A stretch of 64,000 bases of DNA, taken from the NCBI RefSeq assembly GCF_036670015.1, contig NZ_CP137636.1, positions 474,501-538,500 on the forward strand, given 5' to 3'. The stretch is from Niallia sp. XMNu-256. GTDB taxonomy: Bacteria > Bacillota > Bacilli > Bacillales > Cytobacillaceae. This document shows, one piece after another, positions 1 to 64,000 of this stretch; position 1 is the stretch's first letter, and every line of letters begins with the position of its first letter. Below the pieces are notes generated by a model. That model did not search any database and was not told the origin of the DNA. It was given only the letters and a program-made list of their open reading frames with translations. The translations under genes and the position numbers were made by a program.

Positions 1-147
1 TTGCCTGATGAAAAAATCCTTCTAAATCCAGATTGTGGTTTTGGAACCTTTGCACAGCGCCCGATGAATAGTGATGAAATTGCCTTTAATAAATTAAAAG
101 CAATGGCCGAAGCAGCAAAAAAGCTTCGTGAAACGGTTACAGTTTAA
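1..147 (+). CDS. MetE-like cobalamin-independent methionine synthase family protein, C-terminal end (partial)
   Basis: The reading frame is open from the window edge to TAA at 145-147 and gives the last 48 residues of a protein. The segment LNPDCGFGTFAQRPMN resembles the C-terminal zinc-site strand of the cobalamin-independent methionine synthase superfamily, where the Cys of the NPDCG motif is a zinc ligand. In Bacillus this fits the single-domain YxjG/YxjH-type proteins better than full MetE, whose motif continues as DCGLKTR. The 5' part lies outside the window, so substrate and length cannot be judged. The OsmC-family gene follows after 24 bases on the same strand and may be co-transcribed. 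Confidence 0.7.
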   Translation: MPDEKILLNPDCGFGTFAQRPMNSDEIAFNKLKAMAEAAKKLRETVTV

Positions 148-171
148 GTCTTTTATGTAGGAGTGGAAAAA

Positions 172-624
172 ATGGGACAAAAAATGACAGTTAAAGTAGA
201 AGGAATCGGAAATGGAATGAGAACAGATTCAGTGGCAGGAAAGCATAAAATTGCCATTGATGAACCCATAACCATGGGAGGAAAAGATTCTGCGATTGAT
301 CCACTTTCAACTTTTTTAGCATCACTTATTGGCTGTGAAAATGTAATGGCACAAATAATTGCAAAAGAAATGGACTTTGACCTTCAAGGGATCTCTTTTG
401 AAGTGGAAGGTGAACTGGATCCTAGCGGTTTAATGGGAAATTTGGAAGTGAAACCATATTTTGAAAAGGTAGTCATTAAAGCGTTTGTTGAAACAACTGA
501 ATCTCAAGAAAGAGTGAATGAAATGCAGGCTGCCGTTGATCTGCGCTGTCCGGTCTTTAGAACCATTAAAGACGCTGGAATTCCTGTTGAAAACCAATGG
601 GTTAAAGTAACAGAAGCGGCGTAA
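172..624 (+). CDS. OsmC/Ohr family protein
   Basis: This is a 150-residue OsmC-like protein. Cys55 (in LIGCENVMA) and Cys126 (in DLRCPVFR) occupy the places of the two reactive cysteines of the family, which reduces organic hydroperoxides or handles thiol/persulfide adducts in the cytoplasm. An in-frame GTG at 163 lies inside the TAGGAG ribosome site (158-163). ATG 172 is correctly spaced from that site and is preferred. The motif around the second Cys is the ordinary OsmC type (CPVxRT), so an Ohr-specific role is not implied. A strong terminator follows. Family assignment is firm; the substrate is unknown. Confidence 0.85.
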   Translation: MGQKMTVKVEGIGNGMRTDSVAGKHKIAIDEPITMGGKDSAIDPLSTFLASLIGCENVMAQIIAKEMDFDLQGISFEVEGELDPSGLMGNLEVKPYFEKVVIKAFVETTESQERVNEMQAAVDLRCPVFRTIKDAGIPVENQWVKVTEAA

Positions 625-632
625 ATTGTGAT

Positions 633-669
633 AGTAACGGATCTCGTTATACGGGATCCGTTACTTTTA
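633..669 (+). terminator. Intrinsic terminator after the OsmC gene
   Basis: Inverted repeat AGTAACGGATC (633-643) / GATCCGTTACT (655-665) with an 11-base loop, running into T residues. It ends the unit that contains the OsmC gene. Confidence 0.85.
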
Positions 670-772
670 TAAAGAAGATTCATTCAGTCGTAGTTAGATA
701 GTAGTCTACCTGCTTTTTTTGTAATATGGCCTTTAGTAGATTAAATGGATATAGGGTTGAGGTGAACGAGAA

Positions 773-2272
773 GTGAATGATTTAGAGGAGCACTTTCAAT
801 TCTTTAAGAAAAATATAATTGGAAATGAGCAATTTTTTAATACTCCCTATGGTACGAAAAAAATTCACTACGCAGATTGGGCAGCTAGCGGAAGGTTATA
901 TAAACCCATTGAAGAGAAAATTTTATATCAATTTGGCCCCTTTGTAGCTAATACGCATACAGAAACGAATGTTACGGGGAAAAGTATGACATGGGCTTAC
1001 CGTGAAGCTAAGAACATTATAAAAAAACATGTAAATGCTGATGAAAACGATATTCTTATTTTTGAAGGTTCTGGGATGACAGGGGCTATATGTAAAATTC
1101 AAAGATTATTAGGATTACTTGTTCATGAAAACGATAAAAATTTCTACAAACAAAGAGATCGATCAAAACCAGTAATCTTTATTACTCATATGGAACACCA
1201 CTCCAATCAAATTTCTTGGGAAGAAACCTTTGCTGATGTCGTTATTGTGCCACCAAATGATCATGGGGATGTTTCTCCAATCATGCTCGAGAAGATGATT
1301 AAACGATATGAAGATCGACCATTAAAAATTGGTTCATTTACAGCCTGTTCGAATGTAACGGGGATTGTGACCCCTTATCATGAGTTAGCAGAGGTGATGC
1401 ATAAATACGGAGGAATCTGTTTTGTTGACTTTTCTGCATCGGCACCTTATGTGAAAATGAATATGCATCCTGAAAAAGCGATGCAGCATTTAGATGGAAT
1501 ATTCTTTTCCCCTCATAAGTTTTTAGGGGGACCAGGGACAATGGGCGTTGCGATTGTTTCTAAGAAAGTTGTACAAACGAAAACACCTGACCGTCCAGGT
1601 GGAGGAACGGTAAATTGGACCAATCCATGGGGTGAAAAATCCTATATAGCTAATTTGGAAGAAAGAGAAGATGGCGGGACACCAGGATTTTTACAAGCCA
1701 TTAGAACAGCCTTAGCGATTCGTTTGAAGGAAGAAATGAGGATTGAAAATATATCTGTACAAGATAAAAAATTGACGCAGCTGCTATTTAAACAATTAGA
1801 GCAAAATAAACGAATTAATATATTGGAAAAACGTAAAAAAGACCGTCTTCCGATCCTTTCATTTTATGTGGACAACCTTCATCATCAATTATTCGTAAAG
1901 CTTCTAAATGATGTATACGGAATACAAGTAAGAGGCGGTTGTTCATGTGCCGGTACTTATGGGCACTATTTGTTTGGTATCAATAAACAACAATCCGAAT
2001 CAATTAAAGAAGAAATTACTAAAGGCCATTATGAGTCAAAGCCAGGGTGGGTAAGACTTTCCCTTCATCCAACGATGACAGAAGAAGAAGTTATATTTCT
2101 AGCAGAGGCAATAAATGATATTACGTTTAATATGAAAACATATAAAAAAGATTACACTTATTTGCCAAATTTTAATGATTTTCAGCATAAGAACGAAAGG
2201 AAAATCAATTATGAGAGTTGGTTTGATTTAACAGAAAAGAGATATATACAACCTGTTTCTGGAAGGCAGTAG
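773..2272 (+). CDS. Class V aminotransferase / cysteine desulfurase-like protein
   Basis: This 499-residue fold-type I PLP enzyme is of the class V (SufS/CsdA/NifS) superfamily. Asp219 (CFVDFSASAPY) is the expected PLP pyridine-nitrogen contact and Lys249 in SPHKFLGG is the Schiff-base lysine. The loop VRGGCSCAGTYGH (Cys390, Cys392) lies where desulfurases carry the persulfide cysteine, but it differs from SufS (RTGHHC) and NifS/IscS. Cysteine or selenocysteine desulfurization is therefore plausible but not proven. The protein is about 90 residues longer than SufS, with extra sequence at the N-terminus and a C-terminal tail past residue 450. GTG 773 is the start, with GAGGTG at 759-764. It is convergent with a HesB-like gene, and no Suf scaffold genes are beside it. 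Confidence 0.75.
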   Translation: MNDLEEHFQFFKKNIIGNEQFFNTPYGTKKIHYADWAASGRLYKPIEEKILYQFGPFVANTHTETNVTGKSMTWAYREAKNIIKKHVNADENDILIFEGSGMTGAICKIQRLLGLLVHENDKNFYKQRDRSKPVIFITHMEHHSNQISWEETFADVVIVPPNDHGDVSPIMLEKMIKRYEDRPLKIGSFTACSNVTGIVTPYHELAEVMHKYGGICFVDFSASAPYVKMNMHPEKAMQHLDGIFFSPHKFLGGPGTMGVAIVSKKVVQTKTPDRPGGGTVNWTNPWGEKSYIANLEEREDGGTPGFLQAIRTALAIRLKEEMRIENISVQDKKLTQLLFKQLEQNKRINILEKRKKDRLPILSFYVDNLHHQLFVKLLNDVYGIQVRGGCSCAGTYGHYLFGINKQQSESIKEEITKGHYESKPGWVRLSLHPTMTEEEVIFLAEAINDITFNMKTYKKDYTYLPNFNDFQHKNERKINYESWFDLTEKRYIQPVSGRQ

Positions 2273-2292
2273 CACAGCATTAATAAGGATGT

Positions 2293-2310
2293 AGGGACAT
2301 ATCTGTCCCT
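2293..2310. terminator. Short hairpin between convergent genes
   Basis: AGGGAC-ATATCT-GTCCCT is a perfect 6-bp inverted repeat between the convergent class V aminotransferase and HesB-like genes. It could act as a weak bidirectional terminator, but no long T-run follows on the plus strand. Confidence 0.35.
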
Positions 2311-2348
2311 CTAAACACAAATTTATATTTGAAATTCTTTTTGTATAA

Positions 2349-2651
2349 CTAAATAGCTTTTACCTTAAATTGTTCAAGCCATATTTCTTTGTCATAGGCA
2401 GATGGTTTATAATCGATGGATATTTTGTCTGTATGCTTTAGCATCAAATTGTCATAAATGAACGGAATACTATCAATAATAACGACGTTTTCGCCTTCTT
2501 CTTGTTCTGCAGGGGCGAGTGAATAACTTGCCGCTCCGCCACCGCCACAGCCTACACCTGCAACGTACACATACATCCCTTTTTTGCTCTTATCTTTTTC
2601 TAATAACTCTTTTATCGTTTCTAAAGCAATGTTGCTCACCTTAATGTCCAC
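2349..2651 (-). CDS. HesB/IscA-like (iron-sulfur biogenesis fold) small protein
   Basis: A 100-residue protein with the HesB-like pattern: an N-terminal helix (ALETIKELLEKD), then strands leading to VAGVGCGGGGAASYSLAP, and a hydrophobic C-terminal half. A-type carriers such as IscA use three cysteines. Here only Cys35 is present, as in the YneR-like branch, so classic Fe-S carriage is doubtful. The start is GTG (2651) after a purine-rich AGGGGGG stretch. The convergent neighbour is a cysteine desulfurase-like enzyme, so the two could belong to one sulfur pathway, although they are not in one operon. Confidence 0.7.
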   Translation of the reverse strand: MDIKVSNIALETIKELLEKDKSKKGMYVYVAGVGCGGGGAASYSLAPAEQEEGENVVIIDSIPFIYDNLMLKHTDKISIDYKPSAYDKEIWLEQFKVKAI

Positions 2652-2912
2652 TATATTTTCCCCCCCTCTATTTTTTTACTACTCTTCTGTTATATAGGTT
2701 AATAATTGTCCTCTGTCCTTTTCGATCTTTCTATTCTTAGCAGTCCCTCTGTCAAAATTCTCGTTTGGTACTATACGAATATTATATCACTATTAATAGG
2801 AGATGATGGTGAAAAACGGAGTGAATTGAAAGAAATGAATGAATTTTCCTAAAAAATAATGTTATATATAAACTGAACTAACTATTTGTACAATTATTCC
2901 TGAATATACAGT

Positions 2913-2941
2913 TTGAAATGTTAATGAGATAGAGTTATAGT
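2913..2941 (+). promoter_or_regulatory. Putative sigma-A promoter for the orphan betaine-binding protein
   Basis: TTGAAA (2913-2918), a 17-bp spacer, then TATAGT (2936-2941), about 105 bp before the lipoprotein start. The rest of the 2652-3046 intergenic stretch is AT-rich, and nothing else is recognisable in it. Confidence 0.45.
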
Positions 2942-3046
2942 GTAAGAATGTTGTCGTTGAGAGGAAATCGGTATGTACATTGATGACAATCATAAGCATT
3001 GTAGGAAATAAAAAAGATAGGAAAAACTGGAGAGGTGTTGTAGAGC

Positions 3047-3973
3047 TTGAAGAATTTTAAATGGAAAAGAGCAGGACTAATGTCTATTTTAACCTTATCT
3101 CTTGTTGCGGCAGGATGTGGGTCAGAAGAGAAGGGTGCGACTTCTGACAAGGATAATGGAGGGGGTTCGACCCCTAATTATAGTGAAGAAGTGAACTTTA
3201 CGATTACAGGAATTGAGCCGGGTGCAGGGATTACAGAGCAAACCTTAGCGACCATTGAGGAATATGAGAATTTGGAAGGGTGGAAACTTGAGGAAAGCTC
3301 CACTGCAGGTATGTTAGGTGAGCTAGATCAGGCGATTAAAAATGAAGAACCTATTATTGTTACAGGTTGGGCTCCTCACTGGAAATTTTCCGCCTATGAT
3401 CTTAAATATTTAGAAGATCCGAAAGGTACGTTTGGCGGTGCTGAAAATATTAATACAATTGTTAGAAAGGGACTAGAAGAGGATATGCCTAATGTCTATC
3501 AAATTCTAGATCGATTCTACTGGGAATTGGAAGATATGGAAACAGTCATGTTCGATGCACAGGAGTCCTCTTTTGAAGAAGCGGCCAAGAAATGGGTAGA
3601 GGAGAACTCGGAGAAAGTTGCACAATGGACAGAAGGTGTTGAGAAGGAAAACGGAAAGGAAATTGAACTAGTATACACACCGTGGGATTCTGAATATGCT
3701 TCTGGCTACGTAATGAAAGAGGTATTAGAACAACAAGGATACAAAGTAACATTGACACCTGTCGATCCAGCCATCGTGTTCCAAGCTGTTGCTACAGGGG
3801 AAGCTGATGCATCTTTAGCTCCATGGTTACCTTCCACACACGCATCCTTCTATGAGAAACACCAGGATGACATTGTTGATCTAGGCGAAAATCTAAAAGG
3901 TACACAAAATGGACTAGTGGTTCCTGAATATATGGACATTGATTCAATTGAAGATTTAAAACCGAAGAAATAA
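3047..3973 (+). CDS. Glycine betaine/proline-betaine ABC transporter substrate-binding lipoprotein (OpuAC-like, orphan)
   Basis: A 308-residue secreted lipoprotein with an N-terminal signal and lipobox LVAAGC (Cys24). The body is an OpuAC/ProX-type binding protein: GIEPGAGIT at the start of the fold, TGWAPHWKF and later APWLPSTH supply the tryptophans that form the cation-pi box for the trimethylammonium group, and the C-terminus contains NGLVVPEYMDIDSI. It is closely similar to the C-terminal domain of the fused permease at 27223-28956. The start is TTG 3047 with GGAGAGG upstream. No ATPase or permease gene adjoins it, and a strong terminator follows, so it probably feeds a transporter encoded elsewhere, perhaps the OpuA system 23 kb away. 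Confidence 0.9.
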   Translation: MKNFKWKRAGLMSILTLSLVAAGCGSEEKGATSDKDNGGGSTPNYSEEVNFTITGIEPGAGITEQTLATIEEYENLEGWKLEESSTAGMLGELDQAIKNEEPIIVTGWAPHWKFSAYDLKYLEDPKGTFGGAENINTIVRKGLEEDMPNVYQILDRFYWELEDMETVMFDAQESSFEEAAKKWVEENSEKVAQWTEGVEKENGKEIELVYTPWDSEYASGYVMKEVLEQQGYKVTLTPVDPAIVFQAVATGEADASLAPWLPSTHASFYEKHQDDIVDLGENLKGTQNGLVVPEYMDIDSIEDLKPKK

Positions 3974-4047
3974 TAAGTTTAGAAACTGAGTAAAATTAGG
4001 ATTACTCCTTAAAGACAAGATAGTAAAGATCTTTTTGAAGGTTAAAA

Positions 4048-4104
4048 AGGGTCAGTCCCCTGCTGGCAAGGAGTATTACCGTAGCGGGAGACTGACCTTT
4101 TTTC
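4048..4104 (+). terminator. Strong intrinsic terminator
   Basis: GGTCAGTC (4050-4057) pairs with GACTGACC (4090-4097). The inner stem CCTGCT/AGCGGG extends it, and six T residues follow. It ends the betaine-binding protein transcript. Confidence 0.9.
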
Positions 4105-4213
4105 GTACGAACAATAAATTGGTAAAAGTAAGTCCATAAGTCCCAATAGGATAGTTAATGGGCTTGTGTAGTTAAATTTTGTTATATATGTATTAATAAA
4201 GGTACCTCGTAAT

Positions 4214-4843
4214 TTAATGAATTTGTGGTTTATAGTCCTCTATGTCTGCCTCGTCATAAGCTTCTTGGAATAATGGCGGTGTACTCGCTTTTGACTGACT
4301 TTGGGATAAGGGGCGAATCCCATTTTCAGCTAAAAGGTCTATGATTTTCTGTATATCCTCTTTTGTAGCAGGTGCTTTGCTTGGCTTTAAAGTTGTTGAT
4401 ATCTTACCGTTGGATTCTAATAGAGCCAATTCAACATCCTCGACATTCCCGATTGCTTTAAGACGAAGTGCACCTTGTAGCTCATCTGTTGTTAACCTGG
4501 CCTTTTTAAGCTCCTCTAATTTCATCTCTCCATTTTTAACGAGTACGGATGGTACTCCATTGATAAATTTTCTGGATTTTGGTAACCATACTTGTATTTT
4601 GGCTAGCAGGACAATTCCTATAATAAGCAAGGTTCCAGCATATATTGCCTGCCATTCATCTCTTATTGCTAAAGGTTGGATGAGCACAGCACCAATTGAA
4701 ATCCTCAACACAGCTTCTGAAACGGTCGTTTCCGCAAGTGACCTTTTTCCTGCAACCCGTAAAAGAAGTACGGCTGCACAAAAAATGAGCAATGCCTTTA
4801 AAATATAAGGTAAGTCAGGTAGTCTTTCTAAAAAATCCATCAA
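4214..4843 (-). CDS. DUF421 (YetF-family) membrane protein
   Basis: A 209-residue protein with three N-terminal membrane helices (about residues 13-35, 45-60, 66-85), followed by a cytosolic domain that starts with the DUF421 signature (KSRKFINGVPSVLVKNGEM) and includes LTTDELQGALRLKAIGNVEDV. Known members (YetF, YdfS, YrbG of B. subtilis; some are spore-membrane proteins) share this layout. Their molecular role is not settled, and nothing next to this gene helps. The C-terminal 30 residues are acidic and poorly conserved-looking. Monocistronic; start ATG 4843. Confidence 0.85.
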   Translation of the reverse strand: MMDFLERLPDLPYILKALLIFCAAVLLLRVAGKRSLAETTVSEAVLRISIGAVLIQPLAIRDEWQAIYAGTLLIIGIVLLAKIQVWLPKSRKFINGVPSVLVKNGEMKLEELKKARLTTDELQGALRLKAIGNVEDVELALLESNGKISTTLKPSKAPATKEDIQKIIDLLAENGIRPLSQSQSKASTPPLFQEAYDEADIEDYKPQIH

Positions 4844-5362
4844 TTGTTCTCATTCCTTTGTTTTTATTTATATTATCTATCTAATCTACTTCGTATATGT
4901 AGAAATTTTTCGAAAGTTGAAAGGAAAACAGTCTCTGACAAACTGTAAAGGGTACACATAGGGGGTGCCTTTTATTAGAATAAAAACAGTGAGGCAGATT
5001 ACGTTTCTCCTATTAACTTGTATAGACGCTTACGAAACGTTATCTACCTAAGCTTATTGGTATAATGAAAATATTCGTTTTCAAGGGGAAAAGGATAGGT
5101 AGCAATAATCGGTTTTGGAGAAAAACGTTGTGGATTGGTAGTTACATCATTGTGCTGCTGATTATGAACACATTGTATTAGGGTTAATCTTTTTTATATG
5201 AAGAAATAGCCCTCCTTATCGATGTATTAGAAAGGCAATTAAGAGATATAAAACTTTGGAAAATGACATATTCATTGCCCCCACCAATGATTAAACAAAG
5301 ACAGTTAAAGGATAACGGATACTGAATGGGATGTATAACTAAAGTTAGGAGCGGGAAAGTGA
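4844..5362. other. Intergenic region, 519 bp, between a divergent pair
   Basis: AT-rich DNA between the DUF421 gene (minus) and ybaK (plus). It holds one short candidate ORF (5065-5181) and no recognisable riboswitch, repeat or strong promoter. A TATAAT at 5061-5066 has no good -35 at the proper distance. Confidence 0.5.
5065..5181 (+). CDS. Possible 38-residue single-span membrane peptide
   Basis: ATG 5065 to TAG 5181. The first 20 residues are basic (K and R rich) and the rest (TLWIGSYIIVLLIMNTLY) would form one membrane helix, the positive-inside layout of many small Bacillus membrane proteins. No ribosome binding site precedes the ATG, which argues against translation. Unrecognised; may be chance. 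Confidence 0.2.
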   Translation: MKIFVFKGKRIGSNNRFWRKTLWIGSYIIVLLIMNTLY

Positions 5363-5857
5363 ATGGCAAAAAAAGTGACAAAGACAAATGCAGTTCGTTT
5401 GGATGAACAACAAAAAATCCCTTATGAGTTATTAAGTTACGGAGTGGAAGAGGGGCAACCTGTAGATGGCCTCTCTGCTTCCGAAAAAATAGGATATTCT
5501 TTCGAATACGTTTATAAAACATTGGTTACGACAGCTGGAAAAAATCGATATTACGTTTTTGTTGTACCAGTTGCAGCGGAACTAGACTTAAAAAATGCCG
5601 CAAAGGTAGTGGGTCAGAAGAAAGTCGAAATGATTGCGGTGAAGGAACTGCTGGGAGTAACAGGTTATGTCCGTGGAGGATGTTCGCCCATTGGAATGAA
5701 AAAATTGTTTCCTACCTATATCGATGCAACTGCGGAAGAACTAGATTTTATGATAGTTAGTGCGGGAAAAGTTGGGATGTCGATAAAAATATCACCGCGA
5801 AACTTAGGTAATGCATGTAGGCGAAGTTTGCTTCAATTATATAAAGAAAACTATTGA
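5363..5857 (+). CDS. ybaK: Cys-tRNA(Pro)/Cys-tRNA(Cys) deacylase YbaK/EbsC
   Basis: A 164-residue YbaK/ProX-superfamily protein. It trans-edits misacylated Cys-tRNA(Pro), hydrolysing the ester in the cytosol. Visible family marks are TNAVR near the N-terminus, VYKTLV with the conserved Lys of the active site, the [14 protein letters not shown] loop and the C-terminal [13 protein letters not shown]. Length is normal. The start ATG 5363 follows TTAGGAGCGGG. It stands alone and is followed by a terminator hairpin. Confidence 0.92.
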
Positions 5858-5859
5858 TA

Positions 5860-5892
5860 AAGGCCAAATCGGATACGATTGGCCTTTTGTAT
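5860..5892 (+). terminator. Terminator after ybaK
   Basis: AAGGCCAA (5860-5867) pairs with TTGGCCTT (5879-5886) around a short loop, followed by a T-rich tract. Confidence 0.75.
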
Positions 5893-6002
5893 TTTTAAAG
5901 GTTATCGGAAGTTATAAGTGAGCAAGAGTCCCGACCATTATCTAGTTAGTGGAGATTATTATACCGGGGGTCACAGCACGACTTTATTTTCCCTACCAAT
6001 TT

Positions 6003-6029
6003 CCGACAAATCTCGGGGCGTCCTAGTGA
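6003..6029 (+). repeat. Short dispersed palindrome-type repeat, copy A
   Basis: CGACAAATCTCGGGGCG followed by TCCTAGTGAT. It is one of seven related sites in this window (see 8052, 9921, 13287, 14149, 14754 and 16725). The best copies contain GGGGCGTCACTGTGACG, whose CGTCAC-T-GTGACG part is a palindrome. Confidence 0.5.
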
Positions 6030-6121
6030 TTTTTTGCACATACTTAAACGTCGTTTTAATGTACCCTATACTAGTATATACAACTTATCTGGCTTATAAA
6101 TGATTAAAAGGAGGAGCAGAA

Positions 6122-7507
6122 ATGGTTAAGAACAAAAGAAATGTGTTTATCTTTATAATGATGATTTTAAGCGTATTTATAGCCTCTGCCTGCAGTTCAA
6201 ACGCGGATGAAGAGGCGAAGCAATCCAGTGAAACAAGTGATACAGTAAGTGCGATTACAACTGAAGATTTGAAGAAAAATCTGAATGATGATTCGTGGGT
6301 AATTGTTGATACAAGGATTAACGATGCTTTTAATGGATGGAAGTTAGAGGGGGTTGCCAGAGGCGGCCATATAGAGGGAGCGGTTGACTTCTCCGCTAAT
6401 TGGTTAAAGGTGGATGTTGAAGATAAGGAAAAGAAATTAGACGAAACCCTTGAAATAAAAGGAATTAATGCAAATAAAAACATCGTTTTATATGATGCAA
6501 ATGGCGAAGACGCTAAAGAAGTGGCAAAGTATTTAGGTGAAAAGGGTTATGAGAATCTTTACACTTATGATGTAAAACAATGGGCTGAGGATGAAAGTCT
6601 TCCAATGGTTCAATATAAAAATTATCATAAGATCGTTCCGGCTTCAGTGGTAAAAGATGTGATTGACGGCAAGACTCCTGAAACATTTGAAGACGGAAAA
6701 AAGGTTAAAATCGTTGAAGCGAGCTGGGGAGAAGAAAAAGAATCATATGCAAAAGGACATGTACCTACAGGCTTCCATATTAATACAGATACGGTCGAGC
6801 CGCCTCCAGAATGGATGCTAGCCAACGATGAAGAATTGGCTAAATTTGCTTTAGACAATGGTTTTACAAAAGATGACTCTATTATTGTTACTGGGGAAAG
6901 TCAAATGGCTGCGTATCGCGTGGCTGCTGTTCTTAGCTATATAGGAGTTGAGGATGTCCGAGTATTAAATGGCGGCTTGGCAGCTTGGACTGGGGCAGGC
7001 TATGAACTTGAGACAACTAGTAATAAACCAGAACCAGTAAAAGATTTTGGTGCTGCGATTCCTGCAAATCCGGATTTAGTAGATAGCCAAGAGGAATTAA
7101 AATCAAAAATCCTAGCTAATCCTGAAGAAGCAACGTTAGTTGATAACCGTACATGGGAAGAATATATTGGAGAAACATCCGGTTATTCTTATTATGACAA
7201 AGCCGGTCGTATCCCAGGTGCTGTATATGGATATGCCGGAACAACTGACGCAAACTCATTAGAATATTTCCGTAATATTGATAATACGATGCGCAACTTC
7301 GAAGAAATTGTAGCGTTATGGGAAGAAGCAGGAATTGATATGGACAACCATCTTTCCTTTATGTGTGGAAGCGGATGGCGTGCAGCTGAAGTCATGATCT
7401 ATGCAAATGTCTACGGTCTAGAAGATGTTTCTTTATACAGTGATGGTTGGATTGGCTGGAGCAGTAACCCTAGTCATCCAGTTGAAACCGGAGAACCAAT
7501 GGAATAG
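6122..7507 (+). CDS. Triple-rhodanese sulfurtransferase lipoprotein
   Basis: A 461-residue secreted lipoprotein: signal peptide then FIASAC lipobox (Cys24). Three rhodanese modules follow, at about residues 40-155, 165-300 and 315-461. Each has the aspartate-containing start (VIVDTR, KIVEAS, TLVDNR) and the G-H/R-IPGA-type motif (GGHIEGAVDF, KGHVPTGFHI, AGRIPGAVYG). Only the third module keeps the active-site loop with a cysteine, CGSGWRA (Cys415). The first has LYDANGED and the second TGESQMAA, so they are probably structural. The likely role is sulfur transfer (thiosulfate or persulfide) at the outer face of the membrane. ATG 6122 follows AAAGGAGGAG. The four-helix membrane protein 6 bp downstream is almost certainly co-transcribed. 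Confidence 0.88.
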   Translation: MVKNKRNVFIFIMMILSVFIASACSSNADEEAKQSSETSDTVSAITTEDLKKNLNDDSWVIVDTRINDAFNGWKLEGVARGGHIEGAVDFSANWLKVDVEDKEKKLDETLEIKGINANKNIVLYDANGEDAKEVAKYLGEKGYENLYTYDVKQWAEDESLPMVQYKNYHKIVPASVVKDVIDGKTPETFEDGKKVKIVEASWGEEKESYAKGHVPTGFHINTDTVEPPPEWMLANDEELAKFALDNGFTKDDSIIVTGESQMAAYRVAAVLSYIGVEDVRVLNGGLAAWTGAGYELETTSNKPEPVKDFGAAIPANPDLVDSQEELKSKILANPEEATLVDNRTWEEYIGETSGYSYYDKAGRIPGAVYGYAGTTDANSLEYFRNIDNTMRNFEEIVALWEEAGIDMDNHLSFMCGSGWRAAEVMIYANVYGLEDVSLYSDGWIGWSSNPSHPVETGEPME

Positions 7508-7513
7508 ATAGCC

Positions 7514-7954
7514 ATGAAAAAGCAAATTGTACAAAAACTACTCTATTTTTTACTACTATTCATACAGGTCGGTTTAATCATAGCTGTTTTTGTCGTTAAT
7601 TATCTTTCAGGTACAAAAGCGGGCGTATATCGTCATGTGTATACCAAAAGAATGCAATATATGGAGGGGATATACAGCCCGACTTCAATTCAATGGCAAA
7701 GTTTAATAGTTGCTAGCTTTTGTATCCTGCTTATTATTCTTTTATTTTATTGTATAAGGAAGAGATGGAACCTGCTTTACAAAGTTCAGGTTGTTATAGC
7801 AATCCTAGTAAGTGTTTTCATCCTAATTGTAATGAACAGCGAGTTTTTTATGGCAATGATGGCGTATCCTTATATGATTATGGTTTTTGAAATTATTTTA
7901 GCGATACAACTCATCATCGTTATCGCATTGAGCCTAATAAGGTCTAAACAATAA
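7514..7954 (+). CDS. Four-helix membrane protein, unknown function
   Basis: A 146-residue protein with four clear membrane segments (about residues 9-30, 64-82, 90-108, 116-140) and a short extracytoplasmic stretch YRHVYTKRMQYMEGIYSP between the first two. It has no cysteine pair or known motif that would indicate electron transfer. It begins 6 bp after the rhodanese lipoprotein and shares its terminator, so it probably serves the same process, for example as a membrane partner. I do not recognise the family. Confidence 0.7.
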   Translation: MKKQIVQKLLYFLLLFIQVGLIIAVFVVNYLSGTKAGVYRHVYTKRMQYMEGIYSPTSIQWQSLIVASFCILLIILLFYCIRKRWNLLYKVQVVIAILVSVFILIVMNSEFFMAMMAYPYMIMVFEIILAIQLIIVIALSLIRSKQ

Positions 7955-7970
7955 CAGAGAAGTAATACCT

Positions 7971-8019
7971 AAGCTTCAAAAAGTGGTTTTTCTAAAACTC
8001 CTTTTCGAAGCTTTTTTTG
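7971..8019 (+). terminator. Terminator of the rhodanese operon
   Basis: AAGCTTC...AAAAG (7971-7983) pairs with CTTTTC GAAGCTT (8001-8012), then seven T residues. Confidence 0.85.
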
Positions 8020-8051
8020 TAGAAAATGAATTTATTATCCCCGCACATTTT

Positions 8052-8077
8052 ACGAACCTTGGGGTGTTCCAGGGACA
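8052..8077 (+). repeat. Short dispersed repeat, degenerate copy B
   Basis: ACGAACCTTGGGGTGTTCC then AGGGACA. It matches copies at 6003 and 9921 with several changes and lies between a terminator and the next gene. Confidence 0.35.
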
Positions 8078-8149
8078 TTTTTCAAAATTCATAAAAAAGG
8101 ATATGATTAAATGGTGATGAGCCTTAATACAGCTTGAGGGGGTCTAAAG

Positions 8150-9034
8150 ATGTCATATAATCATGGATGTGATTCTCTTATTATATCTGCAGAACTTGCT
8201 AAGAAAGCTTTTGTTGAAGAAATGAATCATAAAGTTAAAAAAATGGGACTATCCCATTCAAATTTTATCGAACCTGCTGGATTTCCTAGTACAATCGAAC
8301 ATAAGATGTCAACTAGGGATATGGTTAAAATGGCCATACATGCTTCCGGGTATAAAGAACTTGCAGGAATCTGGAACAAAAAGTCATACACATTTAATAT
8401 CGAAGGGAATAATTCTAGAGAAATTACGATAAACACAACAGTTACATTACCAATAATAGAAAACGACTATTACATATATGGTGGAAAAACGGGGGCTATT
8501 TGGGGCACAAATGAAATCGATGGGTATCATATGGTACTAATAACAAGTGCGCCGAATGACAGAAAGTTTGTAATAGCCATTAGAGGAGCTTCAACAGAAG
8601 AAGAAAGATGTAAGGATATAAAAGCTTCTTTGGATTATGCAAAGTTGTTGCTTAATCATCCAGAAGCAACAGTAGAAGGTATTGCATCCGATAGTGTCGC
8701 TGTTTGTTTATTGCCTATGCATCAATCGTTATCATATGAACAACATGATATCCCATTAATATATTCAAAAAACGCTGATATGGCAGGTCACCCGGCATCT
8801 GTAACTAAGATTATGACCGCTATAACAGCTTTAGACTATATGAAAAATTTAGATGGAAAAATTGTAATTCAAGAGTCAGATATTACTCCGGGAATGGGGT
8901 ACTATTTTGAGGTAGGGGATATCATCTCTTTTAGAGACGCGTTATACAGTATGATGTTACCATCGTCCAATACTAGTGCAACGGCTGTGGCGAGGACAGC
9001 TGGAGAAAAAATAGTTCGACAGATGAATCGATAA
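8150..9034 (+). CDS. Serine penicillin-binding/D,D-carboxypeptidase-type protein with permuted motif order
   Basis: A 294-residue protein built from S11 (DacA/DacF-like) peptidase sequence, but in an unusual order. Residues 2-4 are SYN, followed by KKAFVEEMNHKVKKMGL and then KTG at 113-115 (YGGKTGAIWG), i.e. the second half of a normal domain. After about residue 180 comes the first half: ASVTKIMTA with the catalytic Ser217/Lys220 (SxxK), ending in MLPSSNTSA with a second SxN at 272-274. A normal S11 enzyme runs SxxK, SxN, KTG. There is no signal peptide or C-terminal anchor, so it may be cytosolic or inactive. The start is fixed by an in-frame TGA 12 bases upstream and the GAGGGGG ribosome site. 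It could be a circular permutant or a tandem gene that lost both outer halves. Confidence 0.75.
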   Translation: MSYNHGCDSLIISAELAKKAFVEEMNHKVKKMGLSHSNFIEPAGFPSTIEHKMSTRDMVKMAIHASGYKELAGIWNKKSYTFNIEGNNSREITINTTVTLPIIENDYYIYGGKTGAIWGTNEIDGYHMVLITSAPNDRKFVIAIRGASTEEERCKDIKASLDYAKLLLNHPEATVEGIASDSVAVCLLPMHQSLSYEQHDIPLIYSKNADMAGHPASVTKIMTAITALDYMKNLDGKIVIQESDITPGMGYYFEVGDIISFRDALYSMMLPSSNTSATAVARTAGEKIVRQMNR

Positions 9035-9243
9035 TGTTACAAACGAGTTCAATTAATAGTCCAAATAGAGACAAGATTAATGTCGTTTCCAGATACAAAC
9101 TATCATGAATTATTGTTTGGAATTAAGGTGGAAAACTAATAAATATATAGTAGCCCATTTAAATCACACTTTTTTAAAAATTTTTTGGTATTCTAAACAT
9201 AGAATAAATAGATTGATATATTCCGAAAAAGGGAGAGATATAA

Positions 9244-9858
9244 ATGTTGAAAAAATTTGCTTCAGATGCGTTAGGATTATCAGATGTTGGAAAGATTATT
9301 GAACCACATGATTATGAAAAAACACAATCCGATGACTTTGTTAGGCATGAGGATAATGAAAAGATTTATTTTCTGATTATGACAAAAAGTGACGAATATT
9401 GTTTCACAAATTTAGCTCTCATACATATTGACGGTCAAAATGCCGTTTCCTCGAAACGTGTGATGAAACGTTATCCATACAGTCAATACCCAATTTCAAA
9501 TGTGCTACTCGAAACAGCGGGGAAAATTGACTTAGATGTGGAAATTAAGTTTCATTTAGGGGTTCTGACTTTCTCAATTGATGTAGATAAAAAGGAGATT
9601 GAAAAATTAAAGGACCTATACAAAGCTCTTCTTTTCATGGCGGAAAAGGTGCACGAAAATAATACTTACCTTAAAATGTCAAACGACAGTCTAAATAAAG
9701 CAGTAGAGGTGTTGTATAATTCTCGATTAGAGGGCTATGATTTATCTAAAGAATATACCGAACTAACTGAGTATTCATTTGATTGGTTAAAATCGAACTT
9801 TGAAAAGTATCATGAAAAAGATTTTGGCTATGTCTTCGAGAAATATATTCTTAACTAA
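9244..9858 (+). CDS. yvbH: YvbH-like PH-domain protein
   Basis: A 204-residue soluble protein, the same length I recall for B. subtilis YvbH. The N-terminal 120 residues form a bacterial PH-like beta domain (EKIYFLIMTKSDEYCFTNLALIHIDGQNAVSSKR split over strands; SSKRVMKRYPYSQYPIS is the typical turn). The C-terminal 80 residues form the helical YvbH oligomerisation extension. Function is not established. ATG 9244 follows AAAGGGAGAG. Single gene ending in a terminator. Confidence 0.8.
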   Translation: MLKKFASDALGLSDVGKIIEPHDYEKTQSDDFVRHEDNEKIYFLIMTKSDEYCFTNLALIHIDGQNAVSSKRVMKRYPYSQYPISNVLLETAGKIDLDVEIKFHLGVLTFSIDVDKKEIEKLKDLYKALLFMAEKVHENNTYLKMSNDSLNKAVEVLYNSRLEGYDLSKEYTELTEYSFDWLKSNFEKYHEKDFGYVFEKYILN

Positions 9859-9873
9859 AAAACAACAAATTTA

Positions 9874-9908
9874 GGGGCTATCAACAACAACATGATAGCC
9901 CTTGTTAT
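9874..9908 (+). terminator. Terminator after yvbH
   Basis: GGGCTATCA (9875-9883) pairs with TGATAGCCC (9893-9901), followed by TTGTTAT. Confidence 0.75.
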
Positions 9909-9920
9909 AATTGATTCTAA

Positions 9921-9946
9921 TCGACAAACTTCGGGGCGTCCCAGTG
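9921..9946 (+). repeat. Short dispersed repeat, copy C
   Basis: TCGACAAACTTCGGGGCG followed by TCCCAGTGACG. This copy ends 5 bases before the ribosome site of the LysR gene. Confidence 0.5.
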
Positions 9947-9962
9947 ACGAAGGAGGGATAAA

Positions 9963-10844
9963 ATGGATATTCAACACCTTAAATATTTTGTAGAAGTGGC
10001 TAGGCAACGAAATTTTACAAAGGCATCGCAAATTTTGCTTGTCTCACAGCCATCGATTAGTAAGATGATCAAAAGTCTTGAGGATGAATTGAAAGTTACT
10101 TTACTAGACCGTTCTGAGAGACAAATTAAGTTGACCGATGCTGGGGCTGTTGTTTATGAACAAGCGATAAAAATTTTGCAATCAGTCGAGGATGTTTATG
10201 ATTCCGTTAATGAACTGGTTCAAGTAAAAAAGGGAACGATTAAATTAGGGTTAATGCCTACAACGGGTGTATTACTATTTCCAAATGTACTTGCCGGGTT
10301 TAAAAAAGAGTATCCGCAAATAGATTTCCAAATGGTTGAATACAGTGCAAAACAATTAGCAATTAAGGTAGAACAAGGAGACCTTGATTTAGGAATTACC
10401 GTCCTGCCGGTGAACCCTAAGCTTTTCGATGCGATTCCTTTGTTATCGGAAGAGCTGGTTGTCCTTGCACATAATGAACATTGGCTTGCCGAAAGAGAGT
10501 CTGTACGTTTGTCTGAGTTGAAAAATGAATCTTTCATTCTCTTAACCGAGGATTACGCCCTTCATGACGTGGTAAAACAAGCGTGTATGCAGTCAGGGTT
10601 TCAACCAACGGTCGCTTTTAAAAGCTCTCTATGGGATTTAATCGGTGAAATGGTTACCGCAAAGTTAGGGATTTCGTTAATTCCTTGGTCGATGGTCAGT
10701 CGTTTTAACCATCGGAATGTACATGCGATTTCAATTTCAGATCCACTGATTGAATGGGAATTAGTCCTCATTTATAGAAAAAATAAATATCTTTCTTTTG
10801 CCGCTCGAACATTCATCGAGTATATTCGGTTGCATATGTTTTAA
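9963..10844 (+). CDS. LysR-family transcriptional regulator
   Basis: A 293-residue LysR regulator with the N-terminal winged HTH (MDIQHLKYFVEVARQRNFTK, then SQPSISKMIKSLEDEL recognition helix, residues about 1-60) and a type 2 periplasmic-binding-like effector domain (90-293: KGTIKLGLMPT, DLDLGITV, KLGISLIP). The sequence pattern is closest to the CidR/YwbI-like branch, but no holin-like genes adjoin it. It is transcribed towards a branched-chain aminotransferase 125 bases away, so that gene is a possible but unproven target. ATG 9963 follows GAAGGAGGG. Confidence 0.9.
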   Translation: MDIQHLKYFVEVARQRNFTKASQILLVSQPSISKMIKSLEDELKVTLLDRSERQIKLTDAGAVVYEQAIKILQSVEDVYDSVNELVQVKKGTIKLGLMPTTGVLLFPNVLAGFKKEYPQIDFQMVEYSAKQLAIKVEQGDLDLGITVLPVNPKLFDAIPLLSEELVVLAHNEHWLAERESVRLSELKNESFILLTEDYALHDVVKQACMQSGFQPTVAFKSSLWDLIGEMVTAKLGISLIPWSMVSRFNHRNVHAISISDPLIEWELVLIYRKNKYLSFAARTFIEYIRLHMF

Positions 10845-10968
10845 AATTACTATAACTTTTTTGCATAGTTTCTATAGTTTATATATATTTTACGAATCAA
10901 AGTACCCTGAGTAGAATGATTATAAATTATTCGATTTCTTGGAAAAAGGACTCATGGGGGCATTGATA

Positions 10969-12033
10969 ATGGTACATATAAAAATTCAATTAACAACAAA
11001 TAAAAAAGAAAAACCTGCTGTAAGTAAGCTAGGTTTTGGAAATTTTTTCACTGATCATATGTTTATTGTAGATTATAATGAAGGAAAGGGTTGGCATGAC
11101 CATCGTATTACCCCGTATGGATCGATCTTCATTGATCCAGCGGCAAAGGTTTTTCATTATGGTCAAACCGTATTTGAAGGATTAAAAGCGTATTCAACAA
11201 TAGATGAAAGGGTCCTATTATTTCGCCCAGAGAGAAATTTCAGCCGATTAAATGCTTCGAATGAGCGACTGTGCATTCCTGCTATTAATGAAGAAAAAGC
11301 ATTGGAAGCGCTAAAAAGATTAATTTCAGTCGATCGTGAATGGATTCCAAGTGAACCTGGTACATCCTTATATATTCGTCCATTTATTATCGCAACCGAT
11401 CCAAGTTTAGGTGTCGCTCCATCAAAGAGTTACCAATTTATTATGATTATGTGTCCAGTAGGCTCTTATTACGAAGGAGGCATAAAACCAGTTAAAATTC
11501 TAGTAGAGGAACAATATGTTCGCGCGGTTGAAGGGGGAACAGGTGCAGCGAAAACAGCCGGTAACTATGCTTCAAGCCTTAAAGGACAAGAACTAGCTGA
11601 GAAGAATGGGTACTCTCAAACGTTATGGTTAGACGGGAAAGAAAAACATTACGTCGAAGAAGTAGGTAGCATGAATATTTTCTTTAAAATAAACGGAACA
11701 GTTGTAACACCTGCATTAAATGGGAGCATTCTGCCAGGAATTACGCGTGATTCTATGATTCAATTATTAAAATCAAAAAATATTCCAGTTGAAGAACGTA
11801 AGGTATCAATTGAAGAGGTTGTTGAGGCTTACCATAACAGAACATTAGAAGAAGCATTTGGTACTGGAACAGCAGCGGTCATTTCGCCCATTGGTGAATT
11901 AAAATGGAAGGACGAAAGAATAACGGTGAACAATGGTGACATTGGAGAAGTAACACAGATGCTCTATGATACATTAACAGGAATCCAAAATGGGTCAGTA
12001 GAGGATTCTTTTGATTGGACAATGACACTATAA
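10969..12033 (+). CDS. ilvE: Branched-chain amino acid aminotransferase
   Basis: A fold-type IV PLP transaminase that interconverts Leu/Ile/Val and their 2-oxo acids. Family marks are KLGFGNFFTDHMFIVDY, FHYGQTVFEGLKAY, TSLYIRPFIIAT, the PLP lysine in GAAKTAGNYA, EEVGSMNIFF and GTGTAAVISPIG. The sequence matches the B. subtilis YwaA/IlvK branch in length (about 355-364). The frame is open from TTG 10939, but ATG 10969, preceded by ATGGGGGC, gives MVHIKIQLTT, the usual N-terminus for this branch. Only a short AT-rich leader lies upstream; there is no T-box. Confidence 0.92.
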   Translation: MVHIKIQLTTNKKEKPAVSKLGFGNFFTDHMFIVDYNEGKGWHDHRITPYGSIFIDPAAKVFHYGQTVFEGLKAYSTIDERVLLFRPERNFSRLNASNERLCIPAINEEKALEALKRLISVDREWIPSEPGTSLYIRPFIIATDPSLGVAPSKSYQFIMIMCPVGSYYEGGIKPVKILVEEQYVRAVEGGTGAAKTAGNYASSLKGQELAEKNGYSQTLWLDGKEKHYVEEVGSMNIFFKINGTVVTPALNGSILPGITRDSMIQLLKSKNIPVEERKVSIEEVVEAYHNRTLEEAFGTGTAAVISPIGELKWKDERITVNNGDIGEVTQMLYDTLTGIQNGSVEDSFDWTMTL

Positions 12034-12251
12034 AAATATATAAAAACGAGTCGACATAACTTTGTTTACATTTGAATCAAAATCGCTAGGAACGTCACTT
12101 CGTTTCATTTAAGAAACGAACAAATAGGATCTTTAACAGTTTTAAAAGAAGTGGGCAACCACAGACGGGTGGTAAAAGGGAAGAATGGAAAAAATGATAT
12201 CTGATCGAAGGAAAACTTTAACAGAAAAACAGAATGACTTGAAGGGGAAGA

Positions 12252-13190
12252 ATGATGGAAAATAAACACTCTACTGGTCATTTGCTAGCTTTATTCACCA
12301 TTATCATATGGGGAACTACCTTTATTTCTACTAAAATCTTACTAATCGATTTTTCACCTGTTGAGATTCTATTTTTTCGTTTCATATTGGGCTTGGTTGC
12401 GTTAATGATTGTATACCCACACCGAATGAAGATAGTGAATAAAAAGCATGAATTATTTTTGGCGGCTGCTGGTTTTTGTGGGGTTACATTATATTATTTA
12501 TTGGAGAATATCGCCCTTACGTTTACGATGGCTTCCAATGTAGGTGTGATCTGTGCATTAGCACCATTTTTCACTGCTATTTTTTCTTATTTATTTTTGA
12601 AAGAGGAACCGTTGCGGATCAATTTCTTCCTCGGTTTTGTCGTTGCTATGGCCGGTATGTTTCTAATCAGCTTTAGCAGTACTTCAAATTTTCAACTAAA
12701 TCCGTTGGGGGACTTATTGGCGATGGCTGCTACCATTGTTTGGGCAGTTTATTCTGTTTTGACGAGAAAAATTAGTAGTTTCGGCTATAATACGTTCCAA
12801 ACAACAAGAAAGATATTTATTTATGGAATTTTATTTATGTTCCCGGCTTTGTTTCTATTCGAGTTCAATTTGGGGCCCCTGGAGCGTTTTGTGAATCCTA
12901 TCAACCTTTTTAATTTAATATTTTTGGGCCTAGGTGCCTCTGCGCTTTGTTTTGTAACATGGAACTTCGCTGTTAAAGTATTAGGTCCCGTAAAAACGAG
13001 CATCTATATCTACATGATTCCGGTCATTACAGTGGTTACGTCCGTCATCGTATTACAAGAAAAAATTACGTGGCTGGCGGCAATAGGAATAGCTCTGACG
13101 TTAGCTGGACTATTTCTTTCAGAGGGCAGAATCTTTTTAAAGAAAAGAACTTCTGAAGCAGAACAGAGGAATCGTTATAAAGTTTCGTAG
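12252..13190 (+). CDS. EamA/DMT-superfamily membrane transporter
   Basis: A 312-residue protein with ten membrane helices in two five-helix EamA repeats (about residues 10-140 and 155-290). Visible marks are IIWGTTFISTK in helix 1, ENIALTFTMASNVGVICALAPFF in the first repeat and LGASALCFVTWNFAVKVLGPVKTS in the second. Members export or import small metabolites; the substrate cannot be predicted here. Position after a branched-chain aminotransferase would allow amino acid export, but that is only inference. ATG 12252 or 12255 after GAAGGGGAAG. Confidence 0.88.
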   Translation: MMENKHSTGHLLALFTIIIWGTTFISTKILLIDFSPVEILFFRFILGLVALMIVYPHRMKIVNKKHELFLAAAGFCGVTLYYLLENIALTFTMASNVGVICALAPFFTAIFSYLFLKEEPLRINFFLGFVVAMAGMFLISFSSTSNFQLNPLGDLLAMAATIVWAVYSVLTRKISSFGYNTFQTTRKIFIYGILFMFPALFLFEFNLGPLERFVNPINLFNLIFLGLGASALCFVTWNFAVKVLGPVKTSIYIYMIPVITVVTSVIVLQEKITWLAAIGIALTLAGLFLSEGRIFLKKRTSEAEQRNRYKVS

Positions 13191-13238
13191 AATGACAGAG
13201 AACTTGTTGAAAGAAGAGAAGAAATAATTTTACAAGAT

Positions 13239-13277
13239 AAAAAGCAGTGAGTATGGATTACGCTCACTGCTTTTACT
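13239..13277 (+). terminator. Terminator after the EamA transporter
   Basis: AAAGCAGTGAG (13241-13251) pairs with CTCACTGCTTT (13263-13273). A closely similar hairpin with the same CAGTGAG/CTCACTG arms stands at 14190-14225. Confidence 0.85.
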
Positions 13278-13286
13278 TTTAGAAAT

Positions 13287-13306
13287 TTAGGGGGCGTCAC
13301 AGTGCC
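13287..13306 (+). repeat. Short dispersed repeat, copy D
   Basis: TTAGGGGGCGTCACAGTGCC at the tail of the YedF-like gene. Same core (GGGGCGTCAC) as the other copies. Confidence 0.5.
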
Positions 13307-13313
13307 CTCTTTA

Positions 13314-13670
13314 TTATGATAGTGTAATAACTTCATATTTTGAGGCTAATTCAATAAATTGGTCCATTCCGCTTATTTTCCCGGCTATTAACTTTCCATC
13401 TAACTTATAGTAGTCTACACAAGTTTTACATGCAAGAACGTCAACGCCTTTTTCCTCTAGATCATTTAATTGGAGGGATACAAGCGATTCTTCTGTTAAT
13501 GTAAATACACCTTGATTCATACAAAAAACAGCTACAGGCAGTTCTTCCCTTTGTTTAAGAATGGTAAAGAAGGTTTCTAAAATACCTTCACCTAATTCTT
13601 TTTCTCCTTTACCTAACTGATCTGATGCCAGTAAAATTACTTTATTTTTCACTATCTTCACCTCATTCAT
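13314..13670 (-). CDS. DsrE-fold, YedF C-terminal-domain-like protein
   Basis: A 118-residue DsrE/DsrF-fold protein. VILLASDQLGKGEKELGEGILETFF, the strand PVAVFCMNQGVFTL and KGVDVLACKTCVDYYKL match the C-terminal domain of the sulfurtransferase-like selenium-metabolism protein YedF, including the two cysteines of CKTC. The N-terminal TusA-like domain of full YedF is absent. A role in sulfur or selenium relay is inferred from family only; no selD or selenocysteine genes are here. Start ATG 13670 (MNEVKIVKNK) with GAGGTG just upstream. Single gene. Confidence 0.75.
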   Translation of the reverse strand: MNEVKIVKNKVILLASDQLGKGEKELGEGILETFFTILKQREELPVAVFCMNQGVFTLTEESLVSLQLNDLEEKGVDVLACKTCVDYYKLDGKLIAGKISGMDQFIELASKYEVITLS

Positions 13671-13839
13671 TATTCTTATCTAGTTGTTAGATTTGAAGTA
13701 GATAATAAGATAATAAGAGCTTTAGTAAATGTTATCTATTTCACATACATAATTTAATTTTATCATTAGTCTAGCTCATTCATCTATTTATTTTTTAGAT
13801 GTAATCTACAGACTCTTATCTACTTTGTAGGGACATGGG

Positions 13840-14154
13840 TTAACTCTTTGTTTCTTTTCGAAATTGAAGCTTGTAATCTTCCACATATTGTTTAAAACGA
13901 ATCGGCTTTCGACCTAAGAGCTGTTCTGTATCATCTGTTACAAGTTGGGCAGTTCCTAATTTGGTCATCGTGTATAACATCGTCATTACATTCGCGAATT
14001 CTTTTGGTGTACCTCGTTTAATGAGTGTCCTCCTGAATTCAAGTACACCAGGATTACGATAGATGATGGGGCGATTTAACACATAGGACATAATAGAAGC
14101 AACTTCATTATATGTAATCGCTTCACGGCCTGTTAATGTATTTTGACTCGTCAC
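13840..14154 (-). pseudogene. 3' stub of an NmrA-like SDR (NAD(P)-binding) gene
   Basis: About 104 residues match the C-terminal third of NmrA/YtfG-like NAD(P)H-binding oxidoreductases: LTGREAITYNEVASIMSYVLNR (the usual tLTGPEALTYeEvA segment) to RKPIRFKQYVEDY. The N-terminal Rossmann core with the GxxGxxG loop is missing. Upstream of the break (14149-14167) stands a short dispersed repeat, CGTCACAGTGACTTGTCGA on the plus strand, then a terminator-like hairpin. A GTG falls at the junction, but there is no ribosome site, so this is a decayed fragment. Confidence 0.8.
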
Positions 14155-14167
14155 AGTGACTTGTCGA
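14149..14167 (-). repeat. Short dispersed repeat, copy E, at the gene-stub junction
   Basis: Read on the minus strand it is TCGACAAGTCACTGTGACG. It has the TCGACAA and GTCAC-T-GTGAC parts of the family but lacks the CGGGG part. The SDR stub begins inside it. Confidence 0.5.
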
Positions 14168-14189
14168 ATGGAAACTTATTAACATATGA

Positions 14190-14225
14190 AAAAAAACAGT
14201 GAGTGTGGTTTACGCTCACTGTTTT
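14190..14225. terminator. Terminator hairpin between the SDR stub and ytoQ
   Basis: AAAAAACAGTGAG ... CTCACTGTTTTT. On the minus strand it follows ytoQ, ending in a U-run, and so serves as its terminator. Confidence 0.75.
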
Positions 14226-14236
14226 TCATTTAGTTA

Positions 14237-14677
14237 TTATTCAAAAATGTAACTAATGACATCTACTGCTTGATCAACGGTTTCTACTGTTACATTTGCT
14301 TTGTTTGAAAGCTCCTTTAATGGGTGAATTAAGGATTCAGGTCTAATGATAATTGTTGGCTTGTTCATTGCAATGGCCATACTAGCGTCCATTGCTGTAT
14401 TCCATTGTCGATACTTTTCCCAAAATAAAGCAATGACGATATCCGCCTTTTGCATTAAAACTTGTGTTCTGAAATTATTTATATCTGAAGCTGCGTCATC
14501 TTTATACAGATTAGAAGGTTGTTTGCCCAGAATCTCCTCACCGATATCGTCTGAACGATCATGGTTTGTTTGCGGGGCTACAAATACGAGAGGAAGATTT
14601 CTCTCTTTTGCCTTCTTGGCAACTACCTCTCTCCAATCATCATGAATCTGACCTGCTAAATAAACAGTAAGTTCCAT
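14237..14677 (-). CDS. ytoQ: YtoQ family protein
   Basis: A protein of about 146 residues of the YtoQ family, which has a nucleoside 2-deoxyribosyltransferase-like fold. MELTVYLAGQIHDDWRE, FVAPQTNHDRSDDIGEEILG, KADIVIALFWEKYRQWNTAMD and HPLKELSNKANVTVETVDQA are all characteristic. The enzymatic role is not established. The frame is open upstream to 14791, but ATG 14677 has the ribosome site TGGAGGAATT directly before it and gives the standard N-terminus. Confidence 0.88.
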   Translation of the reverse strand: MELTVYLAGQIHDDWREVVAKKAKERNLPLVFVAPQTNHDRSDDIGEEILGKQPSNLYKDDAASDINNFRTQVLMQKADIVIALFWEKYRQWNTAMDASMAIAMNKPTIIIRPESLIHPLKELSNKANVTVETVDQAVDVISYIFE

Positions 14678-14753
14678 TCCAATTCCTCCAATACAAAATG
14701 ATCTAACTCTAATAGTATCTAATTTGATGGAGTTTTCAAAGTAATTGAAAATT

Positions 14754-14776
14754 AAATTTGGGGCGTCACTGTGACG
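14754..14776 (+). repeat. Short dispersed repeat, copy F (best palindrome)
   Basis: AAATTTGGGGCGTCAC then TGTGACG. It contains the full CGTCAC-T-GTGACG palindrome. Confidence 0.55.
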
Positions 14777-14919
14777 ACGAACTGTGACCAAGTACTTTTT
14801 TGTTGCTTATTGGAAGGAAAAAGAATATTATTCGTGATTGAGGACGTATTCAGGGAAACGCGGCAGAGTTTTGGAAGGTTGGCTGTTTCTATTAACATAT
14901 AATTAAGGAGATAAAACGA

Positions 14920-16653
14920 ATGGATAAACAAAGAGATGGATTGAAACCATTTATTAACCTAATTTTATCAACCAATATCCCCAAATTGGCGTTAACCATT
15001 GGATTAGTCGGTAGCATAATTACAACAATTGTGGGTCTATCCATTCCGTTATTAACAAGAGAGCTTGTTGATGGTTTTTCAGCGGCATCCATCAATATTA
15101 ATATCATCCTGATCATTACAGTCGTATTTATTTTACAAGGTGTGATTGATGGGGTATCGACATACATGTTAGCATCTGTCGGACAACGGATTGTGGCAGG
15201 TTTGCGTGAGAAAATGTGGGTGAGGCTCATACGGTTGCCTGTAAGTTATTTTGATCAACAACAAAGTGGTGAGTCCGTCAGTCGTGTTGTCAATGACACA
15301 GGAATTGTCAAAGACTTAATTTCACAGCATTTCCCTCAATTTATTACCGGGATAATTTCCATTTTTGGAGCCATCATCATCTTACTGATTATGGATTGGA
15401 AAATGACCCTTTTAATGCTCATTGCGGTCCCGCTTACAATTGGAATCATGATGCCACTTGGTGGTAAAATGGCCAAAATATCAAGAAGATTACAAGATGC
15501 AACAGCTGCATTTTCAGGAAACATTCAACAAACCATCAGTGAAATTCGCTTAATGAAATCTTCTACAGCTGAAAAATTTGAAGAGGAGAAAGGAACTGCA
15601 GGAGTGAGAAGTCTTCTCTCCTATGGATTAAAAGAGGCAAGGATCTTTGCATTAATTGGACCTATTATGTACACCATCGTCATGATTGTGATTGTGGTGA
15701 TCATTGGTTATGGTGGAATACGAGTGGCCAATGGATCCATGACTACCGGTTCTCTCGTGGCTTTTCTGCTCTACCTATTTCAAATTATCTATCCTATCAC
15801 ATCATTTGCGATGTTTTTTACACAGCTTCAAAAAGCTAAAGGGGCTACAGAGCGAATTATTGATATCATGGAGCTGCCTTTAGAAGAAGGTCTAGAAGGG
15901 CTTGAACTTGATCTTTCTAATGAAACCATTCATGTTCAGCAAGTGTCTTTCGCATACAGTGAAGAGGAACCTGTTATTGAAGATGTCTCGTTCGAGGCAA
16001 ACCCAGGTCAAATGATTGCATTTGCTGGACCTAGTGGTGGAGGAAAGACGACGCTATTCGGTTTGCTTGAACGGTACTATGAGCCGACCTCAGGGGAAAT
16101 TCGAATTGGAGAAACACGAATCAGTGAATTATCCTTAGATTCATGGCGTGGCCAAATTGGCTATGTCTCCCAGGAAAGTGCCATGATGGCTGGAACCATT
16201 CGTGAAAATCTATGCTATGGACTAAAAAGTATGGAGAGTATATCAGATGAACGGTTATGGGAAGTGGCAAAAATGGCCTATGCGGACGAATTTATCAAAT
16301 CGTTCCCAGAAGGATTAAATACTGAAGTGGGGGAGCGGGGAGTCAAATTATCGGGCGGTCAAAGACAACGAATTGCGATTGCTCGGGCTTTTTTGCGAAA
16401 TCCTAAGATTCTCATGATGGACGAAGCCACAGCAAGCTTGGATAGTCATTCGGAAAGCATTGTTCAAGAAGCACTCTCTCGTTTGATGGAAGGACGAACG
16501 ACATTTGTTATCGCACACAGATTATCCACAATCGTAGACGCAGATCAAATTATTTTTATTGAAAATGGTCGGATAACAGGAAGAGGAACTCATTCTGAAC
16601 TAATAGAGTCCCATGATTTATATCGAGCTTTTGCCGAACAGCAATTAACGTAA
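14920..16653 (+). CDS. BmrA-like multidrug ABC exporter half-transporter
   Basis: A 577-residue homodimer-forming type IV ABC exporter. Residues 1-310 form six membrane helices with the coupling-helix region GESVSRVVNDTGIVKDL. Residues about 335-577 form the ATPase with Walker A GPSGGGKTT, Q-loop YVSQESAMMAGTI, signature LSGGQRQRIAIARA, Walker B ILMMDEATASLD and the H-loop VIAHRLST. The LSGGQ-end and NDT segment resemble B. subtilis BmrA (589 residues), an ATP-driven multidrug exporter, but the substrate here is unknown. ATG 14920 after AAGGAGATA. Single gene with its own terminator. Confidence 0.92.
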   Translation: MDKQRDGLKPFINLILSTNIPKLALTIGLVGSIITTIVGLSIPLLTRELVDGFSAASININIILIITVVFILQGVIDGVSTYMLASVGQRIVAGLREKMWVRLIRLPVSYFDQQQSGESVSRVVNDTGIVKDLISQHFPQFITGIISIFGAIIILLIMDWKMTLLMLIAVPLTIGIMMPLGGKMAKISRRLQDATAAFSGNIQQTISEIRLMKSSTAEKFEEEKGTAGVRSLLSYGLKEARIFALIGPIMYTIVMIVIVVIIGYGGIRVANGSMTTGSLVAFLLYLFQIIYPITSFAMFFTQLQKAKGATERIIDIMELPLEEGLEGLELDLSNETIHVQQVSFAYSEEEPVIEDVSFEANPGQMIAFAGPSGGGKTTLFGLLERYYEPTSGEIRIGETRISELSLDSWRGQIGYVSQESAMMAGTIRENLCYGLKSMESISDERLWEVAKMAYADEFIKSFPEGLNTEVGERGVKLSGGQRQRIAIARAFLRNPKILMMDEATASLDSHSESIVQEALSRLMEGRTTFVIAHRLSTIVDADQIIFIENGRITGRGTHSELIESHDLYRAFAEQQLT

Positions 16654-16691
16654 TTACGATAGGGTTCATCCTCTCTCTCCTAAAAAAATCT

Positions 16692-16727
16692 AATAAAAGG
16701 CCCTGTGAAAACTCATAGGGCCTTTTC
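16692..16727 (+). terminator. Terminator after the BmrA-like gene
   Basis: AAAAGGCCCT (16695-16704) pairs with AGGGCCTTTT (16717-16726). Confidence 0.85.
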
Positions 16728-16742
16728 GGGCGTCACTGTTAC
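16725..16742 (+). repeat. Short dispersed repeat, copy G
   Basis: TTCGGGCGTCACTGTTAC immediately after the terminator stem. Same core as the other copies. Confidence 0.45.
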
Positions 16743-16823
16743 TAAGAACAAGTCTTCCTATTCATGATTTTCTCTCATTAGGAAATACTGAAATTACAGT
16801 ATGCATAATGGAGGATAGGGATG

Positions 16824-17627
16824 ATGCCTGAATTACCAGAAATGGAAACGTATCGAACATTATTGGGTACTTTAATTGGCGGCCAAAAGATTACAGATGT
16901 TGTGATACAACGGGAAAAGTCTATTAATGTACCGGTAGATCAATTTACTAAGCAAATTTCTAACCAGACGATTAAAACGATTTCTAGGCGGGCTAAGTAT
17001 TTGATTTTTCAGTTGGGGGATGGTTCTTACTTACTGTTGCACTTGATGCTCGGCGGATGGATGTTTTTTGGCAAAGAGGAAGATAAACCAGATCGGACTA
17101 TTCAAGTACGATTATCGTTTGGAGACCAACATTTATTTTTTATTGGGTTGCGTTTAGGCTACTTGCATCTTTTATCATCTGACATGGTCAACAAAGAGTT
17201 AGAGGATATGGGACCTGAACCGCTTGATCCTCAATTTTCAATAGATGCCTTTCAACAGTTGATGGAAAAAAGAAAAGGAACACTTAAAACTACATTAATT
17301 AATCAAGATGCGCTCGCTGGCATAGGGGGTGGATATTCCGATGAAATCCTTTGGCATGCCGAGCTTCGGCCGGATAAAAAGGTTAACGACCTTGATGGTC
17401 AGCAATTAACCCGCCTCTATCATTCGATTCAGTTTATCCTTCAAAGAGGAATCAAGCAGGGCGGTTACATGGAAAATCCGCTATATAAAGGGGACGGCAA
17501 AACAGGAGGCTATCAATTTTATGTTCATGCCAGAGAAGGGGATGAGTGTTCGCGCTGTCATGCTCGTATTGTCATGGAGAAAATTTCTTCACGTAAGGCT
17601 TATTTTTGTCCAAACTGCCAGCACTAA
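16824..17627 (+). CDS. Fpg/Nei-family DNA glycosylase/AP lyase
   Basis: The mature protein starts PELPEMETY. The N-terminal proline is the catalytic Schiff-base residue of MutM/Nei enzymes, so ATG 16824 rather than ATG 16821 must be the start. Other marks are ISRRAKYLIFQL with the conserved lysine, LHLMLGGWMFFG, the helix-two-turn-helix TTLINQDALAGIGGGYSDEILW, and a C-terminal zinc finger CSRCHARI...FCPNCQ with the preceding conserved Arg. It removes oxidised bases and nicks the resulting AP site. The finger lacks the usual Thr after Arg (SSRKAYF) and DALAGIGGGY replaces the usual IAGIGNIY, so this is a paralog rather than the canonical MutM. A second repair gene follows by 67 bases. Confidence 0.9.
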   Translation: MPELPEMETYRTLLGTLIGGQKITDVVIQREKSINVPVDQFTKQISNQTIKTISRRAKYLIFQLGDGSYLLLHLMLGGWMFFGKEEDKPDRTIQVRLSFGDQHLFFIGLRLGYLHLLSSDMVNKELEDMGPEPLDPQFSIDAFQQLMEKRKGTLKTTLINQDALAGIGGGYSDEILWHAELRPDKKVNDLDGQQLTRLYHSIQFILQRGIKQGGYMENPLYKGDGKTGGYQFYVHAREGDECSRCHARIVMEKISSRKAYFCPNCQH

Positions 17628-17694
17628 AAAACATTAGCCACGGTTTAGGTCAATCTTATTTAACTATTTCATTTATTTATAAGGAGGTGTTCTT

Positions 17695-18528
17695 ATGAGG
17701 TTTGGCTGCCATCTTTCCATTAAAAATGGATATTTAGCTGCAGCGAAAAAGGCATACGGAATGAAGGCTGCCGCATTTCAATATTTTCCCAAAAACCCAC
17801 GAAGCCTATCAATTAAGGAATTTGATAAAGAAGAAGCAGCAAATTGTAAGGCTTTTTGTGAGGAAAAAGGAATCCTATCTGTTAGTCATACTCCGTATCC
17901 CACGAGTCTCACTCCTCATAATGCTGAGATACGCAGTCAAATTGTTCGGTCTCTACTGAATGACTTGGAGATTGCAGAAGCTTGCGGATCGATTGGAGTG
18001 GTCGTTCACTTTGGTAAACACCTCCCAAAAATCTCTTTGCTGGAGAGCTACCAACTAATGATTGAAATGCTAAACGAGGTGCTGGGCCAGTGGGAAGGTC
18101 ACGTTAAACTTTTACTGGAAAATAGTGCCGGATCACCTGGGGGGATTGGGACGACATTAGAGGAACTTGTCCAAATTCGAAAGCTTTGCCATGAGCCAGA
18201 AAAAATAGGCTTTTGCTTTGATACTTGTCATGCGTTTTCCTGCGGATTATGGGATGGAGATAATTGGCTGGAAGTCACAGAAAAAGCTGCAGAACTAGGT
18301 TATTTTAAAGAACTTAAAGTTGTGCATTTAAATAATTCTAAATATCCATCGGGAGAAGGAAAGGATCGACACGCTCCCATTTATGGACCGGGCTACATCA
18401 AAGAGACCCAATTTGATGAGTTGCTGAAAACTCCAGCACTAAAACAAATCCCCTTTATTCTTGAAACCCCTAAAGAAGAAATCACGCATGAAAAGGAGTT
18501 ATCCTTGTTAATGGAAAGATGGGCATAG
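17695..18528 (+). CDS. Endonuclease IV-like AP endonuclease (TIM-barrel)
   Basis: A 277-residue AP-endonuclease family 2 TIM barrel. The zinc-ligand motifs are all in place: HTPYPTSLTP, VVVHFGKH, LLLENSAGSPGGIGTT (Glu), GFCFDTCHAFSCGL (Asp and His), VVHLNNSK and KDRHAPIYGPGYI, ILETPKE (last Glu). It cuts 5' to abasic sites. The N-terminus MRFGCHLSIKNG is divergent from the main Nfo of Bacillus (YqfS), so this is probably an accessory copy. It lies behind a Fpg/Nei-type glycosylase whose AP-site product it would process; the pair forms a small repair unit. ATG 17695 after TAAGGAGGTG. Confidence 0.88.
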   Translation: MRFGCHLSIKNGYLAAAKKAYGMKAAAFQYFPKNPRSLSIKEFDKEEAANCKAFCEEKGILSVSHTPYPTSLTPHNAEIRSQIVRSLLNDLEIAEACGSIGVVVHFGKHLPKISLLESYQLMIEMLNEVLGQWEGHVKLLLENSAGSPGGIGTTLEELVQIRKLCHEPEKIGFCFDTCHAFSCGLWDGDNWLEVTEKAAELGYFKELKVVHLNNSKYPSGEGKDRHAPIYGPGYIKETQFDELLKTPALKQIPFILETPKEEITHEKELSLLMERWA

Positions 18529-19158
18529 TGAATTGCAAATTAATCAATTAATTAAAGGATGCCAATAGGAGACTTTTGATGAAAGAATTTAAGTGTGTGG
18601 ATCAAGCAAGATGCTCCTTTTTTATTTAAAACACAATAATTTTATAAAAGGTTCCTACACATTTAAAAGTGAGGAACTTTATTACGTTATCCCCATCCGA
18701 TTAAAACTATTTTCCTCTTCTTAGCCGTTTTTTGCTGTTATCGTGGTCTTGATAACATCAATTTTCCTATTCCTAGTTGTTATTTGCTGTTATCGCCATC
18801 TTGATAACGGCAACCTTCCAATTCCTGGCTGTTATTTGCTGCTATCGCGGTCCTGATAGAGGTAACTTTCCCAATTCCGGCAGCTTTTTGCTGTTATCGC
18901 CATCTCGATAACGGCAACCTTCCAATTCCTGGCTGTTATTTGCTGCTATCGTGGTCCTGATAGAGTCAACTTTCCCAATTCCGACAGCTTTTTGCTGTTA
19001 TCGCCACCCGATCCTTGTTTTTAGTTAAATGGATTAGGTAAAAGGTACAGATATAGGTGTGTTTCAATAAAATAATAACCTAATTCAATATTTTTTTATT
19101 GAAAAACGATAAATAATGTATTAGAATCAAATATGAAATAATGAAATGAGGTGTATTT
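18529..19158. other. 630-bp intergenic region carrying a tandem array
   Basis: Between the AP endonuclease and yoaS. The middle is occupied by the 52-bp array (18709-19008). The flanks are AT-rich with no further gene. Confidence 0.7.
18709..19008. repeat. 52-bp tandem repeat array, about 5.7 units
   Basis: The anchor TTTGCTG occurs at 18731, 18783, 18835, 18887, 18939 and 18991, exactly 52 bp apart each time. Each unit contains an inverted repeat, GTTATC ... GATAAC, with an 8-base loop. Two unit types alternate (GTTATC/GATAAC and GCTATC/GATAGA), so units 18783-18886 and 18887-18990 are near-copies as 104-bp dimers. The period is not a multiple of three and the units carry stops, so the array is not coding. 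No variable spacers are present, so it is not CRISPR. Confidence 0.95.
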
Positions 19159-19650
19159 ATGAAAAATGGTTCAACACTCTTTTTAAAATTAGCGTTATTT
19201 GTAATAGGTATTCCCGTTTTGGTCCTATGCATCTTTTTATTGCCACAGCTAGCGAACACGGCATTTAGAGAAGCTGCAAACGGAGCCTCATTAGGTTATA
19301 TGGTCCTTGGTATATTAGTGATTATGTATGTTTCCGCGATACCGTTTTACATTGCATTGTATCAAGCGTTTAAGCTTTTAAGTTATATTGACAAGAATGA
19401 AGCTTTCTCGCAAGTGTCTGTAACAGCGCTAAAGAAAATCAAAAACTGTGCCATCTCCATCAGTAGCTTGTATTTGGTCATTATCCCGTTTGTTTTTATC
19501 ATAGCGCAGTGGGATGACGCGCCTGGTCTTGTATTAATCGGCTTGGTTGTTATTGGTGCTTCCCTCGTGATCGCAGTCTTTGCAGCTGTTCTCCAAAGGC
19601 TATTACAACAAGCAATTGATATTAAAAATGAAAATGATTTAACGGTCTGA
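19159..19650 (+). CDS. yoaS: DUF2975 membrane protein YoaS
   Basis: A 163-residue protein with four membrane helices (about residues 8-28, 44-68, 95-118, 125-150) and the DUF2975 signature LLSYIDKNEAFSQVSVTALKKIK between helices 2 and 3. It is followed 9 bases later by a small XRE regulator, the usual partner of DUF2975 proteins, in the same order as yoaS-yozG-yoaT of B. subtilis. The biochemical role is unknown; the pair may act as a membrane-linked regulator. ATG 19159 after GAGGTG. Confidence 0.88.
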   Translation: MKNGSTLFLKLALFVIGIPVLVLCIFLLPQLANTAFREAANGASLGYMVLGILVIMYVSAIPFYIALYQAFKLLSYIDKNEAFSQVSVTALKKIKNCAISISSLYLVIIPFVFIIAQWDDAPGLVLIGLVVIGASLVIAVFAAVLQRLLQQAIDIKNENDLTV

Positions 19651-19659
19651 GGTGAGAGA

Positions 19660-19875
19660 ATGGCAATTATCGTGAATCTTGATGTGATGTTAGCTAAAAG
19701 AAAAATGAGTGTAACAGAGCTTTCGGAGAGGGTTGGTGTAACGATGGCTAATATTTCCATATTGAAAAATGGAAAGGCTAAGGCCATTCGCTTCTCTACG
19801 TTAGAGGCAATTTGTAAGGCATTAGATTGCCAGCCAGGAGATATATTAGAATACAAAAATGATGAGGAAGCGTAA
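19660..19875 (+). CDS. yozG: Small XRE-family regulator YozG
   Basis: A 71-residue protein made of one Cro/C1-type HTH (VMLAKRKMSVTELSERVGVTMANISILKNGKAKAIRFSTLEAICKALDCQPGDIL, given here only as the span residues 9-64). It starts 9 bases after yoaS with its own GAGGTGAGAG site and is surely co-transcribed with it. It is expected to repress its own operon. Confidence 0.9.
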   Translation: MAIIVNLDVMLAKRKMSVTELSERVGVTMANISILKNGKAKAIRFSTLEAICKALDCQPGDILEYKNDEEA

Positions 19876-19951
19876 GGTTAATTTCATAGAAGCAGATATG
19901 TTTTTAAAATAGGTTCCTTTTGTTATTAAAGTTATAAAAGGGGAGTTCTAT

Positions 19952-20773
19952 ATGAATATTACGATTCAAAAGGAATCTCAAAAAAGGTCATCAAAGATCC
20001 AAATTATAAAATCGTTTAAACAACTTGTTCATTTTGGTTGGGAGCAGGCTCTATCTTGTTTGTTCCCAGTTGTTATTTTTTCCGCCTTAGCCATTACACA
20101 AATCGTGCCGCTTCCAATCCTGCCAAGGTATGACTGGCTGCTCATTATCTTCCTTCTCATGCAATGGTGGATGGTGCGTTCTGGGCTTGAGACACGGGAT
20201 GAGCTAAAGGTTATCACCCTATTTCACCTAATTGGTCTAGCTCTTGAAATCTTCAAAGTACATATGGGCTCTTGGTCATATCCAGAGGAAGGCTATTTTA
20301 AAATCTTAGGAGTGCCCTTGTACAGTGGTTTCATGTATGCAAGTGTAGCGAGTTATCTTTGCCAAGCATGGAGAAGGTTAAAGGTTAATCTTGTAAAGTG
20401 GCCTCCGTTTATAGTAGTCGTTCCTTTAGCAGGAGCTATTTATTTTAATTTTTTTACCCATCATTTCTGGATTGACGTTCGCTTATGGTTAGCTGGGCTA
20501 GTCATGATCGTGTTTTGGCAAACATGGGTCACATTTGTGGTAAATGGAACGCGTTATCGGATGCCGCTCGCACTATCCTTTGTTTTGATCGGATTTTTTA
20601 TTTGGATTGCAGAGAATATTGCCACCTTCTTTGGAGCTTGGGAATATCCAAATCAAACAGATGCATGGAGTCTCGTTCACTTAGGAAAGGTGAGTTCATG
20701 GATATTATTGGTGATTGTCAGCTTTTTGATTGTAGCAACGTTAAAGCAGGTTAAGGGAAGGAAAAATGAATAA
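19952..20773 (+). CDS. yoaT: DUF817 membrane protein YoaT
   Basis: A 273-residue protein with seven or eight membrane helices. Marks of the DUF817 family are FGWEQALSCLFPV, LEIFKVHMGSWSYPE, GVPLYSGFMYASVASYLCQAW and the charged-aromatic ENIATFFGAWEYPNQ. It is the third gene of the yoaS-yozG-yoaT neighbourhood, 76 bases after yozG. Function unknown. Confidence 0.87.
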   Translation: MNITIQKESQKRSSKIQIIKSFKQLVHFGWEQALSCLFPVVIFSALAITQIVPLPILPRYDWLLIIFLLMQWWMVRSGLETRDELKVITLFHLIGLALEIFKVHMGSWSYPEEGYFKILGVPLYSGFMYASVASYLCQAWRRLKVNLVKWPPFIVVVPLAGAIYFNFFTHHFWIDVRLWLAGLVMIVFWQTWVTFVVNGTRYRMPLALSFVLIGFFIWIAENIATFFGAWEYPNQTDAWSLVHLGKVSSWILLVIVSFLIVATLKQVKGRKNE

Positions 20774-20795
20774 GTTTTACAGGGGGGGATAGAAA

Positions 20796-21557
20796 ATGGC
20801 AATGAAAATTCCTTTATTCAATCAAAGTCAACCGAGAGAATCCAAACTGAATCAGGAGAGTCATATTCCAGAACATATAGCCATTATTATGGACGGAAAT
20901 GGCCGCTGGGCTGGAAAACGTGGGATGCCTCGATTTGCGGGCCATAAAGAAGGGGTATCAACCATTGTAAAAATTGTTAAGGCAGCCATCAAATATAAGG
21001 TTAAGGTATTGACGCTTTATGCGTTTTCAACAGAAAACTGGAAACGTCCAAAGCCTGAAATAGATTTTATATTGCGGCTTCCTAAGGAGTTTCTCGATAT
21101 TTATTTGCCAGAACTTATATCCAACAATGTACGTATTAACGTAATTGGTGATATGGAAAAGCTCCCATCCTATTCAAGAGAAGCTGTACAGTATGCGGTT
21201 GATCGTACAAGGGATAATGGCGGCCTTCAGCTGAATTTTGCGCTTAACTATGGAAGCAGGCATGAGCTTTTGAACGCCATGAAAAAAATACTCACAGATA
21301 TAAATGATGATAAATTAACTTGGGATGAACTAGACGAACAGCAGGTTTCAAGATACCTATATACAGCAGGACTTCCAGAGCCTGATTTGCTTATTAGAAC
21401 AGGCGGGGAAAAACGGCTCAGCAATTTTCTCCTTTGGCAGCTAGCCTATACGGAATTCTGGTTTACGGATGTGCTGTGGCCTGATTTCTCCGAGACGGAA
21501 TTCCTGGATGCATTGGAAGAATACCGGCAACGCAAAAGGAGATTTGGTGGCATTTAA
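20796..21557 (+). CDS. uppS: Isoprenyl transferase (undecaprenyl diphosphate synthase type)
   Basis: A 253-residue cis-prenyltransferase. HIAIIMDGNGRWAGKRG carries the catalytic Asp that binds the allylic diphosphate; GHKEG, YAFSTENWKRP, the LNYGSRHEL loop and RTGGEKRLSNFLLWQLAYTEF follow in order. It condenses isopentenyl units to make the lipid carrier of wall synthesis. The usual frr-uppS-cdsA context is absent, so this is likely a second copy. An N-terminal extension of about 20 polar residues precedes the core. ATG 20796 after AGGGGGGGATAG. Confidence 0.93.
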   Translation: MAMKIPLFNQSQPRESKLNQESHIPEHIAIIMDGNGRWAGKRGMPRFAGHKEGVSTIVKIVKAAIKYKVKVLTLYAFSTENWKRPKPEIDFILRLPKEFLDIYLPELISNNVRINVIGDMEKLPSYSREAVQYAVDRTRDNGGLQLNFALNYGSRHELLNAMKKILTDINDDKLTWDELDEQQVSRYLYTAGLPEPDLLIRTGGEKRLSNFLLWQLAYTEFWFTDVLWPDFSETEFLDALEEYRQRKRRFGGI

Positions 21558-21660
21558 ACGAGTAAAAAATAGAATGTTGGAGATGGGAACTAGTTCAGAT
21601 TCCTTGCAGGTCATTTATTTATATTTAATAAAAATTATTATCTAGATCTATCAATTTTGA

Positions 21661-21711
21661 TAAAAAGGGGCCTTTACCACAGATATAAGGTGGTATAGGC
21701 CCCTTTTTTTA
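21661..21711 (+). terminator. Terminator after uppS
   Basis: AAAAAGGGGCCT (21662-21673) pairs with AGGCCCCTTTTTTT (21697-21710); the inner TACCAC/GTGGTA arms extend it. Confidence 0.9.
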
Positions 21712-21812
21712 TCATGCTACACAACGTATCATGTATGTAAACCTAGGTTTCTAGGAAAATATGAATCAAAATGGTATAACTTTCATCATAAGAGCATAAG
21801 GAGGAATGGATT

Positions 21813-22385
21813 TTGACACTAGGTGAAAAAATAAAAGAGTTTAGAAAGAAAACAGGTTTATCACAGGAACAGTTGGCGGATAAATTGAGTGTGTCAAGGC
21901 AGGCAATTACCAAATGGGAAAATGACAGGGGCATTCCTGATATTACTAATTTGCAATGTCTTGCTAACTTATTTGATGTGAGTATTGATTCATTAATTAA
22001 TAACTCTAAAAATATTACAACTATCGTAAATAAAGAAGATATTGAAATAGATACATATAAGATTACCGGAAAATGCCGTTCCAAGTACGATGCAGTGGTA
22101 AAAGATAAATATCAAGCTGCTGAAACCATATATCCCCTAATACGAAGGAAAAAATTAAATTTGGCACAAGAAATTGTTGATTTTATTGTCCAGCCTGGTG
22201 TTCTGCATGTTGCGGATGCACTTAACGATATGTCTGCGTACTATTTGGTTGAAACCCATAACAAGCAGCTGCTAGTGCAGGTGACGAAAACATATATCAA
22301 GGGAAAAGAATTAAACATTAAATTTCATTCAAAAAAATGCATAATTGACGGCCATGTTTTTAAAAAGGCTACATACACACTCTAA
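21813..22385 (+). CDS. XRE-family regulator with an unrecognised C-terminal domain
   Basis: A 190-residue protein. Residues 1-65 are a standard XRE HTH (LGEKIKEFRKKTGLSQEQLA, VSRQAITKWENDRGIPDI). Residues 66-190 are an alpha/beta stretch I do not recognise. The start is TTG 21813 behind AAGGAGGAAT. It stands alone; possible targets are its own promoter and the 53-residue ORF downstream. Confidence 0.85.
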   Translation: MTLGEKIKEFRKKTGLSQEQLADKLSVSRQAITKWENDRGIPDITNLQCLANLFDVSIDSLINNSKNITTIVNKEDIEIDTYKITGKCRSKYDAVVKDKYQAAETIYPLIRRKKLNLAQEIVDFIVQPGVLHVADALNDMSAYYLVETHNKQLLVQVTKTYIKGKELNIKFHSKKCIIDGHVFKKATYTL

Positions 22386-22487
22386 TACCCCGTGTTTTAT
22401 TAATCCATAAAATTATTGGTATTGAAAAGGGAATACAGTGAAATATAAACATGTAAAAAAATTTCAATTCAATTGGGGGATTAGGAA

Positions 22488-22649
22488 ATGGAAAAGGAAA
22501 ATAATGATCTAAACGAACTGATAAAAAATAGGGAAAACAGTGAAACTCTTGAAATTAGTTCAACAGGGTATGGATTAGAATCGGTTACACACGAAGCAAA
22601 GGAAAATAAACAGATCGATCGTAACCCGTCAGATTGTGGAGGTTTGTAA
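22488..22649 (+). CDS. Candidate 53-residue hydrophilic small protein
   Basis: ATG 22488 to TAA 22649, preceded by TTGGGGGATTAGGAA, a plausible ribosome site. It is highly charged (17 Asp/Glu/Lys in the first 40 residues), has no hydrophobic segment, and ends in PSDCGGL. It resembles no family I know. It is followed by a good terminator, which supports a real transcript. Confidence 0.4.
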   Translation: MEKENNDLNELIKNRENSETLEISSTGYGLESVTHEAKENKQIDRNPSDCGGL

Positions 22650-22708
22650 GGTAACAGAAGGAAGATGCCGGCCGTTCAAAAAAATTTAGGAATCGCTCTT
22701 GCGCCAGA

Positions 22709-22751
22709 TAGGGTCAGTACCTCAACATTCGAGGGACTGATCCTTTTTATT
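22709..22751 (+). terminator. Intrinsic terminator
   Basis: GGGTCAGTACCTC (22711-22723) pairs with GAGGGACTGATCC (22731-22743, one mismatch), then five T residues. The arms are similar to those of the terminator at 4048-4104. Confidence 0.85.
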
Positions 22752-22902
22752 ACTTCAAATGTTTCGAGACTTTGTAATATTTCTGAGAAAAAAAGAGGAG
22801 TATAGGGGATCGTGTCGAATTATATTTTGTTAAAGATTCAGTTTATTGATATTTTTATGAGCAAAGAGGAATCTTAAAAATATAGAATGATGGGGGATTC
22901 AT

Positions 22903-23943
22903 GTGAGAAAATTAACAGGTTTTATTATGGCTCTAATCACAATCGGTCTAATATTAACTGGTTGTGGAAATGCAGAGCAAGAACAGTCTAACAAGGACGA
23001 TCAGAGCACTGAGAAAGACTCCGTTAATATCGGAATGTTGAAATTAACTAGTTCGGCGCCACTTTTCATAGCTTTAGAAAAAGGCCTTTTTGAAGAAGAA
23101 AACATTAAGGCTGAGGCAACTTGGTTTGAAGCAGCACAACCGATTGCCGTAGCGACAGCAGGAGGCAGCGTGGATGTAGGTGCGACTGGAATTACAGCTA
23201 GCATTTACAATATGGTTGCAGGAGGACAGCAGCTTTGGATTGTAGCTGATAAAGGACGTGAGGAAGAAGGGTATTCATCAACGGCCTTAATGGTAGCGAA
23301 CGATTCGGATATTACGAAAGTAGAAGAACTGAAAGGGAAAAGAGTTGGAATTACACAAACAGGTTCAACGTTCCATTATATGGCAGGCAGGGTTCTGGAA
23401 AACCATGGATTAACATTAGATGATATTGAACTAGTTCCGTTAAATAGCATTCCAGGACTGATGGATTCCTTGAAAGGAAAACAAGTAGATGCTGTTCTAT
23501 TGAATGAACCAAACATTTCAATTGCTGTGGAAGAAGGCTATGGGAAAGTGATTACCCAAGTAGGGGAGGAAATCGATTACCAAACCTCAGCGATCTTTTA
23601 TTCACCAAAGTTTGCTGAAAATCGAGATTTAGCTGTTCGTTTTATGTCTGCCTATGAGAAGGCTGTGAAATATTATCATGATGCTGTACTAATAAAGGAA
23701 AACGGGGAACTGGTAAAGGGTGAAAATTATGATGAAGTTATCAACATCATTGCCAAATATACCGACCAGGAGCCAGCCTTAATTGAAAAAGGTCTACCTT
23801 ATATTGAACCAAAAGGAAGATTATTAGAGGAAGATATTCAAACACAGATCGATTGGTACGCTGAGAAAAAATTGATTGAGAATAAGATTGATAGCAGTGA
23901 GATTGTGAATACAGAATTTCTAGAAGAAGCCTTGAAAAAGTAG
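22903..23943 (+). CDS. SsuA/NMT1-type ABC transporter substrate-binding lipoprotein
   Basis: A 346-residue lipoprotein with lipobox LILTGC (Cys21). The mature part is an NMT1/SsuA-like binding protein (SAPLFIALEKGLFEEENI, DVGATGITASIYNM, GKRVGITQTGST, LLNEPNI). Such proteins deliver alkanesulfonates, taurine, nitrate or thiamin-pyrimidine precursors. The pocket does not decide between these from reading alone. First gene of a three-gene importer operon; the ATPase gene starts 7 bases later. GTG 22903 after GATGGGGG. Confidence 0.87.
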   Translation: MRKLTGFIMALITIGLILTGCGNAEQEQSNKDDQSTEKDSVNIGMLKLTSSAPLFIALEKGLFEEENIKAEATWFEAAQPIAVATAGGSVDVGATGITASIYNMVAGGQQLWIVADKGREEEGYSSTALMVANDSDITKVEELKGKRVGITQTGSTFHYMAGRVLENHGLTLDDIELVPLNSIPGLMDSLKGKQVDAVLLNEPNISIAVEEGYGKVITQVGEEIDYQTSAIFYSPKFAENRDLAVRFMSAYEKAVKYYHDAVLIKENGELVKGENYDEVINIIAKYTDQEPALIEKGLPYIEPKGRLLEEDIQTQIDWYAEKKLIENKIDSSEIVNTEFLEEALKK

Positions 23944-23950
23944 GAAGTGA

Positions 23951-24736
23951 ATGGACATCATGAGAATCGTCGTAGAAAATGTAGGAAAAACCTTTGTTGA
24001 CTCTAAAAAACACGAGGTAACGGCTTTAAAGGATATTAATTTTTCAATTGGGGAAGAAGAATTTGTCGTTCTTGTCGGTCCAAGTGGATGTGGCAAATCA
24101 ACCCTTTTAAATATTGTGGGCGGCCTCATGTCGCCCAGTACGGGGCAAGTGTATTTTGAAGGAACAACAGGGAAGGATCCTAAATTAGGCGTTGTGTTTC
24201 AGGAAATTGCTTTATTTCCTTGGCGGACCGTTTACGAAAATGTGATTTACGGTCTAGAGGAAAATGGGAATAGTAAAAAGGAGTGCCAAGAAAAGGGTAA
24301 ATATTATATTGATATGGTAGGACTAACTGGGTTTGAAAAAGCTTATCCGAAACAGCTATCAGGGGGAATGAAACAGCGTGCTGGAATTGCCAGAGCTCTA
24401 TCCGTGGAACCTGATTTGTTATTAATGGATGAACCTTTTTCAGCTTTGGATGCACAAACACGAACGCTTATGCAGGAAGAGCTGCTTCAAATTTGGGAAC
24501 GAACCCGATTAAGCACCTTGTATGTCACGCATAATATTCAAGAAGCGGTTGCTTTGGCTGATCGGGTAATTGTGTTGTCGCGACACCCTGGACAAATTAA
24601 AAGTGTCATTCATATTGATTTGCCAAAAATGGAGCGTCAACAAGAGCAGTACCGTGAACAATTCGAGCATTATTCCAATGAGATTTGGAATTTAATACGC
24701 CATGATGCGCAAGAAGCGTTAAAGGAGGCGTATTAA
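23951..24736 (+). CDS. SsuB/TauB-type ABC transporter ATPase
   Basis: A 261-residue ATPase with Walker A GPSGCGKST, Q-loop VFQEIALFPW, signature LSGGMKQRAGIARAL, Walker B LLLMDEPFSALD and H-loop TLYVTHNIQEA. The RTLMQEELLQIW segment after the D-loop is typical of the nitrate/sulfonate/taurine subfamily. It lies between the binding protein and permease genes and ends on the base before the permease ATG. Confidence 0.92.
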   Translation: MDIMRIVVENVGKTFVDSKKHEVTALKDINFSIGEEEFVVLVGPSGCGKSTLLNIVGGLMSPSTGQVYFEGTTGKDPKLGVVFQEIALFPWRTVYENVIYGLEENGNSKKECQEKGKYYIDMVGLTGFEKAYPKQLSGGMKQRAGIARALSVEPDLLLMDEPFSALDAQTRTLMQEELLQIWERTRLSTLYVTHNIQEAVALADRVIVLSRHPGQIKSVIHIDLPKMERQQEQYREQFEHYSNEIWNLIRHDAQEALKEAY

Positions 24737-25528
24737 ATGCAAGAATCAAGAACGATTATTAAAAATAAGGTAGATTTTCTTGATAAGAAAGTTCCACGCT
24801 ATGCTCCCGTATTGGGAATCATTGGAATCCTTATCGTATGGGAGATCGTTTGCAAATTGCAAATTGTTCCTCCGTTATTTCTACCAGCGCCAACGGCCAT
24901 TTTACTAGCTGGCTGGGACATGATTATTTCGGGAGAGCTTCATCAAAACCTATTAGCAAGTCTTTACAGGATTGTAGGTGGTTACTTTATCGGAGCTATC
25001 GTTGGAATCATTATAGGACTGATTCTCGGTTTTTCAAAGTGGGCAGATGCCATTCTAAATCCGATTGTTTATTCCATTTATCCAATTCCAAAAATTGCCC
25101 TATTGCCACTCATTATTTTATGGTTTGGAATCGGAGAAATGCCAAAAGTTGCAATTATTGCACTTGGGGTCTTTTTCCCGGTAGTGATTAACACGTATTC
25201 AGGTGTAAAAAATGTCGATTCGATTCTCATTAAAGCGGCTGTCACATTTGGCTCGAATCACTTTAATGTCATACGAAAGGTCATCTTGCCAGGTGCTCTG
25301 CCAACAATCTTTGCCGGATTGAGATTATCTGCAGGTACATCACTATTACTTCTTGTCTCTGCTGAAATGATTGCAGCAAAGAATGGGATTGGGGCAATGG
25401 TTCTGCACTATGGAAATTTGATGGTCATCACTAAATTAATGGTTGGGGTCCTAGTCCTCTCTCTCCTCGGTCTACTCTTTAACAAAGGATTACACTGGCT
25501 TGAAGGAAAACTTCTACCGTGGAAATAA
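24737..25528 (+). CDS. SsuC/TauC-type ABC transporter permease
   Basis: A 263-residue permease with six membrane helices and the EAA-like loop IKAAVTFGSNHFNVIRKVILPGALPTIFAGLR. It completes the importer encoded from 22903. The stop codon (25526-25528) lies inside the end of a dispersed structured element in reverse orientation. Confidence 0.92.
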   Translation: MQESRTIIKNKVDFLDKKVPRYAPVLGIIGILIVWEIVCKLQIVPPLFLPAPTAILLAGWDMIISGELHQNLLASLYRIVGGYFIGAIVGIIIGLILGFSKWADAILNPIVYSIYPIPKIALLPLIILWFGIGEMPKVAIIALGVFFPVVINTYSGVKNVDSILIKAAVTFGSNHFNVIRKVILPGALPTIFAGLRLSAGTSLLLLVSAEMIAAKNGIGAMVLHYGNLMVITKLMVGVLVLSLLGLLFNKGLHWLEGKLLPWK

Positions 25529-25576
25529 AGTGAAACTTCCATAAGTGGGGGCTTTCCTGTCCGTTTAGCCTGATAA
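25525..25576 (-). repeat. Deletion derivative of the TTATCAGG...CACTTTAT element (copy 4)
   Basis: Read on the minus strand it begins TTATCAGGCTAAACGGACAG and ends in CCCCCACTTATGG, AAGTTTCACTTTAT. These are the two ends of the long element seen at 30131, 36113 and 52492, joined with the middle lost. It overlaps the permease stop codon. Confidence 0.7.
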
Positions 25577-25579
25577 AAA

Positions 25580-25623
25580 GTAGCCTGACACTATTTAGAA
25601 ATAGATGGTGTCAGGCTTTTTTA
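25580..25623 (+). terminator. Terminator of the Ssu-like operon
   Basis: AGCCTGACAC (25582-25591) pairs with GTGTCAGGCT (25608-25617), then six T residues. Confidence 0.9.
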
Positions 25624-25639
25624 CTTTATTCAGCAAATG

Positions 25640-25905
25640 CCTTTTATAACAAAAGCTTGCGGCAGATCCGGAAGTTCTCTACTTCTATAAGTGGTAGAGA
25701 AAAACTATTATTGCTAAATGAAGTGAGGTCTCCCTAGAATGCCCCGGAGGCTTTAAGGTGTTTTATCAAGAGAGCCGACGACTTTCAACTGACTGAATAT
25801 ACATTCAGTTGAAAGTCACAGGATGTGGCGATTTGACACGTGATATATACCCGGACGCAAATTCGGCGGGCGGATGTGTTATTTAAAAACGTACACGGTT
25901 TTCAA
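25640..25905. repeat. Mobile-element relic with a 13-bp perfect hairpin
   Basis: No gene is present. The stretch shares AAGGTGTTTTATC (25755-25767) and CGCAAATTCGG (25855-25865) with the insert of the long element at 36113-36501, and CTTCTATAAGTGG-type sequence as well. GACTTTCAACTGA (25780-25792) and TCAGTTGAAAGTC (25805-25817) form a perfect 13-bp inverted repeat. It is probably debris of the same element family. Confidence 0.5.
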
Positions 25906-26013
25906 AGGTAAAACAGAAGACTTTCCTGCATTTCATTAGGTCTTTTCATATCTAACTCGAAATAGGGAAAACTTCAATTAGTAAACAATTAACCCAAATG
26001 AGGTGATGATTTG

Positions 26014-27222
26014 ATGGATCCATTAGTGGAGGTCAGGAGTGTATCGAAGATTTTTGGCAGATCCCCTAAAGCTGCCATTGATTTATTGAAACAGGGGAAA
26101 TCAAAGAAAGAAATTTTGAAAGAATCAGGGCTCACGGTTGGCGTTAATAATGTAAGTTTCAAAATTTATCCTGGTGAGATTTTCGTCATCATGGGTTTAT
26201 CCGGGAGCGGAAAGTCCACTTTAATTCGGATGTTTAACCGTCTGATTGATCCTACGATTGGAGAAATACTGATAAAAAATGAGGATATCGTTAAAATGAA
26301 TGCCGCAAGATTACGAGAAACTAGACAAAAAAGAATCAGTATGGTTTTTCAAAACTTTGCGCTTTTTCCTCATAAAACGATTTTGGAAAACGCAGAATTT
26401 GGTCTTGAAATCAAGAAGGTGGCCCGGGATGAACGTCGTGAAAAGGCGATGCAGGCTTTAGAGGCTGTCGGATTAAAAGGTTACGAACACCAATATCCAT
26501 CACAATTGAGTGGTGGAATGCAACAAAGGGTGGGTCTTGCTAGAGCCCTTGCAAGCGATACGGATATTATCTTAATGGACGAAGCCTTCAGTGCACTTGA
26601 TCCACTAATTCGCAAAGATATGCAAGATGAACTAATAGGGATTCAGGAACAATACAAGAAAACGATTATTTTTATTACCCATGATTTAGATGAAGCACTA
26701 AGAATTGGTGATCGAATTGCATTGATGAAAGATGGTAGCGTCATTCAACTTGGGACCCCCGAAGAGATTATGATTAATCCTGCAAATAAATTTGTTGAGA
26801 AGTTTGTTGAAGATGTTGATTTATCAAAGGTCATAACAGCCTCACACGTGATGAAGCGTGGAGAAAGAATTAGTGTTGATCGTGGTCCACGGGTTGCGTT
26901 AGAAATTATGCGAAATCAAGGGTATTCCAGCATTTTTATTGTAGATCGTAAAAATAAGTTGTTGGGAGCACTTACTGCTGAACAAGCACGTCAAGCCATT
27001 GATCAAAATCAAACCATTGCCGAAGCTATGACAACGGATATTCCTACGGTTTCAGAAGATACATTGCTTACCGACCTAATGGATGTGATCGCAACATCCA
27101 GTTTACCAATATCGGTTATTGATGAAGAAAATCGATTCAAAGGAATTGTCATACGTGGGGCCGTCATAGCGGCTTTAGCGGGAAATAAAGATTCTTTGAA
27201 TGAATTGGAAGTGACAAGTTAA
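26014..27222 (+). CDS. opuAA: Glycine betaine ABC transporter ATPase with CBS domains (OpuAA-like)
   Basis: A 402-residue ATPase of the quaternary-amine family. Walker A GLSGSGKST, Q-loop VFQNFALFPH, signature LSGGMQQRVGLARAL, Walker B IILMDEAFSALDP. After residue 275 come two CBS motifs (SSIFIVDRKNKLLGAL and PISVIDEENRFKGIV), the ionic-strength/nucleotide sensing part of OpuA-type importers. The N-terminal SKIFGRSPKAAIDLLKQGKSK insertion is typical of OpuAA. ATG 26014 is placed correctly behind GAGGTGATG; the TTG at 26011 is less likely. The fused permease begins on the next base. Confidence 0.94.
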   Translation: MDPLVEVRSVSKIFGRSPKAAIDLLKQGKSKKEILKESGLTVGVNNVSFKIYPGEIFVIMGLSGSGKSTLIRMFNRLIDPTIGEILIKNEDIVKMNAARLRETRQKRISMVFQNFALFPHKTILENAEFGLEIKKVARDERREKAMQALEAVGLKGYEHQYPSQLSGGMQQRVGLARALASDTDIILMDEAFSALDPLIRKDMQDELIGIQEQYKKTIIFITHDLDEALRIGDRIALMKDGSVIQLGTPEEIMINPANKFVEKFVEDVDLSKVITASHVMKRGERISVDRGPRVALEIMRNQGYSSIFIVDRKNKLLGALTAEQARQAIDQNQTIAEAMTTDIPTVSEDTLLTDLMDVIATSSLPISVIDEENRFKGIVIRGAVIAALAGNKDSLNELEVTS

Positions 27223-28956
27223 ATGGCTATCCCTAAAATTCCACTAGGAGAATGGGTAGATTCTTTTGTCGCATGGTTAACGGTTGCTTGGGCTGGATTT
27301 TTTACTTTTATCACTAATCTAATTGACGGTCTATTGGACATCATTGTTGATGTATTAAGTGTAGGCCCTCCAATCGTCTTAGTTATTGTCTTAACGCTAG
27401 TGGTCACCTACACTAGCAGATGGCCTTTAGGAGTTTTTACTTTAGTTAGTTTATTGTTGATTGATAATCTTGGGTATTGGGAATCAAGTATTCAAACCAT
27501 TGCGATCGTATTATTATCCGGATTGCTTACGATCATTATCGGAGTTCCTCTGGGAATATGGTGTGCACAGAGAAAAACAGTGCAAAACATCCTTACACCT
27601 ATTTTAGACTTTATGCAGACGATGCCTGCATTTGTATATTTAATTCCAGCTATTTTATTTTTTGGGATTGGGGTTGTGCCAGGAATAATTGCCTCCTTTA
27701 TCTTCGCGATTGCACCAACGATACGTATGACAAATCTTGGTATTCAGAGGGTGCCTAAAGATTTAACGGAAGCGGCCAATGCATTTGGTGCGACTACCAG
27801 TCAAAAGTTATTCAAAGTTCAATTACCATTAGCCACTCCAACGATTATGGCTGGGATTAATCAGAGTATTATGCTTGCCTTATCAATGGTTGTTACAGCG
27901 TCATTAGTTGGGGCACCTGGACTTGGAGCAGATGTATACCGGGCGGTTAGTCAAATTGACGTAGGACAAGGTTTTGAAGCTGGATTGTCGATCGTTTTTA
28001 TCGCAATTATTCTTGATCGTATTACGCAAAACTTACGTAAACCAGCCTATAGGGATGTTGTCAAGCCTAAAATTGTTTATTCTATTTTAGCGTTACTTGT
28101 ACTGGTGACGGCTATTGTAGTACCGATTACTGAAAATAAAGGTACGATGAATGGGAATGCGAACGGGATTGGTGCTCAAACAGAATATGAAATTATTGGG
28201 ATTGAACCTGGAGCAGGTATTATGGGTTTGACAAACGACGCGCTAGAAGATTATGGGCTAAATAATTGGACGTTAGTCGAAGGTTCCTCTGCCGCAATGG
28301 TTGCTGAGCTACAGAAGGCCTATAGGAGTCAGGAGCCAATTATTATCACTGGATGGTCTCCACATTGGATGTTTTCTTCATTCGGTTTGAAGTATCTTGA
28401 CGACCCGAAAGGCTCCTTTGGTGGATCTGAAAGCATCCATACAATTGTACGAAAGGGTCTTGAACAAGATGCCCCTGGTGCTTATAAAATTCTTGATCAA
28501 TTTTCTTGGGAACCAAGTGATATGGAGGCTGTAATGGTCAATATTACAGAGGGAGTTGACCCAAGTGAAGCCGCTGAACAGTGGATTGGTGCTAATCCTG
28601 AAAAAGTTTCCCAATGGACAAACGGTGCCCAATCAGGAAGTGGTGAACCGATCAATCTTGTTTATGTTGCTTGGGACACAGAAATAGCCAGTACATATGT
28701 AGTTGGCAAGGTTCTCGAGCAAAATGGTTATGATGTGACATTAAGCCAAGTCGAAGTGGGGCCTATGTTTGCTGGAGTAGCCAACGGAAGTGCAGATGGG
28801 ATGGTGAGTGCATGGCTTCCAACTACACATGTTGAATTTTATGATACCTATAAAAATGATTTTATTGACCTTGGAGAAAACCTTCAAGGGACGAAAAATG
28901 GGTTGGTTGTACCAGAATATGTGGATATTGATTCAATTGATGACTTGAAAAAATAA
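27223..28956 (+). CDS. Fused OpuAB-OpuAC: glycine betaine permease plus binding domain
   Basis: A 577-residue fusion. Residues 1-285 are the OpuAB permease (about seven membrane helices; EAANAFGATTSQKLFKVQLPLA is the coupling loop). A further helix at about 283-305 leads to an external OpuAC binding domain (310-577) with GIEPGAGIMG, TGWSPHWMF and SAWLPTTH carrying the betaine-binding tryptophans. The layout matches lactococcal OpuABC/BusAB rather than B. subtilis OpuA, where the proteins are separate. Together with the ATPase it imports compatible solutes under osmotic stress. Start ATG directly abuts the ATPase stop. Confidence 0.94.
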   Translation: MAIPKIPLGEWVDSFVAWLTVAWAGFFTFITNLIDGLLDIIVDVLSVGPPIVLVIVLTLVVTYTSRWPLGVFTLVSLLLIDNLGYWESSIQTIAIVLLSGLLTIIIGVPLGIWCAQRKTVQNILTPILDFMQTMPAFVYLIPAILFFGIGVVPGIIASFIFAIAPTIRMTNLGIQRVPKDLTEAANAFGATTSQKLFKVQLPLATPTIMAGINQSIMLALSMVVTASLVGAPGLGADVYRAVSQIDVGQGFEAGLSIVFIAIILDRITQNLRKPAYRDVVKPKIVYSILALLVLVTAIVVPITENKGTMNGNANGIGAQTEYEIIGIEPGAGIMGLTNDALEDYGLNNWTLVEGSSAAMVAELQKAYRSQEPIIITGWSPHWMFSSFGLKYLDDPKGSFGGSESIHTIVRKGLEQDAPGAYKILDQFSWEPSDMEAVMVNITEGVDPSEAAEQWIGANPEKVSQWTNGAQSGSGEPINLVYVAWDTEIASTYVVGKVLEQNGYDVTLSQVEVGPMFAGVANGSADGMVSAWLPTTHVEFYDTYKNDFIDLGENLQGTKNGLVVPEYVDIDSIDDLKK

Positions 28957-28962
28957 GATAAG

Positions 28963-29026
28963 GGAGACCGTTCTAGTTTTTCATAAATGGTACTTTCATT
29001 TATTGAAACATCAGAATGGTCTTCTT
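28963..29026 (+). terminator. Probable terminator of the opuA operon
   Basis: AGACCGTTCT (28965-28974) pairs with AGAATGGTCT (29013-29022, one G-T pair) and is followed by TCTTCATTT. The loop is long (38 bases) and contains a second AAATG/CATTT stem. Confidence 0.55.
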
Positions 29027-29242
29027 CATTTATTAAAATACATTATAATATTCCCATGGACAAAGTCTTTACTTATTAGTGAAATTACACAGCTAAAGAA
29101 GGAATTGGGACAAATTCCGAATTAAATGAGAACCATAGAAATAATTTTTATAATGTAATTTAGACTAAAAAGTTTGAAGGAGAAATCAAACCTCCCTAAG
29201 AAATAGTTAAGATGATTCATAGAAAATTATGTGGAGGGGAAA

Positions 29243-30175
29243 ATGAAGATAGTCATTGCAGGTGGAACAGGGTTTATTGGGCGGAAATTAACGGAACTTC
29301 TACTTGGTGAAGGACATCAAATTATGATCTTAACAAGAAAGATTAAAAAACCTGAAGGAAATGTTTCGTATGTTCAATGGCTTGAGAATGGAACATCCCC
29401 TGAAGTTGAAATCAAAGAAGCGGATGCATTTATAAATCTAGCCGGGGTTTCAATTAATGACGGGCGATGGAATGCAAAGCACAAGAAACAAATTTATGAG
29501 AGTCGAGCGGAGGCAACAGATGAGTTATTGCGGATCATCTCCTTATTACCTAAAAAACCTGCTGTATTAGTGAATGCAAGTGCGATTGGCATTTATCCAA
29601 CCTCAATCAATGCTAGGTATACAGAAGATTCGATAGAAACATCAAATGACTTCCTCGGGAAGACTGTATATGATTGGGAAAATAAAGCGAGGAAAGTAGA
29701 AGCGTACGGTACTCGTACAGTTTTTATGAGATTCGGCGTTGTTTTGGGAAGAGATGATGGCGCGCTGCCTCTCATGGTGTTGCCGTATCGATTGTTTGTC
29801 GGTGGCACGATTGGATCAGGTAAACAATGGGTATCTTGGGTTCATGTCGATGATGTTGTCCGAGCGATTGCGTTCGTCATGAATCATCCCGAATTAAGTG
29901 GGCCTGTAAATGTGACCGCACCTTCACCAGTACAGATGATCGATTTTGGCAAGGAGATTGGAACAGTTTTACATCGTCCGCATTGGCTGCCTGTTCCTAC
30001 TTTTGTTATGAAATTAGTACTTGGACAAAAAAGCACTCTTGTTCTTGAGGGACAGCATGTGGAACCTCAAGTTTTAATGCAAAAAGGATTTCAATTCACT
30101 TTTCCAACTCTTCGCCAAGGTTTAGAGGATTTATCAGGCTTAACGGGCAGTAAGACCCCCACCTCAAGATTCTGA
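29243..30175 (+). CDS. TIGR01777 family NAD-binding epimerase-like protein
   Basis: An extended SDR of the TIGR01777/YfhF family. MKIVIAGGTGFIGRKL is the Rossmann loop, then FINLAGVSINDGRWNAKHK, NASAIGIYP, GVVLGRDDGALPLM, WVSWVHVDDVVRAI and GPVNVTAPSPVQMIDF. Catalytic activity is unknown. GTG 29231 overlaps the ribosome site GGAGGGG, so ATG 29243 is chosen. The last 14 residues (LSGLTGSKTPTSRF) and the stop codon are encoded by an inserted repeat element that begins at 30131; normal family members end about here with a DLL-type sequence. Confidence 0.88.
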   Translation: MKIVIAGGTGFIGRKLTELLLGEGHQIMILTRKIKKPEGNVSYVQWLENGTSPEVEIKEADAFINLAGVSINDGRWNAKHKKQIYESRAEATDELLRIISLLPKKPAVLVNASAIGIYPTSINARYTEDSIETSNDFLGKTVYDWENKARKVEAYGTRTVFMRFGVVLGRDDGALPLMVLPYRLFVGGTIGSGKQWVSWVHVDDVVRAIAFVMNHPELSGPVNVTAPSPVQMIDFGKEIGTVLHRPHWLPVPTFVMKLVLGQKSTLVLEGQHVEPQVLMQKGFQFTFPTLRQGLEDLSGLTGSKTPTSRF

Positions 30176-30288
30176 GTAAAATAAAAGAAGAGAGGTGGAG
30201 GATCAACTGCCCGTAAAGCTCCGATTGGTTCAACTAACCATCAGTGGGGGATGAAAGAAAACCCCCACTAATGGAAGTTTCACTTTAT
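30131..30288 (+). repeat. Structured dispersed element, short complete form (copy 1)
   Basis: 158 bp from TTATCAGGCTTAACG to GTTTCACTTTAT. Nested inverted repeats are visible: ACGGGCAGT / ACTGCCCGT, inside it CCACCTC / GAGGTGG, and near the 3' end CCATCAGTGGGGG / CCCCCACTAATGG. The 5' end lies inside the TIGR01777 gene and supplies its stop codon. Shared ends with the copies at 36113, 52492 and 25525 (reverse) show that it is a discrete unit. It encodes no protein. Its form (hairpin then GAAGTTTCAC end) recalls right ends of IS200/IS605 elements. Confidence 0.75.
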
Positions 30289-30310
30289 TGATCGTAAAGT
30301 AAAAAGGGTT

Positions 30311-30353
30311 TGCCATCCAGTTAATATTTTAATATATTGGATGGCTCTCTTAT
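30311..30353 (+). terminator. Terminator-like hairpin
   Basis: GCCATCCA (30311-30318) pairs with TGGATGGC (30336-30343), followed by a T-rich tract. It lies after the repeat element and may end the TIGR01777 transcript. The remaining part of 30289-30531 is AT-rich and unremarkable. Confidence 0.65.
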
Positions 30354-30531
30354 TTTGTTGTCAGTACCTCGACTAGTTTCAAGTCTTTTCCTACTTGATA
30401 AACATCAGCAATGCCTTGTTATTGGATGGCCTAAGGTGCATATGGTAAAATATATTGCATGGTTATCTTAATATAATGAAAGTATGATAATCATTACATC
30501 AGGAACATTACAGATTTGGAAGTGAAAAGAA

Positions 30532-32295
30532 ATGGAAATTAAAAGAAATGACCCTTGTCCTTGTGGAAGTAGGAAGAAGTATAAAAAGTGCTGTCAATCG
30601 AAGCATAACCAGCTTCAATTACAACAAGCAAGCCAGGAGCGGTTTTTTGATTTAAAGCATCAAATGGTATTTCTGATTTCTAATTTTATTTATTCGAAAG
30701 TGACGCTTAAAGAGCAGCTTATACTCGAAACTAAGTTTAGAGAGCGAATAAACTCAAAAATATCTAAAGGTATAATTGACTCGTTTTTTAAATTTTGGTT
30801 TCTCTTTTTCCATGAATTTGAAAATAAGAAACGTGGCGTTGAATGGTTTTATGAGGTAGAAGGAAAATCTCTCCCTCCTGAACTACGTGAGATCGCTCAT
30901 AGGTGGACAACACTTGCTCCTGCCCTTATTCAAGCTGTTAACTATAATGAAAATGGAATGACCGCTCAAAACTTTTCAACAAATAAAACCATATTTATGC
31001 CTTATAGCGATACCTTACAAGAAGTTAAACCTTGGCAGGTTACTTTTGGCCTTGTTGAGCCATTTGATAATGGATACTTCTTTAATGGGGTTTTTTCGTG
31101 GGCAACCCCACAGGCATTAGACGAAATTGGAAACGAAATCAATCGATTACAATCTGAAACAGGAAAATCCTTTAATCAAGTTGCTATGGAATTTTACCCT
31201 GAACTATTATCAATTTTGTTAAAGAATATTCGGGTGAGTGGGTCGAGCGGGAGTGGCTCTACCACACAAGTGGTTAAAGAAACATTAACATACACCTTAC
31301 ATAATAAAGATAGAATTATTGATCAATTGCTTAATAGCAAAGATTTTGTTGTAGAAGAGAATGAACAGGATATTACTTGGGTTGGCGATTGGTATAAGTA
31401 TAGTGATAATGTCTTAGAAGATCCAATTTATCTTGCAGACTCCTATGGGGATATTACGGTAAGGGATGGAGAATTGACGTTTGAAAGTATTTATCCAGAA
31501 AAAGTGAGCATTTTTGAGGAGTGGGGAAAACAATTTTCGAATGATATGATTCTGAAGAGCAGGGATCAAATAGTGCGAAACGTTCCTGGTTCTATTAGTC
31601 TATTAAATAGTTATGTTCTCATGCCAAATACCACACCAAAATATTTACCTTTTTATGCTAAATCTCGATTGGAGTTAAATAACTTGGATTTATCCAACCC
31701 TCATTTCGATGGATTATCCCCAAGGGAAATGGCGGAAAGCGGTAGAATAGCAGAACTTGAACGTTGGATCCAACAACATGAATTTATTAGCTATCAAATG
31801 GCTAGACAAGTCGCGGAGACAATTGAATATACTGCAGATTACAATTGGATTCGGAAGGAGCTTGGTCTACCCCTATCTCCGTTTGTTAGTCATTATGAAA
31901 CAAGGGAAACAAGCATTTCCTTGACGACAAGTCCCAAAACAGTCGTGAAAATGAATGAACATGAAGTTCCTTACTATAAACTACTAGGCTTTACACTGAA
32001 AACAGCCAAGGAGTTTTATGGACAGGATATTGTGGATTTCTTTATTGAAAAAACAGATGGGAAGACAAAGCGGACAATAGATAAGTACACAAATGGAATG
32101 AGCTATCTAGTTAACTATTTTTCTACTTTAGAAGAAGGAATCAGCTCTTGGAAGGAATGTTCTCTTGAATCATTAGAACAACTTATCTCTAGTCAACTTC
32201 TAGATGCAAATGAGCAACTATCAAATACCCAGAAAAAAGATGTACAATCAACAATTAAAGCCTTTTTCAGATGGATAAACAAGAAATATAAATAA
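30532..32295 (+). CDS. SEC-C zinc-motif protein of unknown function
   Basis: A 587-residue soluble protein. Residues 5-21 (RNDPCPCGSRKKYKKCC) are the SEC-C metal-binding motif (CxCxnCC), as in the SecA tail and many nucleic-acid or chaperone-linked proteins. The remaining 560 residues are not recognised. They contain a charged helical part (residues 30-110), a mixed middle, and from about 380 an acidic-basic alternating region with LSPREMAESGRIAELERW and a final helical segment. No membrane helix or signal. ATG 30532 after GGAAGTGAAA. Single gene, followed by a bidirectional terminator. Confidence 0.7.
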   Translation: MEIKRNDPCPCGSRKKYKKCCQSKHNQLQLQQASQERFFDLKHQMVFLISNFIYSKVTLKEQLILETKFRERINSKISKGIIDSFFKFWFLFFHEFENKKRGVEWFYEVEGKSLPPELREIAHRWTTLAPALIQAVNYNENGMTAQNFSTNKTIFMPYSDTLQEVKPWQVTFGLVEPFDNGYFFNGVFSWATPQALDEIGNEINRLQSETGKSFNQVAMEFYPELLSILLKNIRVSGSSGSGSTTQVVKETLTYTLHNKDRIIDQLLNSKDFVVEENEQDITWVGDWYKYSDNVLEDPIYLADSYGDITVRDGELTFESIYPEKVSIFEEWGKQFSNDMILKSRDQIVRNVPGSISLLNSYVLMPNTTPKYLPFYAKSRLELNNLDLSNPHFDGLSPREMAESGRIAELERWIQQHEFISYQMARQVAETIEYTADYNWIRKELGLPLSPFVSHYETRETSISLTTSPKTVVKMNEHEVPYYKLLGFTLKTAKEFYGQDIVDFFIEKTDGKTKRTIDKYTNGMSYLVNYFSTLEEGISSWKECSLESLEQLISSQLLDANEQLSNTQKKDVQSTIKAFFRWINKKYK

Positions 32296-32335
32296 AACAT
32301 AGGGGAGCCCCCCTATGTTTTATTTTTTAACGGTT
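32296..32335. terminator. Bidirectional terminator between convergent genes
   Basis: AAAACATAGGGG (32296-32307) pairs with CCCCTATGTTTT (32311-32322), with A and T tracts on both sides. Confidence 0.85.
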
Positions 32336-33462
32336 TTTTTAACGGGAAACCAACCATCAACTTCTAGAATTAACTTCCATAAAGGGGTAGGGATCACCGT
32401 TTTTTGTTGATCGTTTTCTGTTAAGGACAGGATCAAAGAATCTTCTTCTTCATTCCGTACTTTTTCCACCCAATGTGGGTCAACAACGAGAGCTCGTCCA
32501 AGTGCAACAAAGTCAGTTTTCCCTTTGTTTAACACAAGTGCAGCATCTTCAGGTGTATGAATATTGCCGACACCAATTAGTGGGACACGTCCATTAATAT
32601 ATTCTGCGATCCATTCGGTACGTGATTTTTCGCTAGTTATGCCACGGCGTGGTTTTGCCCAAGCATTGGTTGTTGCGATATGAAGATAATCAAGATCTGC
32701 TTTAATTAAATCATCAATAAGATCGAACGTTTCCTTCATTGTTATACCAGGTGTTTCAGGTTCTTCAGGTGAGAAACGATAGCCAATGATAAACGGTTTT
32801 GTTGCATGGTCTTTAATGACACTTTTCACTTCATCAATTAATTTGAGTGCAAATAAATGTCGATTTTCAAACTCGTCTGTTCTATGATTGGAATGAGGTG
32901 AAACAAATTGTTGAAGCAAATAGCCCGTTGCACCGTGCAATTCTACACCATCAAATCCAGCCTGAATGGCTCGACGTGTAGCTTCACTAAAATCTTTGAT
33001 AATCTCGTAAATTTCCTCTGTTGTTAATGCCCTTGGTGTTTGCTCAATACTATAAAAACCTCGGTCTCCAAGCGGTGGAACCGGACTGGCACTCACTGTT
33101 TCTCCATTTGGTATAAGTCTTGGAACGGCAAGTCGGCCACCATGGTAAAGTTGAACAACGCCTTTGGCACCACCCTCATGAATCACGTCTGCCAATTTTG
33201 AAAGACCCTCAATTGTACCATCATGGTCAATGCCCATTTGGCCGTCAAAACCCTTCCCACTTTTTGAAACGTAGGCACAAGCTGTAATAATGGTTCCCAC
33301 ACCGTTTGAGCGTTCTCTATAATAATCTAGTTCCTCTTCTGAAACATAATCCTCTTGGTTTGATGAAAAAGTAGTCATGGGTGCCATCATCAATCGATTT
33401 CTTACTTGAACCCCACTTTTAAACGTAAAATCTTGGAATAAATCTTCATAGTTGCTTTTCAT
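32320..33462 (-). CDS. Old-yellow-enzyme family NADH:flavin oxidoreductase
   Basis: A 380-residue FMN-dependent TIM-barrel ene-reductase. RNRLMMAPMTTFSS, GVVQLYHGGR, the substrate-binding HGATGYLLQQFVSPHSNHRTDEF (His/Asn pattern) and IGVGNIHTPEDA, DFVALGRALVVDPHW are as expected for the YqiG/2,4-dienoyl-reductase-like branch without the C-terminal FeS/FAD domains. The GGAGG site is 6 bases before the second Met of MNMKSN, so 33462 is preferred over 33468. It lies 20 bases after an IclR regulator in one transcription unit. Confidence 0.9.
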   Translation of the reverse strand: MKSNYEDLFQDFTFKSGVQVRNRLMMAPMTTFSSNQEDYVSEEELDYYRERSNGVGTIITACAYVSKSGKGFDGQMGIDHDGTIEGLSKLADVIHEGGAKGVVQLYHGGRLAVPRLIPNGETVSASPVPPLGDRGFYSIEQTPRALTTEEIYEIIKDFSEATRRAIQAGFDGVELHGATGYLLQQFVSPHSNHRTDEFENRHLFALKLIDEVKSVIKDHATKPFIIGYRFSPEEPETPGITMKETFDLIDDLIKADLDYLHIATTNAWAKPRRGITSEKSRTEWIAEYINGRVPLIGVGNIHTPEDAALVLNKGKTDFVALGRALVVDPHWVEKVRNEEEDSLILSLTENDQQKTVIPTPLWKLILEVDGWFPVKKTVKK

Positions 33463-33482
33463 GTTCATCCTCCGTTGTTTAA

Positions 33483-34235
33483 TTAAGTGTTTTCTAATGT
33501 CTCAATTTCCTTTGTAACCGCATTGCTACCAGCCTGTAGTTTTATAGCGATTTGTTTAATATTTGTGCGTGATATTTGATCGGCTGGAGCAGCAATCGCT
33601 AGTGCCGCAATTGCCTCATTATTGCGAAAGACAGGAACAGCTACACAGCGGATGCCAACGATTCGTTCTTCATCGTCAAATGCATAGCCATCTTCATAAA
33701 TCGCCTTTAAATGATAGCGGAATAGTTGTGAATCTTGGAACGTATTGGCTGTTGCGGGTTCCAATGACATTTTATCGAGTAAGGAATTTAACTTATCCTC
33801 ATTTAAATGGGCCAGAATGACTTTGCCTAAAGCGGATTGATGTAGTTTAGAACGATTGCCCAATTCTTCTTCTGTTGAGTGAAGGAAAGGAGAGTGTAAC
33901 ACCTGGGTCATGACAAGGTCAGTACCATCCACTTTTCCTAAATAAGTGCTCATTTGCACGTTTTGTGCTACTTGGTAAATCGAATGTAATGATGCCCAAT
34001 CTTTATTCGAACGCTTTTCAAGTCCGTTACTAAACTTCTTAGGATTGAAAAAATAATGTGTTTGAATTTTATAAATATAATTTAATTTCTCTAACGTTGT
34101 TAAAAATCGAAATGCTGTTGACTTGCTTAATTGAAGTTCTTTCATCACTTCTGCCAACGTAATCCCTTGATGTTTTCGAATCAATTCTAAAACGAGAAGC
34201 CCTTTTTTTAATGTCGCTACAGAATTTTGTGCCAT
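33483..34235 (-). CDS. IclR-family transcriptional regulator
   Basis: An IclR regulator of about 250 residues: winged HTH (VATLKKGLLVLELIRKHQG, ITLAEVMKELQLSKSTAFRFL) then a GAF-like effector domain (LHQSALGKVILAHL, GIRCVAVPVFRNNEAIAALAIAAP). Upstream codons in frame extend to 34283, but ATG 34235 has GAGGTGATC before it. It is expected to control the downstream ene-reductase and the divergent aromatic-acid-type transporter. A perfect palindrome of IclR type lies 64 bases upstream. Confidence 0.9.
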   Translation of the reverse strand: MAQNSVATLKKGLLVLELIRKHQGITLAEVMKELQLSKSTAFRFLTTLEKLNYIYKIQTHYFFNPKKFSNGLEKRSNKDWASLHSIYQVAQNVQMSTYLGKVDGTDLVMTQVLHSPFLHSTEEELGNRSKLHQSALGKVILAHLNEDKLNSLLDKMSLEPATANTFQDSQLFRYHLKAIYEDGYAFDDEERIVGIRCVAVPVFRNNEAIAALAIAAPADQISRTNIKQIAIKLQAGSNAVTKEIETLENT

Positions 34236-34298
34236 TTGATCACCTCGTCTATTAATAGTATAGAGGTTAAATCCATTAAACAAAAAATTGCAATGAAA

Positions 34299-34315
34299 GT
34301 TTCATTATTTGAAAC
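34299..34315. promoter_or_regulatory. Candidate IclR operator
   Basis: GTTTCA-TTATT-TGAAAC is a perfect 17-bp palindrome between the divergent iclR and transporter genes. An overlapping ATGAAAGTTTCAT (34293-34305) repeats the same half-sites. IclR-type operators commonly have the TGAAAC/GTTTCA form. The rest of 34236-34677 is AT-rich. Confidence 0.45.
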
Positions 34316-34677
34316 TTGATCAACCTTACTCGGAATACAACCATTTTCCCGGGTTTCATCAAATTTTTGGTAGTATTAGATTGTAATGCAACCAATTTCA
34401 AATGCTCCATCCATTTTTGTAGGATTTAGAACTAAGTCTTGGGATCCTTATAATCCAGTCACTGGTGGCTTGAAAGTTTTTATTTCACACAATGTATTTA
34501 AATTCTAGTGTTTTTAATAGCGTTATTAATTATTTCTTAACTTATTCCAATATTGTCATAAAAATAATTAGGTCATTTATATTGCAAAGATTATAAATTA
34601 TTAGTATATTTAAATAACTATAAAATAGTAAAAATTTATATTCTACTATTTTAAAAGTGATTAAGGAGGAGAGACGA

Positions 34678-36018
34678 ATGCAGATAACAACAAATGCTGA
34701 ACAATTGGTTGAGAAAACGAAGTTAAATAAGTTTCATTGGACGTTACTGTTTTGGGGTGGTCTATTAATGTTGTTTGATGGTTTTGATTTAACCGTCTAT
34801 GGTGCTGTCGTTCCTACTTTGATGGAAGAATGGGGAATATCTGCTGTTAAAGCAGGGATGTATGGTAGCTATGCATTATTTGGCATGATGTTTGGAGCCT
34901 TAATATTTGGGACTTTGGCAGATAGATTAGGACGAAAAAGGATTATCATCATTTGTGTGGCGATTTTCAGTTTGTTTATGCTTTTAGCAGCTTTTGCTCC
35001 GAGTCCAGAAATCTTTGGAGTGTATCGGTTTATAACAGGTTTAGGACTAGGTGGCATGATGCCCAATGTCATTGGATTAATTAGTGAATATTCTCCAGAA
35101 GGAATGCGTAGCCGTATGATCGCTACGATTATGGCTGGGTATTCAGTCGGTGGGGTTGTAGCCGCTTTCTTAAGTATGATTTTAATTTCTAAATTTGGAT
35201 GGGAGTCTGTCTTCATTTTTGGTGCATTACCATTACTGTTCGTGCCTTTCCTAGTAAAAGTATTGCCAGATTCAGTAGGAACGTTAATTGCTAGAGATGA
35301 TCATAAAGGGATTCAGAAAATACTTGTAAAAGTAAATCCTACTTATACACCTTCTAAGAATGAAACATTTATTTTAAATAAACCAAAAGAAACATCGTCT
35401 CCCGTTAAAAATTTATTTACTGGAAAAAGAGCCTTTTTAACAGTAATGATCTGGTTAACATACTTTATGTCGCTTCTGATGATTTACGGATTGAATACAT
35501 GGTTACCTAAATTTATGAATGAAGCGGGATTCCCACTTGGGTCAAGCTTAAGTTTCCTTTTAGCATTAAATGTTGGAGCGACAGTTGGCGCAGTTTTGAT
35601 GGGGTGGCTAGCTGACCGTTGGGGTGTGGGCAGAGCACTTATTCTATTCTTTTTGATCGCGACGGTTTCCATAACAAGTCTTGGTTTTGCAACAAATATG
35701 GTTCTCTTGTATGTGATGGTAGCAATTGCGGGTGCTGCAACAGTGGGTACGCAAAACCTTACACACTCGTATACATCCCAGTTCTATCCGATCACTATGC
35801 GCTCAACAGCGTTGGGATGGGCGTTAGCCGTTGGACGGATAGGTGGAATCCTTGGACCAACAATCGGAGGTATTTTACTAGCCTCTAATTTAACTTTACA
35901 GCTTAACTTCTTTGTATTTGCCATTCCGGGAATGATTGCAGCCCTAGCGGTTTTCTTCGCTAACCGACAAGGCACAAAAGTAATTGCGGCTGATAAAGGT
36001 TTAGATACTACAGCTTAA
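34678..36018 (+). CDS. AAHS-type MFS transporter (aromatic acid:proton symporter family)
   Basis: A 446-residue MFS protein with 12 helices. LLMLFDGFDLTVYGAVVP in helix 1 has the DGxD motif of the aromatic-acid:H+ symporter family (PcaK/BenK), and GTLADRLGRKRIIIICV is the 2-3 loop motif A. The large central loop and a second motif A (LMGWLADRWGVGRALI) follow. Uptake of benzoate-like acids is probable. GTG 34657 is out of place relative to the AAGGAGGAG site, so ATG 34678 is used. It is divergent from iclR and the ene-reductase, which suggests one catabolic regulon. Confidence 0.9.
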   Translation: MQITTNAEQLVEKTKLNKFHWTLLFWGGLLMLFDGFDLTVYGAVVPTLMEEWGISAVKAGMYGSYALFGMMFGALIFGTLADRLGRKRIIIICVAIFSLFMLLAAFAPSPEIFGVYRFITGLGLGGMMPNVIGLISEYSPEGMRSRMIATIMAGYSVGGVVAAFLSMILISKFGWESVFIFGALPLLFVPFLVKVLPDSVGTLIARDDHKGIQKILVKVNPTYTPSKNETFILNKPKETSSPVKNLFTGKRAFLTVMIWLTYFMSLLMIYGLNTWLPKFMNEAGFPLGSSLSFLLALNVGATVGAVLMGWLADRWGVGRALILFFLIATVSITSLGFATNMVLLYVMVAIAGAATVGTQNLTHSYTSQFYPITMRSTALGWALAVGRIGGILGPTIGGILLASNLTLQLNFFVFAIPGMIAALAVFFANRQGTKVIAADKGLDTTA

Positions 36019-36063
36019 TTAAATGCAATGTTGTCGAATAAAAAAATAGTATTTGAAATGATA

Positions 36064-36114
36064 GACCCTCTTTTGAAATGGACGAACCATCTATTTCGAA
36101 AGGGGGTTTTATTT
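36064..36114 (+). terminator. Terminator after the AAHS transporter
   Basis: ACCCTCTTTTGAAAT (36065-36079) pairs with ATTTCGAAAGGGGGT (36093-36107), then TTTTATTT. Confidence 0.8.
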
Positions 36115-36501
36115 ATCAGGCTTAACGGGCAGTAAGACCCCCACCTCAAGTTTCTGAGTAAAACTTCATTCAGCTGAAGTCACCGACTTCTATAATTGAG
36201 GGATAATGTTTTTTTAATTCAGTAGGGGTTCACCCCGGCTGAATGAAGTTAAGCCTCCGGCGGATGCCACGGATTTTTTTAAAGGTGTTTTATCGAGCGA
36301 GCGCAAATTCGGAGGGGCGAATTTGATTTAAAGAAGATAGGTGGGGGGATCAACTGCCCGTAAAGTTCTGAAATAATGAACAACACAGACTAAATTCGCC
36401 TCCGGAAACGTCTGCGGCGTGATCAGTAAGCCTGCTGGCTTCCACTAACCATCAGTGGAGGGATGAATAAAACCCTCACACTGATGGAAGTTTCACTTTA
36501 T
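36113..36501 (+). repeat. Structured dispersed element, long form (copy 2)
   Basis: 389 bp with the same 5' end (TTATCAGGCTTAACG) and 3' end (GTTTCACTTTAT) as copy 1. ACGGGCAGT and ACTGCCCGT are both kept. An extra insert lies between the CCACCTC and AGGTGG arms, with its own stem (ACTTCATTCAGC / GCTGAATGAAGT), and a further segment with CACAGACTAAAT and CCTCCGG is shared with the copy at 52492. The element ends 75 bases before the purine/pyrimidine permease start. Stops occur in all frames. Confidence 0.75.
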
Positions 36502-36576
36502 GGTAGAATAATAGAAAGTTTTTAGTTAATTTTTACTCAGAATATTGTTATAGAATAAAGATTGAAGGTGATCCTC

Positions 36577-37869
36577 ATGAACGAAAAGTCATCGTCTGCA
36601 ACGATGTTTTTTGCTGGACTACAGTGGCTGTTTTTTATGTTTGCAAACACGGTTGTCATTCCGATCACAATTGGGGAGGCATTTCAATTGTCGTCCGTGG
36701 AAGTGGCTAGTGCACTGCAAAGGTCCTTTATTTTTACTGGAGTTGCTTGTATTCTTCAAGCAGTGATCGGTCACAAATATCCACTTATGGAAGGGCAATC
36801 TGGATTATGGTGGGGAGCAATTTTAAGTATTAGTGCTTCGGCATCTTCAGCAGGATTAACAGTTAGTGAATTAGGCGGTGGTCTTTCAGTTGGGATTATC
36901 GTTTCTGGAGCCCTTATTATCATTCTTGGAGCACTTGGTATGGGAAAAGTATTGAAAAGATTGTTTACTCCAGTTGTTATGAGTACGGTGTTGTTTTTAT
37001 TAGCAGCCCAGTTGATTGGGATTTTTACAAAAGGAATGCTTGGGCTGTCAACTGGAGATCGCATTCATTTGCCAACTGCCGCTTTATCCATATTCTTAAT
37101 CCTTCTCGTTGTGCTCATTAATGTGAAAGGACCTAGTGCTATACGTAATTTTTCCATCTTGATTGGAATTATAACGGGGTGGATCATTTATGCGGTCTTC
37201 TTTCCTGCGCAGCCAACAGAAGCTATTCCCTCAACAAAGCTTTTCAATTTTTTCCCTTGGGGAGAGCCAACTTTTAGTATCGGTCTGATTCTATTTGCTG
37301 TGCTTACAGGATTAGTCAATACGACCAATACGGTTGCTTCCATTAAAGGGTTTGAATCGATCGCTAATACAACGACATCAGATCATCAATACAGAAGATC
37401 ATTTGTATTAACGGGTGTAAATTCAATGGTTTCGGGCTCGTTCGGTATGGTTCCGTATGCACCATACATATCGTCAATCGGGTTTTTGCAATCAACTCTT
37501 ATTTTTCAAACCTTACCCTTGGTGATTGGAGGAGCTATGTTTATGATTCTTGGTCTAGTTCCTGCGCTAAGTTCCTTTTTTACGACGTTGCCAGTCAGTG
37601 TAGGGAATGCCGTCTTATTTGTGGCCTATTTACAGCTATTTAGCGGAGCTCTCTCCAATTTAAATGGAATCATCTTTACCCCAAAGACGATTTATCGAAT
37701 TGCAGCTCCGGTTTTATTAGGAATAGCAATTATGAATATACCCATTGAAATGTTTGAATCCATTCCAATGCTCGTTAGACCACTTCTAAGCAGTGGTTTA
37801 TTAATGGGAATTCTTCTGGCTGTTTTCCTGGAGAATACGATTAATTGGTCAAAAATAGATAAAAGATGA
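36577..37869 (+). CDS. NCS2-family purine/pyrimidine permease
   Basis: A 430-residue membrane protein of the nucleobase:cation symporter-2 family with 12-14 helices. AGLQWLFFMFANTVVIPITIG, LMEGQSGLWWGAILS, the motif region TGLVNTTNTVASIKGFESIA and GMVPYAPYISSIGFLQST are typical of the YwdJ-like branch. It probably takes up xanthine, uracil or a similar base. ATG 36577 is spaced correctly from AAGGTGAT; the TTG at 36562 is not. Its leader holds the long dispersed element instead of a purine riboswitch. Confidence 0.88.
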   Translation: MNEKSSSATMFFAGLQWLFFMFANTVVIPITIGEAFQLSSVEVASALQRSFIFTGVACILQAVIGHKYPLMEGQSGLWWGAILSISASASSAGLTVSELGGGLSVGIIVSGALIIILGALGMGKVLKRLFTPVVMSTVLFLLAAQLIGIFTKGMLGLSTGDRIHLPTAALSIFLILLVVLINVKGPSAIRNFSILIGIITGWIIYAVFFPAQPTEAIPSTKLFNFFPWGEPTFSIGLILFAVLTGLVNTTNTVASIKGFESIANTTTSDHQYRRSFVLTGVNSMVSGSFGMVPYAPYISSIGFLQSTLIFQTLPLVIGGAMFMILGLVPALSSFFTTLPVSVGNAVLFVAYLQLFSGALSNLNGIIFTPKTIYRIAAPVLLGIAIMNIPIEMFESIPMLVRPLLSSGLLMGILLAVFLENTINWSKIDKR

Positions 37870-38377
37870 AAAATATACATAATTATAGATTCATACCCAT
37901 TTAAACTTTTCTATCATGAATAGTTTATTTTGGAATAGAAATAGGTCACCTTTGTTCGTTTTTGGAAAGGTAACAAATGACCTGAAAATGAGGGAACTGT
38001 GTTATGTACCATGGAGGAATTTATGTTGGCTTAGAGGTAAACAAAGAAAGGATTATGGATTTGGCAGACCATTTTTGCGGAGTTTTAGATGGGGTTCACC
38101 AAGTCCGATCAGTCCTCAGATGGCTATGGATTTGGCTATCGTTATCCATGTTTTCCTTATTATGAACCTCTCCTGACTGAAGTCACAAGTTTCTGGGTTG
38201 GTGCTTAAGCACATTGACCACAGGTGGCGGGGAACACACCGTCGCTAGACCCTCGAACTTAAAAGTTTCTGGGCTTACATGTTCTTTTCGGAAAATCATA
38301 AAAATGAGCGTTCCTATAGGTGGGAACGCTTTTTCATTACAAGCTGAATTATAACTGACCAGTATTTGAATTTCGGG
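37870..38377. other. 508-bp region with possible gene debris
   Basis: A hairpin-like GGTCACCTTTGTT ... AACAAATGACC lies at 37945-37982. A 53-codon frame at 38004-38165 starts well (ATGTACCATGGAGG) but changes character after 40 residues, while an adjacent frame reads GYGFGYRYPCFPYYEP, which suggests a frameshifted remnant. Two copies of AAGTTTCTGGG (38188 and 38261) flank about 70 bases that include CTGACTGAAGTCAC-type sequence seen in the relics at 25.8 and 36.2 kb. Confidence 0.35.
38305..38335. terminator. Terminator hairpin
   Basis: AGCGTTCC (38307-38314) pairs with GGAACGCT (38323-38330) followed by TTTTTC on the plus strand. Confidence 0.7.
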
Positions 38378-38890
38378 TTACTCTTTGAAATTCTTATTAT
38401 CCAAAATAACTACACTGTCATTTTGCTCGAGTGCTGTTTTTTTTGTGTGTTCAACAAGTTGATAGATCGAGTTACAACACTGTTGTGCACCTTTTACGAG
38501 CAGAGGAACCCCAATGAAATCAATCCCTAATCCTCTTGAAAACATGCCGCCAAATGTCATAGCGAGTGGAACCGTTGGCGATGTGTTTGATAAAATGATT
38601 TGTTCGTTAAGAGCGAATTTGCCTTCAAGGATGAAGTAGAAATCTTTAATAACAGGAACAATTTGTTTAAATCTTCTCCTAGCAAGCGTATACACATCAT
38701 TGCCATTTTCATCTTTTCCATGGAAGAGCAGCTTTCCTATATCATTTTTTGATAATTGATTAAAATAAGGAATTCCTAAAACCTCATCCTTTGATAATCT
38801 ATGCGAAGATGGGGTAAGTAGTTTCAAGTGATAAGCTGCTGCAATTGAAGTTGAATGTGTACCAGCAAAATCATGATAAATAAAAATGAT
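38378..38890 (-). CDS. DUF3189 family protein with a non-standard start codon
   Basis: The C-terminal 149 residues are open from TTG 38827, but the frame continues upstream with the conserved DUF3189 N-terminus (FIYHDFAGTHSTSIAAAYHLKLL; compare the family form YHxxGGxHSSxxAAAIHLG). Between the upstream in-frame stop (38929-38927) and this motif there is no ATG, GTG or TTG. An AAGGTGG ribosome site (38906-38900) is 9 bases before ATC (38890-38888) and 12 before ATT (38887-38885), so initiation at AUC or AUU is the likely answer. The alternative is that the gene has lost its start. LGIPYFNQLSKNDIGKLLFHGKDENGNDVYTL is the second conserved block. Function unknown. Forms a unit with the membrane protein gene 36 bases upstream. 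Confidence 0.7.
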   Translation of the reverse strand: MIFIYHDFAGTHSTSIAAAYHLKLLTPSSHRLSKDEVLGIPYFNQLSKNDIGKLLFHGKDENGNDVYTLARRRFKQIVPVIKDFYFILEGKFALNEQIILSNTSPTVPLAMTFGGMFSRGLGIDFIGVPLLVKGAQQCCNSIYQLVEHTKKTALEQNDSVVILDNKNFKE

Positions 38891-38926
38891 AGGTAGCCAC
38901 CACCTTATATATTTGTAAATATATTT

Positions 38927-39232
38927 TTAAGTCGGTTGCTTTCGGTATTTTTTTATCAAGGATTTCTTAAAAGCTAATATAGAGGTTTTTAAAGAGGCAT
39001 AACTGCCGATTGCTGCGTATCCATAAAAATATCCCATAAAAATCCCCGCTAATAAACTCCCTCTGTGACTAATAAAGATCGAGATGATGTACCCTATAAT
39101 CACCGCTATGAAAGGAATATATTTTTTCTGAACTCTAAGAATTTTTTTGATCATCTGTGTCAGAACCATCACCAATGGCACGGCAATAACCGCATCCCAA
39201 AAGTTTGTATGTATAGTTGGAAAGTCCAACAT
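38927..39232 (-). CDS. Small membrane protein of unknown function
   Basis: About 101 residues with three hydrophobic segments (roughly residues 12-28, 40-56, 62-80) and a basic C-terminal tail (KKSLIKKYRKQPT). The arrangement is holin-like, but no lysis gene adjoins it and I do not recognise the family. GTG 39238 lies within GAGGTGATC, so ATG 39232 or TTG 39229 is the real start. Precedes the DUF3189 gene by 36 bases. Confidence 0.55.
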   Translation of the reverse strand: MLDFPTIHTNFWDAVIAVPLVMVLTQMIKKILRVQKKYIPFIAVIIGYIISIFISHRGSLLAGIFMGYFYGYAAIGSYASLKTSILAFKKSLIKKYRKQPT

Positions 39233-39367
39233 GATCACCTCTAATAATAGTGTCTATAATAAAAGAAAAAATATGCTAACTTTTTAGCAAGAGAGCCCTT
39301 TAACGTTCGATTTTTAACTAACCTAATGTAAATATAGTGGAAATATGAAACAGGGCCCGACAGGCAT

Positions 39368-39402
39368 TATAAAAAGGCGTGCAATTTGTAGTTGCACGCC
39401 AA
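39368..39402 (-). terminator. Terminator for the phosphoesterase gene
   Basis: GGCGTGCAA / TTGCACGCC hairpin (39376-39400) with a U-run on the minus strand (AAAAA at 39371-39375). Confidence 0.85.
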
Positions 39403-39406
39403 AGCT

Positions 39407-40630
39407 TTATTTTTGAAGTTTTTGATCTAATTTTTTGTTTTCTGCTAGTGGCAATGGATCCATGCTTTGGTCGTTTGGAGTTAAATCAATCCCGTAATCC
39501 TTTGCGAAAACCATATGGGTTTCCACTAAGACATCATCTGTACTTTCATCTAAATTGAATACTCGAGCACCACGAAGTCTATGTTTCTCTGCTCCTGAGA
39601 GACCGTATGTACCAAAACCAGCACTACCCCCATAGCCTAATAAAATTCCATAATAATTTCCATGATACGTGTTAATATGATCATGTCCACAGAAAACGCC
39701 TTTAACATCACCACGATCTAACATCGCTGAAAATAAGCCGCTATTAAATGGTCCTGGACATTCATCCTCATTTCTTTCACCGACAATATTGTGTTTTTGA
39801 ACGGCGCGTTCATGTGCTGCGGCTGACCGATCATCTACACTAGAGAACCACATAAAGCGATGTTCCCAAAGTGGAATATGCATGAACATGAGGGAAGGAA
39901 TTTTGCGTTTGTATCTATTTTCGATTTCCTTAGAAGTTTCATAATACCAATGAACTTGATTTCCACGAAGCCAGTCCCAAGTTGGATAGCCTTCAAAATT
40001 CTGGCCAGCGATTGTTGAAGGGGCATATCGGCCGCTATCTAATAACCATATATTAAAGGCAGCATCGTTTTCTTTAGAATTTTGAATAAGTATATTCGTA
40101 TTCCCCGTACCAACGACTCCTTTCTCACTATGTTTATTCAAGTTGTTAGGGAAGGACATATAAATTTCTAGCATATCTTCTTCATTCAGACCACTTTTTG
40201 GTGTAGAGTCTTCATCGTGGTTTCCATAGGTAACTGCCCATTTAATTCCCCTTTGCTCCATCGGTTGAGCAAGGTTGTTAAGAGCTTGTTTCGTTTCTAA
40301 AACAGAATCAACACCAGAAGCAATATTGTCCCCATTTAGTACAACAAAGTCAGGTTTTTCGGAGTCAAGAACCTTTTCCATTAATTCAATCGTTCTCCGG
40401 TCAATTCGTTCATCGTCCTGAGTATCGTTAAACTGGACAATTTTAAATTTTCCGTTTGGATTAAATCGTAAGACTTTGTCATAGTTGGCTTTCGCTTGTG
40501 CCGTTGGTGTGACTTGACCAAATAAATTTTCTGGAAGGCCAGTTGCACCAAGTGTTAATGCAAGAGTGCCCGCACCTCCTACTTTTAGAAATGTTCTTCT
40601 ATCTAACCCATTTTTTTCATTTTGATTCAT
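39407..40630 (-). CDS. Tat-exported metallophosphoesterase
   Basis: A 407-residue calcineurin-like phosphoesterase. The N-terminus has a twin-arginine signal (DRRTFLKVGGAGTLALTLGA), so it is exported folded. Metal-site motifs are FNDTQDDE (Asp), VVLNGDNIASG, TYGNHDED, FMHIPLWEH and FCGHDHIN. It resembles Icc/purple acid phosphatase-like enzymes; the substrate may be a phosphodiester or phosphomonoester. GTG 40645 lies in the GGGAGGAAG ribosome site, so ATG 40630 is used. Single gene with its own terminator; no tat genes nearby. Confidence 0.9.
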   Translation of the reverse strand: MNQNEKNGLDRRTFLKVGGAGTLALTLGATGLPENLFGQVTPTAQAKANYDKVLRFNPNGKFKIVQFNDTQDDERIDRRTIELMEKVLDSEKPDFVVLNGDNIASGVDSVLETKQALNNLAQPMEQRGIKWAVTYGNHDEDSTPKSGLNEEDMLEIYMSFPNNLNKHSEKGVVGTGNTNILIQNSKENDAAFNIWLLDSGRYAPSTIAGQNFEGYPTWDWLRGNQVHWYYETSKEIENRYKRKIPSLMFMHIPLWEHRFMWFSSVDDRSAAAHERAVQKHNIVGERNEDECPGPFNSGLFSAMLDRGDVKGVFCGHDHINTYHGNYYGILLGYGGSAGFGTYGLSGAEKHRLRGARVFNLDESTDDVLVETHMVFAKDYGIDLTPNDQSMDPLPLAENKKLDQKLQK

Positions 40631-41015
40631 ACGACTTCCTCCCACTGCTTATCCTTTGACACCATCTATGTTAATTCGACAATGATAATTTTTGATGATA
40701 CATATGTGAAGAAGGGGTTAAGGATTATTAAAAAATTAAATGAATTATTAAGATGAGAACGGTCCTAAATTAGACTTTGAGACTATAATTCCTCATAATT
40801 GACAATCACTGCTAAAGTTTCAAGATTCCATTGTTCATAGAGTTTTTTTATGAAGAAATGTGAACTACTACCTATCAATTACCATTAATTAACACTCTCT
40901 ATTAACATGAAATTTATGTTTATTTACAATAGATTTACGAAGAAGAGAGGCGGAAGAAACGCTATCCAGTGTTTAACAAAAAAAGGCAAAGAGGTTTGTC
41001 CTCTTTGCCTTAAAA
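40631..41015. other. 385-bp intergenic region
   Basis: AT-rich, between the phosphoesterase start and the tenI end. Apart from the tenI terminator nothing is recognised. Confidence 0.5.
40980..41013 (-). terminator. Terminator of the thi operon
   Basis: AAGGCAAAGAGG (40983-40994) pairs with CCTCTTTGCCTT (41000-41011), with a U-run on the minus strand. Confidence 0.9.
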
Positions 41016-41600
41016 CTACAATTTAAATGAATACGCAAGTTCAGTAGGATGTTGACTCGTCATCGCTTCAGACATGATGCAAACACCCTTTGCCCCTGTC
41101 GCATAAATATCGTTTACATGATACCTAGTGATTCCGCCAATAGCCAAAACAGGAAGGGGCACAGCCTCACTGACGTTTTTCAAGAAGGGGAGTCCTCTAG
41201 GTGGAACTCCTTTTTTACTATCTGTTGAAAAAATATGACCAGCAATTAAATAGGTAGCACCTAACACCTGTGCTTCTTTTGCTTCATCAATGGTATGGAC
41301 CGAAGCCCCGATATTTTTAAAAGCATGTAAATCCTGGTGATACTTTCTTAAATTAGTCATGGATAATTGGATGTTGGGTATCTTCAAATTCATCGCTACA
41401 GACATATTTTGATTGATAATGAGCGGAACATGATGTTCATGACAAATTTCTTTAACCTCTACAGCTAGTTTTTCATAGTCTGGTAAATTCAAATCCTTTT
41501 CCCTAAGCATCATTCCATGAGGTTTTCCTTTTGCTAATCTTTCAATTTGATCTAAGAAATCATATTGACAAAGTTTACGATTGGTCACATAAATCAGCAT
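41016..41600 (-). CDS. tenI: TenI-like thiazole tautomerase / ThiE-fold protein
   Basis: A 194-residue ThiE/TenI-fold TIM barrel. The active-site segment AGHIFSTDSKKGVPPRGL has the His of TenI (GHxFxT) where ThiE has GPIF, and LPVLAIGGITRYHV follows. This favours TenI, which aromatises the thiazole phosphate carboxylate, over thiamin-phosphate synthase. The N-terminal REKDL is shared by both, so ThiE activity is not ruled out. Last gene of the thiSFGH-tenI operon, 9 bases after thiH. Confidence 0.82.
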   Translation of the reverse strand: MLIYVTNRKLCQYDFLDQIERLAKGKPHGMMLREKDLNLPDYEKLAVEVKEICHEHHVPLIINQNMSVAMNLKIPNIQLSMTNLRKYHQDLHAFKNIGASVHTIDEAKEAQVLGATYLIAGHIFSTDSKKGVPPRGLPFLKNVSEAVPLPVLAIGGITRYHVNDIYATGAKGVCIMSEAMTSQHPTELAYSFKL

Positions 41601-41609
41601 TCTCTACAC

Positions 41610-42764
41610 CTAAACTCTTATATAGTTTGTATAGACAGGCTGCAAGCCCTTGCTAACAAGCATCTTGTGAACGTCGGCCACATTTCGTTCATCAGAGATT
41701 TCAAACTGTTGATCGCCTTTTTGCTCTTCTTCGTGGCCGCCGACGCCGACACTTACTCCAGCCGACATTTTGTTGGCCACCATTCCCGCAACATGATCAC
41801 GAAATCGTGGTCTTTCACGCGTAGAAATCGTAATTCCTGCAAATGGCATGAATAAGCGATAAGCAAGCATGACTTGCAATAGTTGTGTTTCATGCACATC
41901 CTTTGAATTATTATCAGCATTGTTAATGTATGGACGAATCCGAGGGACAGAAAAGCCAATTTCAGCATGCGGAAACTTTTGCTGTACCAATTGTGCGTGT
42001 AAGCCTGTAGCAAAGGCATCTTTACGAAAATCATCTAATCCTAGCAAAGCTCCGAAAGATACGCCGCGCATCCCACCCATTAAGGCGCGTTCTTGGGCAT
42101 AAAAACGGTAAGGAAAAATTCGTTTTGATCCCCATAAATGAACCTGTTCATATTTATCAGGATTGTAAGTTTCTTGATAAACAGATACAAAATCGGCGCC
42201 GCATTCATGTAAATAAGCATACTCATCCACATTTAGAGGATAAATTTCAATTCCGACCGTTTTAAAAAACTTTGTTGCGTGTTTAATGGTTTCCCCGATA
42301 TATTCTACATCTGATTTATAACGAGATTCACCGGTAAGGAGTAAAATCTCCTCCAAGCCAGTAGCGGCAATCGCCTTTAATTCGTCCTCTAACTCGTTGG
42401 GATTAAGAACAGCACGCTGAATTTTATTGGTTGCCTTAAAGCCGCAATAAACACACTCATTTTCACAATAGTTCGCAATATATAAAGGAGTAAACAGGGA
42501 CACGTTGTTACCGTAATGTTTTCGCGTTTCTGCCATCCCTTTCTGTGCCATAATTTCTAAATAAGGCAAAGCAGCAGGGGAGAGGAGGGCTCCGAAATCC
42601 TCAAGGGAAAGGTGATCTTTACTTAAAGCTCTTTCCACATCCCGATTGGTATATTTATGATAATCATAGAGATCAACGGTTCTAAACACTTTTTCCATTA
42701 CATCAGACTGGATGACTTCCATTCCTTCTTGGTACTGCATATGATCAACTTTTTTTCTAGCCAT
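41610..42764 (-). CDS. thiH: 2-iminoacetate synthase ThiH (radical SAM)
   Basis: A 384-residue radical-SAM lyase that splits tyrosine to dehydroglycine and p-cresol for thiazole formation. The cluster motif CENECVYCGF supplies Cys100, Cys104 and Cys107. EILLLTGESRYKSDVEYI and the C-terminal biotin/thiamin-synthase-associated region (FRDHVAGMVANKMSAGVSVGVGGH) are as expected. Most aerobic Bacillus use the glycine oxidase ThiO instead, so ThiH implies an oxygen-sensitive route. Starts 4 bases after the thiG stop. Confidence 0.93.
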   Translation of the reverse strand: MARKKVDHMQYQEGMEVIQSDVMEKVFRTVDLYDYHKYTNRDVERALSKDHLSLEDFGALLSPAALPYLEIMAQKGMAETRKHYGNNVSLFTPLYIANYCENECVYCGFKATNKIQRAVLNPNELEDELKAIAATGLEEILLLTGESRYKSDVEYIGETIKHATKFFKTVGIEIYPLNVDEYAYLHECGADFVSVYQETYNPDKYEQVHLWGSKRIFPYRFYAQERALMGGMRGVSFGALLGLDDFRKDAFATGLHAQLVQQKFPHAEIGFSVPRIRPYINNADNNSKDVHETQLLQVMLAYRLFMPFAGITISTRERPRFRDHVAGMVANKMSAGVSVGVGGHEEEQKGDQQFEISDERNVADVHKMLVSKGLQPVYTNYIRV

Positions 42765-42768
42765 TCTA

Positions 42769-43548
42769 TTAATCCTCCAAAAATCCTGTCAATGGACTTG
42801 ATGCTTCTGCTTTAAAATCAAGCACACGTCCTAATCCAGCTAAATAAGCAGCACGCCCTGCTTTGATGGCCTGGTTAAATGCTTGGGACATCATGGACAC
42901 ATCATTGGCGGTTGCAATTGCGGTATTACACATAATTGCGTCAACACCCATTTCCATTGCTTCACATGCTTGTGAAGGGCGGCCAATTCCAGCATCGACA
43001 ATGATTGGTAAATTGATTTCATCGACTAAAATTTGAATAAATTCTTTAGTACATAGACCTTTATTGCTGCCAATTGGTGCGCCTAGTGGCATAACAGCGG
43101 CAGCGCCAGCATCGACTAGGGCTCTTGCTGTATATAAATCAGGGTACATATAAGGAAGCACAATAAATCCTTCTTTAGCAAGCATTTCTGTCGCCCTAAC
43201 GGTTTCTTGGTTATCTGGCAGTAAATATTTTGAATCTTGAATGACTTCTACTTTAACGAAATCTCCACAGCCTAGTTCCCTTGAAAGGCGGGCGATTCGT
43301 AAAGCTTCTTCTGCTGTTCTTGCTCCTGAAGTGTTTGGAAGCAAGGTGATGTTTTTTGGAATATAATCAATGATATTTTCTTCGTTCGTATTGGCTCTTC
43401 TTAGAGCAAGGGTGACAATTTCCGCCTCGCCATATTCAATAACAGCCTTCATCATATCTAGTGAAAACTTCCCTGAACCTAAAATGAAACGGGATTGAAA
43501 TTCGTGTCCTCCGATAATTAATGGATCCTTAGTTAATGTCTTTTCCAT
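42769..43548 (-). CDS. thiG: Thiazole synthase ThiG
   Basis: A 259-residue TIM barrel. [55 protein letters not shown] (Schiff-base Lys), [16 protein letters not shown] and [20 protein letters not shown] are the family blocks. It joins 1-deoxyxylulose 5-phosphate, ThiS-thiocarboxylate sulfur and dehydroglycine to the thiazole. Lies between thiF and thiH. Confidence 0.95.
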
Positions 43549-43568
43549 GTATTAAAACTCCTTTTCTC

Positions 43569-44372
43569 TTAAACTTCTTCTTCTCCTACTAATAAACGCA
43601 GAATCATATTTGCTTGATGACCAGCACAAATGCCAACCCGAGGTGCCATTAAGCCTTTTCCTATACTTGCTTCATTTTCTAAGTCTCCGCATACGTATAA
43701 TCGCTTCATTGGTCTACTCGTATGAATTAAATTGGAACTTTCATATCCAGCCAATCCTGTACCAGCCACAACGATACTATTAGGCAGTTGGCTTAACGCT
43801 GTATTGATGAGCATCGATTTTTGATCGGCTTTATCAAATGCTTCACAAATGATGTCCACGTCGTTGAAAAGTTCAACGACATTTTCCTCAGTGATTTTCA
43901 CAAACTCGGTATCTATTTTAATAAATGGGTTGATTTCTTCGATCTGCTCTTTAAGAGCTAATGTTTTAGGCATTCCTAAATGCCTTACGTAATAACTTTG
44001 CCTGTTAAGATTGCTGGGCTCAACGATGTCAAAGTCAACGAGCAGCAGATGCCCGACACCAATTCGAGCAAGCATTACAGCAATATTGGATCCTAACCCG
44101 CCTAATCCACAAATTGCTACCTTCGCATTTTTAACCTTGTTGTGAACATTTGGGGTATGGCGGGCCATCATCATGCTCTCTAATTCCTCTTTTTTAGGCA
44201 TGACCCCTTTTTGGATAATTGATAGATAATCATTTTCAGAGAGTTGGCTGTCCTCGGCAATCTGGAAACCATTGAGGATGACAATATCATCTGGATTTCC
44301 AAACTTGTCTCTTACTTTGAATGCGGTCTGTTCAGTTATTGTCTGTTCTTTTCCATTAATCGTTACTCTCAT
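43569..44372 (-). CDS. thiF: ThiF-family ThiS adenylyltransferase with N-terminal ubiquitin-like domain
   Basis: A 267-residue protein. Residues 1-60 form a ThiS-like beta-grasp domain (MRVTINGKEQTITEQTAFKV to SIIQKG) that lacks the terminal Gly-Gly. Residues 75-267 are an E1-like domain with ICGLGGLGSNIA, LLLVDFDIVEPSNLNRQ and a VCGDLENEASIGKGLMAPRVGICAGHQ C-terminus. This is the family-2, clostridial-type ThiF, smaller than E. coli ThiF. It adenylates the ThiS C-terminus. Stop and the thiS gene are separated by only 3 bases. Confidence 0.9.
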   Translation of the reverse strand: MRVTINGKEQTITEQTAFKVRDKFGNPDDIVILNGFQIAEDSQLSENDYLSIIQKGVMPKKEELESMMMARHTPNVHNKVKNAKVAICGLGGLGSNIAVMLARIGVGHLLLVDFDIVEPSNLNRQSYYVRHLGMPKTLALKEQIEEINPFIKIDTEFVKITEENVVELFNDVDIICEAFDKADQKSMLINTALSQLPNSIVVAGTGLAGYESSNLIHTSRPMKRLYVCGDLENEASIGKGLMAPRVGICAGHQANMILRLLVGEEEV

Positions 44373-44375
44373 GGC

Positions 44376-44570
44376 TCAACCACCTCCTACGAATTTAACA
44401 ATTTCTAATGTGTCTTGATCTTGGAGTTGCACAGTCTCATATTCAGTCTTAGGTACAATCTCACCATTCCGTTCAACTGCAATTTTCGTTAAATCGAAGT
44501 TTTTTAACGTTAAATATTCGTATAGCGTTTGGTCTTTCTCTAATGGTTCAACCATTCCATTTACCTTCAA
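44376..44570 (-). CDS. thiS: Sulfur-carrier protein ThiS
   Basis: A 64-residue beta-grasp protein ending EIVKFVGGG, with the C-terminal Gly-Gly that receives the thiocarboxylate. The frame is open up to ATG 44609, but that ATG lies in the leader hairpin. TTG 44570, after a GGGGAAGAG-type site, gives MKVNGMVEPLE, the normal length and N-terminus. First gene of the operon thiS-thiF-thiG-thiH-tenI. Confidence 0.9.
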   Translation of the reverse strand: MKVNGMVEPLEKDQTLYEYLTLKNFDLTKIAVERNGEIVPKTEYETVQLQDQDTLEIVKFVGGG

Positions 44571-44596
44571 ATTTCTCTTCCCCTTTCTTTTTCCAT

Positions 44597-44654
44597 AAAA
44601 AAAGCACAAAACGAAGTAACACCCTTTCGGTGGTGCTCCCCATTTTGTGCTTTG
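44597..44654 (-). promoter_or_regulatory. Attenuator-like leader hairpin before thiS
   Basis: On the minus strand the leader RNA has AAAGCACAAAA (44654-44644) pairing with TTTTGTGCTTT (44611-44601), followed by a run of U. The 32-base apical part begins GGGGAGCACCACCGAAAGGG and ends GTTACTTCG, with its own small CACC/GGTG stem. The outer hairpin is a perfect intrinsic terminator placed between promoter and thiS, so it must be controlled for the operon to be read. No TPP riboswitch (no CTGAGA, no ACCTGA box) is present. A published candidate class called the thiS motif may be the same thing; I cannot check this. Confidence 0.65.
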
Positions 44655-44677
44655 CCTTTATTAATTTAATTATCTAA

Positions 44678-44706
44678 ATTATATATAATATTATAAAACT
44701 TGTCAA
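44678..44706 (-). promoter_or_regulatory. Consensus sigma-A promoter of the thi operon
   Basis: Minus strand TTGACA (44706-44701), 17-bp spacer, TATAAT (44683-44678). It is a perfect match to consensus, about 20 bases before the leader hairpin. Confidence 0.9.
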
Positions 44707-44818
44707 CAGGTTGGCAATATTGAAAACTAAGGTAAACCCTAAACGACAAGTAAAATGATGGAACTATTCCTCTGTCTCACTAATTATTAGTAATTATAAT
44801 TTTCGTGTTACTTAATTG

Positions 44819-45976
44819 TTATTTTCTTAATGAGGTTAAAAATACATTTTGTGCCGCCTTTACACCTGCACCGGATTCAAAGGAGTAAGAAAAGTCCTGC
44901 AATCCAGCTTCGATAAGGGAAACGGCTTCCAGAACATCGCTAGGGAAGCAATAGCCCATATGCCCAAACCTGAAAATTTGCCCTTGCAATGGTCCAAGTC
45001 CACCCGCAAAATCAAGATGATAGTTGGTCTTTAAATGGCCCAAATAGGTTGGGAGATCAAGACCTTGAGGTGTCTTGATGGCAGTGATTGTTGGTGAAGC
45101 ATGTTCATCATCAGTCAACAATTCAATCGAAAGAGCCTTCATTGCTTCCCGAACCATATTTTTCATTAATAGATGGCGTTCTACAGTTTTCGAGAAACCG
45201 CCTTCTTCATCAATTAAATCACATACAGCTGAGAGGCCCATAATGAGTGAAACCGCTGGTGTGTTTGGTGTCATTCCTTTTGAAGCCCATTCACGGTAGC
45301 TGAGTAGATTTAAATAATAGGCAGGAGTCTGATTTTCCTCGATTACTTTCCATGCTCGGTCGTTAACGCTTAATAGCGCCAGTCCCGGAGGAAGCATCAT
45401 TGCTTTTTGTGAGCCTGTTACTAAAATATCAATATTCCAATCATCCATTTGGGCAGGAGCTCCTCCAATCGCACTAACTCCATCGACAATAAAAAGAGCA
45501 TCACTATGAGTGCGAACGACTTCGCCCAATTGATCAATTGGATTTAAAATTCCTGTTGAAGTTTCATTATAAGTCGCAAAAACAGCCTTGATGTTGGATA
45601 AAGGTTTCAAAAACTCAATAAGGTCCTCTTTCGTACATGCCTCGCCCCAATCCTTTTCAAGTTTATGTACGTGAAAGCCATATTTTTCGCAAATCGAAAC
45701 GAAATAATCTCCAAAGGCACCAACTGTGATAACAACGACCTCTTCACCTGGAGAAACCGTATTGACTGCAGCTGCCTCTAAAGCGGCTGTTCCCCCTGAT
45801 GGAAGAAGTAGAATATCATGTTTCGTTCCAAAAATCGGTTTGACACGCTGGGTTGTTTCTTGGTACAAATTGACAAATTCGGGTGTGCGATGACTAATCA
45901 TATCCTGGGCCATCGCAAGCTCTACCCTTTTCGGTATAGGTGTGGGTCCAGGATGTCTTAGAATATTACGATACAT
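44819..45976 (-). CDS. Serine/alanine-glyoxylate aminotransferase family (class V)
   Basis: A 385-residue class V PLP transaminase of the alanine/serine-glyoxylate (PucG/YurG) type. HPGPTPIPKRVELAM at the N-terminus, LPSGGTAALEAAAVN, FIVDGVSAIGG (PLP Asp), VTGSQKAMMLPPGLAL with the Schiff-base lysine, and FRFGHMGYCFPSDVLEAV fit well. It may act in purine-derived glyoxylate metabolism, serine metabolism or phosphonate metabolism; nothing nearby decides this. Single gene, ATG 45976 after AAGGGGGATT. Confidence 0.88.
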   Translation of the reverse strand: MYRNILRHPGPTPIPKRVELAMAQDMISHRTPEFVNLYQETTQRVKPIFGTKHDILLLPSGGTAALEAAAVNTVSPGEEVVVITVGAFGDYFVSICEKYGFHVHKLEKDWGEACTKEDLIEFLKPLSNIKAVFATYNETSTGILNPIDQLGEVVRTHSDALFIVDGVSAIGGAPAQMDDWNIDILVTGSQKAMMLPPGLALLSVNDRAWKVIEENQTPAYYLNLLSYREWASKGMTPNTPAVSLIMGLSAVCDLIDEEGGFSKTVERHLLMKNMVREAMKALSIELLTDDEHASPTITAIKTPQGLDLPTYLGHLKTNYHLDFAGGLGPLQGQIFRFGHMGYCFPSDVLEAVSLIEAGLQDFSYSFESGAGVKAAQNVFLTSLRK

Positions 45977-46065
45977 AAAGAATCCCCCTTCATTATTAGA
46001 ATTGTAGTTTAATTATATCCCAAAATAAGTGTTTAGGGAAAAGATGGCAATCCGAGAATGATCCC

Positions 46066-47313
46066 TCATCCATTTGCATGGATTACTCTGTTTCTACCTG
46101 CACCTAGACCGACCAACATTAAAGCGATGGTCACACCCGTTAATAGGAGAAGCGGGATCGTTGCACTTCCAGTGATATCATTCAAATAACCGAAAAGTGT
46201 TGGTCCAGTTGCTGCGAGTAAATATCCAACAGATTGAGCCATCCCAGATAATTCTGCAGCTTGTTTAGCATTTTCGGTACGCAGGCTGAAAAACATCATT
46301 GCTAGACTAAAAGAAAAACCACTTCCCATACCTAATAGTACGACCCATAAACCAATAAAATTCATACTTCCATAAAGTAATCCAAGAATTCCCGTTAAAA
46401 GACTACTTGATGTTATGATGACTAAAAGTCGTTGGTTAGACATCCGACCAGCGAGGATCGGTGCAATAAAGGTAACGGGAAGTACAGCCATCTGCATGAT
46501 CGATAGATACCAGCCTGATTGGTCCGGGGAAAATCCTTGTCCCTTCAAGATTTCAGGGAGCCATGTAATAAGAATATAAAAAACCATGGATTGCAATCCC
46601 ATAAAAATAGTAACCTGCCAGGCAAGTGAAGATCGCCATACTTTCCTTCCATGATCTGTCGTTTGATGATGGATCCCGGCCTTAGGTGTTTGATTAGAAC
46701 GCTTTAATACTTGAGGCAACCAAAATAAAATCGATAGAAAGCTCAAAATCCCCCAAACCCCTAGGGCGCCTTGCCATCCATAACCTAATCCAAACGCAAT
46801 CGGGACACTAACCCCAGAAGCGATGGCCCCACTTAGATTCATTGAAACCGAATAAACGCCAGTCATCAGTCCAATTCTTTCAGGATATTCTCTTTTTATC
46901 ATACTCGGCAACAACACATTACAAGCTGCAATGCCCAGCCCTAGAATCGCTGTACCTATATATAAGTAAGTAATTCCTGAAATTGAACGTAAGGTAATCC
47001 CAAACGTTAAAATAATGATTGAAAAAAATAAAACCCTTTCCATTCCAAGTCGTTGTGTTAATCTTGGAACAAACATCGAAAAAAGTGCAAAAGCTATCAA
47101 TGGTAGCGTCGTTATCATCCCAGCCATCGTATTTGATATATGCAGCTGATCACGAATCGTTTCTACTAACGGTCCTACTGAAGTTAAAGGTGCCCTTAAG
47201 TTAACCGCAATAAAAATAATTCCAATCAACAGAACGATCGAGGTTGATTGTTGACGAAGCTTTGGACGAGGCCTTGTTTTTTGAATTTGATTAAGTTGAT
47301 TAGATAAATTCAT
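46066..47313 (-). CDS. CynX/NimT-family MFS transporter
   Basis: A 415-residue, 12-helix MFS protein. The helix 1 segment FIAVNLRAPLTSVGPLVETIRD is the signature of the CynX/NimT/YycB group, and FVPRLTQRLGMERVLFFS is its motif A. Known members export nitroimidazoles or take up cyanate; the substrate here is unknown. A hydrophilic N-terminus with PRPKLRQQ precedes helix 1. ATG 47313 after GAGAGGGAAC. Confidence 0.85.
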   Translation of the reverse strand: MNLSNQLNQIQKTRPRPKLRQQSTSIVLLIGIIFIAVNLRAPLTSVGPLVETIRDQLHISNTMAGMITTLPLIAFALFSMFVPRLTQRLGMERVLFFSIIILTFGITLRSISGITYLYIGTAILGLGIAACNVLLPSMIKREYPERIGLMTGVYSVSMNLSGAIASGVSVPIAFGLGYGWQGALGVWGILSFLSILFWLPQVLKRSNQTPKAGIHHQTTDHGRKVWRSSLAWQVTIFMGLQSMVFYILITWLPEILKGQGFSPDQSGWYLSIMQMAVLPVTFIAPILAGRMSNQRLLVIITSSSLLTGILGLLYGSMNFIGLWVVLLGMGSGFSFSLAMMFFSLRTENAKQAAELSGMAQSVGYLLAATGPTLFGYLNDITGSATIPLLLLTGVTIALMLVGLGAGRNRVIHANG

Positions 47314-47728
47314 CGTGTTCCCTCTCTTTAAATGTTTAAATAATTTTAATAGTACAAAATTTAGGTGTTATTCTATTATAACGTAATTAGAGGCTTGATT
47401 ACCCAGCCAGTTGGCGCTTTTCTACTAATCCAGTTCTACCTATGTATAAATGTGTTTTAGTTTAAAGTTGAATAAAGATACCGATTACATCTTAGTAGTA
47501 AATTTCATATTCAACATAATCTATTTTTTTAAAAAATTATTTCACCTTTTTAATACAACTACTAGTCATTAATCCTACTAAATCACTTGATATTAGATTC
47601 TTTGTATTCTAAAATGAATTCAATATTCTGATAGAGAAGATCTTGTAGTTAATAAAGAATTGAATTTTAATTAAGGTTTTAGTTACTTAGGAATCTTATA
47701 GAAAAATTAGGAATGGGTGAAGAAAACG
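47314..47728. other. 415-bp intergenic region between divergent genes
   Basis: Very AT-rich. No hairpin, repeat or convincing promoter pair was recognised, although both flanking genes must be transcribed outward from here. Confidence 0.5.
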
Positions 47729-48871
47729 ATGTTTGTGATGACTGACGAACTTGTAAGCGATCTAATTGAGAAAAGAAGGTACTTACATCGCAATCCTGAA
47801 CTTCCTTTTGAGGAGTACAATACTACGGAGCATTTGAAAAAATGGCTTAAAGAAAATGAAATCACGATTCTCTCCTTTGACTTAGAAACTGGCGTTATTG
47901 CCGAAGTAAAGGGAGAAAAGGATGGTCCTACAATAGCGATTCGTTCAGATATTGATGCATTGCCTATCTATGAAAAAACAGAAGTTTCTTTCCGTTCTGA
48001 GATCGATGGAAAAATGCATGCATGCGGCCACGATTTTCACGCGGTTTCGATTTTAGGGGCAGCGATACTTATAAACGAAAATAAGGAACAATTACACGGG
48101 ACGGTCCGCTTTATTTTCCAACCTGCTGAAGAAATTGCTCAAGGTGCTAAGTATTTAGTAGATAAAGGGGTTTTAGAGAATGTAACAGCGATTTTTGGGA
48201 TGCATAATAAACCTGACCTTCCAGTAGGAACAGTTGGTGTGAAATCTGGTGGGTTAATGGCAAGTGTCGATAAATTTGAAATTACGTTTAATGGAATAGG
48301 TGGTCATGCGGGTATTCCACATCACACGATTGATCCCATTATCATAGCCTCTCAATATGTAACAAATGTACAGTCCATTATTGCAAGAAGAATTGATTTA
48401 TTTCATAATGCAGTGATTAGCATTACGAGTATTAATGGGGGAAATACGTGGAATGTAATCCCTGAAAAAGTAGTGCTTCAAGGAACAGTAAGAACCTTTC
48501 AACAAGAAGCACGTGAGGTCATCCCCGGTTATATGAAGAAATTAGCAGAAACCACGGCAGAAGGCAATGGAGGAACGGTTGAGTTTCAGTGGAATTCCTA
48601 TGCACCTGTTGTAAATAATGCAAGAGAATATGAGAGCATTGTCCGTGAATCGGTCATAGAGGCTGGATATGAAGTAGTCGATGCCGAACCTACCTCAGCA
48701 GGGGAGGACTTTGCTTACTATCAAAACTTTATTCCCGGATTCTTTGTGTGGGTGGGAGTAGACGGACCGAGAGAATGGCATCACCCCGAATTTGATTTAA
48801 ATGAGGACGCGATTAAAGTAGCTTCCGAGTTTTTTGCCACATTGGCCGTGAATGTTTTAAATCATGAATAA
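47729..48871 (+). CDS. M20-family amidohydrolase (N-acyl-amino acid deacylase type)
   Basis: An M20D peptidase-like amidohydrolase of about 380 residues. LHRNPELPFEEYNT, RSDIDALPI, KMHACGHDFHAVSILGAA with the metal ligands Cys/His, FQPAEEIAQGAKYLV (catalytic Glu), GIFGMHNKPDLPVG-type His and GGHAGIPHHTIDP of the dimer domain are in order; PTSAGEDFAYY holds the last ligand. Typical substrates are N-acetyl-amino acids or hippurate. GTG 47717 is possible, but ATG 47729 with GGTGAAG at 6 bases is better. Single gene. Confidence 0.9.
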   Translation: MFVMTDELVSDLIEKRRYLHRNPELPFEEYNTTEHLKKWLKENEITILSFDLETGVIAEVKGEKDGPTIAIRSDIDALPIYEKTEVSFRSEIDGKMHACGHDFHAVSILGAAILINENKEQLHGTVRFIFQPAEEIAQGAKYLVDKGVLENVTAIFGMHNKPDLPVGTVGVKSGGLMASVDKFEITFNGIGGHAGIPHHTIDPIIIASQYVTNVQSIIARRIDLFHNAVISITSINGGNTWNVIPEKVVLQGTVRTFQQEAREVIPGYMKKLAETTAEGNGGTVEFQWNSYAPVVNNAREYESIVRESVIEAGYEVVDAEPTSAGEDFAYYQNFIPGFFVWVGVDGPREWHHPEFDLNEDAIKVASEFFATLAVNVLNHE

Positions 48872-48880
48872 TTGAACAGA

Positions 48881-48910
48881 AGCCCCTCGTTCAGAGGGGT
48901 TTTTATTTTT
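48881..48910 (+). terminator. Terminator after the amidohydrolase
   Basis: CCCCT (48883-48887) / AGGGG (48895-48899) hairpin with a long T tract. Confidence 0.8.
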
Positions 48911-48938
48911 TTTTTGTTAAAAAAAGGTAACCTTTACA

Positions 48939-48966
48939 TTGACAAGTGGTGTATTAGGCGTATAAT
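48939..48966 (+). promoter_or_regulatory. Promoter of the GntR-ABC operon with overlapping operator
   Basis: TTGACA (48939-48944), 16-bp spacer, TATAAT (48961-48966). The perfect palindrome TGTATTA-GGCGTA-TAATACA (48950-48969) covers the spacer and -10, so a bound dimer would block RNA polymerase. Confidence 0.8.
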
Positions 48967-49003
48967 ACAATTTAAGGTGTATGAAGGTTGTAGTACAGCT
49001 TGT

Positions 49004-49025
49004 GTGTATTAATTTAGTGATACAC
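49004..49025 (+). promoter_or_regulatory. Second candidate GntR operator
   Basis: GTGTAT (49004-49009) and ATACAC (49020-49025) face each other across 10 bases. This resembles the AGTGTA/TACACT half-sites known for YtrA-type regulators. It lies in the 150-base leader before the regulator gene. Confidence 0.5.
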
Positions 49026-49115
49026 TAACAGAAACATTGGTTAATTGAACATTTTTTTATTTTCACTGTACTAACCACTTAATACAACACACTATGGTTT
49101 AGGAGTTGGGTTCCT

Positions 49116-49490
49116 ATGAACGTCAAGTTTAACAATCGAGATCCTGTTTATGTGCAAGTCATTCAGCATTTTAAAGAACAAATCGCTAAAGGCTTTTTCC
49201 AACCGGGTCAGGAAATTCCATCAAGAAGAGAGCTAGCAAACCAACTGAAAATTAACCCTAATACTGCGCAGCGGGCGTATAAAGAAATGGAGGAACAAGG
49301 ATTGATTTTTACAGAAGGGAATTTGCCTAGTCGGATTACAAAGGATGAGGGAATTGTTAGGAAGGTACGAGAGGAATTGATTGTAGAGGCGGTTGATACG
49401 TTCGTTCATTCGGTTCGTACCATTAACATTCCATTACATGAAGCGCTTGATTTAGTAAAGAGAAACTATGAAAATCACAGGGAAGAATAG
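49116..49490 (+). CDS. YtrA-type GntR-family regulator
   Basis: A 124-residue short GntR protein: winged HTH (VYVQVIQHFKEQIAKGFFQPGQEIPSRRELANQLKINPNTAQRAYKEME, residues about 11-60) and a small helical dimer domain. No large effector domain, as in YtrA. It is the first gene of an operon with an ABC ATPase (11 bases on), a membrane protein and an exported protein, and probably represses that operon through the palindromes at 48950 and 49004. Confidence 0.92.
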   Translation: MNVKFNNRDPVYVQVIQHFKEQIAKGFFQPGQEIPSRRELANQLKINPNTAQRAYKEMEEQGLIFTEGNLPSRITKDEGIVRKVREELIVEAVDTFVHSVRTINIPLHEALDLVKRNYENHREE

Positions 49491-49501
49491 GGGGGAGAAC
49501 C

Positions 49502-50191
49502 GTGATAGAAGTCAAAAATGTTACCAAAAAATTTGGTCGGAAACAAGTATTAAAAGGAGTTTCATTTACTGCAGAAAAAGGAAAGATTACTTGTTTAATT
49601 GGAATAAATGGCGTAGGGAAAACAACAGTTATGAAAGCCATTATGAACTTAACACCAATTAATGACGGAGAAATTCTTATTGACGGACAGCCTCTTAAAA
49701 AAACAAGCTACGAGAAAATTACGTTTATCCCTGATGCCATTACGATGTTACCGCAGATGAAAATCGGTGATGCATTTACATTTATGGCTGACTTTTACGA
49801 TAGCTGGAATCAAAGCAGGGCAAGTGAACTTCTACAATTTTTCAGACTAAAAGAAAGTGATCGAATTTCTGACCTATCAAAAGGGAATGCCGCCAAAGTC
49901 AATCTACTGCTTGGGTTAGCATTAGATGTTGATTATGTGTTAATGGATGAACCTTTTTCAGGGATTGATATTTTCAGCCGGGAGCAAATCGCAAACGTAT
50001 TTACTAGTCATTTAATTGAAGATCGCGGCGTCATTATTACTACTCATGAAATTAACGACATTGAGCATTTAATCGATAAGGTCGTACTGCTTGATAACGG
50101 TGTCGTTATTAAAGAATTTGATACAGAAGAGGTTAGGGAAACAGAAGGAAAATCGGTGATTGATGTGATGAGAGAGGTGTATAAAGGATGA
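49502..50191 (+). CDS. ABC transporter ATPase (YtrB/BcrA-like)
   Basis: A 229-residue ATPase. Walker A GINGVGKTT, Walker B YVLMDEPFSGID, H-loop VIITTHEIND. The signature is LSKGNAAKVNLLLGLA, with K-G-N in place of the usual SGGQ, as in the YtrB-like/GntR-linked exporters. GTG 49502 follows AGGGGGGAG. Its stop overlaps the next gene (ATGA), so the permease is translationally coupled. Confidence 0.9.
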   Translation: MIEVKNVTKKFGRKQVLKGVSFTAEKGKITCLIGINGVGKTTVMKAIMNLTPINDGEILIDGQPLKKTSYEKITFIPDAITMLPQMKIGDAFTFMADFYDSWNQSRASELLQFFRLKESDRISDLSKGNAAKVNLLLGLALDVDYVLMDEPFSGIDIFSREQIANVFTSHLIEDRGVIITTHEINDIEHLIDKVVLLDNGVVIKEFDTEEVRETEGKSVIDVMREVYKG

Positions 50192-51024
50192 ATCGTTTTT
50201 TAAAGCTTGTGAATTTCGAAGTGAATCGATTTCTAAGGATTTACCTTGTATTAATAGGGATCACGATTCTTTTCCAGATGATTGCCGTTATTACATCGTC
50301 TCGCGAATACCTAAGTCGTGTTGATGACCTTATTTACAGGGGATCTATGCCAAAGAAGATGTTCCTAGATCAATACGGGACGTTCACATTGTTCGATGTC
50401 ACTAACAATTCTCTTTGGTTTATTAGTCCGATTTTTCTAAGTATTGCTGCGTTAATCTTTTATGTCTTTTTTATTTGGTATCGCGATTGGTTTGGTAAAA
50501 ATACATTTATTTATCGATTGTTAATGTTGCCAACTGACCGGATGAATGTATATTTAGCCAAATTCACAACCATTTTATTATTTGTTTTCGGACTTGTCGC
50601 TCTACAGCTACTATTATTACCTTTAGAAGGTCAAGTGGTAAAATGGATGGTTCCAAACGAGTTCTACTCAGACATGACTATCTATGAAATAATCAAAAAT
50701 AATATAATTTTAAGCCTTATTATTCCGCGCTCATTTTTTGAATTTGTCCTTGCTTATGGGATTGGAATAACAGCTGTATTAATCGTGTTTACAGCCGTTC
50801 TATTTGAACGTTCTTTCCGTTTAAAAGGAATTATTTATGGAATTATCTATTGTGCTTTATCACTTTTCATCTTTTTACTTCCAATTTTAGTTGATGTCTT
50901 TGTACTTCGTTATTATTTTTATCCAATTGAGCTGTTTATCATTGAAGTAGTCGTAATCTTACTGCTTCTAGCAGGTGCACTATGGATTGGAAGTTATCTG
51001 ATCAGAAATAAAATAAGAGTTTGA
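50188..51024 (+). CDS. ABC transporter membrane subunit, six helices
   Basis: A 278-residue protein with six hydrophobic segments (about residues 16-34, 82-100, 120-140, 172-205, 210-240, 245-270), the layout of ABC-2 type permeases. It overlaps the ATPase gene by 4 bases. There is no sequence motif I recognise; assignment rests on layout and position. Confidence 0.75.
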   Translation: MNRFLKLVNFEVNRFLRIYLVLIGITILFQMIAVITSSREYLSRVDDLIYRGSMPKKMFLDQYGTFTLFDVTNNSLWFISPIFLSIAALIFYVFFIWYRDWFGKNTFIYRLLMLPTDRMNVYLAKFTTILLFVFGLVALQLLLLPLEGQVVKWMVPNEFYSDMTIYEIIKNNIILSLIIPRSFFEFVLAYGIGITAVLIVFTAVLFERSFRLKGIIYGIIYCALSLFIFLLPILVDVFVLRYYFYPIELFIIEVVVILLLLAGALWIGSYLIRNKIRV

Positions 51025-51041
51025 TGGGAGGGATATTATAA

Positions 51042-52262
51042 ATGAAACGTTATTGGAAATTAATCATTCTAAGTCTTGTCACAGTTGTTGTGATTGGAAC
51101 TTTTTACACACAAGCTAGTTTAGCTAATAAAGCAGGTATAAACATTGAGTTTGAGAAAATAACAGGCAATGAAGAAGAACTAAAGGATCTTATGATTTAT
51201 GGAGATTATTCAATAGGGCATATGTACCAGCCATTACAAATCACAACTGAAGGTACCGTTAATCCCTATGATCGTTCATTTATTGAACAACTCTCGCCAG
51301 CCAACAGTTCACCGATTTTTAAGGATTGGATTAAGGATCATAAAAAGTTTATGCGCGGAAAGGATCTAATCCCATCTAATTTTTTTGAAAATGAAAGTAT
51401 ATTGGTGTATGCGAGTTTTAAGGGAAACTTCCATGATTACCCTAAACAAAATATTGCCTTTGATATTGATATTTTAAATAAAAATTCAGGAGAAACGTTT
51501 TCCATTCAAACAGACGTCCCGTTCTTGGAAAAATATGATTGGATGAATATAGAGGATGTTCAACTGGTCGATAATGAGCTAAAGTTATTGGTCAGAGGGT
51601 TTGGAATGGAAGGCGGAAATGATTTAAAGGTGTATACCTTTGATGTGAAAGAGCAACAAATCGTTGGAAATGACACGATCGTTTCCCTTGAAACAGCATC
51701 AAACAGCTGGACAGAAATGGTGATTATCAATGAATTGCACAACTCAATTACTTCTCAAAAATATTATGTGATTAAATTAGAGACATTTGAAGCAGAGGAA
51801 GTCCAAAGCGATGGATTTACAAGCAGCACTGAAGGCGAACCGAAAACCATCGCAAATGAAGTCCTTCTATATAATATTGAAAACGACGAAGTGAAACAAT
51901 GGGCGATTCCCGACGAAATGAAAGCACTTTTGGATATGTCTATTATTTCTCAATCGTCCATCTATACGTATATGCAATTAGATGAAGGGATTGAAGTCAG
52001 TCAATATGATTTGGAAAAAGAAAAATGGATTGGAAAACAGACCTTTCATTTAAAACAGAGTATAGATAATGAAAACCCGCCCTTTATTAAAATCATGAGT
52101 GGAAAAATCTATATGATTTCTGCAACAGATGATGGACATACCTTGTTAATCGGAGATTTAAACACTGGAAAGTCATTATATGAAGGAAAACTAGTCGTTA
52201 AAAATAAAAAGGAAAATCAACAAGGCTATCGGCTTTATTTTAATGAAATTGATTCACTATAA
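51042..52262 (+). CDS. Exported membrane-anchored protein of the GntR-ABC operon
   Basis: A 406-residue protein with an N-terminal signal anchor (residues 7-25) and an otherwise hydrophilic, extracytoplasmic beta-rich body. The repeating pattern of strand-turn blocks (EVLLYNIENDEVKQWAI, SQYDLEKEKWIGKQTFHL, TLLIGDLNTGKSLYEG) suggests a beta-propeller-like fold. No lipobox. It begins 17 bases after the permease gene. I do not recognise the family; an accessory sensor or substrate-capture role for the transporter is inference. Confidence 0.65.
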   Translation: MKRYWKLIILSLVTVVVIGTFYTQASLANKAGINIEFEKITGNEEELKDLMIYGDYSIGHMYQPLQITTEGTVNPYDRSFIEQLSPANSSPIFKDWIKDHKKFMRGKDLIPSNFFENESILVYASFKGNFHDYPKQNIAFDIDILNKNSGETFSIQTDVPFLEKYDWMNIEDVQLVDNELKLLVRGFGMEGGNDLKVYTFDVKEQQIVGNDTIVSLETASNSWTEMVIINELHNSITSQKYYVIKLETFEAEEVQSDGFTSSTEGEPKTIANEVLLYNIENDEVKQWAIPDEMKALLDMSIISQSSIYTYMQLDEGIEVSQYDLEKEKWIGKQTFHLKQSIDNENPPFIKIMSGKIYMISATDDGHTLLIGDLNTGKSLYEGKLVVKNKKENQQGYRLYFNEIDSL

Positions 52263-52291
52263 GTGAAAAATTAGTAAGTAAAGAAAACTAT

Positions 52292-52334
52292 GTGCCAGGT
52301 ACCTTCCGGTTTGGAGAGTACCTGGCTCTTTTTA
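52292..52334 (+). terminator. Terminator of the GntR-ABC operon (GTGCCAGG-type repeat)
   Basis: GCCAGGTAC (52294-52302) pairs with GTACCTGGC (52318-52326), then CTCTTTTT. The arms are a variant of the GTGCCAGGCACC palindrome that recurs at 52466 and 53990. Confidence 0.85.
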
Positions 52335-52344
52335 ATGGTAGCTT

Positions 52345-52460
52345 TAATGATTGGCTATTATTTCAATGATTCGGTCCTCCACTAGTTTTCCCGCTGTCTT
52401 CATCAACTAGATTATTTAATAGAACGGAAACAATCACGGCTTTTCCTTCCTTTATTTCAC
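52345..52460 (-). pseudogene. 3' stub of a dacC-like D,D-carboxypeptidase gene
   Basis: Minus-strand translation gives EIKEGKAVIVSVLLNNLVDE, which aligns with VETKDGKTVIVSILLNNLIYE at the end of the intact dacC (56369-57829). After a one-frame shift it continues VEDRIIEIIAN against VEDRIVELIANQ. Only the last 39 or so codons remain. The 5' break is next to a GGCACCTGGCC repeat (52468-52478) and 32 bp before a structured element. Non-functional. Confidence 0.85.
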
Positions 52461-52465
52461 ATATG

Positions 52466-52480
52466 GGAGGCACCTGGCCT
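52466..52480. repeat. Short GGCACCTGG repeat at a gene-stub junction
   Basis: GGAGGCACCTGGCCT. It shares the CACCTGG core with the palindromic terminators at 52292 and 53966. Confidence 0.4.
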
Positions 52481-52491
52481 CTATATCCTCC

Positions 52492-52704
52492 TAATCAGAC
52501 TTAACGGCAGTAAGACTTCCACCTAAAAGTCCTAGTGTAATAGAAGAAGTTAGGGGGGGTCAACACTGCCCGTAAAGCTCAGAAATAAAAACACAGACTA
52601 AATACACCTCCGGCAAATGTCTATGTGGCCAGCATGTTGCTAGTTATAACTAACCATCGGTGGGGAGACGAAAGAACCCAACACTGATGGAAGTTTCTCT
52701 TTAT
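52492..52704 (+). repeat. Structured dispersed element (copy 3)
   Basis: 213 bp from TAATCAGACTTAACGG to GTTTCTCTTTAT. It keeps the GGCAGT / ACTGCC arms, a degenerate inner stem, the CACAGACTAAAT segment, CCTCCGGCAAA and the 3' hairpin region (CTAACCATCGGTGGGG ... ACTGATGG). More diverged than copies 1 and 2. It ends 84 bases before trpB. Confidence 0.7.
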
Positions 52705-52788
52705 AGAAACTATTAAAATTTTCATAAATAATTGTTATACTAACAAAGAATAGATTTATTTCGAAGTAAGAGAGGAGATAGTTGAGAT

Positions 52789-53958
52789 ATGACGAGTATG
52801 GAAGAGAATAGGGTAAAAGGCTATTATGGAGAATTCGGTGGCAGTTTTATACCAGAAGACCTTCAAAAAGCGATGGATCAAATTGAAGAGGCATTTTTAC
52901 GTTATAAAAATGATCCTGAATTTCTACAAGAATATGAATATTATTTGAAAGAATATGTGGGTCGGGAAAACCCATTAACATACGCTGAAAACTTAACAAA
53001 TAAAGTTGGCGGAGCCAAAATCTATCTGAAACGTGAAGATTTAAATCATACAGGTGCTCATAAGATTAATAATGTTTTAGGGCAAATTTTAGTGGCTAAG
53101 AAAATGGGAATTAAAAGAATTATTGCAGAAACTGGGGCAGGACAGCATGGGGTTGCAACTGCTACAGCATGTGCTTTGTTTGGCATGGAATGCGTGATTT
53201 ATATGGGTAAAAAGGATACGGAAAGGCAAGCTCTTAATGTGTTCCGTATGGAATTGCTGGGAGCAAAGGTGGTGGCAGTAGATAAAGGTGAGGGTCACTT
53301 GGCAGAAGCAGTAGATGAGGCATTAGGTGATTTAATGCAAAACTACAAAAATACCTTCTATTTAATCGGTTCTGCGGTTGGGCCACATCCTTATCCACAG
53401 ATGATTAAAGAATTCCAAGCGGTTATTAGTAAAGAATCAAAGAAACAAATTCTTGAAAAAGAAGGTAAGCTGCCAACTGCAGTTGTTGCTTGTGTTGGAG
53501 GCGGAAGTAATGCGATTGGTGCATTTGCTCACTATATCGAAGAACCAAATGTACGTCTAATCGGGGTAGAACCTGCAGAAGCTGCTTCTCTTTCAAAAGG
53601 AGTTCCGGCAGTTTTACATGGATTTAATAGCTATGTATTGCAAGATAAAGATGGAAATCTATTACCGACACATTCCATTGCTGCCGGCTTAGACTACCAA
53701 AGTGTTGGACCTGAACATAGTTATTTAAGAGATAGCGGCAGAGGCGAATATGTGCCTGTAAGCGGACAAGAAGCTTTGGAGGCTTTTCAAATCTTATCCC
53801 AAGAGGAAGGAATTATTCCTGCCCTTGAAAGTTCTCATGCAGTAGCCTATGCGATGAAATTGGCAAAAGAGTTATCAAAGGATGATATTATCATTGTTAA
53901 CCTATCTGGACGTGGAGATAAAGACGTTGAACAGGTTTTTGAAATGCTAAAAAAATAG
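52789..53958 (+). CDS. trpB: Tryptophan synthase beta chain, outside a trp operon
   Basis: A 389-residue TrpB1-type enzyme that joins indole and serine. Lys92 in HTGAHKINN binds PLP, Glu114 in AETGAGQHG is the catalytic acid, VGGGSNAIG is the phosphate loop and NLSGRGDKD ends the site. Alpha-subunit interface segments (the GSAVGPHPYP region) are normal. No trpA or other trp gene is adjacent: upstream is a repeat element, downstream an IS element. It may be a second TrpB used for indole salvage. ATG 52789, or the internal ATG 52798, after AGAGGAGATAG. Confidence 0.92.
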   Translation: MTSMEENRVKGYYGEFGGSFIPEDLQKAMDQIEEAFLRYKNDPEFLQEYEYYLKEYVGRENPLTYAENLTNKVGGAKIYLKREDLNHTGAHKINNVLGQILVAKKMGIKRIIAETGAGQHGVATATACALFGMECVIYMGKKDTERQALNVFRMELLGAKVVAVDKGEGHLAEAVDEALGDLMQNYKNTFYLIGSAVGPHPYPQMIKEFQAVISKESKKQILEKEGKLPTAVVACVGGGSNAIGAFAHYIEEPNVRLIGVEPAEAASLSKGVPAVLHGFNSYVLQDKDGNLLPTHSIAAGLDYQSVGPEHSYLRDSGRGEYVPVSGQEALEAFQILSQEEGIIPALESSHAVAYAMKLAKELSKDDIIIVNLSGRGDKDVEQVFEMLKK

Positions 53959-53965
53959 AGATGAA

Positions 53966-54016
53966 AAATACCGGATACCATCCATATAATCTTGGAAGGT
54001 GCCTGGTATTTTTTTC
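53966..54016 (+). terminator. Terminator after trpB
   Basis: ATACCGGATACCATCC (53969-53984) pairs imperfectly with GGAAGGTGCCTGGTAT (53994-54009), followed by TTTTTTT. Contains GGTGCCTGG, related to the repeat at 52292. Confidence 0.8.
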
Positions 54017-54178
54017 CTAGTGAGTTTAAAAGGCTGAATTAAACAATTTAGGATAACCGGCGAGAATCCTCCCTATTTCAATAGGGAGATGAATCGCCTT
54101 TTTTTAATTATTAACTATACATATAGTATAAAGAGTCGAACTGTTGTTCCTTTTTTGATTATTGTGTATAATATATAT

Positions 54179-54549
54179 ATGGAAAATGGATCCAGTAAAA
54201 CAAATTTAACCCACGCTAGAACCTGTGTGTATAACGTCAATTATCATATTGTTTGGTCCGTTAAATATTGAAGACAAGTATTAACTCTGGAAATTGAACA
54301 CTACTTACAGGAGCTATTTCAAGGATTACAGAAGATAAAGATTTTGTTGTTTCAATGGTTGTTGGAGAACAAGATAATGTTCATGTTTTTTGCCTCCATA
54401 CACCCAAATGTTTCCCATCTTAAATCGATAAAATGTTGAAAGGGATTTCAGGTAGAAAATTGTTTCTGAACTATCCAGAGATAAAAGAACAGCTATGGAA
54501 AGGGAGGTTATGGAGCAGTAGTTTTTATCTTGAAACAGTCGGTTCTTAA
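54179..54549 (+). pseudogene. tnpA: tnpA, Y1 (HUH) transposase, degenerate
   Basis: Begins MENGSSKTNLTHARTCVYNV and NYHIVWSVKY, the usual IS200 TnpA start, then meets TGA where Arg is expected (KYRRQ). The following frames read EDKDFVVSMVVGEQDNVHVF, in which the first His of the HUH motif is Asn, and later MLKGISGRKLFLNYPE, LWKGRLWSSSFYLETVGS. At least one stop and two frameshifts; it cannot be active. Confidence 0.85.
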
Positions 54550-54585
54550 ATATATTGAAAAACAGAATAATAGGGGGTGAGGGAT

Positions 54586-56188
54586 ATGGCAGAAACAAGG
54601 TCTGTATTTTTACATGGTAAACCCACCGTTCATAAAATGAATCTGTTAAAAAACACTCAAAAAGAATACACAAATCTCATTAATAAATTTATAAATAGGA
54701 TGGGTCAAGACCCTACTTATTTACTAGACTTGTTAACTAACAATAAACAGTCACCAAAGGTAAGAAATCTGGAAAAAGAAGTACGTAAAGGTCATCAACT
54801 TGGTTCAGCGTATGGACAAAATGCAGTGGACATGGCCGTTAAAGAACTGCATAATCATGTCATTCGTATTCGGAATAAGGTTTACGGGTTTATCCAACAG
54901 CATCATCCAGAAATGGAGGTGTATATATCTTTTCTATCCTTATTGAATGCGACCGTTATGAAAGCGGATGAAATGGCAATGATTCAAGGTTTAATCGAGA
55001 AGGAAAATCAAAAAGAGAAACCTTCCAAATCCAAAGTTGATGATTATCAAAAGCTATTGATGAAGTTAAAGGCATTAAGTGAAGAAAAACGTGAGTATTA
55101 TAAGGAAACAGTCGCAAATCTCTTTCTGGACAAGCTAAAATACATGAAATTGCCTTTTTTGACAAAAAGTGTCCCCCTTCAATTGGATTCTCGCCTCTCA
55201 ACATTAGAAAAGTCCCATTCCACAAAAGAAGCTTTTATTGTATATGTAAAATTACTTGGAGAAAAAGACCGGGTAGCTTTTCCGGTAAGTACTTCAAGAA
55301 ATGGATTACGCCGAATGAAACAGTATGATACAGGATCAATGACGATCAAGTTAACGGATCATGGAAAGGTTCGAATTGGAGTTCCATTTACGAAAAAAAT
55401 TGAAACGAAGAAAATTCCCAAAAAGAACATCCTTTCCTTTGATGCGGGTATTACAGATTTAATCTTTACAAATACAGGAAATCCTTACGGTAGTTTTTGT
55501 GGAATGAGGCAGCTTTATGAAGAGGTCGTAGAAATAAAATTAGGTCATCGATCTTCCTTACGAAATAAAATGAGAGACTATCAAAAGGAATTAAAGAAAA
55601 GCACTAATCGATATGAAAAAGAAAGATTAAGGGGGAAAGATCCAAAAGATCGCTGCTTCACTGAATGGAAAAAAGAAAAAGGACAAATGCCTTCGTCAAT
55701 ATGCTCACGAAGCAGATTTACGTATAAATGAGGCGGCTTACTTATTTATAGAAGAAGTGAAAAGATCTCATTCCTTTTGTGTATATGAAGACTTAGATAT
55801 TACTGAGTTTGACCGAGGAACGAGAAACAACAAACGGGATAGTATGTGGATCCGAGGTCAACTAACGAAAAAAGTCCAATCTAAATTAAATTGGCTAGGC
55901 ATTCCACATATGGCTGTAGATCCCGCCTACACTTCAAAGATGTGTCCTAAATGCTCCAATATTGATGACAAGAACCGGAAAGGTAAATTTTTTGTTTGTA
56001 CCGTGTGCAAGCATGAAGATGACGCAGATCATAATGCAGCTATCAATATTGGACAACGTGCGCTTGATGATGAGGTGTTAAAGCTAGTTGAAAAGTATCG
56101 ATATAACACCAATAAAAGGCACTCCGCATTAAAAGAATTATTTAAAAAACGTCACCGTAGCTATATAAGTATTAAGTCAGTGGCTTAA
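54586..56188 (+). pseudogene. tnpB: tnpB-related RuvC-type accessory gene, one frameshift
   Basis: Two frames (54586-55731 and 55757-56188) form one protein of about 533 residues. RuvC-like motifs are ILSFDAGITDLIFT (Asp), FCVYEDLDITEF (Glu) and DADHNAAINIG (Asp), with the zinc ribbon CPKCSNI...CTVCKHE before the last. The shift is in an A-run at 55644-55647 (CCAAAAGATCGC): removing one A restores GKDPKIAAS and full continuity. TnpB and relatives are RNA-guided nucleases. This copy is inactive as read unless the indel is a sequencing error. ATG 54586 after GGGGGTGAGGG. Confidence 0.85.
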
Positions 56189-56368
56189 TACTTATATAGC
56201 CCAATGAACCTCTTACCCATTCATTGGGGGAAAATCTTCGAGTTCATCATTACTCATTTGTAATGCGCTGTCCGAAGGTGTATCAGCTAATGATCGGATG
56301 TGCAGGTCTGTTGTTTGACCGTATGTTTGAAAAGTTAAAAGATGCTCGGTATTTCAATGCCGAGAGGT

Positions 56369-57829
56369 TCACTGATTAGCTATTAGTTCTACGATTCGAT
56401 CTTCCACTTCTTTTCCTTTGGCTTCATAAATGAGATTATTTAAAAGGATTGAAACGATCACGGTTTTACCATCTTTTGTTTCGACATATCCGGCTAAAGA
56501 GGTGACCGTCGATAGAGTGCCTGTTTTAGCTTTAACATTCAGAGGCTTCATTCGGTTTCTTAATGTTCCGCCAACCATTTTGTTTTGTTTACCTGCAACG
56601 GGTAAGGAGGTTGCGAAAGCGGGAAACCAAACTTCCTTTTGGACATGAAATAATAGCTGTGAAATTTCGTTCGCCGGAATTAAATTCACATGAGAAATTC
56701 CAGAACCATCTCTGATGACTACATCTGTAGGATTTACACCGAATGTAGGAAGTTCCTCTTTTAACACTTGGAGTCCTTTTTCCCAGCTGCCCTCGCCTAA
56801 TCTTCTTTTCCCCATTTCTTTTACGAGAGTTTCTGCATGGCCGTTATTGCTTAGTTTCATAAAGGGGATGAGGAGCTCTGACAATGCCATTGATGTATGA
56901 CTAGCTAGAATATCAGTGTTTTGTGGGGTGACCCCTGGTTTTCCAGTTCCCAAAAGTTTAATCCCTTGTTTCTCCAGTTCCCCCTTAAATAGATCAAGAA
57001 CGAATACAGTTGGTTCCCAAACGGAAATATATTCTTTCTCTGTTTTCGTCTCTATGGGTAGGAACCCTTTTACAATGACCGTGTTTGTTCCATGTTTTCG
57101 CTCAACTGAAAGGTCGGTGTTTCCTTCGGGTGATCCGGTTAAGGTTTGATTGATGACTTGGACATAATTGGTTGCAGGCGAAAGTTGAATTTGTGCGGGT
57201 TCACCGATGTTTGACCCTGGTGAAATATCCATTAAAACAGTGCCTGAATCAAAGTCTTTATCTGGAGAAATGGTTAGCGCAGAAATTTGCGATCCGTAGT
57301 AGGCAGATTCATCACTCCAGACTAAATCCGGTGATAAACGAACATCATCATACCAACTATCATCACCAATTAAACTCCCTTCAATTTTAGTGACACCTGA
57401 GTGGGATAATCTTTTCGCCATGTTCGTAAGGTCTTCTTTTAATAGAGTAGGATCCCCATACCCTTTTAAATACAAATTCCCTTTAAGTATTTGTCCCTCT
57501 ATTTCGCCATCGGTTCGAAGCTCTGTCTTAAATTGATAATTTTGCCCTAATACGGACAAAGCGGCTGCAGCGGTAAAGAGTTTTAGATTCGAGGCAGGTC
57601 GCATCCGAATATCCCCATTATGTTCATAAAGGATCTCGCCAGTACTTGCACAGCGAACACTAATTCCTGTGAGACTACCTTTTAAAAGGGGGTCATTCTG
57701 TAACAGTTGATCTAATTCATTTTGAAAAGAAGGACTTGTTTTTTGTGCAAAAGAGGTTGAGGATGCTATTAATAACATAACTAGGGTAATAATAACGTAA
57801 ATATATATAGCTTTTTTAGATTTGTTCAC
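56369..57829 (-). CDS. dacC: D-alanyl-D-alanine carboxypeptidase/endopeptidase (S13, PBP4a type)
   Basis: A 486-residue class C penicillin-binding protein. Signal peptide (residues 6-28), Ser80-xx-Lys83 in RPASNLKLF, the S13 insertion domain (about residues 90-300), KLSNNGHAETLVKEMG with SxN, and AKTGTLSTVTS as KTG. It trims or cuts peptidoglycan stem peptides outside the membrane. The length equals B. subtilis DacC (491). The stop codon overlaps the right end of the IS element, whose hairpin may also serve as its terminator. A 3' stub of a second copy lies at 52345. Confidence 0.93.
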   Translation of the reverse strand: MNKSKKAIYIYVIITLVMLLIASSTSFAQKTSPSFQNELDQLLQNDPLLKGSLTGISVRCASTGEILYEHNGDIRMRPASNLKLFTAAAALSVLGQNYQFKTELRTDGEIEGQILKGNLYLKGYGDPTLLKEDLTNMAKRLSHSGVTKIEGSLIGDDSWYDDVRLSPDLVWSDESAYYGSQISALTISPDKDFDSGTVLMDISPGSNIGEPAQIQLSPATNYVQVINQTLTGSPEGNTDLSVERKHGTNTVIVKGFLPIETKTEKEYISVWEPTVFVLDLFKGELEKQGIKLLGTGKPGVTPQNTDILASHTSMALSELLIPFMKLSNNGHAETLVKEMGKRRLGEGSWEKGLQVLKEELPTFGVNPTDVVIRDGSGISHVNLIPANEISQLLFHVQKEVWFPAFATSLPVAGKQNKMVGGTLRNRMKPLNVKAKTGTLSTVTSLAGYVETKDGKTVIVSILLNNLIYEAKGKEVEDRIVELIANQ

Positions 57830-57959
57830 TATATTCCACTTCCAGCTTTTTTAATAGCTATTTTTAACTAAGACTAACGTTCTTATGTATAAAAAAGCAT
57901 TATGGGATAAAAATTTTAGATGAATCTTACCATCGAATGAAGATGTGAGACACGGCCCA

Positions 57960-58676
57960 AATAAGAGAGGTGGTTTCGGACAGAATCCGTGCGATTCAGG
58001 CTAGCAGAGTTCGAAAGAGAGGTGGTTTCGGACAGATTACATGAGATTCAGGCTGGCAGAGTCCGAAAGAGAGGTGGTTTCGGACAGAGTTGGTGAGATC
58101 CAGGCAGGAAAAGTCCGAAAGAGAGGTTAGTTCGGACAGATTACATGAGGTTCAGGCAGGCAGAGTCCGAAAGAGGACTTAGTTCGGACAGATTCCGTGA
58201 GATTCAGGCAGGCAGAGTCCGAAAGAGGACTTAGTTCGGACAGAATCCGTGCGATTCAGGCAGGAAGAGTCCGAAAGAGGACTTAGTTCGGACAGATTCC
58301 GTGAGGTTCAGGCAGGCAGAGTCCGAAAGAGGGCTTAATTCGGACAGATTCCGTGTGATCCAGTCAGGCAGAGTCCGAAAGAGGGCTTAGTTCGGACAGA
58401 ATACGTGAGATGTAGGTAGGCAGAGTCCGAAAGAGAGGTTAGTTCGGACAGAATACGTGAGATGTAGGTAGGCAGAGTCCGAAAGAGAGGTTAGTTCGGA
58501 CAGAATACGTGAGATTCAGGCTAGCAGAGTCCGAAAGAGGGCTTAGTTCGGACAGAATTCGTGCGATCTAGGCTGAAAGAGTCCGCAAGAGAGCCTAGTT
58601 CGGACAGAATACGTGAGATGTAGGCTGGAAGAGTCCGCAAGAGAGCTTAGTTCGGACAGAATACGTGAGATGTAGT
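57960..58676. repeat. 52-bp tandem repeat array, about 13.8 units
   Basis: CGGACAG recurs at 57977, 58029, 58081, 58133, 58185, 58237, 58289, 58341, 58393, 58445, 58497, 58549, 58601 and 58653, always 52 bp apart. Most units carry GTCCGAA and TTCGGAC facing each other across 11 bases. Units differ by scattered substitutions but never in length. Stops and the non-triplet period rule out coding. The right edge is fused to a symporter gene stub. Confidence 0.97.
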
Positions 58677-58677
58677 A

Positions 58678-58959
58678 ATGATAGCTTTGAAAACAATTGC
58701 TATTCTATCAGGTGCAATCTTCGTACCGTTAGTTGTTGGCTTGTTTTGGAAACGTACAACGAGTAAAGCGGCATTTTCCGCCATTATCGCGAGTACAGTT
58801 GTTGTCTTTATTACCTCTATCGTTTACGGTGTCACCTCTATGCTCCCGATCATTTATGGAGTATTCACAGGCTTAGTTGTTATTGTAGCGGTAACACTAC
58901 TTGGAACATAAAAGGCTAAGAAGGGTGATAGTGAAAGTTCTGTTGAAAATATTTCATAA
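58678..58959 (+). pseudogene. 3' stub of a sodium:solute symporter gene
   Basis: IALKTIAILSGAIFVPLVVGL, FWKRTTSKAAFSAIIAS and two further hydrophobic segments match the last helices of sodium:solute symporters (SSF family). A TAA at 58909 interrupts the frame, which continues in phase as KAKKGDSESSVENIS to TAA 58957, a typical hydrophilic tail. All N-terminal helices are missing; the break is exactly at the end of the 52-bp array. Confidence 0.85.
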
Positions 58960-58965
58960 AAAATA

Positions 58966-59024
58966 AAGGGATCCGTTCTAGTCTGCGAAGATAGTCATGC
59001 AGTTAGGATGGATCCCTCTTTTTT
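58966..59024. terminator. Terminator after the symporter stub
   Basis: GGGATCCGTTCTA (58968-58980) pairs with TAGGATGGATCCC (59003-59015, two imperfections), then CTCTTTTTT. Confidence 0.8.
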
Positions 59025-59086
59025 GCGCTGTAATATTCCCTTAAACTAGCGGTTGAGGCTATTAGCTTTTATATTTAATGTCGACT

Positions 59087-60046
59087 TCAGTACCCTAATT
59101 TCCGATCAACTAATCCATGTAATGGTTGTTCCTCTAAATATCGTTTTAAATTTTTGATAAAAAAGTGACTTACTCCTTCAACCGTACTTGGTCCTGATAG
59201 ATGAGAAGTGACATACACATTTGGCATGGACCAGAGAATATGGCCTTTAGGCAACGGTTCTTTCTCGAACACATCGAGAATGGCCGCCTGAAGATGTCCT
59301 GATTGCATAACAGAAATTAAATGATCTTCATTAATGAGTGCACCACGACCTACGTTGATCAGACAGGCATTTGGTTTCATTGCTAAAAGAATATCCTTGT
59401 TAATGACGTAATGTGTTTGATCTGTTAAAGGAAGGGTTTGCACTAAATAGTCTAGTTCTTTTACGAATTCAAGCCATTGATTTGGAAAATAATGTTGGTC
59501 AACTAATGATGCTTGTTTTCCGCTAAAACTTAGCCCGTTTACATTCATATCGAATGCTCGTGCCTTCCGTACAATTTCAGCTCCAATCGATCCGAGTCCG
59601 GCAATCCCGATTGTTTTTCCCTTCAAAGTATCGGAAGTGAATGAATCCCAACTTTGTTTCAATTGGGCCTGCCTCATCCGAGGACCATCTTTTACTATGT
59701 CCAAGAGAAATGAAAATACATATTCAGAAATGTAAGTACCAAATTGATCAACAATTCGTGTAATGAACATGTCTTTAGGAATGGAAGGGTCTGTAACTAA
59801 ATCATTGACTCCAGCTCCCATTGATTGAAACCATCGGACAGATGACGAGATGGGTTTGTTTAACAGTTGAGTAGGGAATTTCCAAGCTAAAATCACTTCA
59901 GTGTTGGGTAAGTATTTTTCTGCTTCCTCAAAAGTTGTCGCTCCTTGTACGGATAAATATCCCTCTTTGCGGATACTTTCAACATATGCCTCAACATCTG
60001 TAAGATTAGGACTAAACACGAGAATATTCGTTTGACGTTTACTCAT
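59087..60046 (-). CDS. D-2-hydroxyacid dehydrogenase
   Basis: A 319-residue NAD(P)-dependent dehydrogenase. GIAGLGSIGAEIVRKARAF is the Rossmann loop; NVGRGALINEDHL (Arg), DVFEKEPLP (Glu) and TSHLSGPS (His) form the catalytic triad. It is of the GhrA/phosphoglycerate dehydrogenase-like group, probably a glyoxylate/hydroxypyruvate or 2-oxoacid reductase. The lid segment DQFGTYISEYVFSFLL is typical. Single gene, ATG 60046 after AAAGGAGTAG. Confidence 0.9.
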   Translation of the reverse strand: MSKRQTNILVFSPNLTDVEAYVESIRKEGYLSVQGATTFEEAEKYLPNTEVILAWKFPTQLLNKPISSSVRWFQSMGAGVNDLVTDPSIPKDMFITRIVDQFGTYISEYVFSFLLDIVKDGPRMRQAQLKQSWDSFTSDTLKGKTIGIAGLGSIGAEIVRKARAFDMNVNGLSFSGKQASLVDQHYFPNQWLEFVKELDYLVQTLPLTDQTHYVINKDILLAMKPNACLINVGRGALINEDHLISVMQSGHLQAAILDVFEKEPLPKGHILWSMPNVYVTSHLSGPSTVEGVSHFFIKNLKRYLEEQPLHGLVDRKLGY

Positions 60047-60191
60047 TTAACTACTCCTTTTTGGCATTATATAGAAACAAAAAATAGGTTCCTATTCTAT
60101 TAGATAAGGAATTGGGAAAATTAATTCAACTTGTTCTGTTTTATAGTTTAATTGATAATGAGTACTCTGTGAAGTGAGGCAACAAACTATA

Positions 60192-60233
60192 TATAAATAA
60201 AAAGAGAAGCACCGGAACCATGCCGGTGCTTCA
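60192..60233 (-). terminator. Terminator of the gln-type importer operon
   Basis: GAAGCACCGG (60206-60215) pairs with CCGGTGCTTC (60223-60232), with a U-run on the minus strand. It begins 3 bases after the glnQ stop. Confidence 0.92.
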
Positions 60234-60235
60234 TT

Positions 60236-60964
60236 CTATAACACTTTGTTCAAGAAGTCTTTCGTACGTTCATTTTTTGGGTTGCCGAAAATTTCTTGTG
60301 GTCTGTCTTGTTCAACAATATATCCACCGTCCATAAAGATAACGCGGTCGGCTACTTCTTTTGCAAAGCCCATTTCATGGGTTACAATCACCATGGTCAT
60401 TCCTTCTTGAACCAATTGTTTAATAACGGCTAATACTTCACCAACCATCTCGGGGTCAAGCGCACTCGTAGGCTCATCGAATAACATGATATCCGGATTC
60501 ATCGCAAGGGCGCGAGCAATCGCAACCCTTTGCTTTTGTCCACCAGATAATTGATCTGGTTTTGCCGAAGCTTTATCCTCTAAGCCTACACGTCTTAATA
60601 GCTCTAAAGCCTTTTCCTTTGCCTGTTCTTTCGTTGCCTTATTTAACTCAACTGGAGCAAGGGTTATATTATCTAATATCGTTAGATGAGGAAAAAGATT
60701 AAAGTGTTGGAATACCATTCCGATATTTTCACGGACCTTGTTTATATTTGTTCCTTTAGTTGTAAGGTTCGTCCCATTAACAATAACCTCTCCACCCGTT
60801 ACCTCTTCAAGTAAGTTTAAGCAACGAAGAAGTGTACTTTTACCAGAACCAGAAGGACCGATTAAACAAACGACTTCACCTTCTCCAACCTGCAAATCAA
60901 TTGATTTTAATACTTCTAGATCCCCATATGATTTTTTCAGATTCGTTACCTTAATTTTTTCCAT
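60236..60964 (-). CDS. glnQ: Polar amino acid ABC transporter ATPase
   Basis: A 242-residue ATPase with Walker [11 protein letters not shown]-loop [12 protein letters not shown], signature [15 protein letters not shown], Walker [21 protein letters not shown] and H-loop [11 protein letters not shown], the set of the polar amino acid (GlnQ/HisP) family. Its start overlaps the fused permease gene by 14 bases. Confidence 0.94.
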
Positions 60965-62399
60965 ATTTAATCCTTCTTTCTAACACATTCGATACTTTTG
61001 TTAAAATCATAATGATAATGAAGTAAATAATACCAACGATTAACCACATTTGGAACGACTCTAAATTTCGAGCAATGATAATCTTTCCGCTTTGTGTTAA
61101 CTCATTAATACCGATAATCGATAGAATGGAAGTATCTTTTAATGTAATAACAAATTGGTTAATAAATGATGGAATCATCACACGAACTGCTTGTGGCAAG
61201 ACAACTTTAGACATCGCCTTTCCGTATGGAAGTCCTAAGCTTCGGGCCGCTTCCATTTGGCCTTTATCAATCGACTGAATACCACCACGAACAATTTCAG
61301 CCATATACGCACCTGCATTTAAGCTTAACGTAATTAAACCTGCCACAACAGCTGTAATTCGTATATCAAGTGCTGCAGGAATACCAAAATAAATAAAGAA
61401 TGCTTGTACAATTAGAGGGGTACCACGGAAAATATCAACATATACTGTGGCAATGATCCTTAATAATCTCGTTTTTGAAACTAGGAATAACCCGAAGACC
61501 ACACCGAGTGCCGAGGCAATGATTAAGGAAACAACCGTTAAAATCATCGTCATTTTTAAGCCAGTCATTAAGCTCGGAAAACTTTGTTTGAATAAACCGA
61601 AAAATCCCGTATCTTCTGCTACTTCCGACCCTGTTTCTAAATATCGATCTAAAATTTCTTGGTATTCACCTGATGCTCTTAAGTTCATCAAACCGTCATT
61701 AAACATTTGTAATAACTCAGCATTTTCACCTTTAGAAACAGCGAAGCCATATGAATTACCAGCTTCTTTTTCTGTAACAATCTTTAATCCATTGCCTTGT
61801 TTAACCCCATAAGCTAATACAGGGTAATCATCAAATGCTGCCACTGAGTTACCGGATTTTACATCTTCATACATATTCGCAGAGTCATCATATGTAACGA
61901 TGTCAAAGCCGTATTCATCTTGAATGCTTTGGGCAAAAGCAGCCCCTTCTGTTCCTGTCTTTATAGCAACTCTTTTCCCTTTTAGATCTTCATAAGATGA
62001 AATCGAATCATCGTTTTCATCAACTGCCATAATAACCCCTGAATCAAAATAAGGGTCTGAGAAGTCGAATTTCTTTGCCCGTTCTTCAGTAATACTCATA
62101 CCTGCAATTACTGCATCTACCTGTTTTGCTTCTAAGGCTTGTACAGCTGCATTAAAGCCAAGAGGTTTAATTTCATATTTAAAACCTTGATCTTCTGCAA
62201 TTGCTTTTAATAAATCCATGTCTATTCCAACAAATTCGCCATTCACATCTTGGAATTCAAATGGGGCAAAGGTGACATCGGTACCGATTACATAAGTTTT
62301 TTCTTCTGCATGTACATTGGTTGTCGATGCTAACGAAAATGTTGTAAACAGTACCAACATAAACATAAAAAGTGATGAAAGTTTCTTAGCTGTCTTCAT
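60951..62399 (-). CDS. Fused amino acid ABC transporter binding protein and permease (GlnH-GlnP type)
   Basis: A 482-residue fusion. Signal sequence (residues 8-31), then a GlnH-like binding domain (33-255: [48 protein letters not shown]), then a GlnP permease with five helices (270-478) and the EAA loop [25 protein letters not shown]. The binding domain Arg/Asp pattern fits glutamine or a related polar amino acid. Permease and ATPase overlap, so they are translationally coupled. Confidence 0.93.
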
Positions 62400-62780
62400 A
62401 TCTTCTCTCCTTTAAATGATGAGTTTGTTAAGTGCAATAAATTAAATTTTGTGAATTATATAACAAATAGAATCAAACCATCCTGTTATAATTTAGTTTT
62501 ATAGCTGGGGGTATTAATGGGGATTCAACTTTATTAATTATACATGTTACTTCCGCTCGAATAAAAAACAATTTTTTCCAGTTAATGATTTTTTGAAATT
62601 AATTCACCTCAACGATTTTACCATAAATATAGGGCCTAGGTATAGAGGTGCAGGTCGAATGAAATTAGCTTTAAATTCATTTATAAAACTTTTGGTCCTA
62701 TTAAGTAGCCCCTCTTGATTAAAATGAATGATTAGAGGAAAATTTCAAGTAGTATAGAAAAAATGACTAGAGGGTATTCG
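62400..62780. other. 381-bp intergenic region
   Basis: AT-rich DNA upstream of the glutamine-type operon (minus) and the 70-residue ORF (plus). No riboswitch or repeat was recognised. Confidence 0.5.
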
Positions 62781-62993
62781 ATGAAGGTATATAAGCTTAA
62801 AAGAAAATTTCGAGGCTATAAAAAGGGAACACAGTTTTATTTGGTCGCTCAATCAGAATTTATTGGAGTTAAAGAGTTTGTGTTGAGAACAAAGGATTTA
62901 GCAGATAGGGTATCCGTTAATGAAAGTGAACTATTTCAGAATTTTATTTTCATTGGAGTAAAAACAGTAAACGTAGAACAGAAAGACATCTAA
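62781..62993 (+). CDS. Small basic protein of unknown function
   Basis: About 70 residues starting MKVYKLKRKFRGYKKGTQF. Strongly basic N-terminus, then LVAQSEFIGVKEFVLRTKD, a predicted beta-rich small domain. ATG 62763 is in frame, but AGAGGG sits 5 bases before ATG 62781, which is preferred. I do not recognise the family. Its stop codon is directly followed by gyrB-derived sequence. Confidence 0.55.
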   Translation: MKVYKLKRKFRGYKKGTQFYLVAQSEFIGVKEFVLRTKDLADRVSVNESELFQNFIFIGVKTVNVEQKDI

Positions 62994-63367
62994 TCTTTCT
63001 TTTACCGATACATGCTTGAAGCGATAGAGCAGGGCTATATTTATTGTGCTCAACCACCTTTATACAAAGTTAGCAAGGGAGAAACATTCAATATGCTTAT
63101 AATGACCGCCAATTAGAAGAGATTATGGCTTCATTACCAGCATCTCCTAAGCCAAACTTGCAGCGTTATAAAGGATTAGGAGAAATGAATTCAAAGCAGT
63201 TATGGGAGACAACGATGAATCCTGAGACTAGAACTCTGTTAAAGGTGACGATTGATGACGCAAAAGTCGCTGAAGAAACAGTTGAAATGTTGATGGGAGA
63301 AAAGGTAGCACCACGCCGTCAATTCATCGAGGAAAATGCATTATACGTTAAGAACCTTGATGTATAA
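62994..63367 (+). pseudogene. gyrB: 3' stub of gyrB (DNA gyrase subunit B)
   Basis: Reads [29 protein letters not shown], then after a frameshift near 63072-63082 [58 protein letters not shown] and [18 protein letters not shown]. The YVKNLDV end and the absence of the ParE insertion show GyrB rather than ParE. It covers only the last 124 codons of about 640. The stub begins on the base after the preceding gene's stop. Confidence 0.88.
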
Positions 63368-63369
63368 CA

Positions 63370-63404
63370 GAATAAGAGGGTGTTCTTAAGGCATCCTCTT
63401 ATTC
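63370..63404. terminator. Bidirectional terminator
   Basis: AATAAGAGG (63371-63379) pairs with CCTCTTATT (63395-63403) between the gyrB stub and the convergent MarR gene, overlapping the marR stop. Confidence 0.75.
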
Positions 63405-63845
63405 ATCTGATAATCCCCAATCTAAAGCAAGAACTTCTTTTAAAGCAAGTAACCGATCCGTTCCAATTTGTTCTTGGACCTTCTTTTCTAACGTTGCTTT
63501 TAAAGCCTCATTTTTCTCGTAACACTCTTCACCTAGTGGGGTTAAACGCAAACACTTTTCTTTCTTATTATTTTCTACATTTTTCACCTCAACTAATCCT
63601 TTTGCTTCAAGGTTTTTAATAAACTTATGTGTAGCTTGCCTTGAAATGTCGACATGTTTAGAAATGTAAGCGATTGTGGGCTGTTTCTTATACGTTCGTG
63701 CCATTATAAACCATTCAGAATTCGATATATAAATATCACTATGGTCATTCCATAGTTTTTCAGTTAAGTTTCGAAGTTGATAATGACGTTCGCTTAATAG
63801 GTCGAATAAATCTAATTCTTCTAAATTCCTGTCCAATGACTTCAC
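63399..63845 (-). CDS. MarR-family transcriptional regulator
   Basis: A 148-residue MarR protein with the winged HTH TIAYISKHVDISRQATHKFI, KNLEAKGLVEVKNVENNKKEKCLRLT (wing with basic tip; residues about 58-108) and flanking dimer helices. It is divergent from a CarD-like gene, and a perfect 21-bp palindrome lies between them, so control of both genes by this protein is likely. Confidence 0.9.
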   Translation of the reverse strand: MKSLDRNLEELDLFDLLSERHYQLRNLTEKLWNDHSDIYISNSEWFIMARTYKKQPTIAYISKHVDISRQATHKFIKNLEAKGLVEVKNVENNKKEKCLRLTPLGEECYEKNEALKATLEKKVQEQIGTDRLLALKEVLALDWGLSDE

Positions 63846-63881
63846 TTCTTTCTAATTCTAAAAATAATATACAAAAGGTAG

Positions 63882-63902
63882 ATTGTCAATTAAATTGACA
63901 AT
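63882..63902. promoter_or_regulatory. Candidate MarR operator, perfect 21-bp palindrome
   Basis: ATTGTCAATT-A-AATTGACAAT with 10-bp arms. It covers the -35 of the rightward promoter (63895-63900) and supplies a TTGACA on the minus strand (63889-63884) for marR. Confidence 0.85.
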
Positions 63903-63923
63903 AATAAAGGAATGTCCTATAAT
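63895..63923 (+). promoter_or_regulatory. Consensus promoter of the CarD-like gene
   Basis: TTGACA (63895-63900), 17-bp spacer, TATAAT (63918-63923); perfect consensus. It overlaps the palindrome above, so it is expected to be strong and repressible. Confidence 0.9.
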
Positions 63924-63963
63924 AAGATTAGAACGAAAATTCAAAAATGTAGGGGAAATGTAG

Positions 63964-64000
63964 ATGTTTAATATTGGAGATGTCATTATTTATTCGGAAC
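63964..64000 (+). CDS. CarD/CdnL-like regulator, N-terminal start (partial)
   Basis: ATG 63964 after GTAGGGGAAA gives MFNIGDVIIYSE before the window ends. MFxIGDxIxYxxHG is the common N-terminus of CarD/CdnL/TRCF-interaction-domain proteins, which bind RNA polymerase beta. Only 12 residues are visible. Confidence 0.55.
   Translation, partial: MFNIGDVIIYSE

Follow-up and report, generated by a model that had tools for sequence, protein, structure and literature searches.

Constant 52-bp period and dyad-locked helical phasing in intergenic tandem arrays of Bacillales

The window, a stretch of 64,000 nucleotides of Niallia sp. XMNu-256, contains two intergenic tandem arrays, which are listed with their neighbours in Table 1. 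Array 1 has + strand genes on both sides, and neither array is covered by an open frame of at least 80 aa (overlap 0). Some arrays elsewhere do overlap open frames, for example L015 by 0.9; a period of 52 is not divisible by three. Array 2 had no match in phage and plasmid records and no class A pairs were found in viral contigs, on which grounds phage or plasmid carriage was rejected. Within the genus, synteny of the arrays amounted, besides G000 itself, to a single weak match in one of four genomes, and it was rejected as a feature.

Table 1. The two arrays and their neighbouring reading frames (positions in the window).
Feature	Position	Strand	Remarks
Xylose-isomerase-like TIM barrel (PF01261)	17695..18528	+	left of array 1
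Array 1, class B	18709..19004	.	intergenic; 5.7 units of 52 bp; arms TTGCTGTTATC-N8-GATAACGGCAA
DUF2975 protein (PF11188)	19159..19650	+	right of array 1
D-Ala-D-Ala carboxypeptidase, S13 family (PF02113)	56369..57829	-	left of array 2
Array 2, class A	57975..58671	.	intergenic; 13.4 units of 52 bp; arms GTCCGAA-N11-TTCGGAC
77-aa reading frame	58678..58911	+	no Pfam match; start adjoins the final array 2 unit
2-hydroxyacid dehydrogenase (PF02826)	59087..60046	-	right of array 2

The initial annotation of this DNA gave both arrays a period of exactly 52 bp, and TRF and the positions of short anchor motifs agree on this value. TRF reports period 52 for array 1 (5.7 copies, 73% matches, 2% indels) and for array 2 (13.4 copies, 88% matches, 0% indels). 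The TTTGCTG anchors of array 1 (18731, 18783, 18835, 18887, 18939 and 18991) and the 14 CGGACAG anchors of array 2 (57977-58653) are 52 apart throughout. Array 1 fits a period of 104 better (95% matches by TRF), with two unit types in alternation. An inverted repeat in each unit had also been described, and both consensus units contain one, although that of array 1 is imperfect.

Fixation of the length at 52 across unlike unit sequences is borne out in a wider sample. In 2.464 Mb sampled from four genomes, with G036, G040 and G058 picked since motifs had matched there, all 26 strong non-coding arrays have a period of 52 (22 arrays) or 103-105 (4 arrays), where any period not divisible by three cannot be scored coding; arrays of 51 bp scored coding in this sample are one in G040 and one in G058. 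Within the same 2.464 Mb, strong non-coding arrays with periods around 42 or 62 bp were absent. An order-wide search for motif pairs, which permitted spacings of 37-67 bp, placed 144 of 152 listed pairs exactly 52 apart (class A, 41/45; class C, 103/107). The length stays constant while the unit sequence differs, several motif classes sharing 52 or ca 104. A broad spread of periods or common indels, either of which would have spoken against a fixed length, did not appear among the strong arrays; only at a lower score cut do weaker non-coding repeats with many periods show up. A 200-kb control from E. coli gave one strong array, with period 98.

Repeats of 52 nt are reportedly the subject of an earlier paper by Subirana and Messeguer (J Bacteriol 2020, e00229-20), cited in their 2021 paper. 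The constant length is already published, in print since 2021 and by citation since 2020. The 2021 paper (PMC8161180) finds repeats of a constant 52 nt in about 30% of Bacillus species, with no function assigned, on the basis of a length of 51-53 nt, at least four repeats and at least 60% of equal length. According to this account, the repeats give rise to transcripts in B. coagulans (RNA-seq) and their sequences are species specific, without sequence conservation; a nucleoid-stabilising protein that needs a constant repeat size was proposed. For B. subtilis 168, Table 4 of the paper has no array of 51-53 nt. The window arrays fall within the published definition, with 5.7 and 13.4 copies at 52 and a non-coding location, and its constancy of length over differing units is also found in the 26 strong arrays. 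As far as the published description goes, the two sets have in common the period of 51-53, the non-coding location, several families of units in one genome, short signals often accompanied by their reverse within a unit, and a patchy species distribution. Unlike that account, we find identical arms across genera and families, and Table 1 of the paper itself contains class A and class C-like units. Arms shared across genera and families, the variability of arms versus linkers together with the rarity of compensatory changes and of indels, the dyad-locked phasing and the replication polarity all go beyond what the paper sets out in its description of the repeats.

Of 81 genomes, 12 have the exact class A motif (337 forward sites, compared to 3 matches for the reversed control pattern) and 11 the class C motif (110 sites, 0 control matches). 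Pairs are patchy, being found in 8/397 genomes for class A and 19/397 for class C; Bacillus methanolicus and Neobacillus are among the carriers. An inverted-repeat score of at least 7 is reached by the consensus units of 23 of 39 arrays, the other 16 lying below, and by 1.5% of 195 shuffled units; in several classes other than A the stems are imperfect. Inside class A arrays the variability is 2.4% in the arms, 13.4% in the loop and 12.8% in the linker, i.e. about five-fold lower in the arms, a value that the arm scan, by permitting at most 3 mismatches, lowers somewhat. Conservation of the arms between arrays is partly circular because most class A arrays were found via the class A motif, while the reversed-pattern controls and the position-unbiased stretches are free of this selection. 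Units, linkers included, resemble each other within an array, and between arrays the removal of class A consensuses with a similarity of 75% or more outside the arms left 101 of 129. That the length is held against indels, as had been suggested, is seen from 1016 adjacent pairs in class A arrays, with 6699 substitutions versus 72 indel bases (ca 90-fold rarer), indels being counted only where the spacing was 49-55.

The proposal that 52 bp represents five helical turns receives independent support from base composition, in our arrays as well as in published units. The strongest low harmonic of the A/T content is 52/5 = 10.4 bp, and A/T-rich patches recur every 10.4 bp with their phase fixed to the palindrome dyad in class A, in class C and in the remaining arrays. 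Over 143 arrays, not de-duplicated, the fifth harmonic relative to shuffles is 2.7-fold for single bases and 3.3-fold for dinucleotides. When arms and loop are left out, the phase stays locked to the dyad, with z = −8.8 (66 non-redundant class A arrays) and −5.6 (18 others). On recheck, 16 of these 18 have no class A half-site and give z = −4.6, and the 7 among them that are neither A nor C give −2.6, with the same sense in 7/7; class B, with 2 arrays, is too small for a separate phase test. The linkers of class A have a coherent phase but, once the arms are masked, weak power (ratio 1.08). Table 1 of PMC8161180 has 27 units, of which we used the 18 of length 52 and dropped the 9 of other lengths; these 18 have a 2.75-fold fifth harmonic that 0 of 2000 shuffles equalled; the 11 with a clear dyad give a linker z of −6.4. 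Such phasing provides a physical reason for conserving length, but by itself it leaves the preference for five turns over four or six unexplained.

In 29 of 33 arrays the leading strand is the purine-rich one; window array 1 is among the exceptions. The FJAT-27251 and S. globispora loci in this test were taken from among the matches listed by a search with spacing fixed at 52, which carries no information on the period. Where both neighbours lie on the lagging strand, the purine strand still follows replication in 5 of 6 arrays. Array orientation relative to neighbouring genes is mixed, and an orientation set by these genes was rejected for this reason. The flanks are asymmetric, and 20 of the 21 class A arrays scored for them have one uniform orientation, the other being mixed. 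If upheld on more complete genomes, the polarity would link the arrays with replication or organisation of the chromosome and not with transcription.

The position along the chromosome is less uniform. In G000, no array of 52 bp reaches a score of 20 in any of 40 stretches from 0.92 to 3.17 Mb, and among the matches listed all 68 exact class A sites lie within 0.30-0.64 or 3.34-3.96 Mb; one class C singleton is at 2.28 Mb. Contig C1 of this genome presumably begins with dnaA. The 24 class A sites of FJAT-27251 are spread round the entire chromosome, and the positions in S. globispora are mixed among the matches listed, so that origin proximity, striking in G000, was rejected as a general rule. 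A linked partner gene was likewise rejected: apart from a common family present at 10 loci, which we take to be ABC transporters, the 2.5 kb around class A arrays have no recurrent gene family.

The explanation we favour, to which we give about even chances on the sequence evidence, is that the arrays are cooperative double-stranded binding sites, in helically phased bendable DNA, for a putative protein. Dyad-symmetric sites would be placed five helical turns apart with all palindromes presented on the same DNA face, and the A/T-rich patches at every turn, phased to the palindrome centre, would allow easy bending or wrapping in one plane. A putative dsDNA-binding protein, or a small family of paralogues with one per motif class, would most likely contact the arms and polymerise or wrap along the array, which may then act as a nucleoid, supercoiling or domain-boundary element. 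The exact period, the arm conservation, the avoidance of indels, the dyad-locked 10.4-bp phasing and the majority replication orientation are properties of the sequences, whereas the protein, its cooperative binding, the bendability and the nucleoid role are what we infer. A look for recurrent neighbours in the 2.5 kb round class A arrays gave no candidate for the binding protein, for which the shared arm classes would be a specific bait. Polarity and asymmetric flanks count against this explanation, because a purely dyad-symmetric binder would need neither, and so do the patchy motif classes and the transcription reported for B. coagulans (PMC8161180). In a bolder and rather doubtful extension, the arrays would be a modular, sequence-agnostic scaffold in Bacillales, with swappable palindromic operators and, for each operator, a dedicated paralogue from one protein family, on a fixed, fork-oriented, five-turn unit of dyad-phased bendable DNA, forming nucleosome- or filament-like intergenic domains.

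Three alternatives are less likely than such binding sites, namely neutral satellites, hairpins in single-stranded DNA and hairpins in RNA. A replication or repair process that copies 52-bp segments and homogenises arrays would make the length a matter of mechanism, not function. Neutral or selfish satellites of this kind fit the different linkers between arrays, the resemblance of units within them, the mostly replicative polarity and the only partial retention of array position and length in B. coagulans strains (PMC8161180). A pure length-setting mechanism does not, however, predict arms that vary five-fold less than linkers, a dyad-locked helical phase kept in the linkers, or identical arms across genera, and we regard this origin as unlikely. 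The helical phase also bears on hairpins in the single-stranded lagging-strand template, as the substrate of a REP/TnpA-like or recombinase-like enzyme, since it makes sense only in duplex DNA. The purine-rich leading (G-rich) strand, which is the lagging-strand template, would suit them in the 29/33 arrays, as would the conserved stem sequence, the imperfect stems of several non-A classes and a Y1_Tnp gene ca 0.5 kb from a class A pair in one genome, G019. Y1_Tnp (PF01797) is, on the other hand, present in 69/81 genomes and hardly discriminates the carriers of a class A site (11/12, and 58/69 of the others), the G000 copy (a 265-aa open frame) adjoins different, GGGACGG-type repeats, and the phage, plasmid and viral searches were negative for array 2 and class A pairs; we consider these hairpins quite improbable.

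Last in our ranking, and of similarly low probability, are transcribed hairpin arrays that would serve as small RNAs, protein sponges or terminators, as proposed in PMC8161180 with the RNA-seq data. More class A arrays lie between convergent genes (28) than between divergent ones (7) among the 82 with both neighbours called, and some class C singletons resemble bidirectional terminators. Compensatory changes in the arms are nevertheless rare (7, versus 461 one-sided and 13 two-sided non-pairing), and none of 12 loci matched an Rfam covariance model at the gathering threshold, for which reasons an RNA stem was rejected as the main reading. Moreover, helical phasing is not an RNA property, and the purine strand tracks replication in 5 of the 6 arrays between lagging-strand neighbours.

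Among known systems, the BIME-2/REP arrays of E. coli are similar in being intergenic palindrome clusters, which are bound by gyrase (PMC6379681, PMC2817692); gyrase sites vary in G/C with a phased 10-bp pattern and are concentrated downstream of operons with high transcription (PMC6379681). BIMEs have REPs of alternating orientation (PMC2817692), whereas the 52-bp units are direct repeats with an exact period, and such alternation is absent from the class A arrays, uniform in 20/21. No specific RAYT link to the arrays was found among 81 genomes, the G019 copy apart; with PF01797 nearly everywhere, its presence says little for or against a RAYT/REP reading, which was set aside. CRISPR arrays share the regular repetition with conserved and variable parts, but their spacers are unique, while here the linkers are alike within each array and the period is constant at 52.

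Both arrays noted in the initial annotation exist, and their anchors recur at exact 52-bp steps, six times in array 1 and 14 times in array 2 (see the table). They lie in the 4.36-Mb genome of Niallia sp. XMNu-256 (G000), which holds the window at C1:474501-538500. Array 1 is built of two alternating unit types, a 104-bp higher-order repeat, and a period of 104 therefore fits it better than 52. Periods of 103-105 were also best at three other sampled loci (L048, L058 and L274).

Palindrome classes and features discussed in the text
Feature	Location	Description
Class A		GTCCGAAT-N9-ATTCGGAC
Class B		TTGCTGTTATC-N8-GATAACAGCAA
Class C		GTCTTCAT-N7-ATGAAGAC
Array 1 (class B arms)	window 18709-19004	52 bp, 5.7 copies (TRF)
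Array 2 (class A arms)	window 57975-58671	52 bp, 13.4 copies, 0% indels (TRF)
GGGACGG-type repeats	L062 9985-12029; G000:C1 ~3.798-3.800 Mb	beside Y1_Tnp gene with 265-aa open frame
Y1_Tnp match, G000	C1:3800306-3800638	adjoins GGGACGG-type repeats
Y1_Tnp gene and class A sites, G019	C7 ~201357-202311; gene match 201357-201689	gene ~0.5 kb from two class A sites, 202235 and 202287
E. coli K-12 strong array	L290 18420-18570	between aceA and aceK; period 98; only one in control

The constant 52-nt length has already been published (Subirana and Messeguer 2021, PMC8161180), and the window arrays belong to that known kind. According to the parts of that paper used here, 1886 of 4029 arrays in 176 Bacillus genomes have 51-53-nt repeats, constant in length and variable in sequence, in ~30% of species; its authors suggest small RNAs, or a protein polymerising along the DNA and so stabilising the nucleoid. 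Sequence conservation is denied there, but Table 1 of the same paper tells against this: class A arms appear in it for B. oceanisediminis and partly for B. alkalitelluris, and arms resembling class C, with a single base altered or added, for B. horikoshii, strain m3-13 and B. coagulans. Neither helical phasing nor replication polarity is described in those parts of the paper.

A purpose-built lag detector was run on samples of four genomes (G000, 1.664 Mb; G036, 0.4 Mb; G040 and G058, 0.2 Mb each). At a score of at least 34, 22 of the 26 non-coding arrays have period 52 and four have 103-105. A further 13 arrays fell into the coding class, all with periods that are multiples of three, as the rule for that class demands. 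The broad spread of periods that had been named as counting against a fixed length is thus absent among strong non-coding arrays, but at a lower cut G000 also shows weaker non-coding repeats with many different periods. A 200-kb E. coli K-12 control gave one strong array, which we take to be probably a BIME. Across the order, two sites 37-67 bp apart occur in 8 (class A) and 19 (class C) of 397 genomes. Among the matches listed (plus strand, 37-67 allowed), the spacing is exactly 52 in 41 of 45 class A and 103 of 107 class C pairs, the other eight being 46, 48, 51, 51, 53, 53, 53 and 56. At both G041 loci (L092, L103), 51-bp-period repeats lie beside class A sites, and this genome is possibly a lineage with shifted unit length. 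Period 21, about two helical turns, is found in 13 of 57 non-redundant TRF arrays of G000 stretches, coding and non-coding together; the portions of PMC8161180 used here name 20-21 nt as a second length at which Bacillus repeats are constant.

A clear inverted repeat (score at least 7) is present in 23 of 39 consensus units, with arms of 7-13 bp and loops of 5-11 bp; the remaining 16 are weaker. Among G000 and 80 relatives, 12 of the 81 genomes hold exact class A sites (three forward matches for the reversed-pattern control), class C in 11 and strict class B in G000 only (no forward control matches for either), counts that include some single sites. Additional unit types are present in other genomes. 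Among the matches listed, carriers of class A pairs at 52 bp include Neobacillus, Mesobacillus, Robertmurraya, Aquibacillus, Peribacillus, Bacillus methanolicus, Sporosarcina globispora and Ammoniphilus, so the arms are not confined to single species. Single class C palindromes with convergent genes on either side (L228, L234, L239) resemble bidirectional intrinsic terminators, and class C arrays may have started from such sites.

We now turn to helical phase. In 143 arrays, not de-duplicated, A/T content is strongest, among the low harmonics of the 52-bp unit, at the fifth (10.4 bp), where it exceeds shuffled controls 2.7-fold when single bases are counted and 3.3-fold with A/T dinucleotides. 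One phase sense is shared by class A, by class C and by the other arrays, with a G/C-rich dyad and A/T-rich DNA half a turn off and then at each turn; class A has a run of T-rich sequence half a unit (26 bp) away from the dyad, and class B agrees (two arrays, too small for a test). With arms and loop masked out, the phase z is -8.8 for 66 class A arrays and -5.6 for 18 others, two of which are degenerate class A. The 16 of these 18 without any class A half-site give -4.6 (15 of 16 in the same sense), and seven arrays neither A nor C give -2.6 (7 of 7). In the 18 published consensus units of PMC8161180, taken from the parts used here and mostly from species outside our sample, the fifth harmonic is 2.75-fold (0 of 2000 shuffles) and the linker z is -6.4 for the 11 with a clear dyad. 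The proposal that 52 bp is five turns, with palindromes on the same face, is thus supported by phasing locked to the dyad, but masked class A power is only 1.08-fold; the linker signal is therefore weak in single class A arrays and is seen as coherent phase over many.

The units also indicate what is preserved. Across the 1194 sites of 132 class A arrays, at loci mostly fetched with a pattern fixing one 52-bp spacing, neighbouring sites are 52 bp apart in 972 of 1062 cases, 51 bp in 33 and 53 bp in 32. In line with what had been stated, substitutions are tolerated far more than indels: 1016 adjacent unit pairs differ by 6699 substitutions versus 72 indel bases, so unit length is preserved while linkers drift. 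Class A arm changes are one-sided in 461 cases, two-sided and non-pairing in 13 and compensatory in seven, and within-array variability is 2.4% in arms, a value pulled down somewhat by the scan's mismatch limit, 13.4% in loops and 12.8% in linkers; arm sequence is therefore preserved more than arm pairing. Hairpins formed by a single DNA strand or by RNA are each unlikely, and neutral satellites are somewhat less so. We would give an even chance, on this sequence evidence, to a reading of the arrays as duplex binding sites of a putative protein that would act cooperatively or wrap the DNA: sequence-kept dyads, exactly five turns apart on dyad-phased DNA, fit it. Strictly five turns are used, not any whole number, which suggests a direct protein ruler for unit length. 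E. coli gyrase motifs likewise show phased 10-bp G/C variation (PMC6379681, in the part used here), a likeness that may show a possible working mode and is no evidence for gyrase as the partner.

In 29 of 33 arrays on four replicons with located dnaA (G000, G036, FJAT-27251 and S. globispora, two of the four being draft scaffolds), purines are enriched on the leading strand, assigned per half-chromosome from dnaA; one of the 29 (L058) is at 50% within rounding, and the rounded count gives 28. The start of G000 C1 was presumed to be dnaA. Array 2 obeys the rule and array 1 is among the four that break it. Leading-strand purine content averages 0.595 in arrays versus 0.524 (s.d. 0.041) across 630 further intergenic gaps of G000; the polarity may owe partly to general strand composition, and the array mean lies above it. 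Five of six arrays with both neighbours on the lagging strand still follow replication. Class A flanking bases have the same orientation to replication in 18 of 21 arrays, the opposite in two and a mixed one in one; this last, L157 of Sporosarcina globispora, has 15 of each, the other 20 scored not being so.

Crude frame calling gave a gene on either side for 82 of 132 class A arrays: 28 of these sit between convergent genes, 7 between divergent and 47 between co-directional ones. No neighbour family is repeated at more than 10 loci. Origin proximity, seen in G000, does not hold generally. No class A pairs were found in viral contigs, and array 2 has no match among phage or plasmid records. 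The GGGACGG-type repeats of L062 are distinct from the 52-bp arrays; with their Y1_Tnp gene they resemble a standard RAYT accompanied by REP elements of its own. The G019 gene is the sole Y1_Tnp/class A closeness noticed among the matches listed. About 1.8 kb from array 2, a short frame (window 55757-56185) carries a Cas12f1-like TNB domain (Pfam) and is read as a TnpB-like remnant; the preceding 384-aa frame has no Pfam match. In three genomes, arrays (L015, L145, L196) lie at differing distances from the same three genes, presumably alr and a MazEF-like pair.
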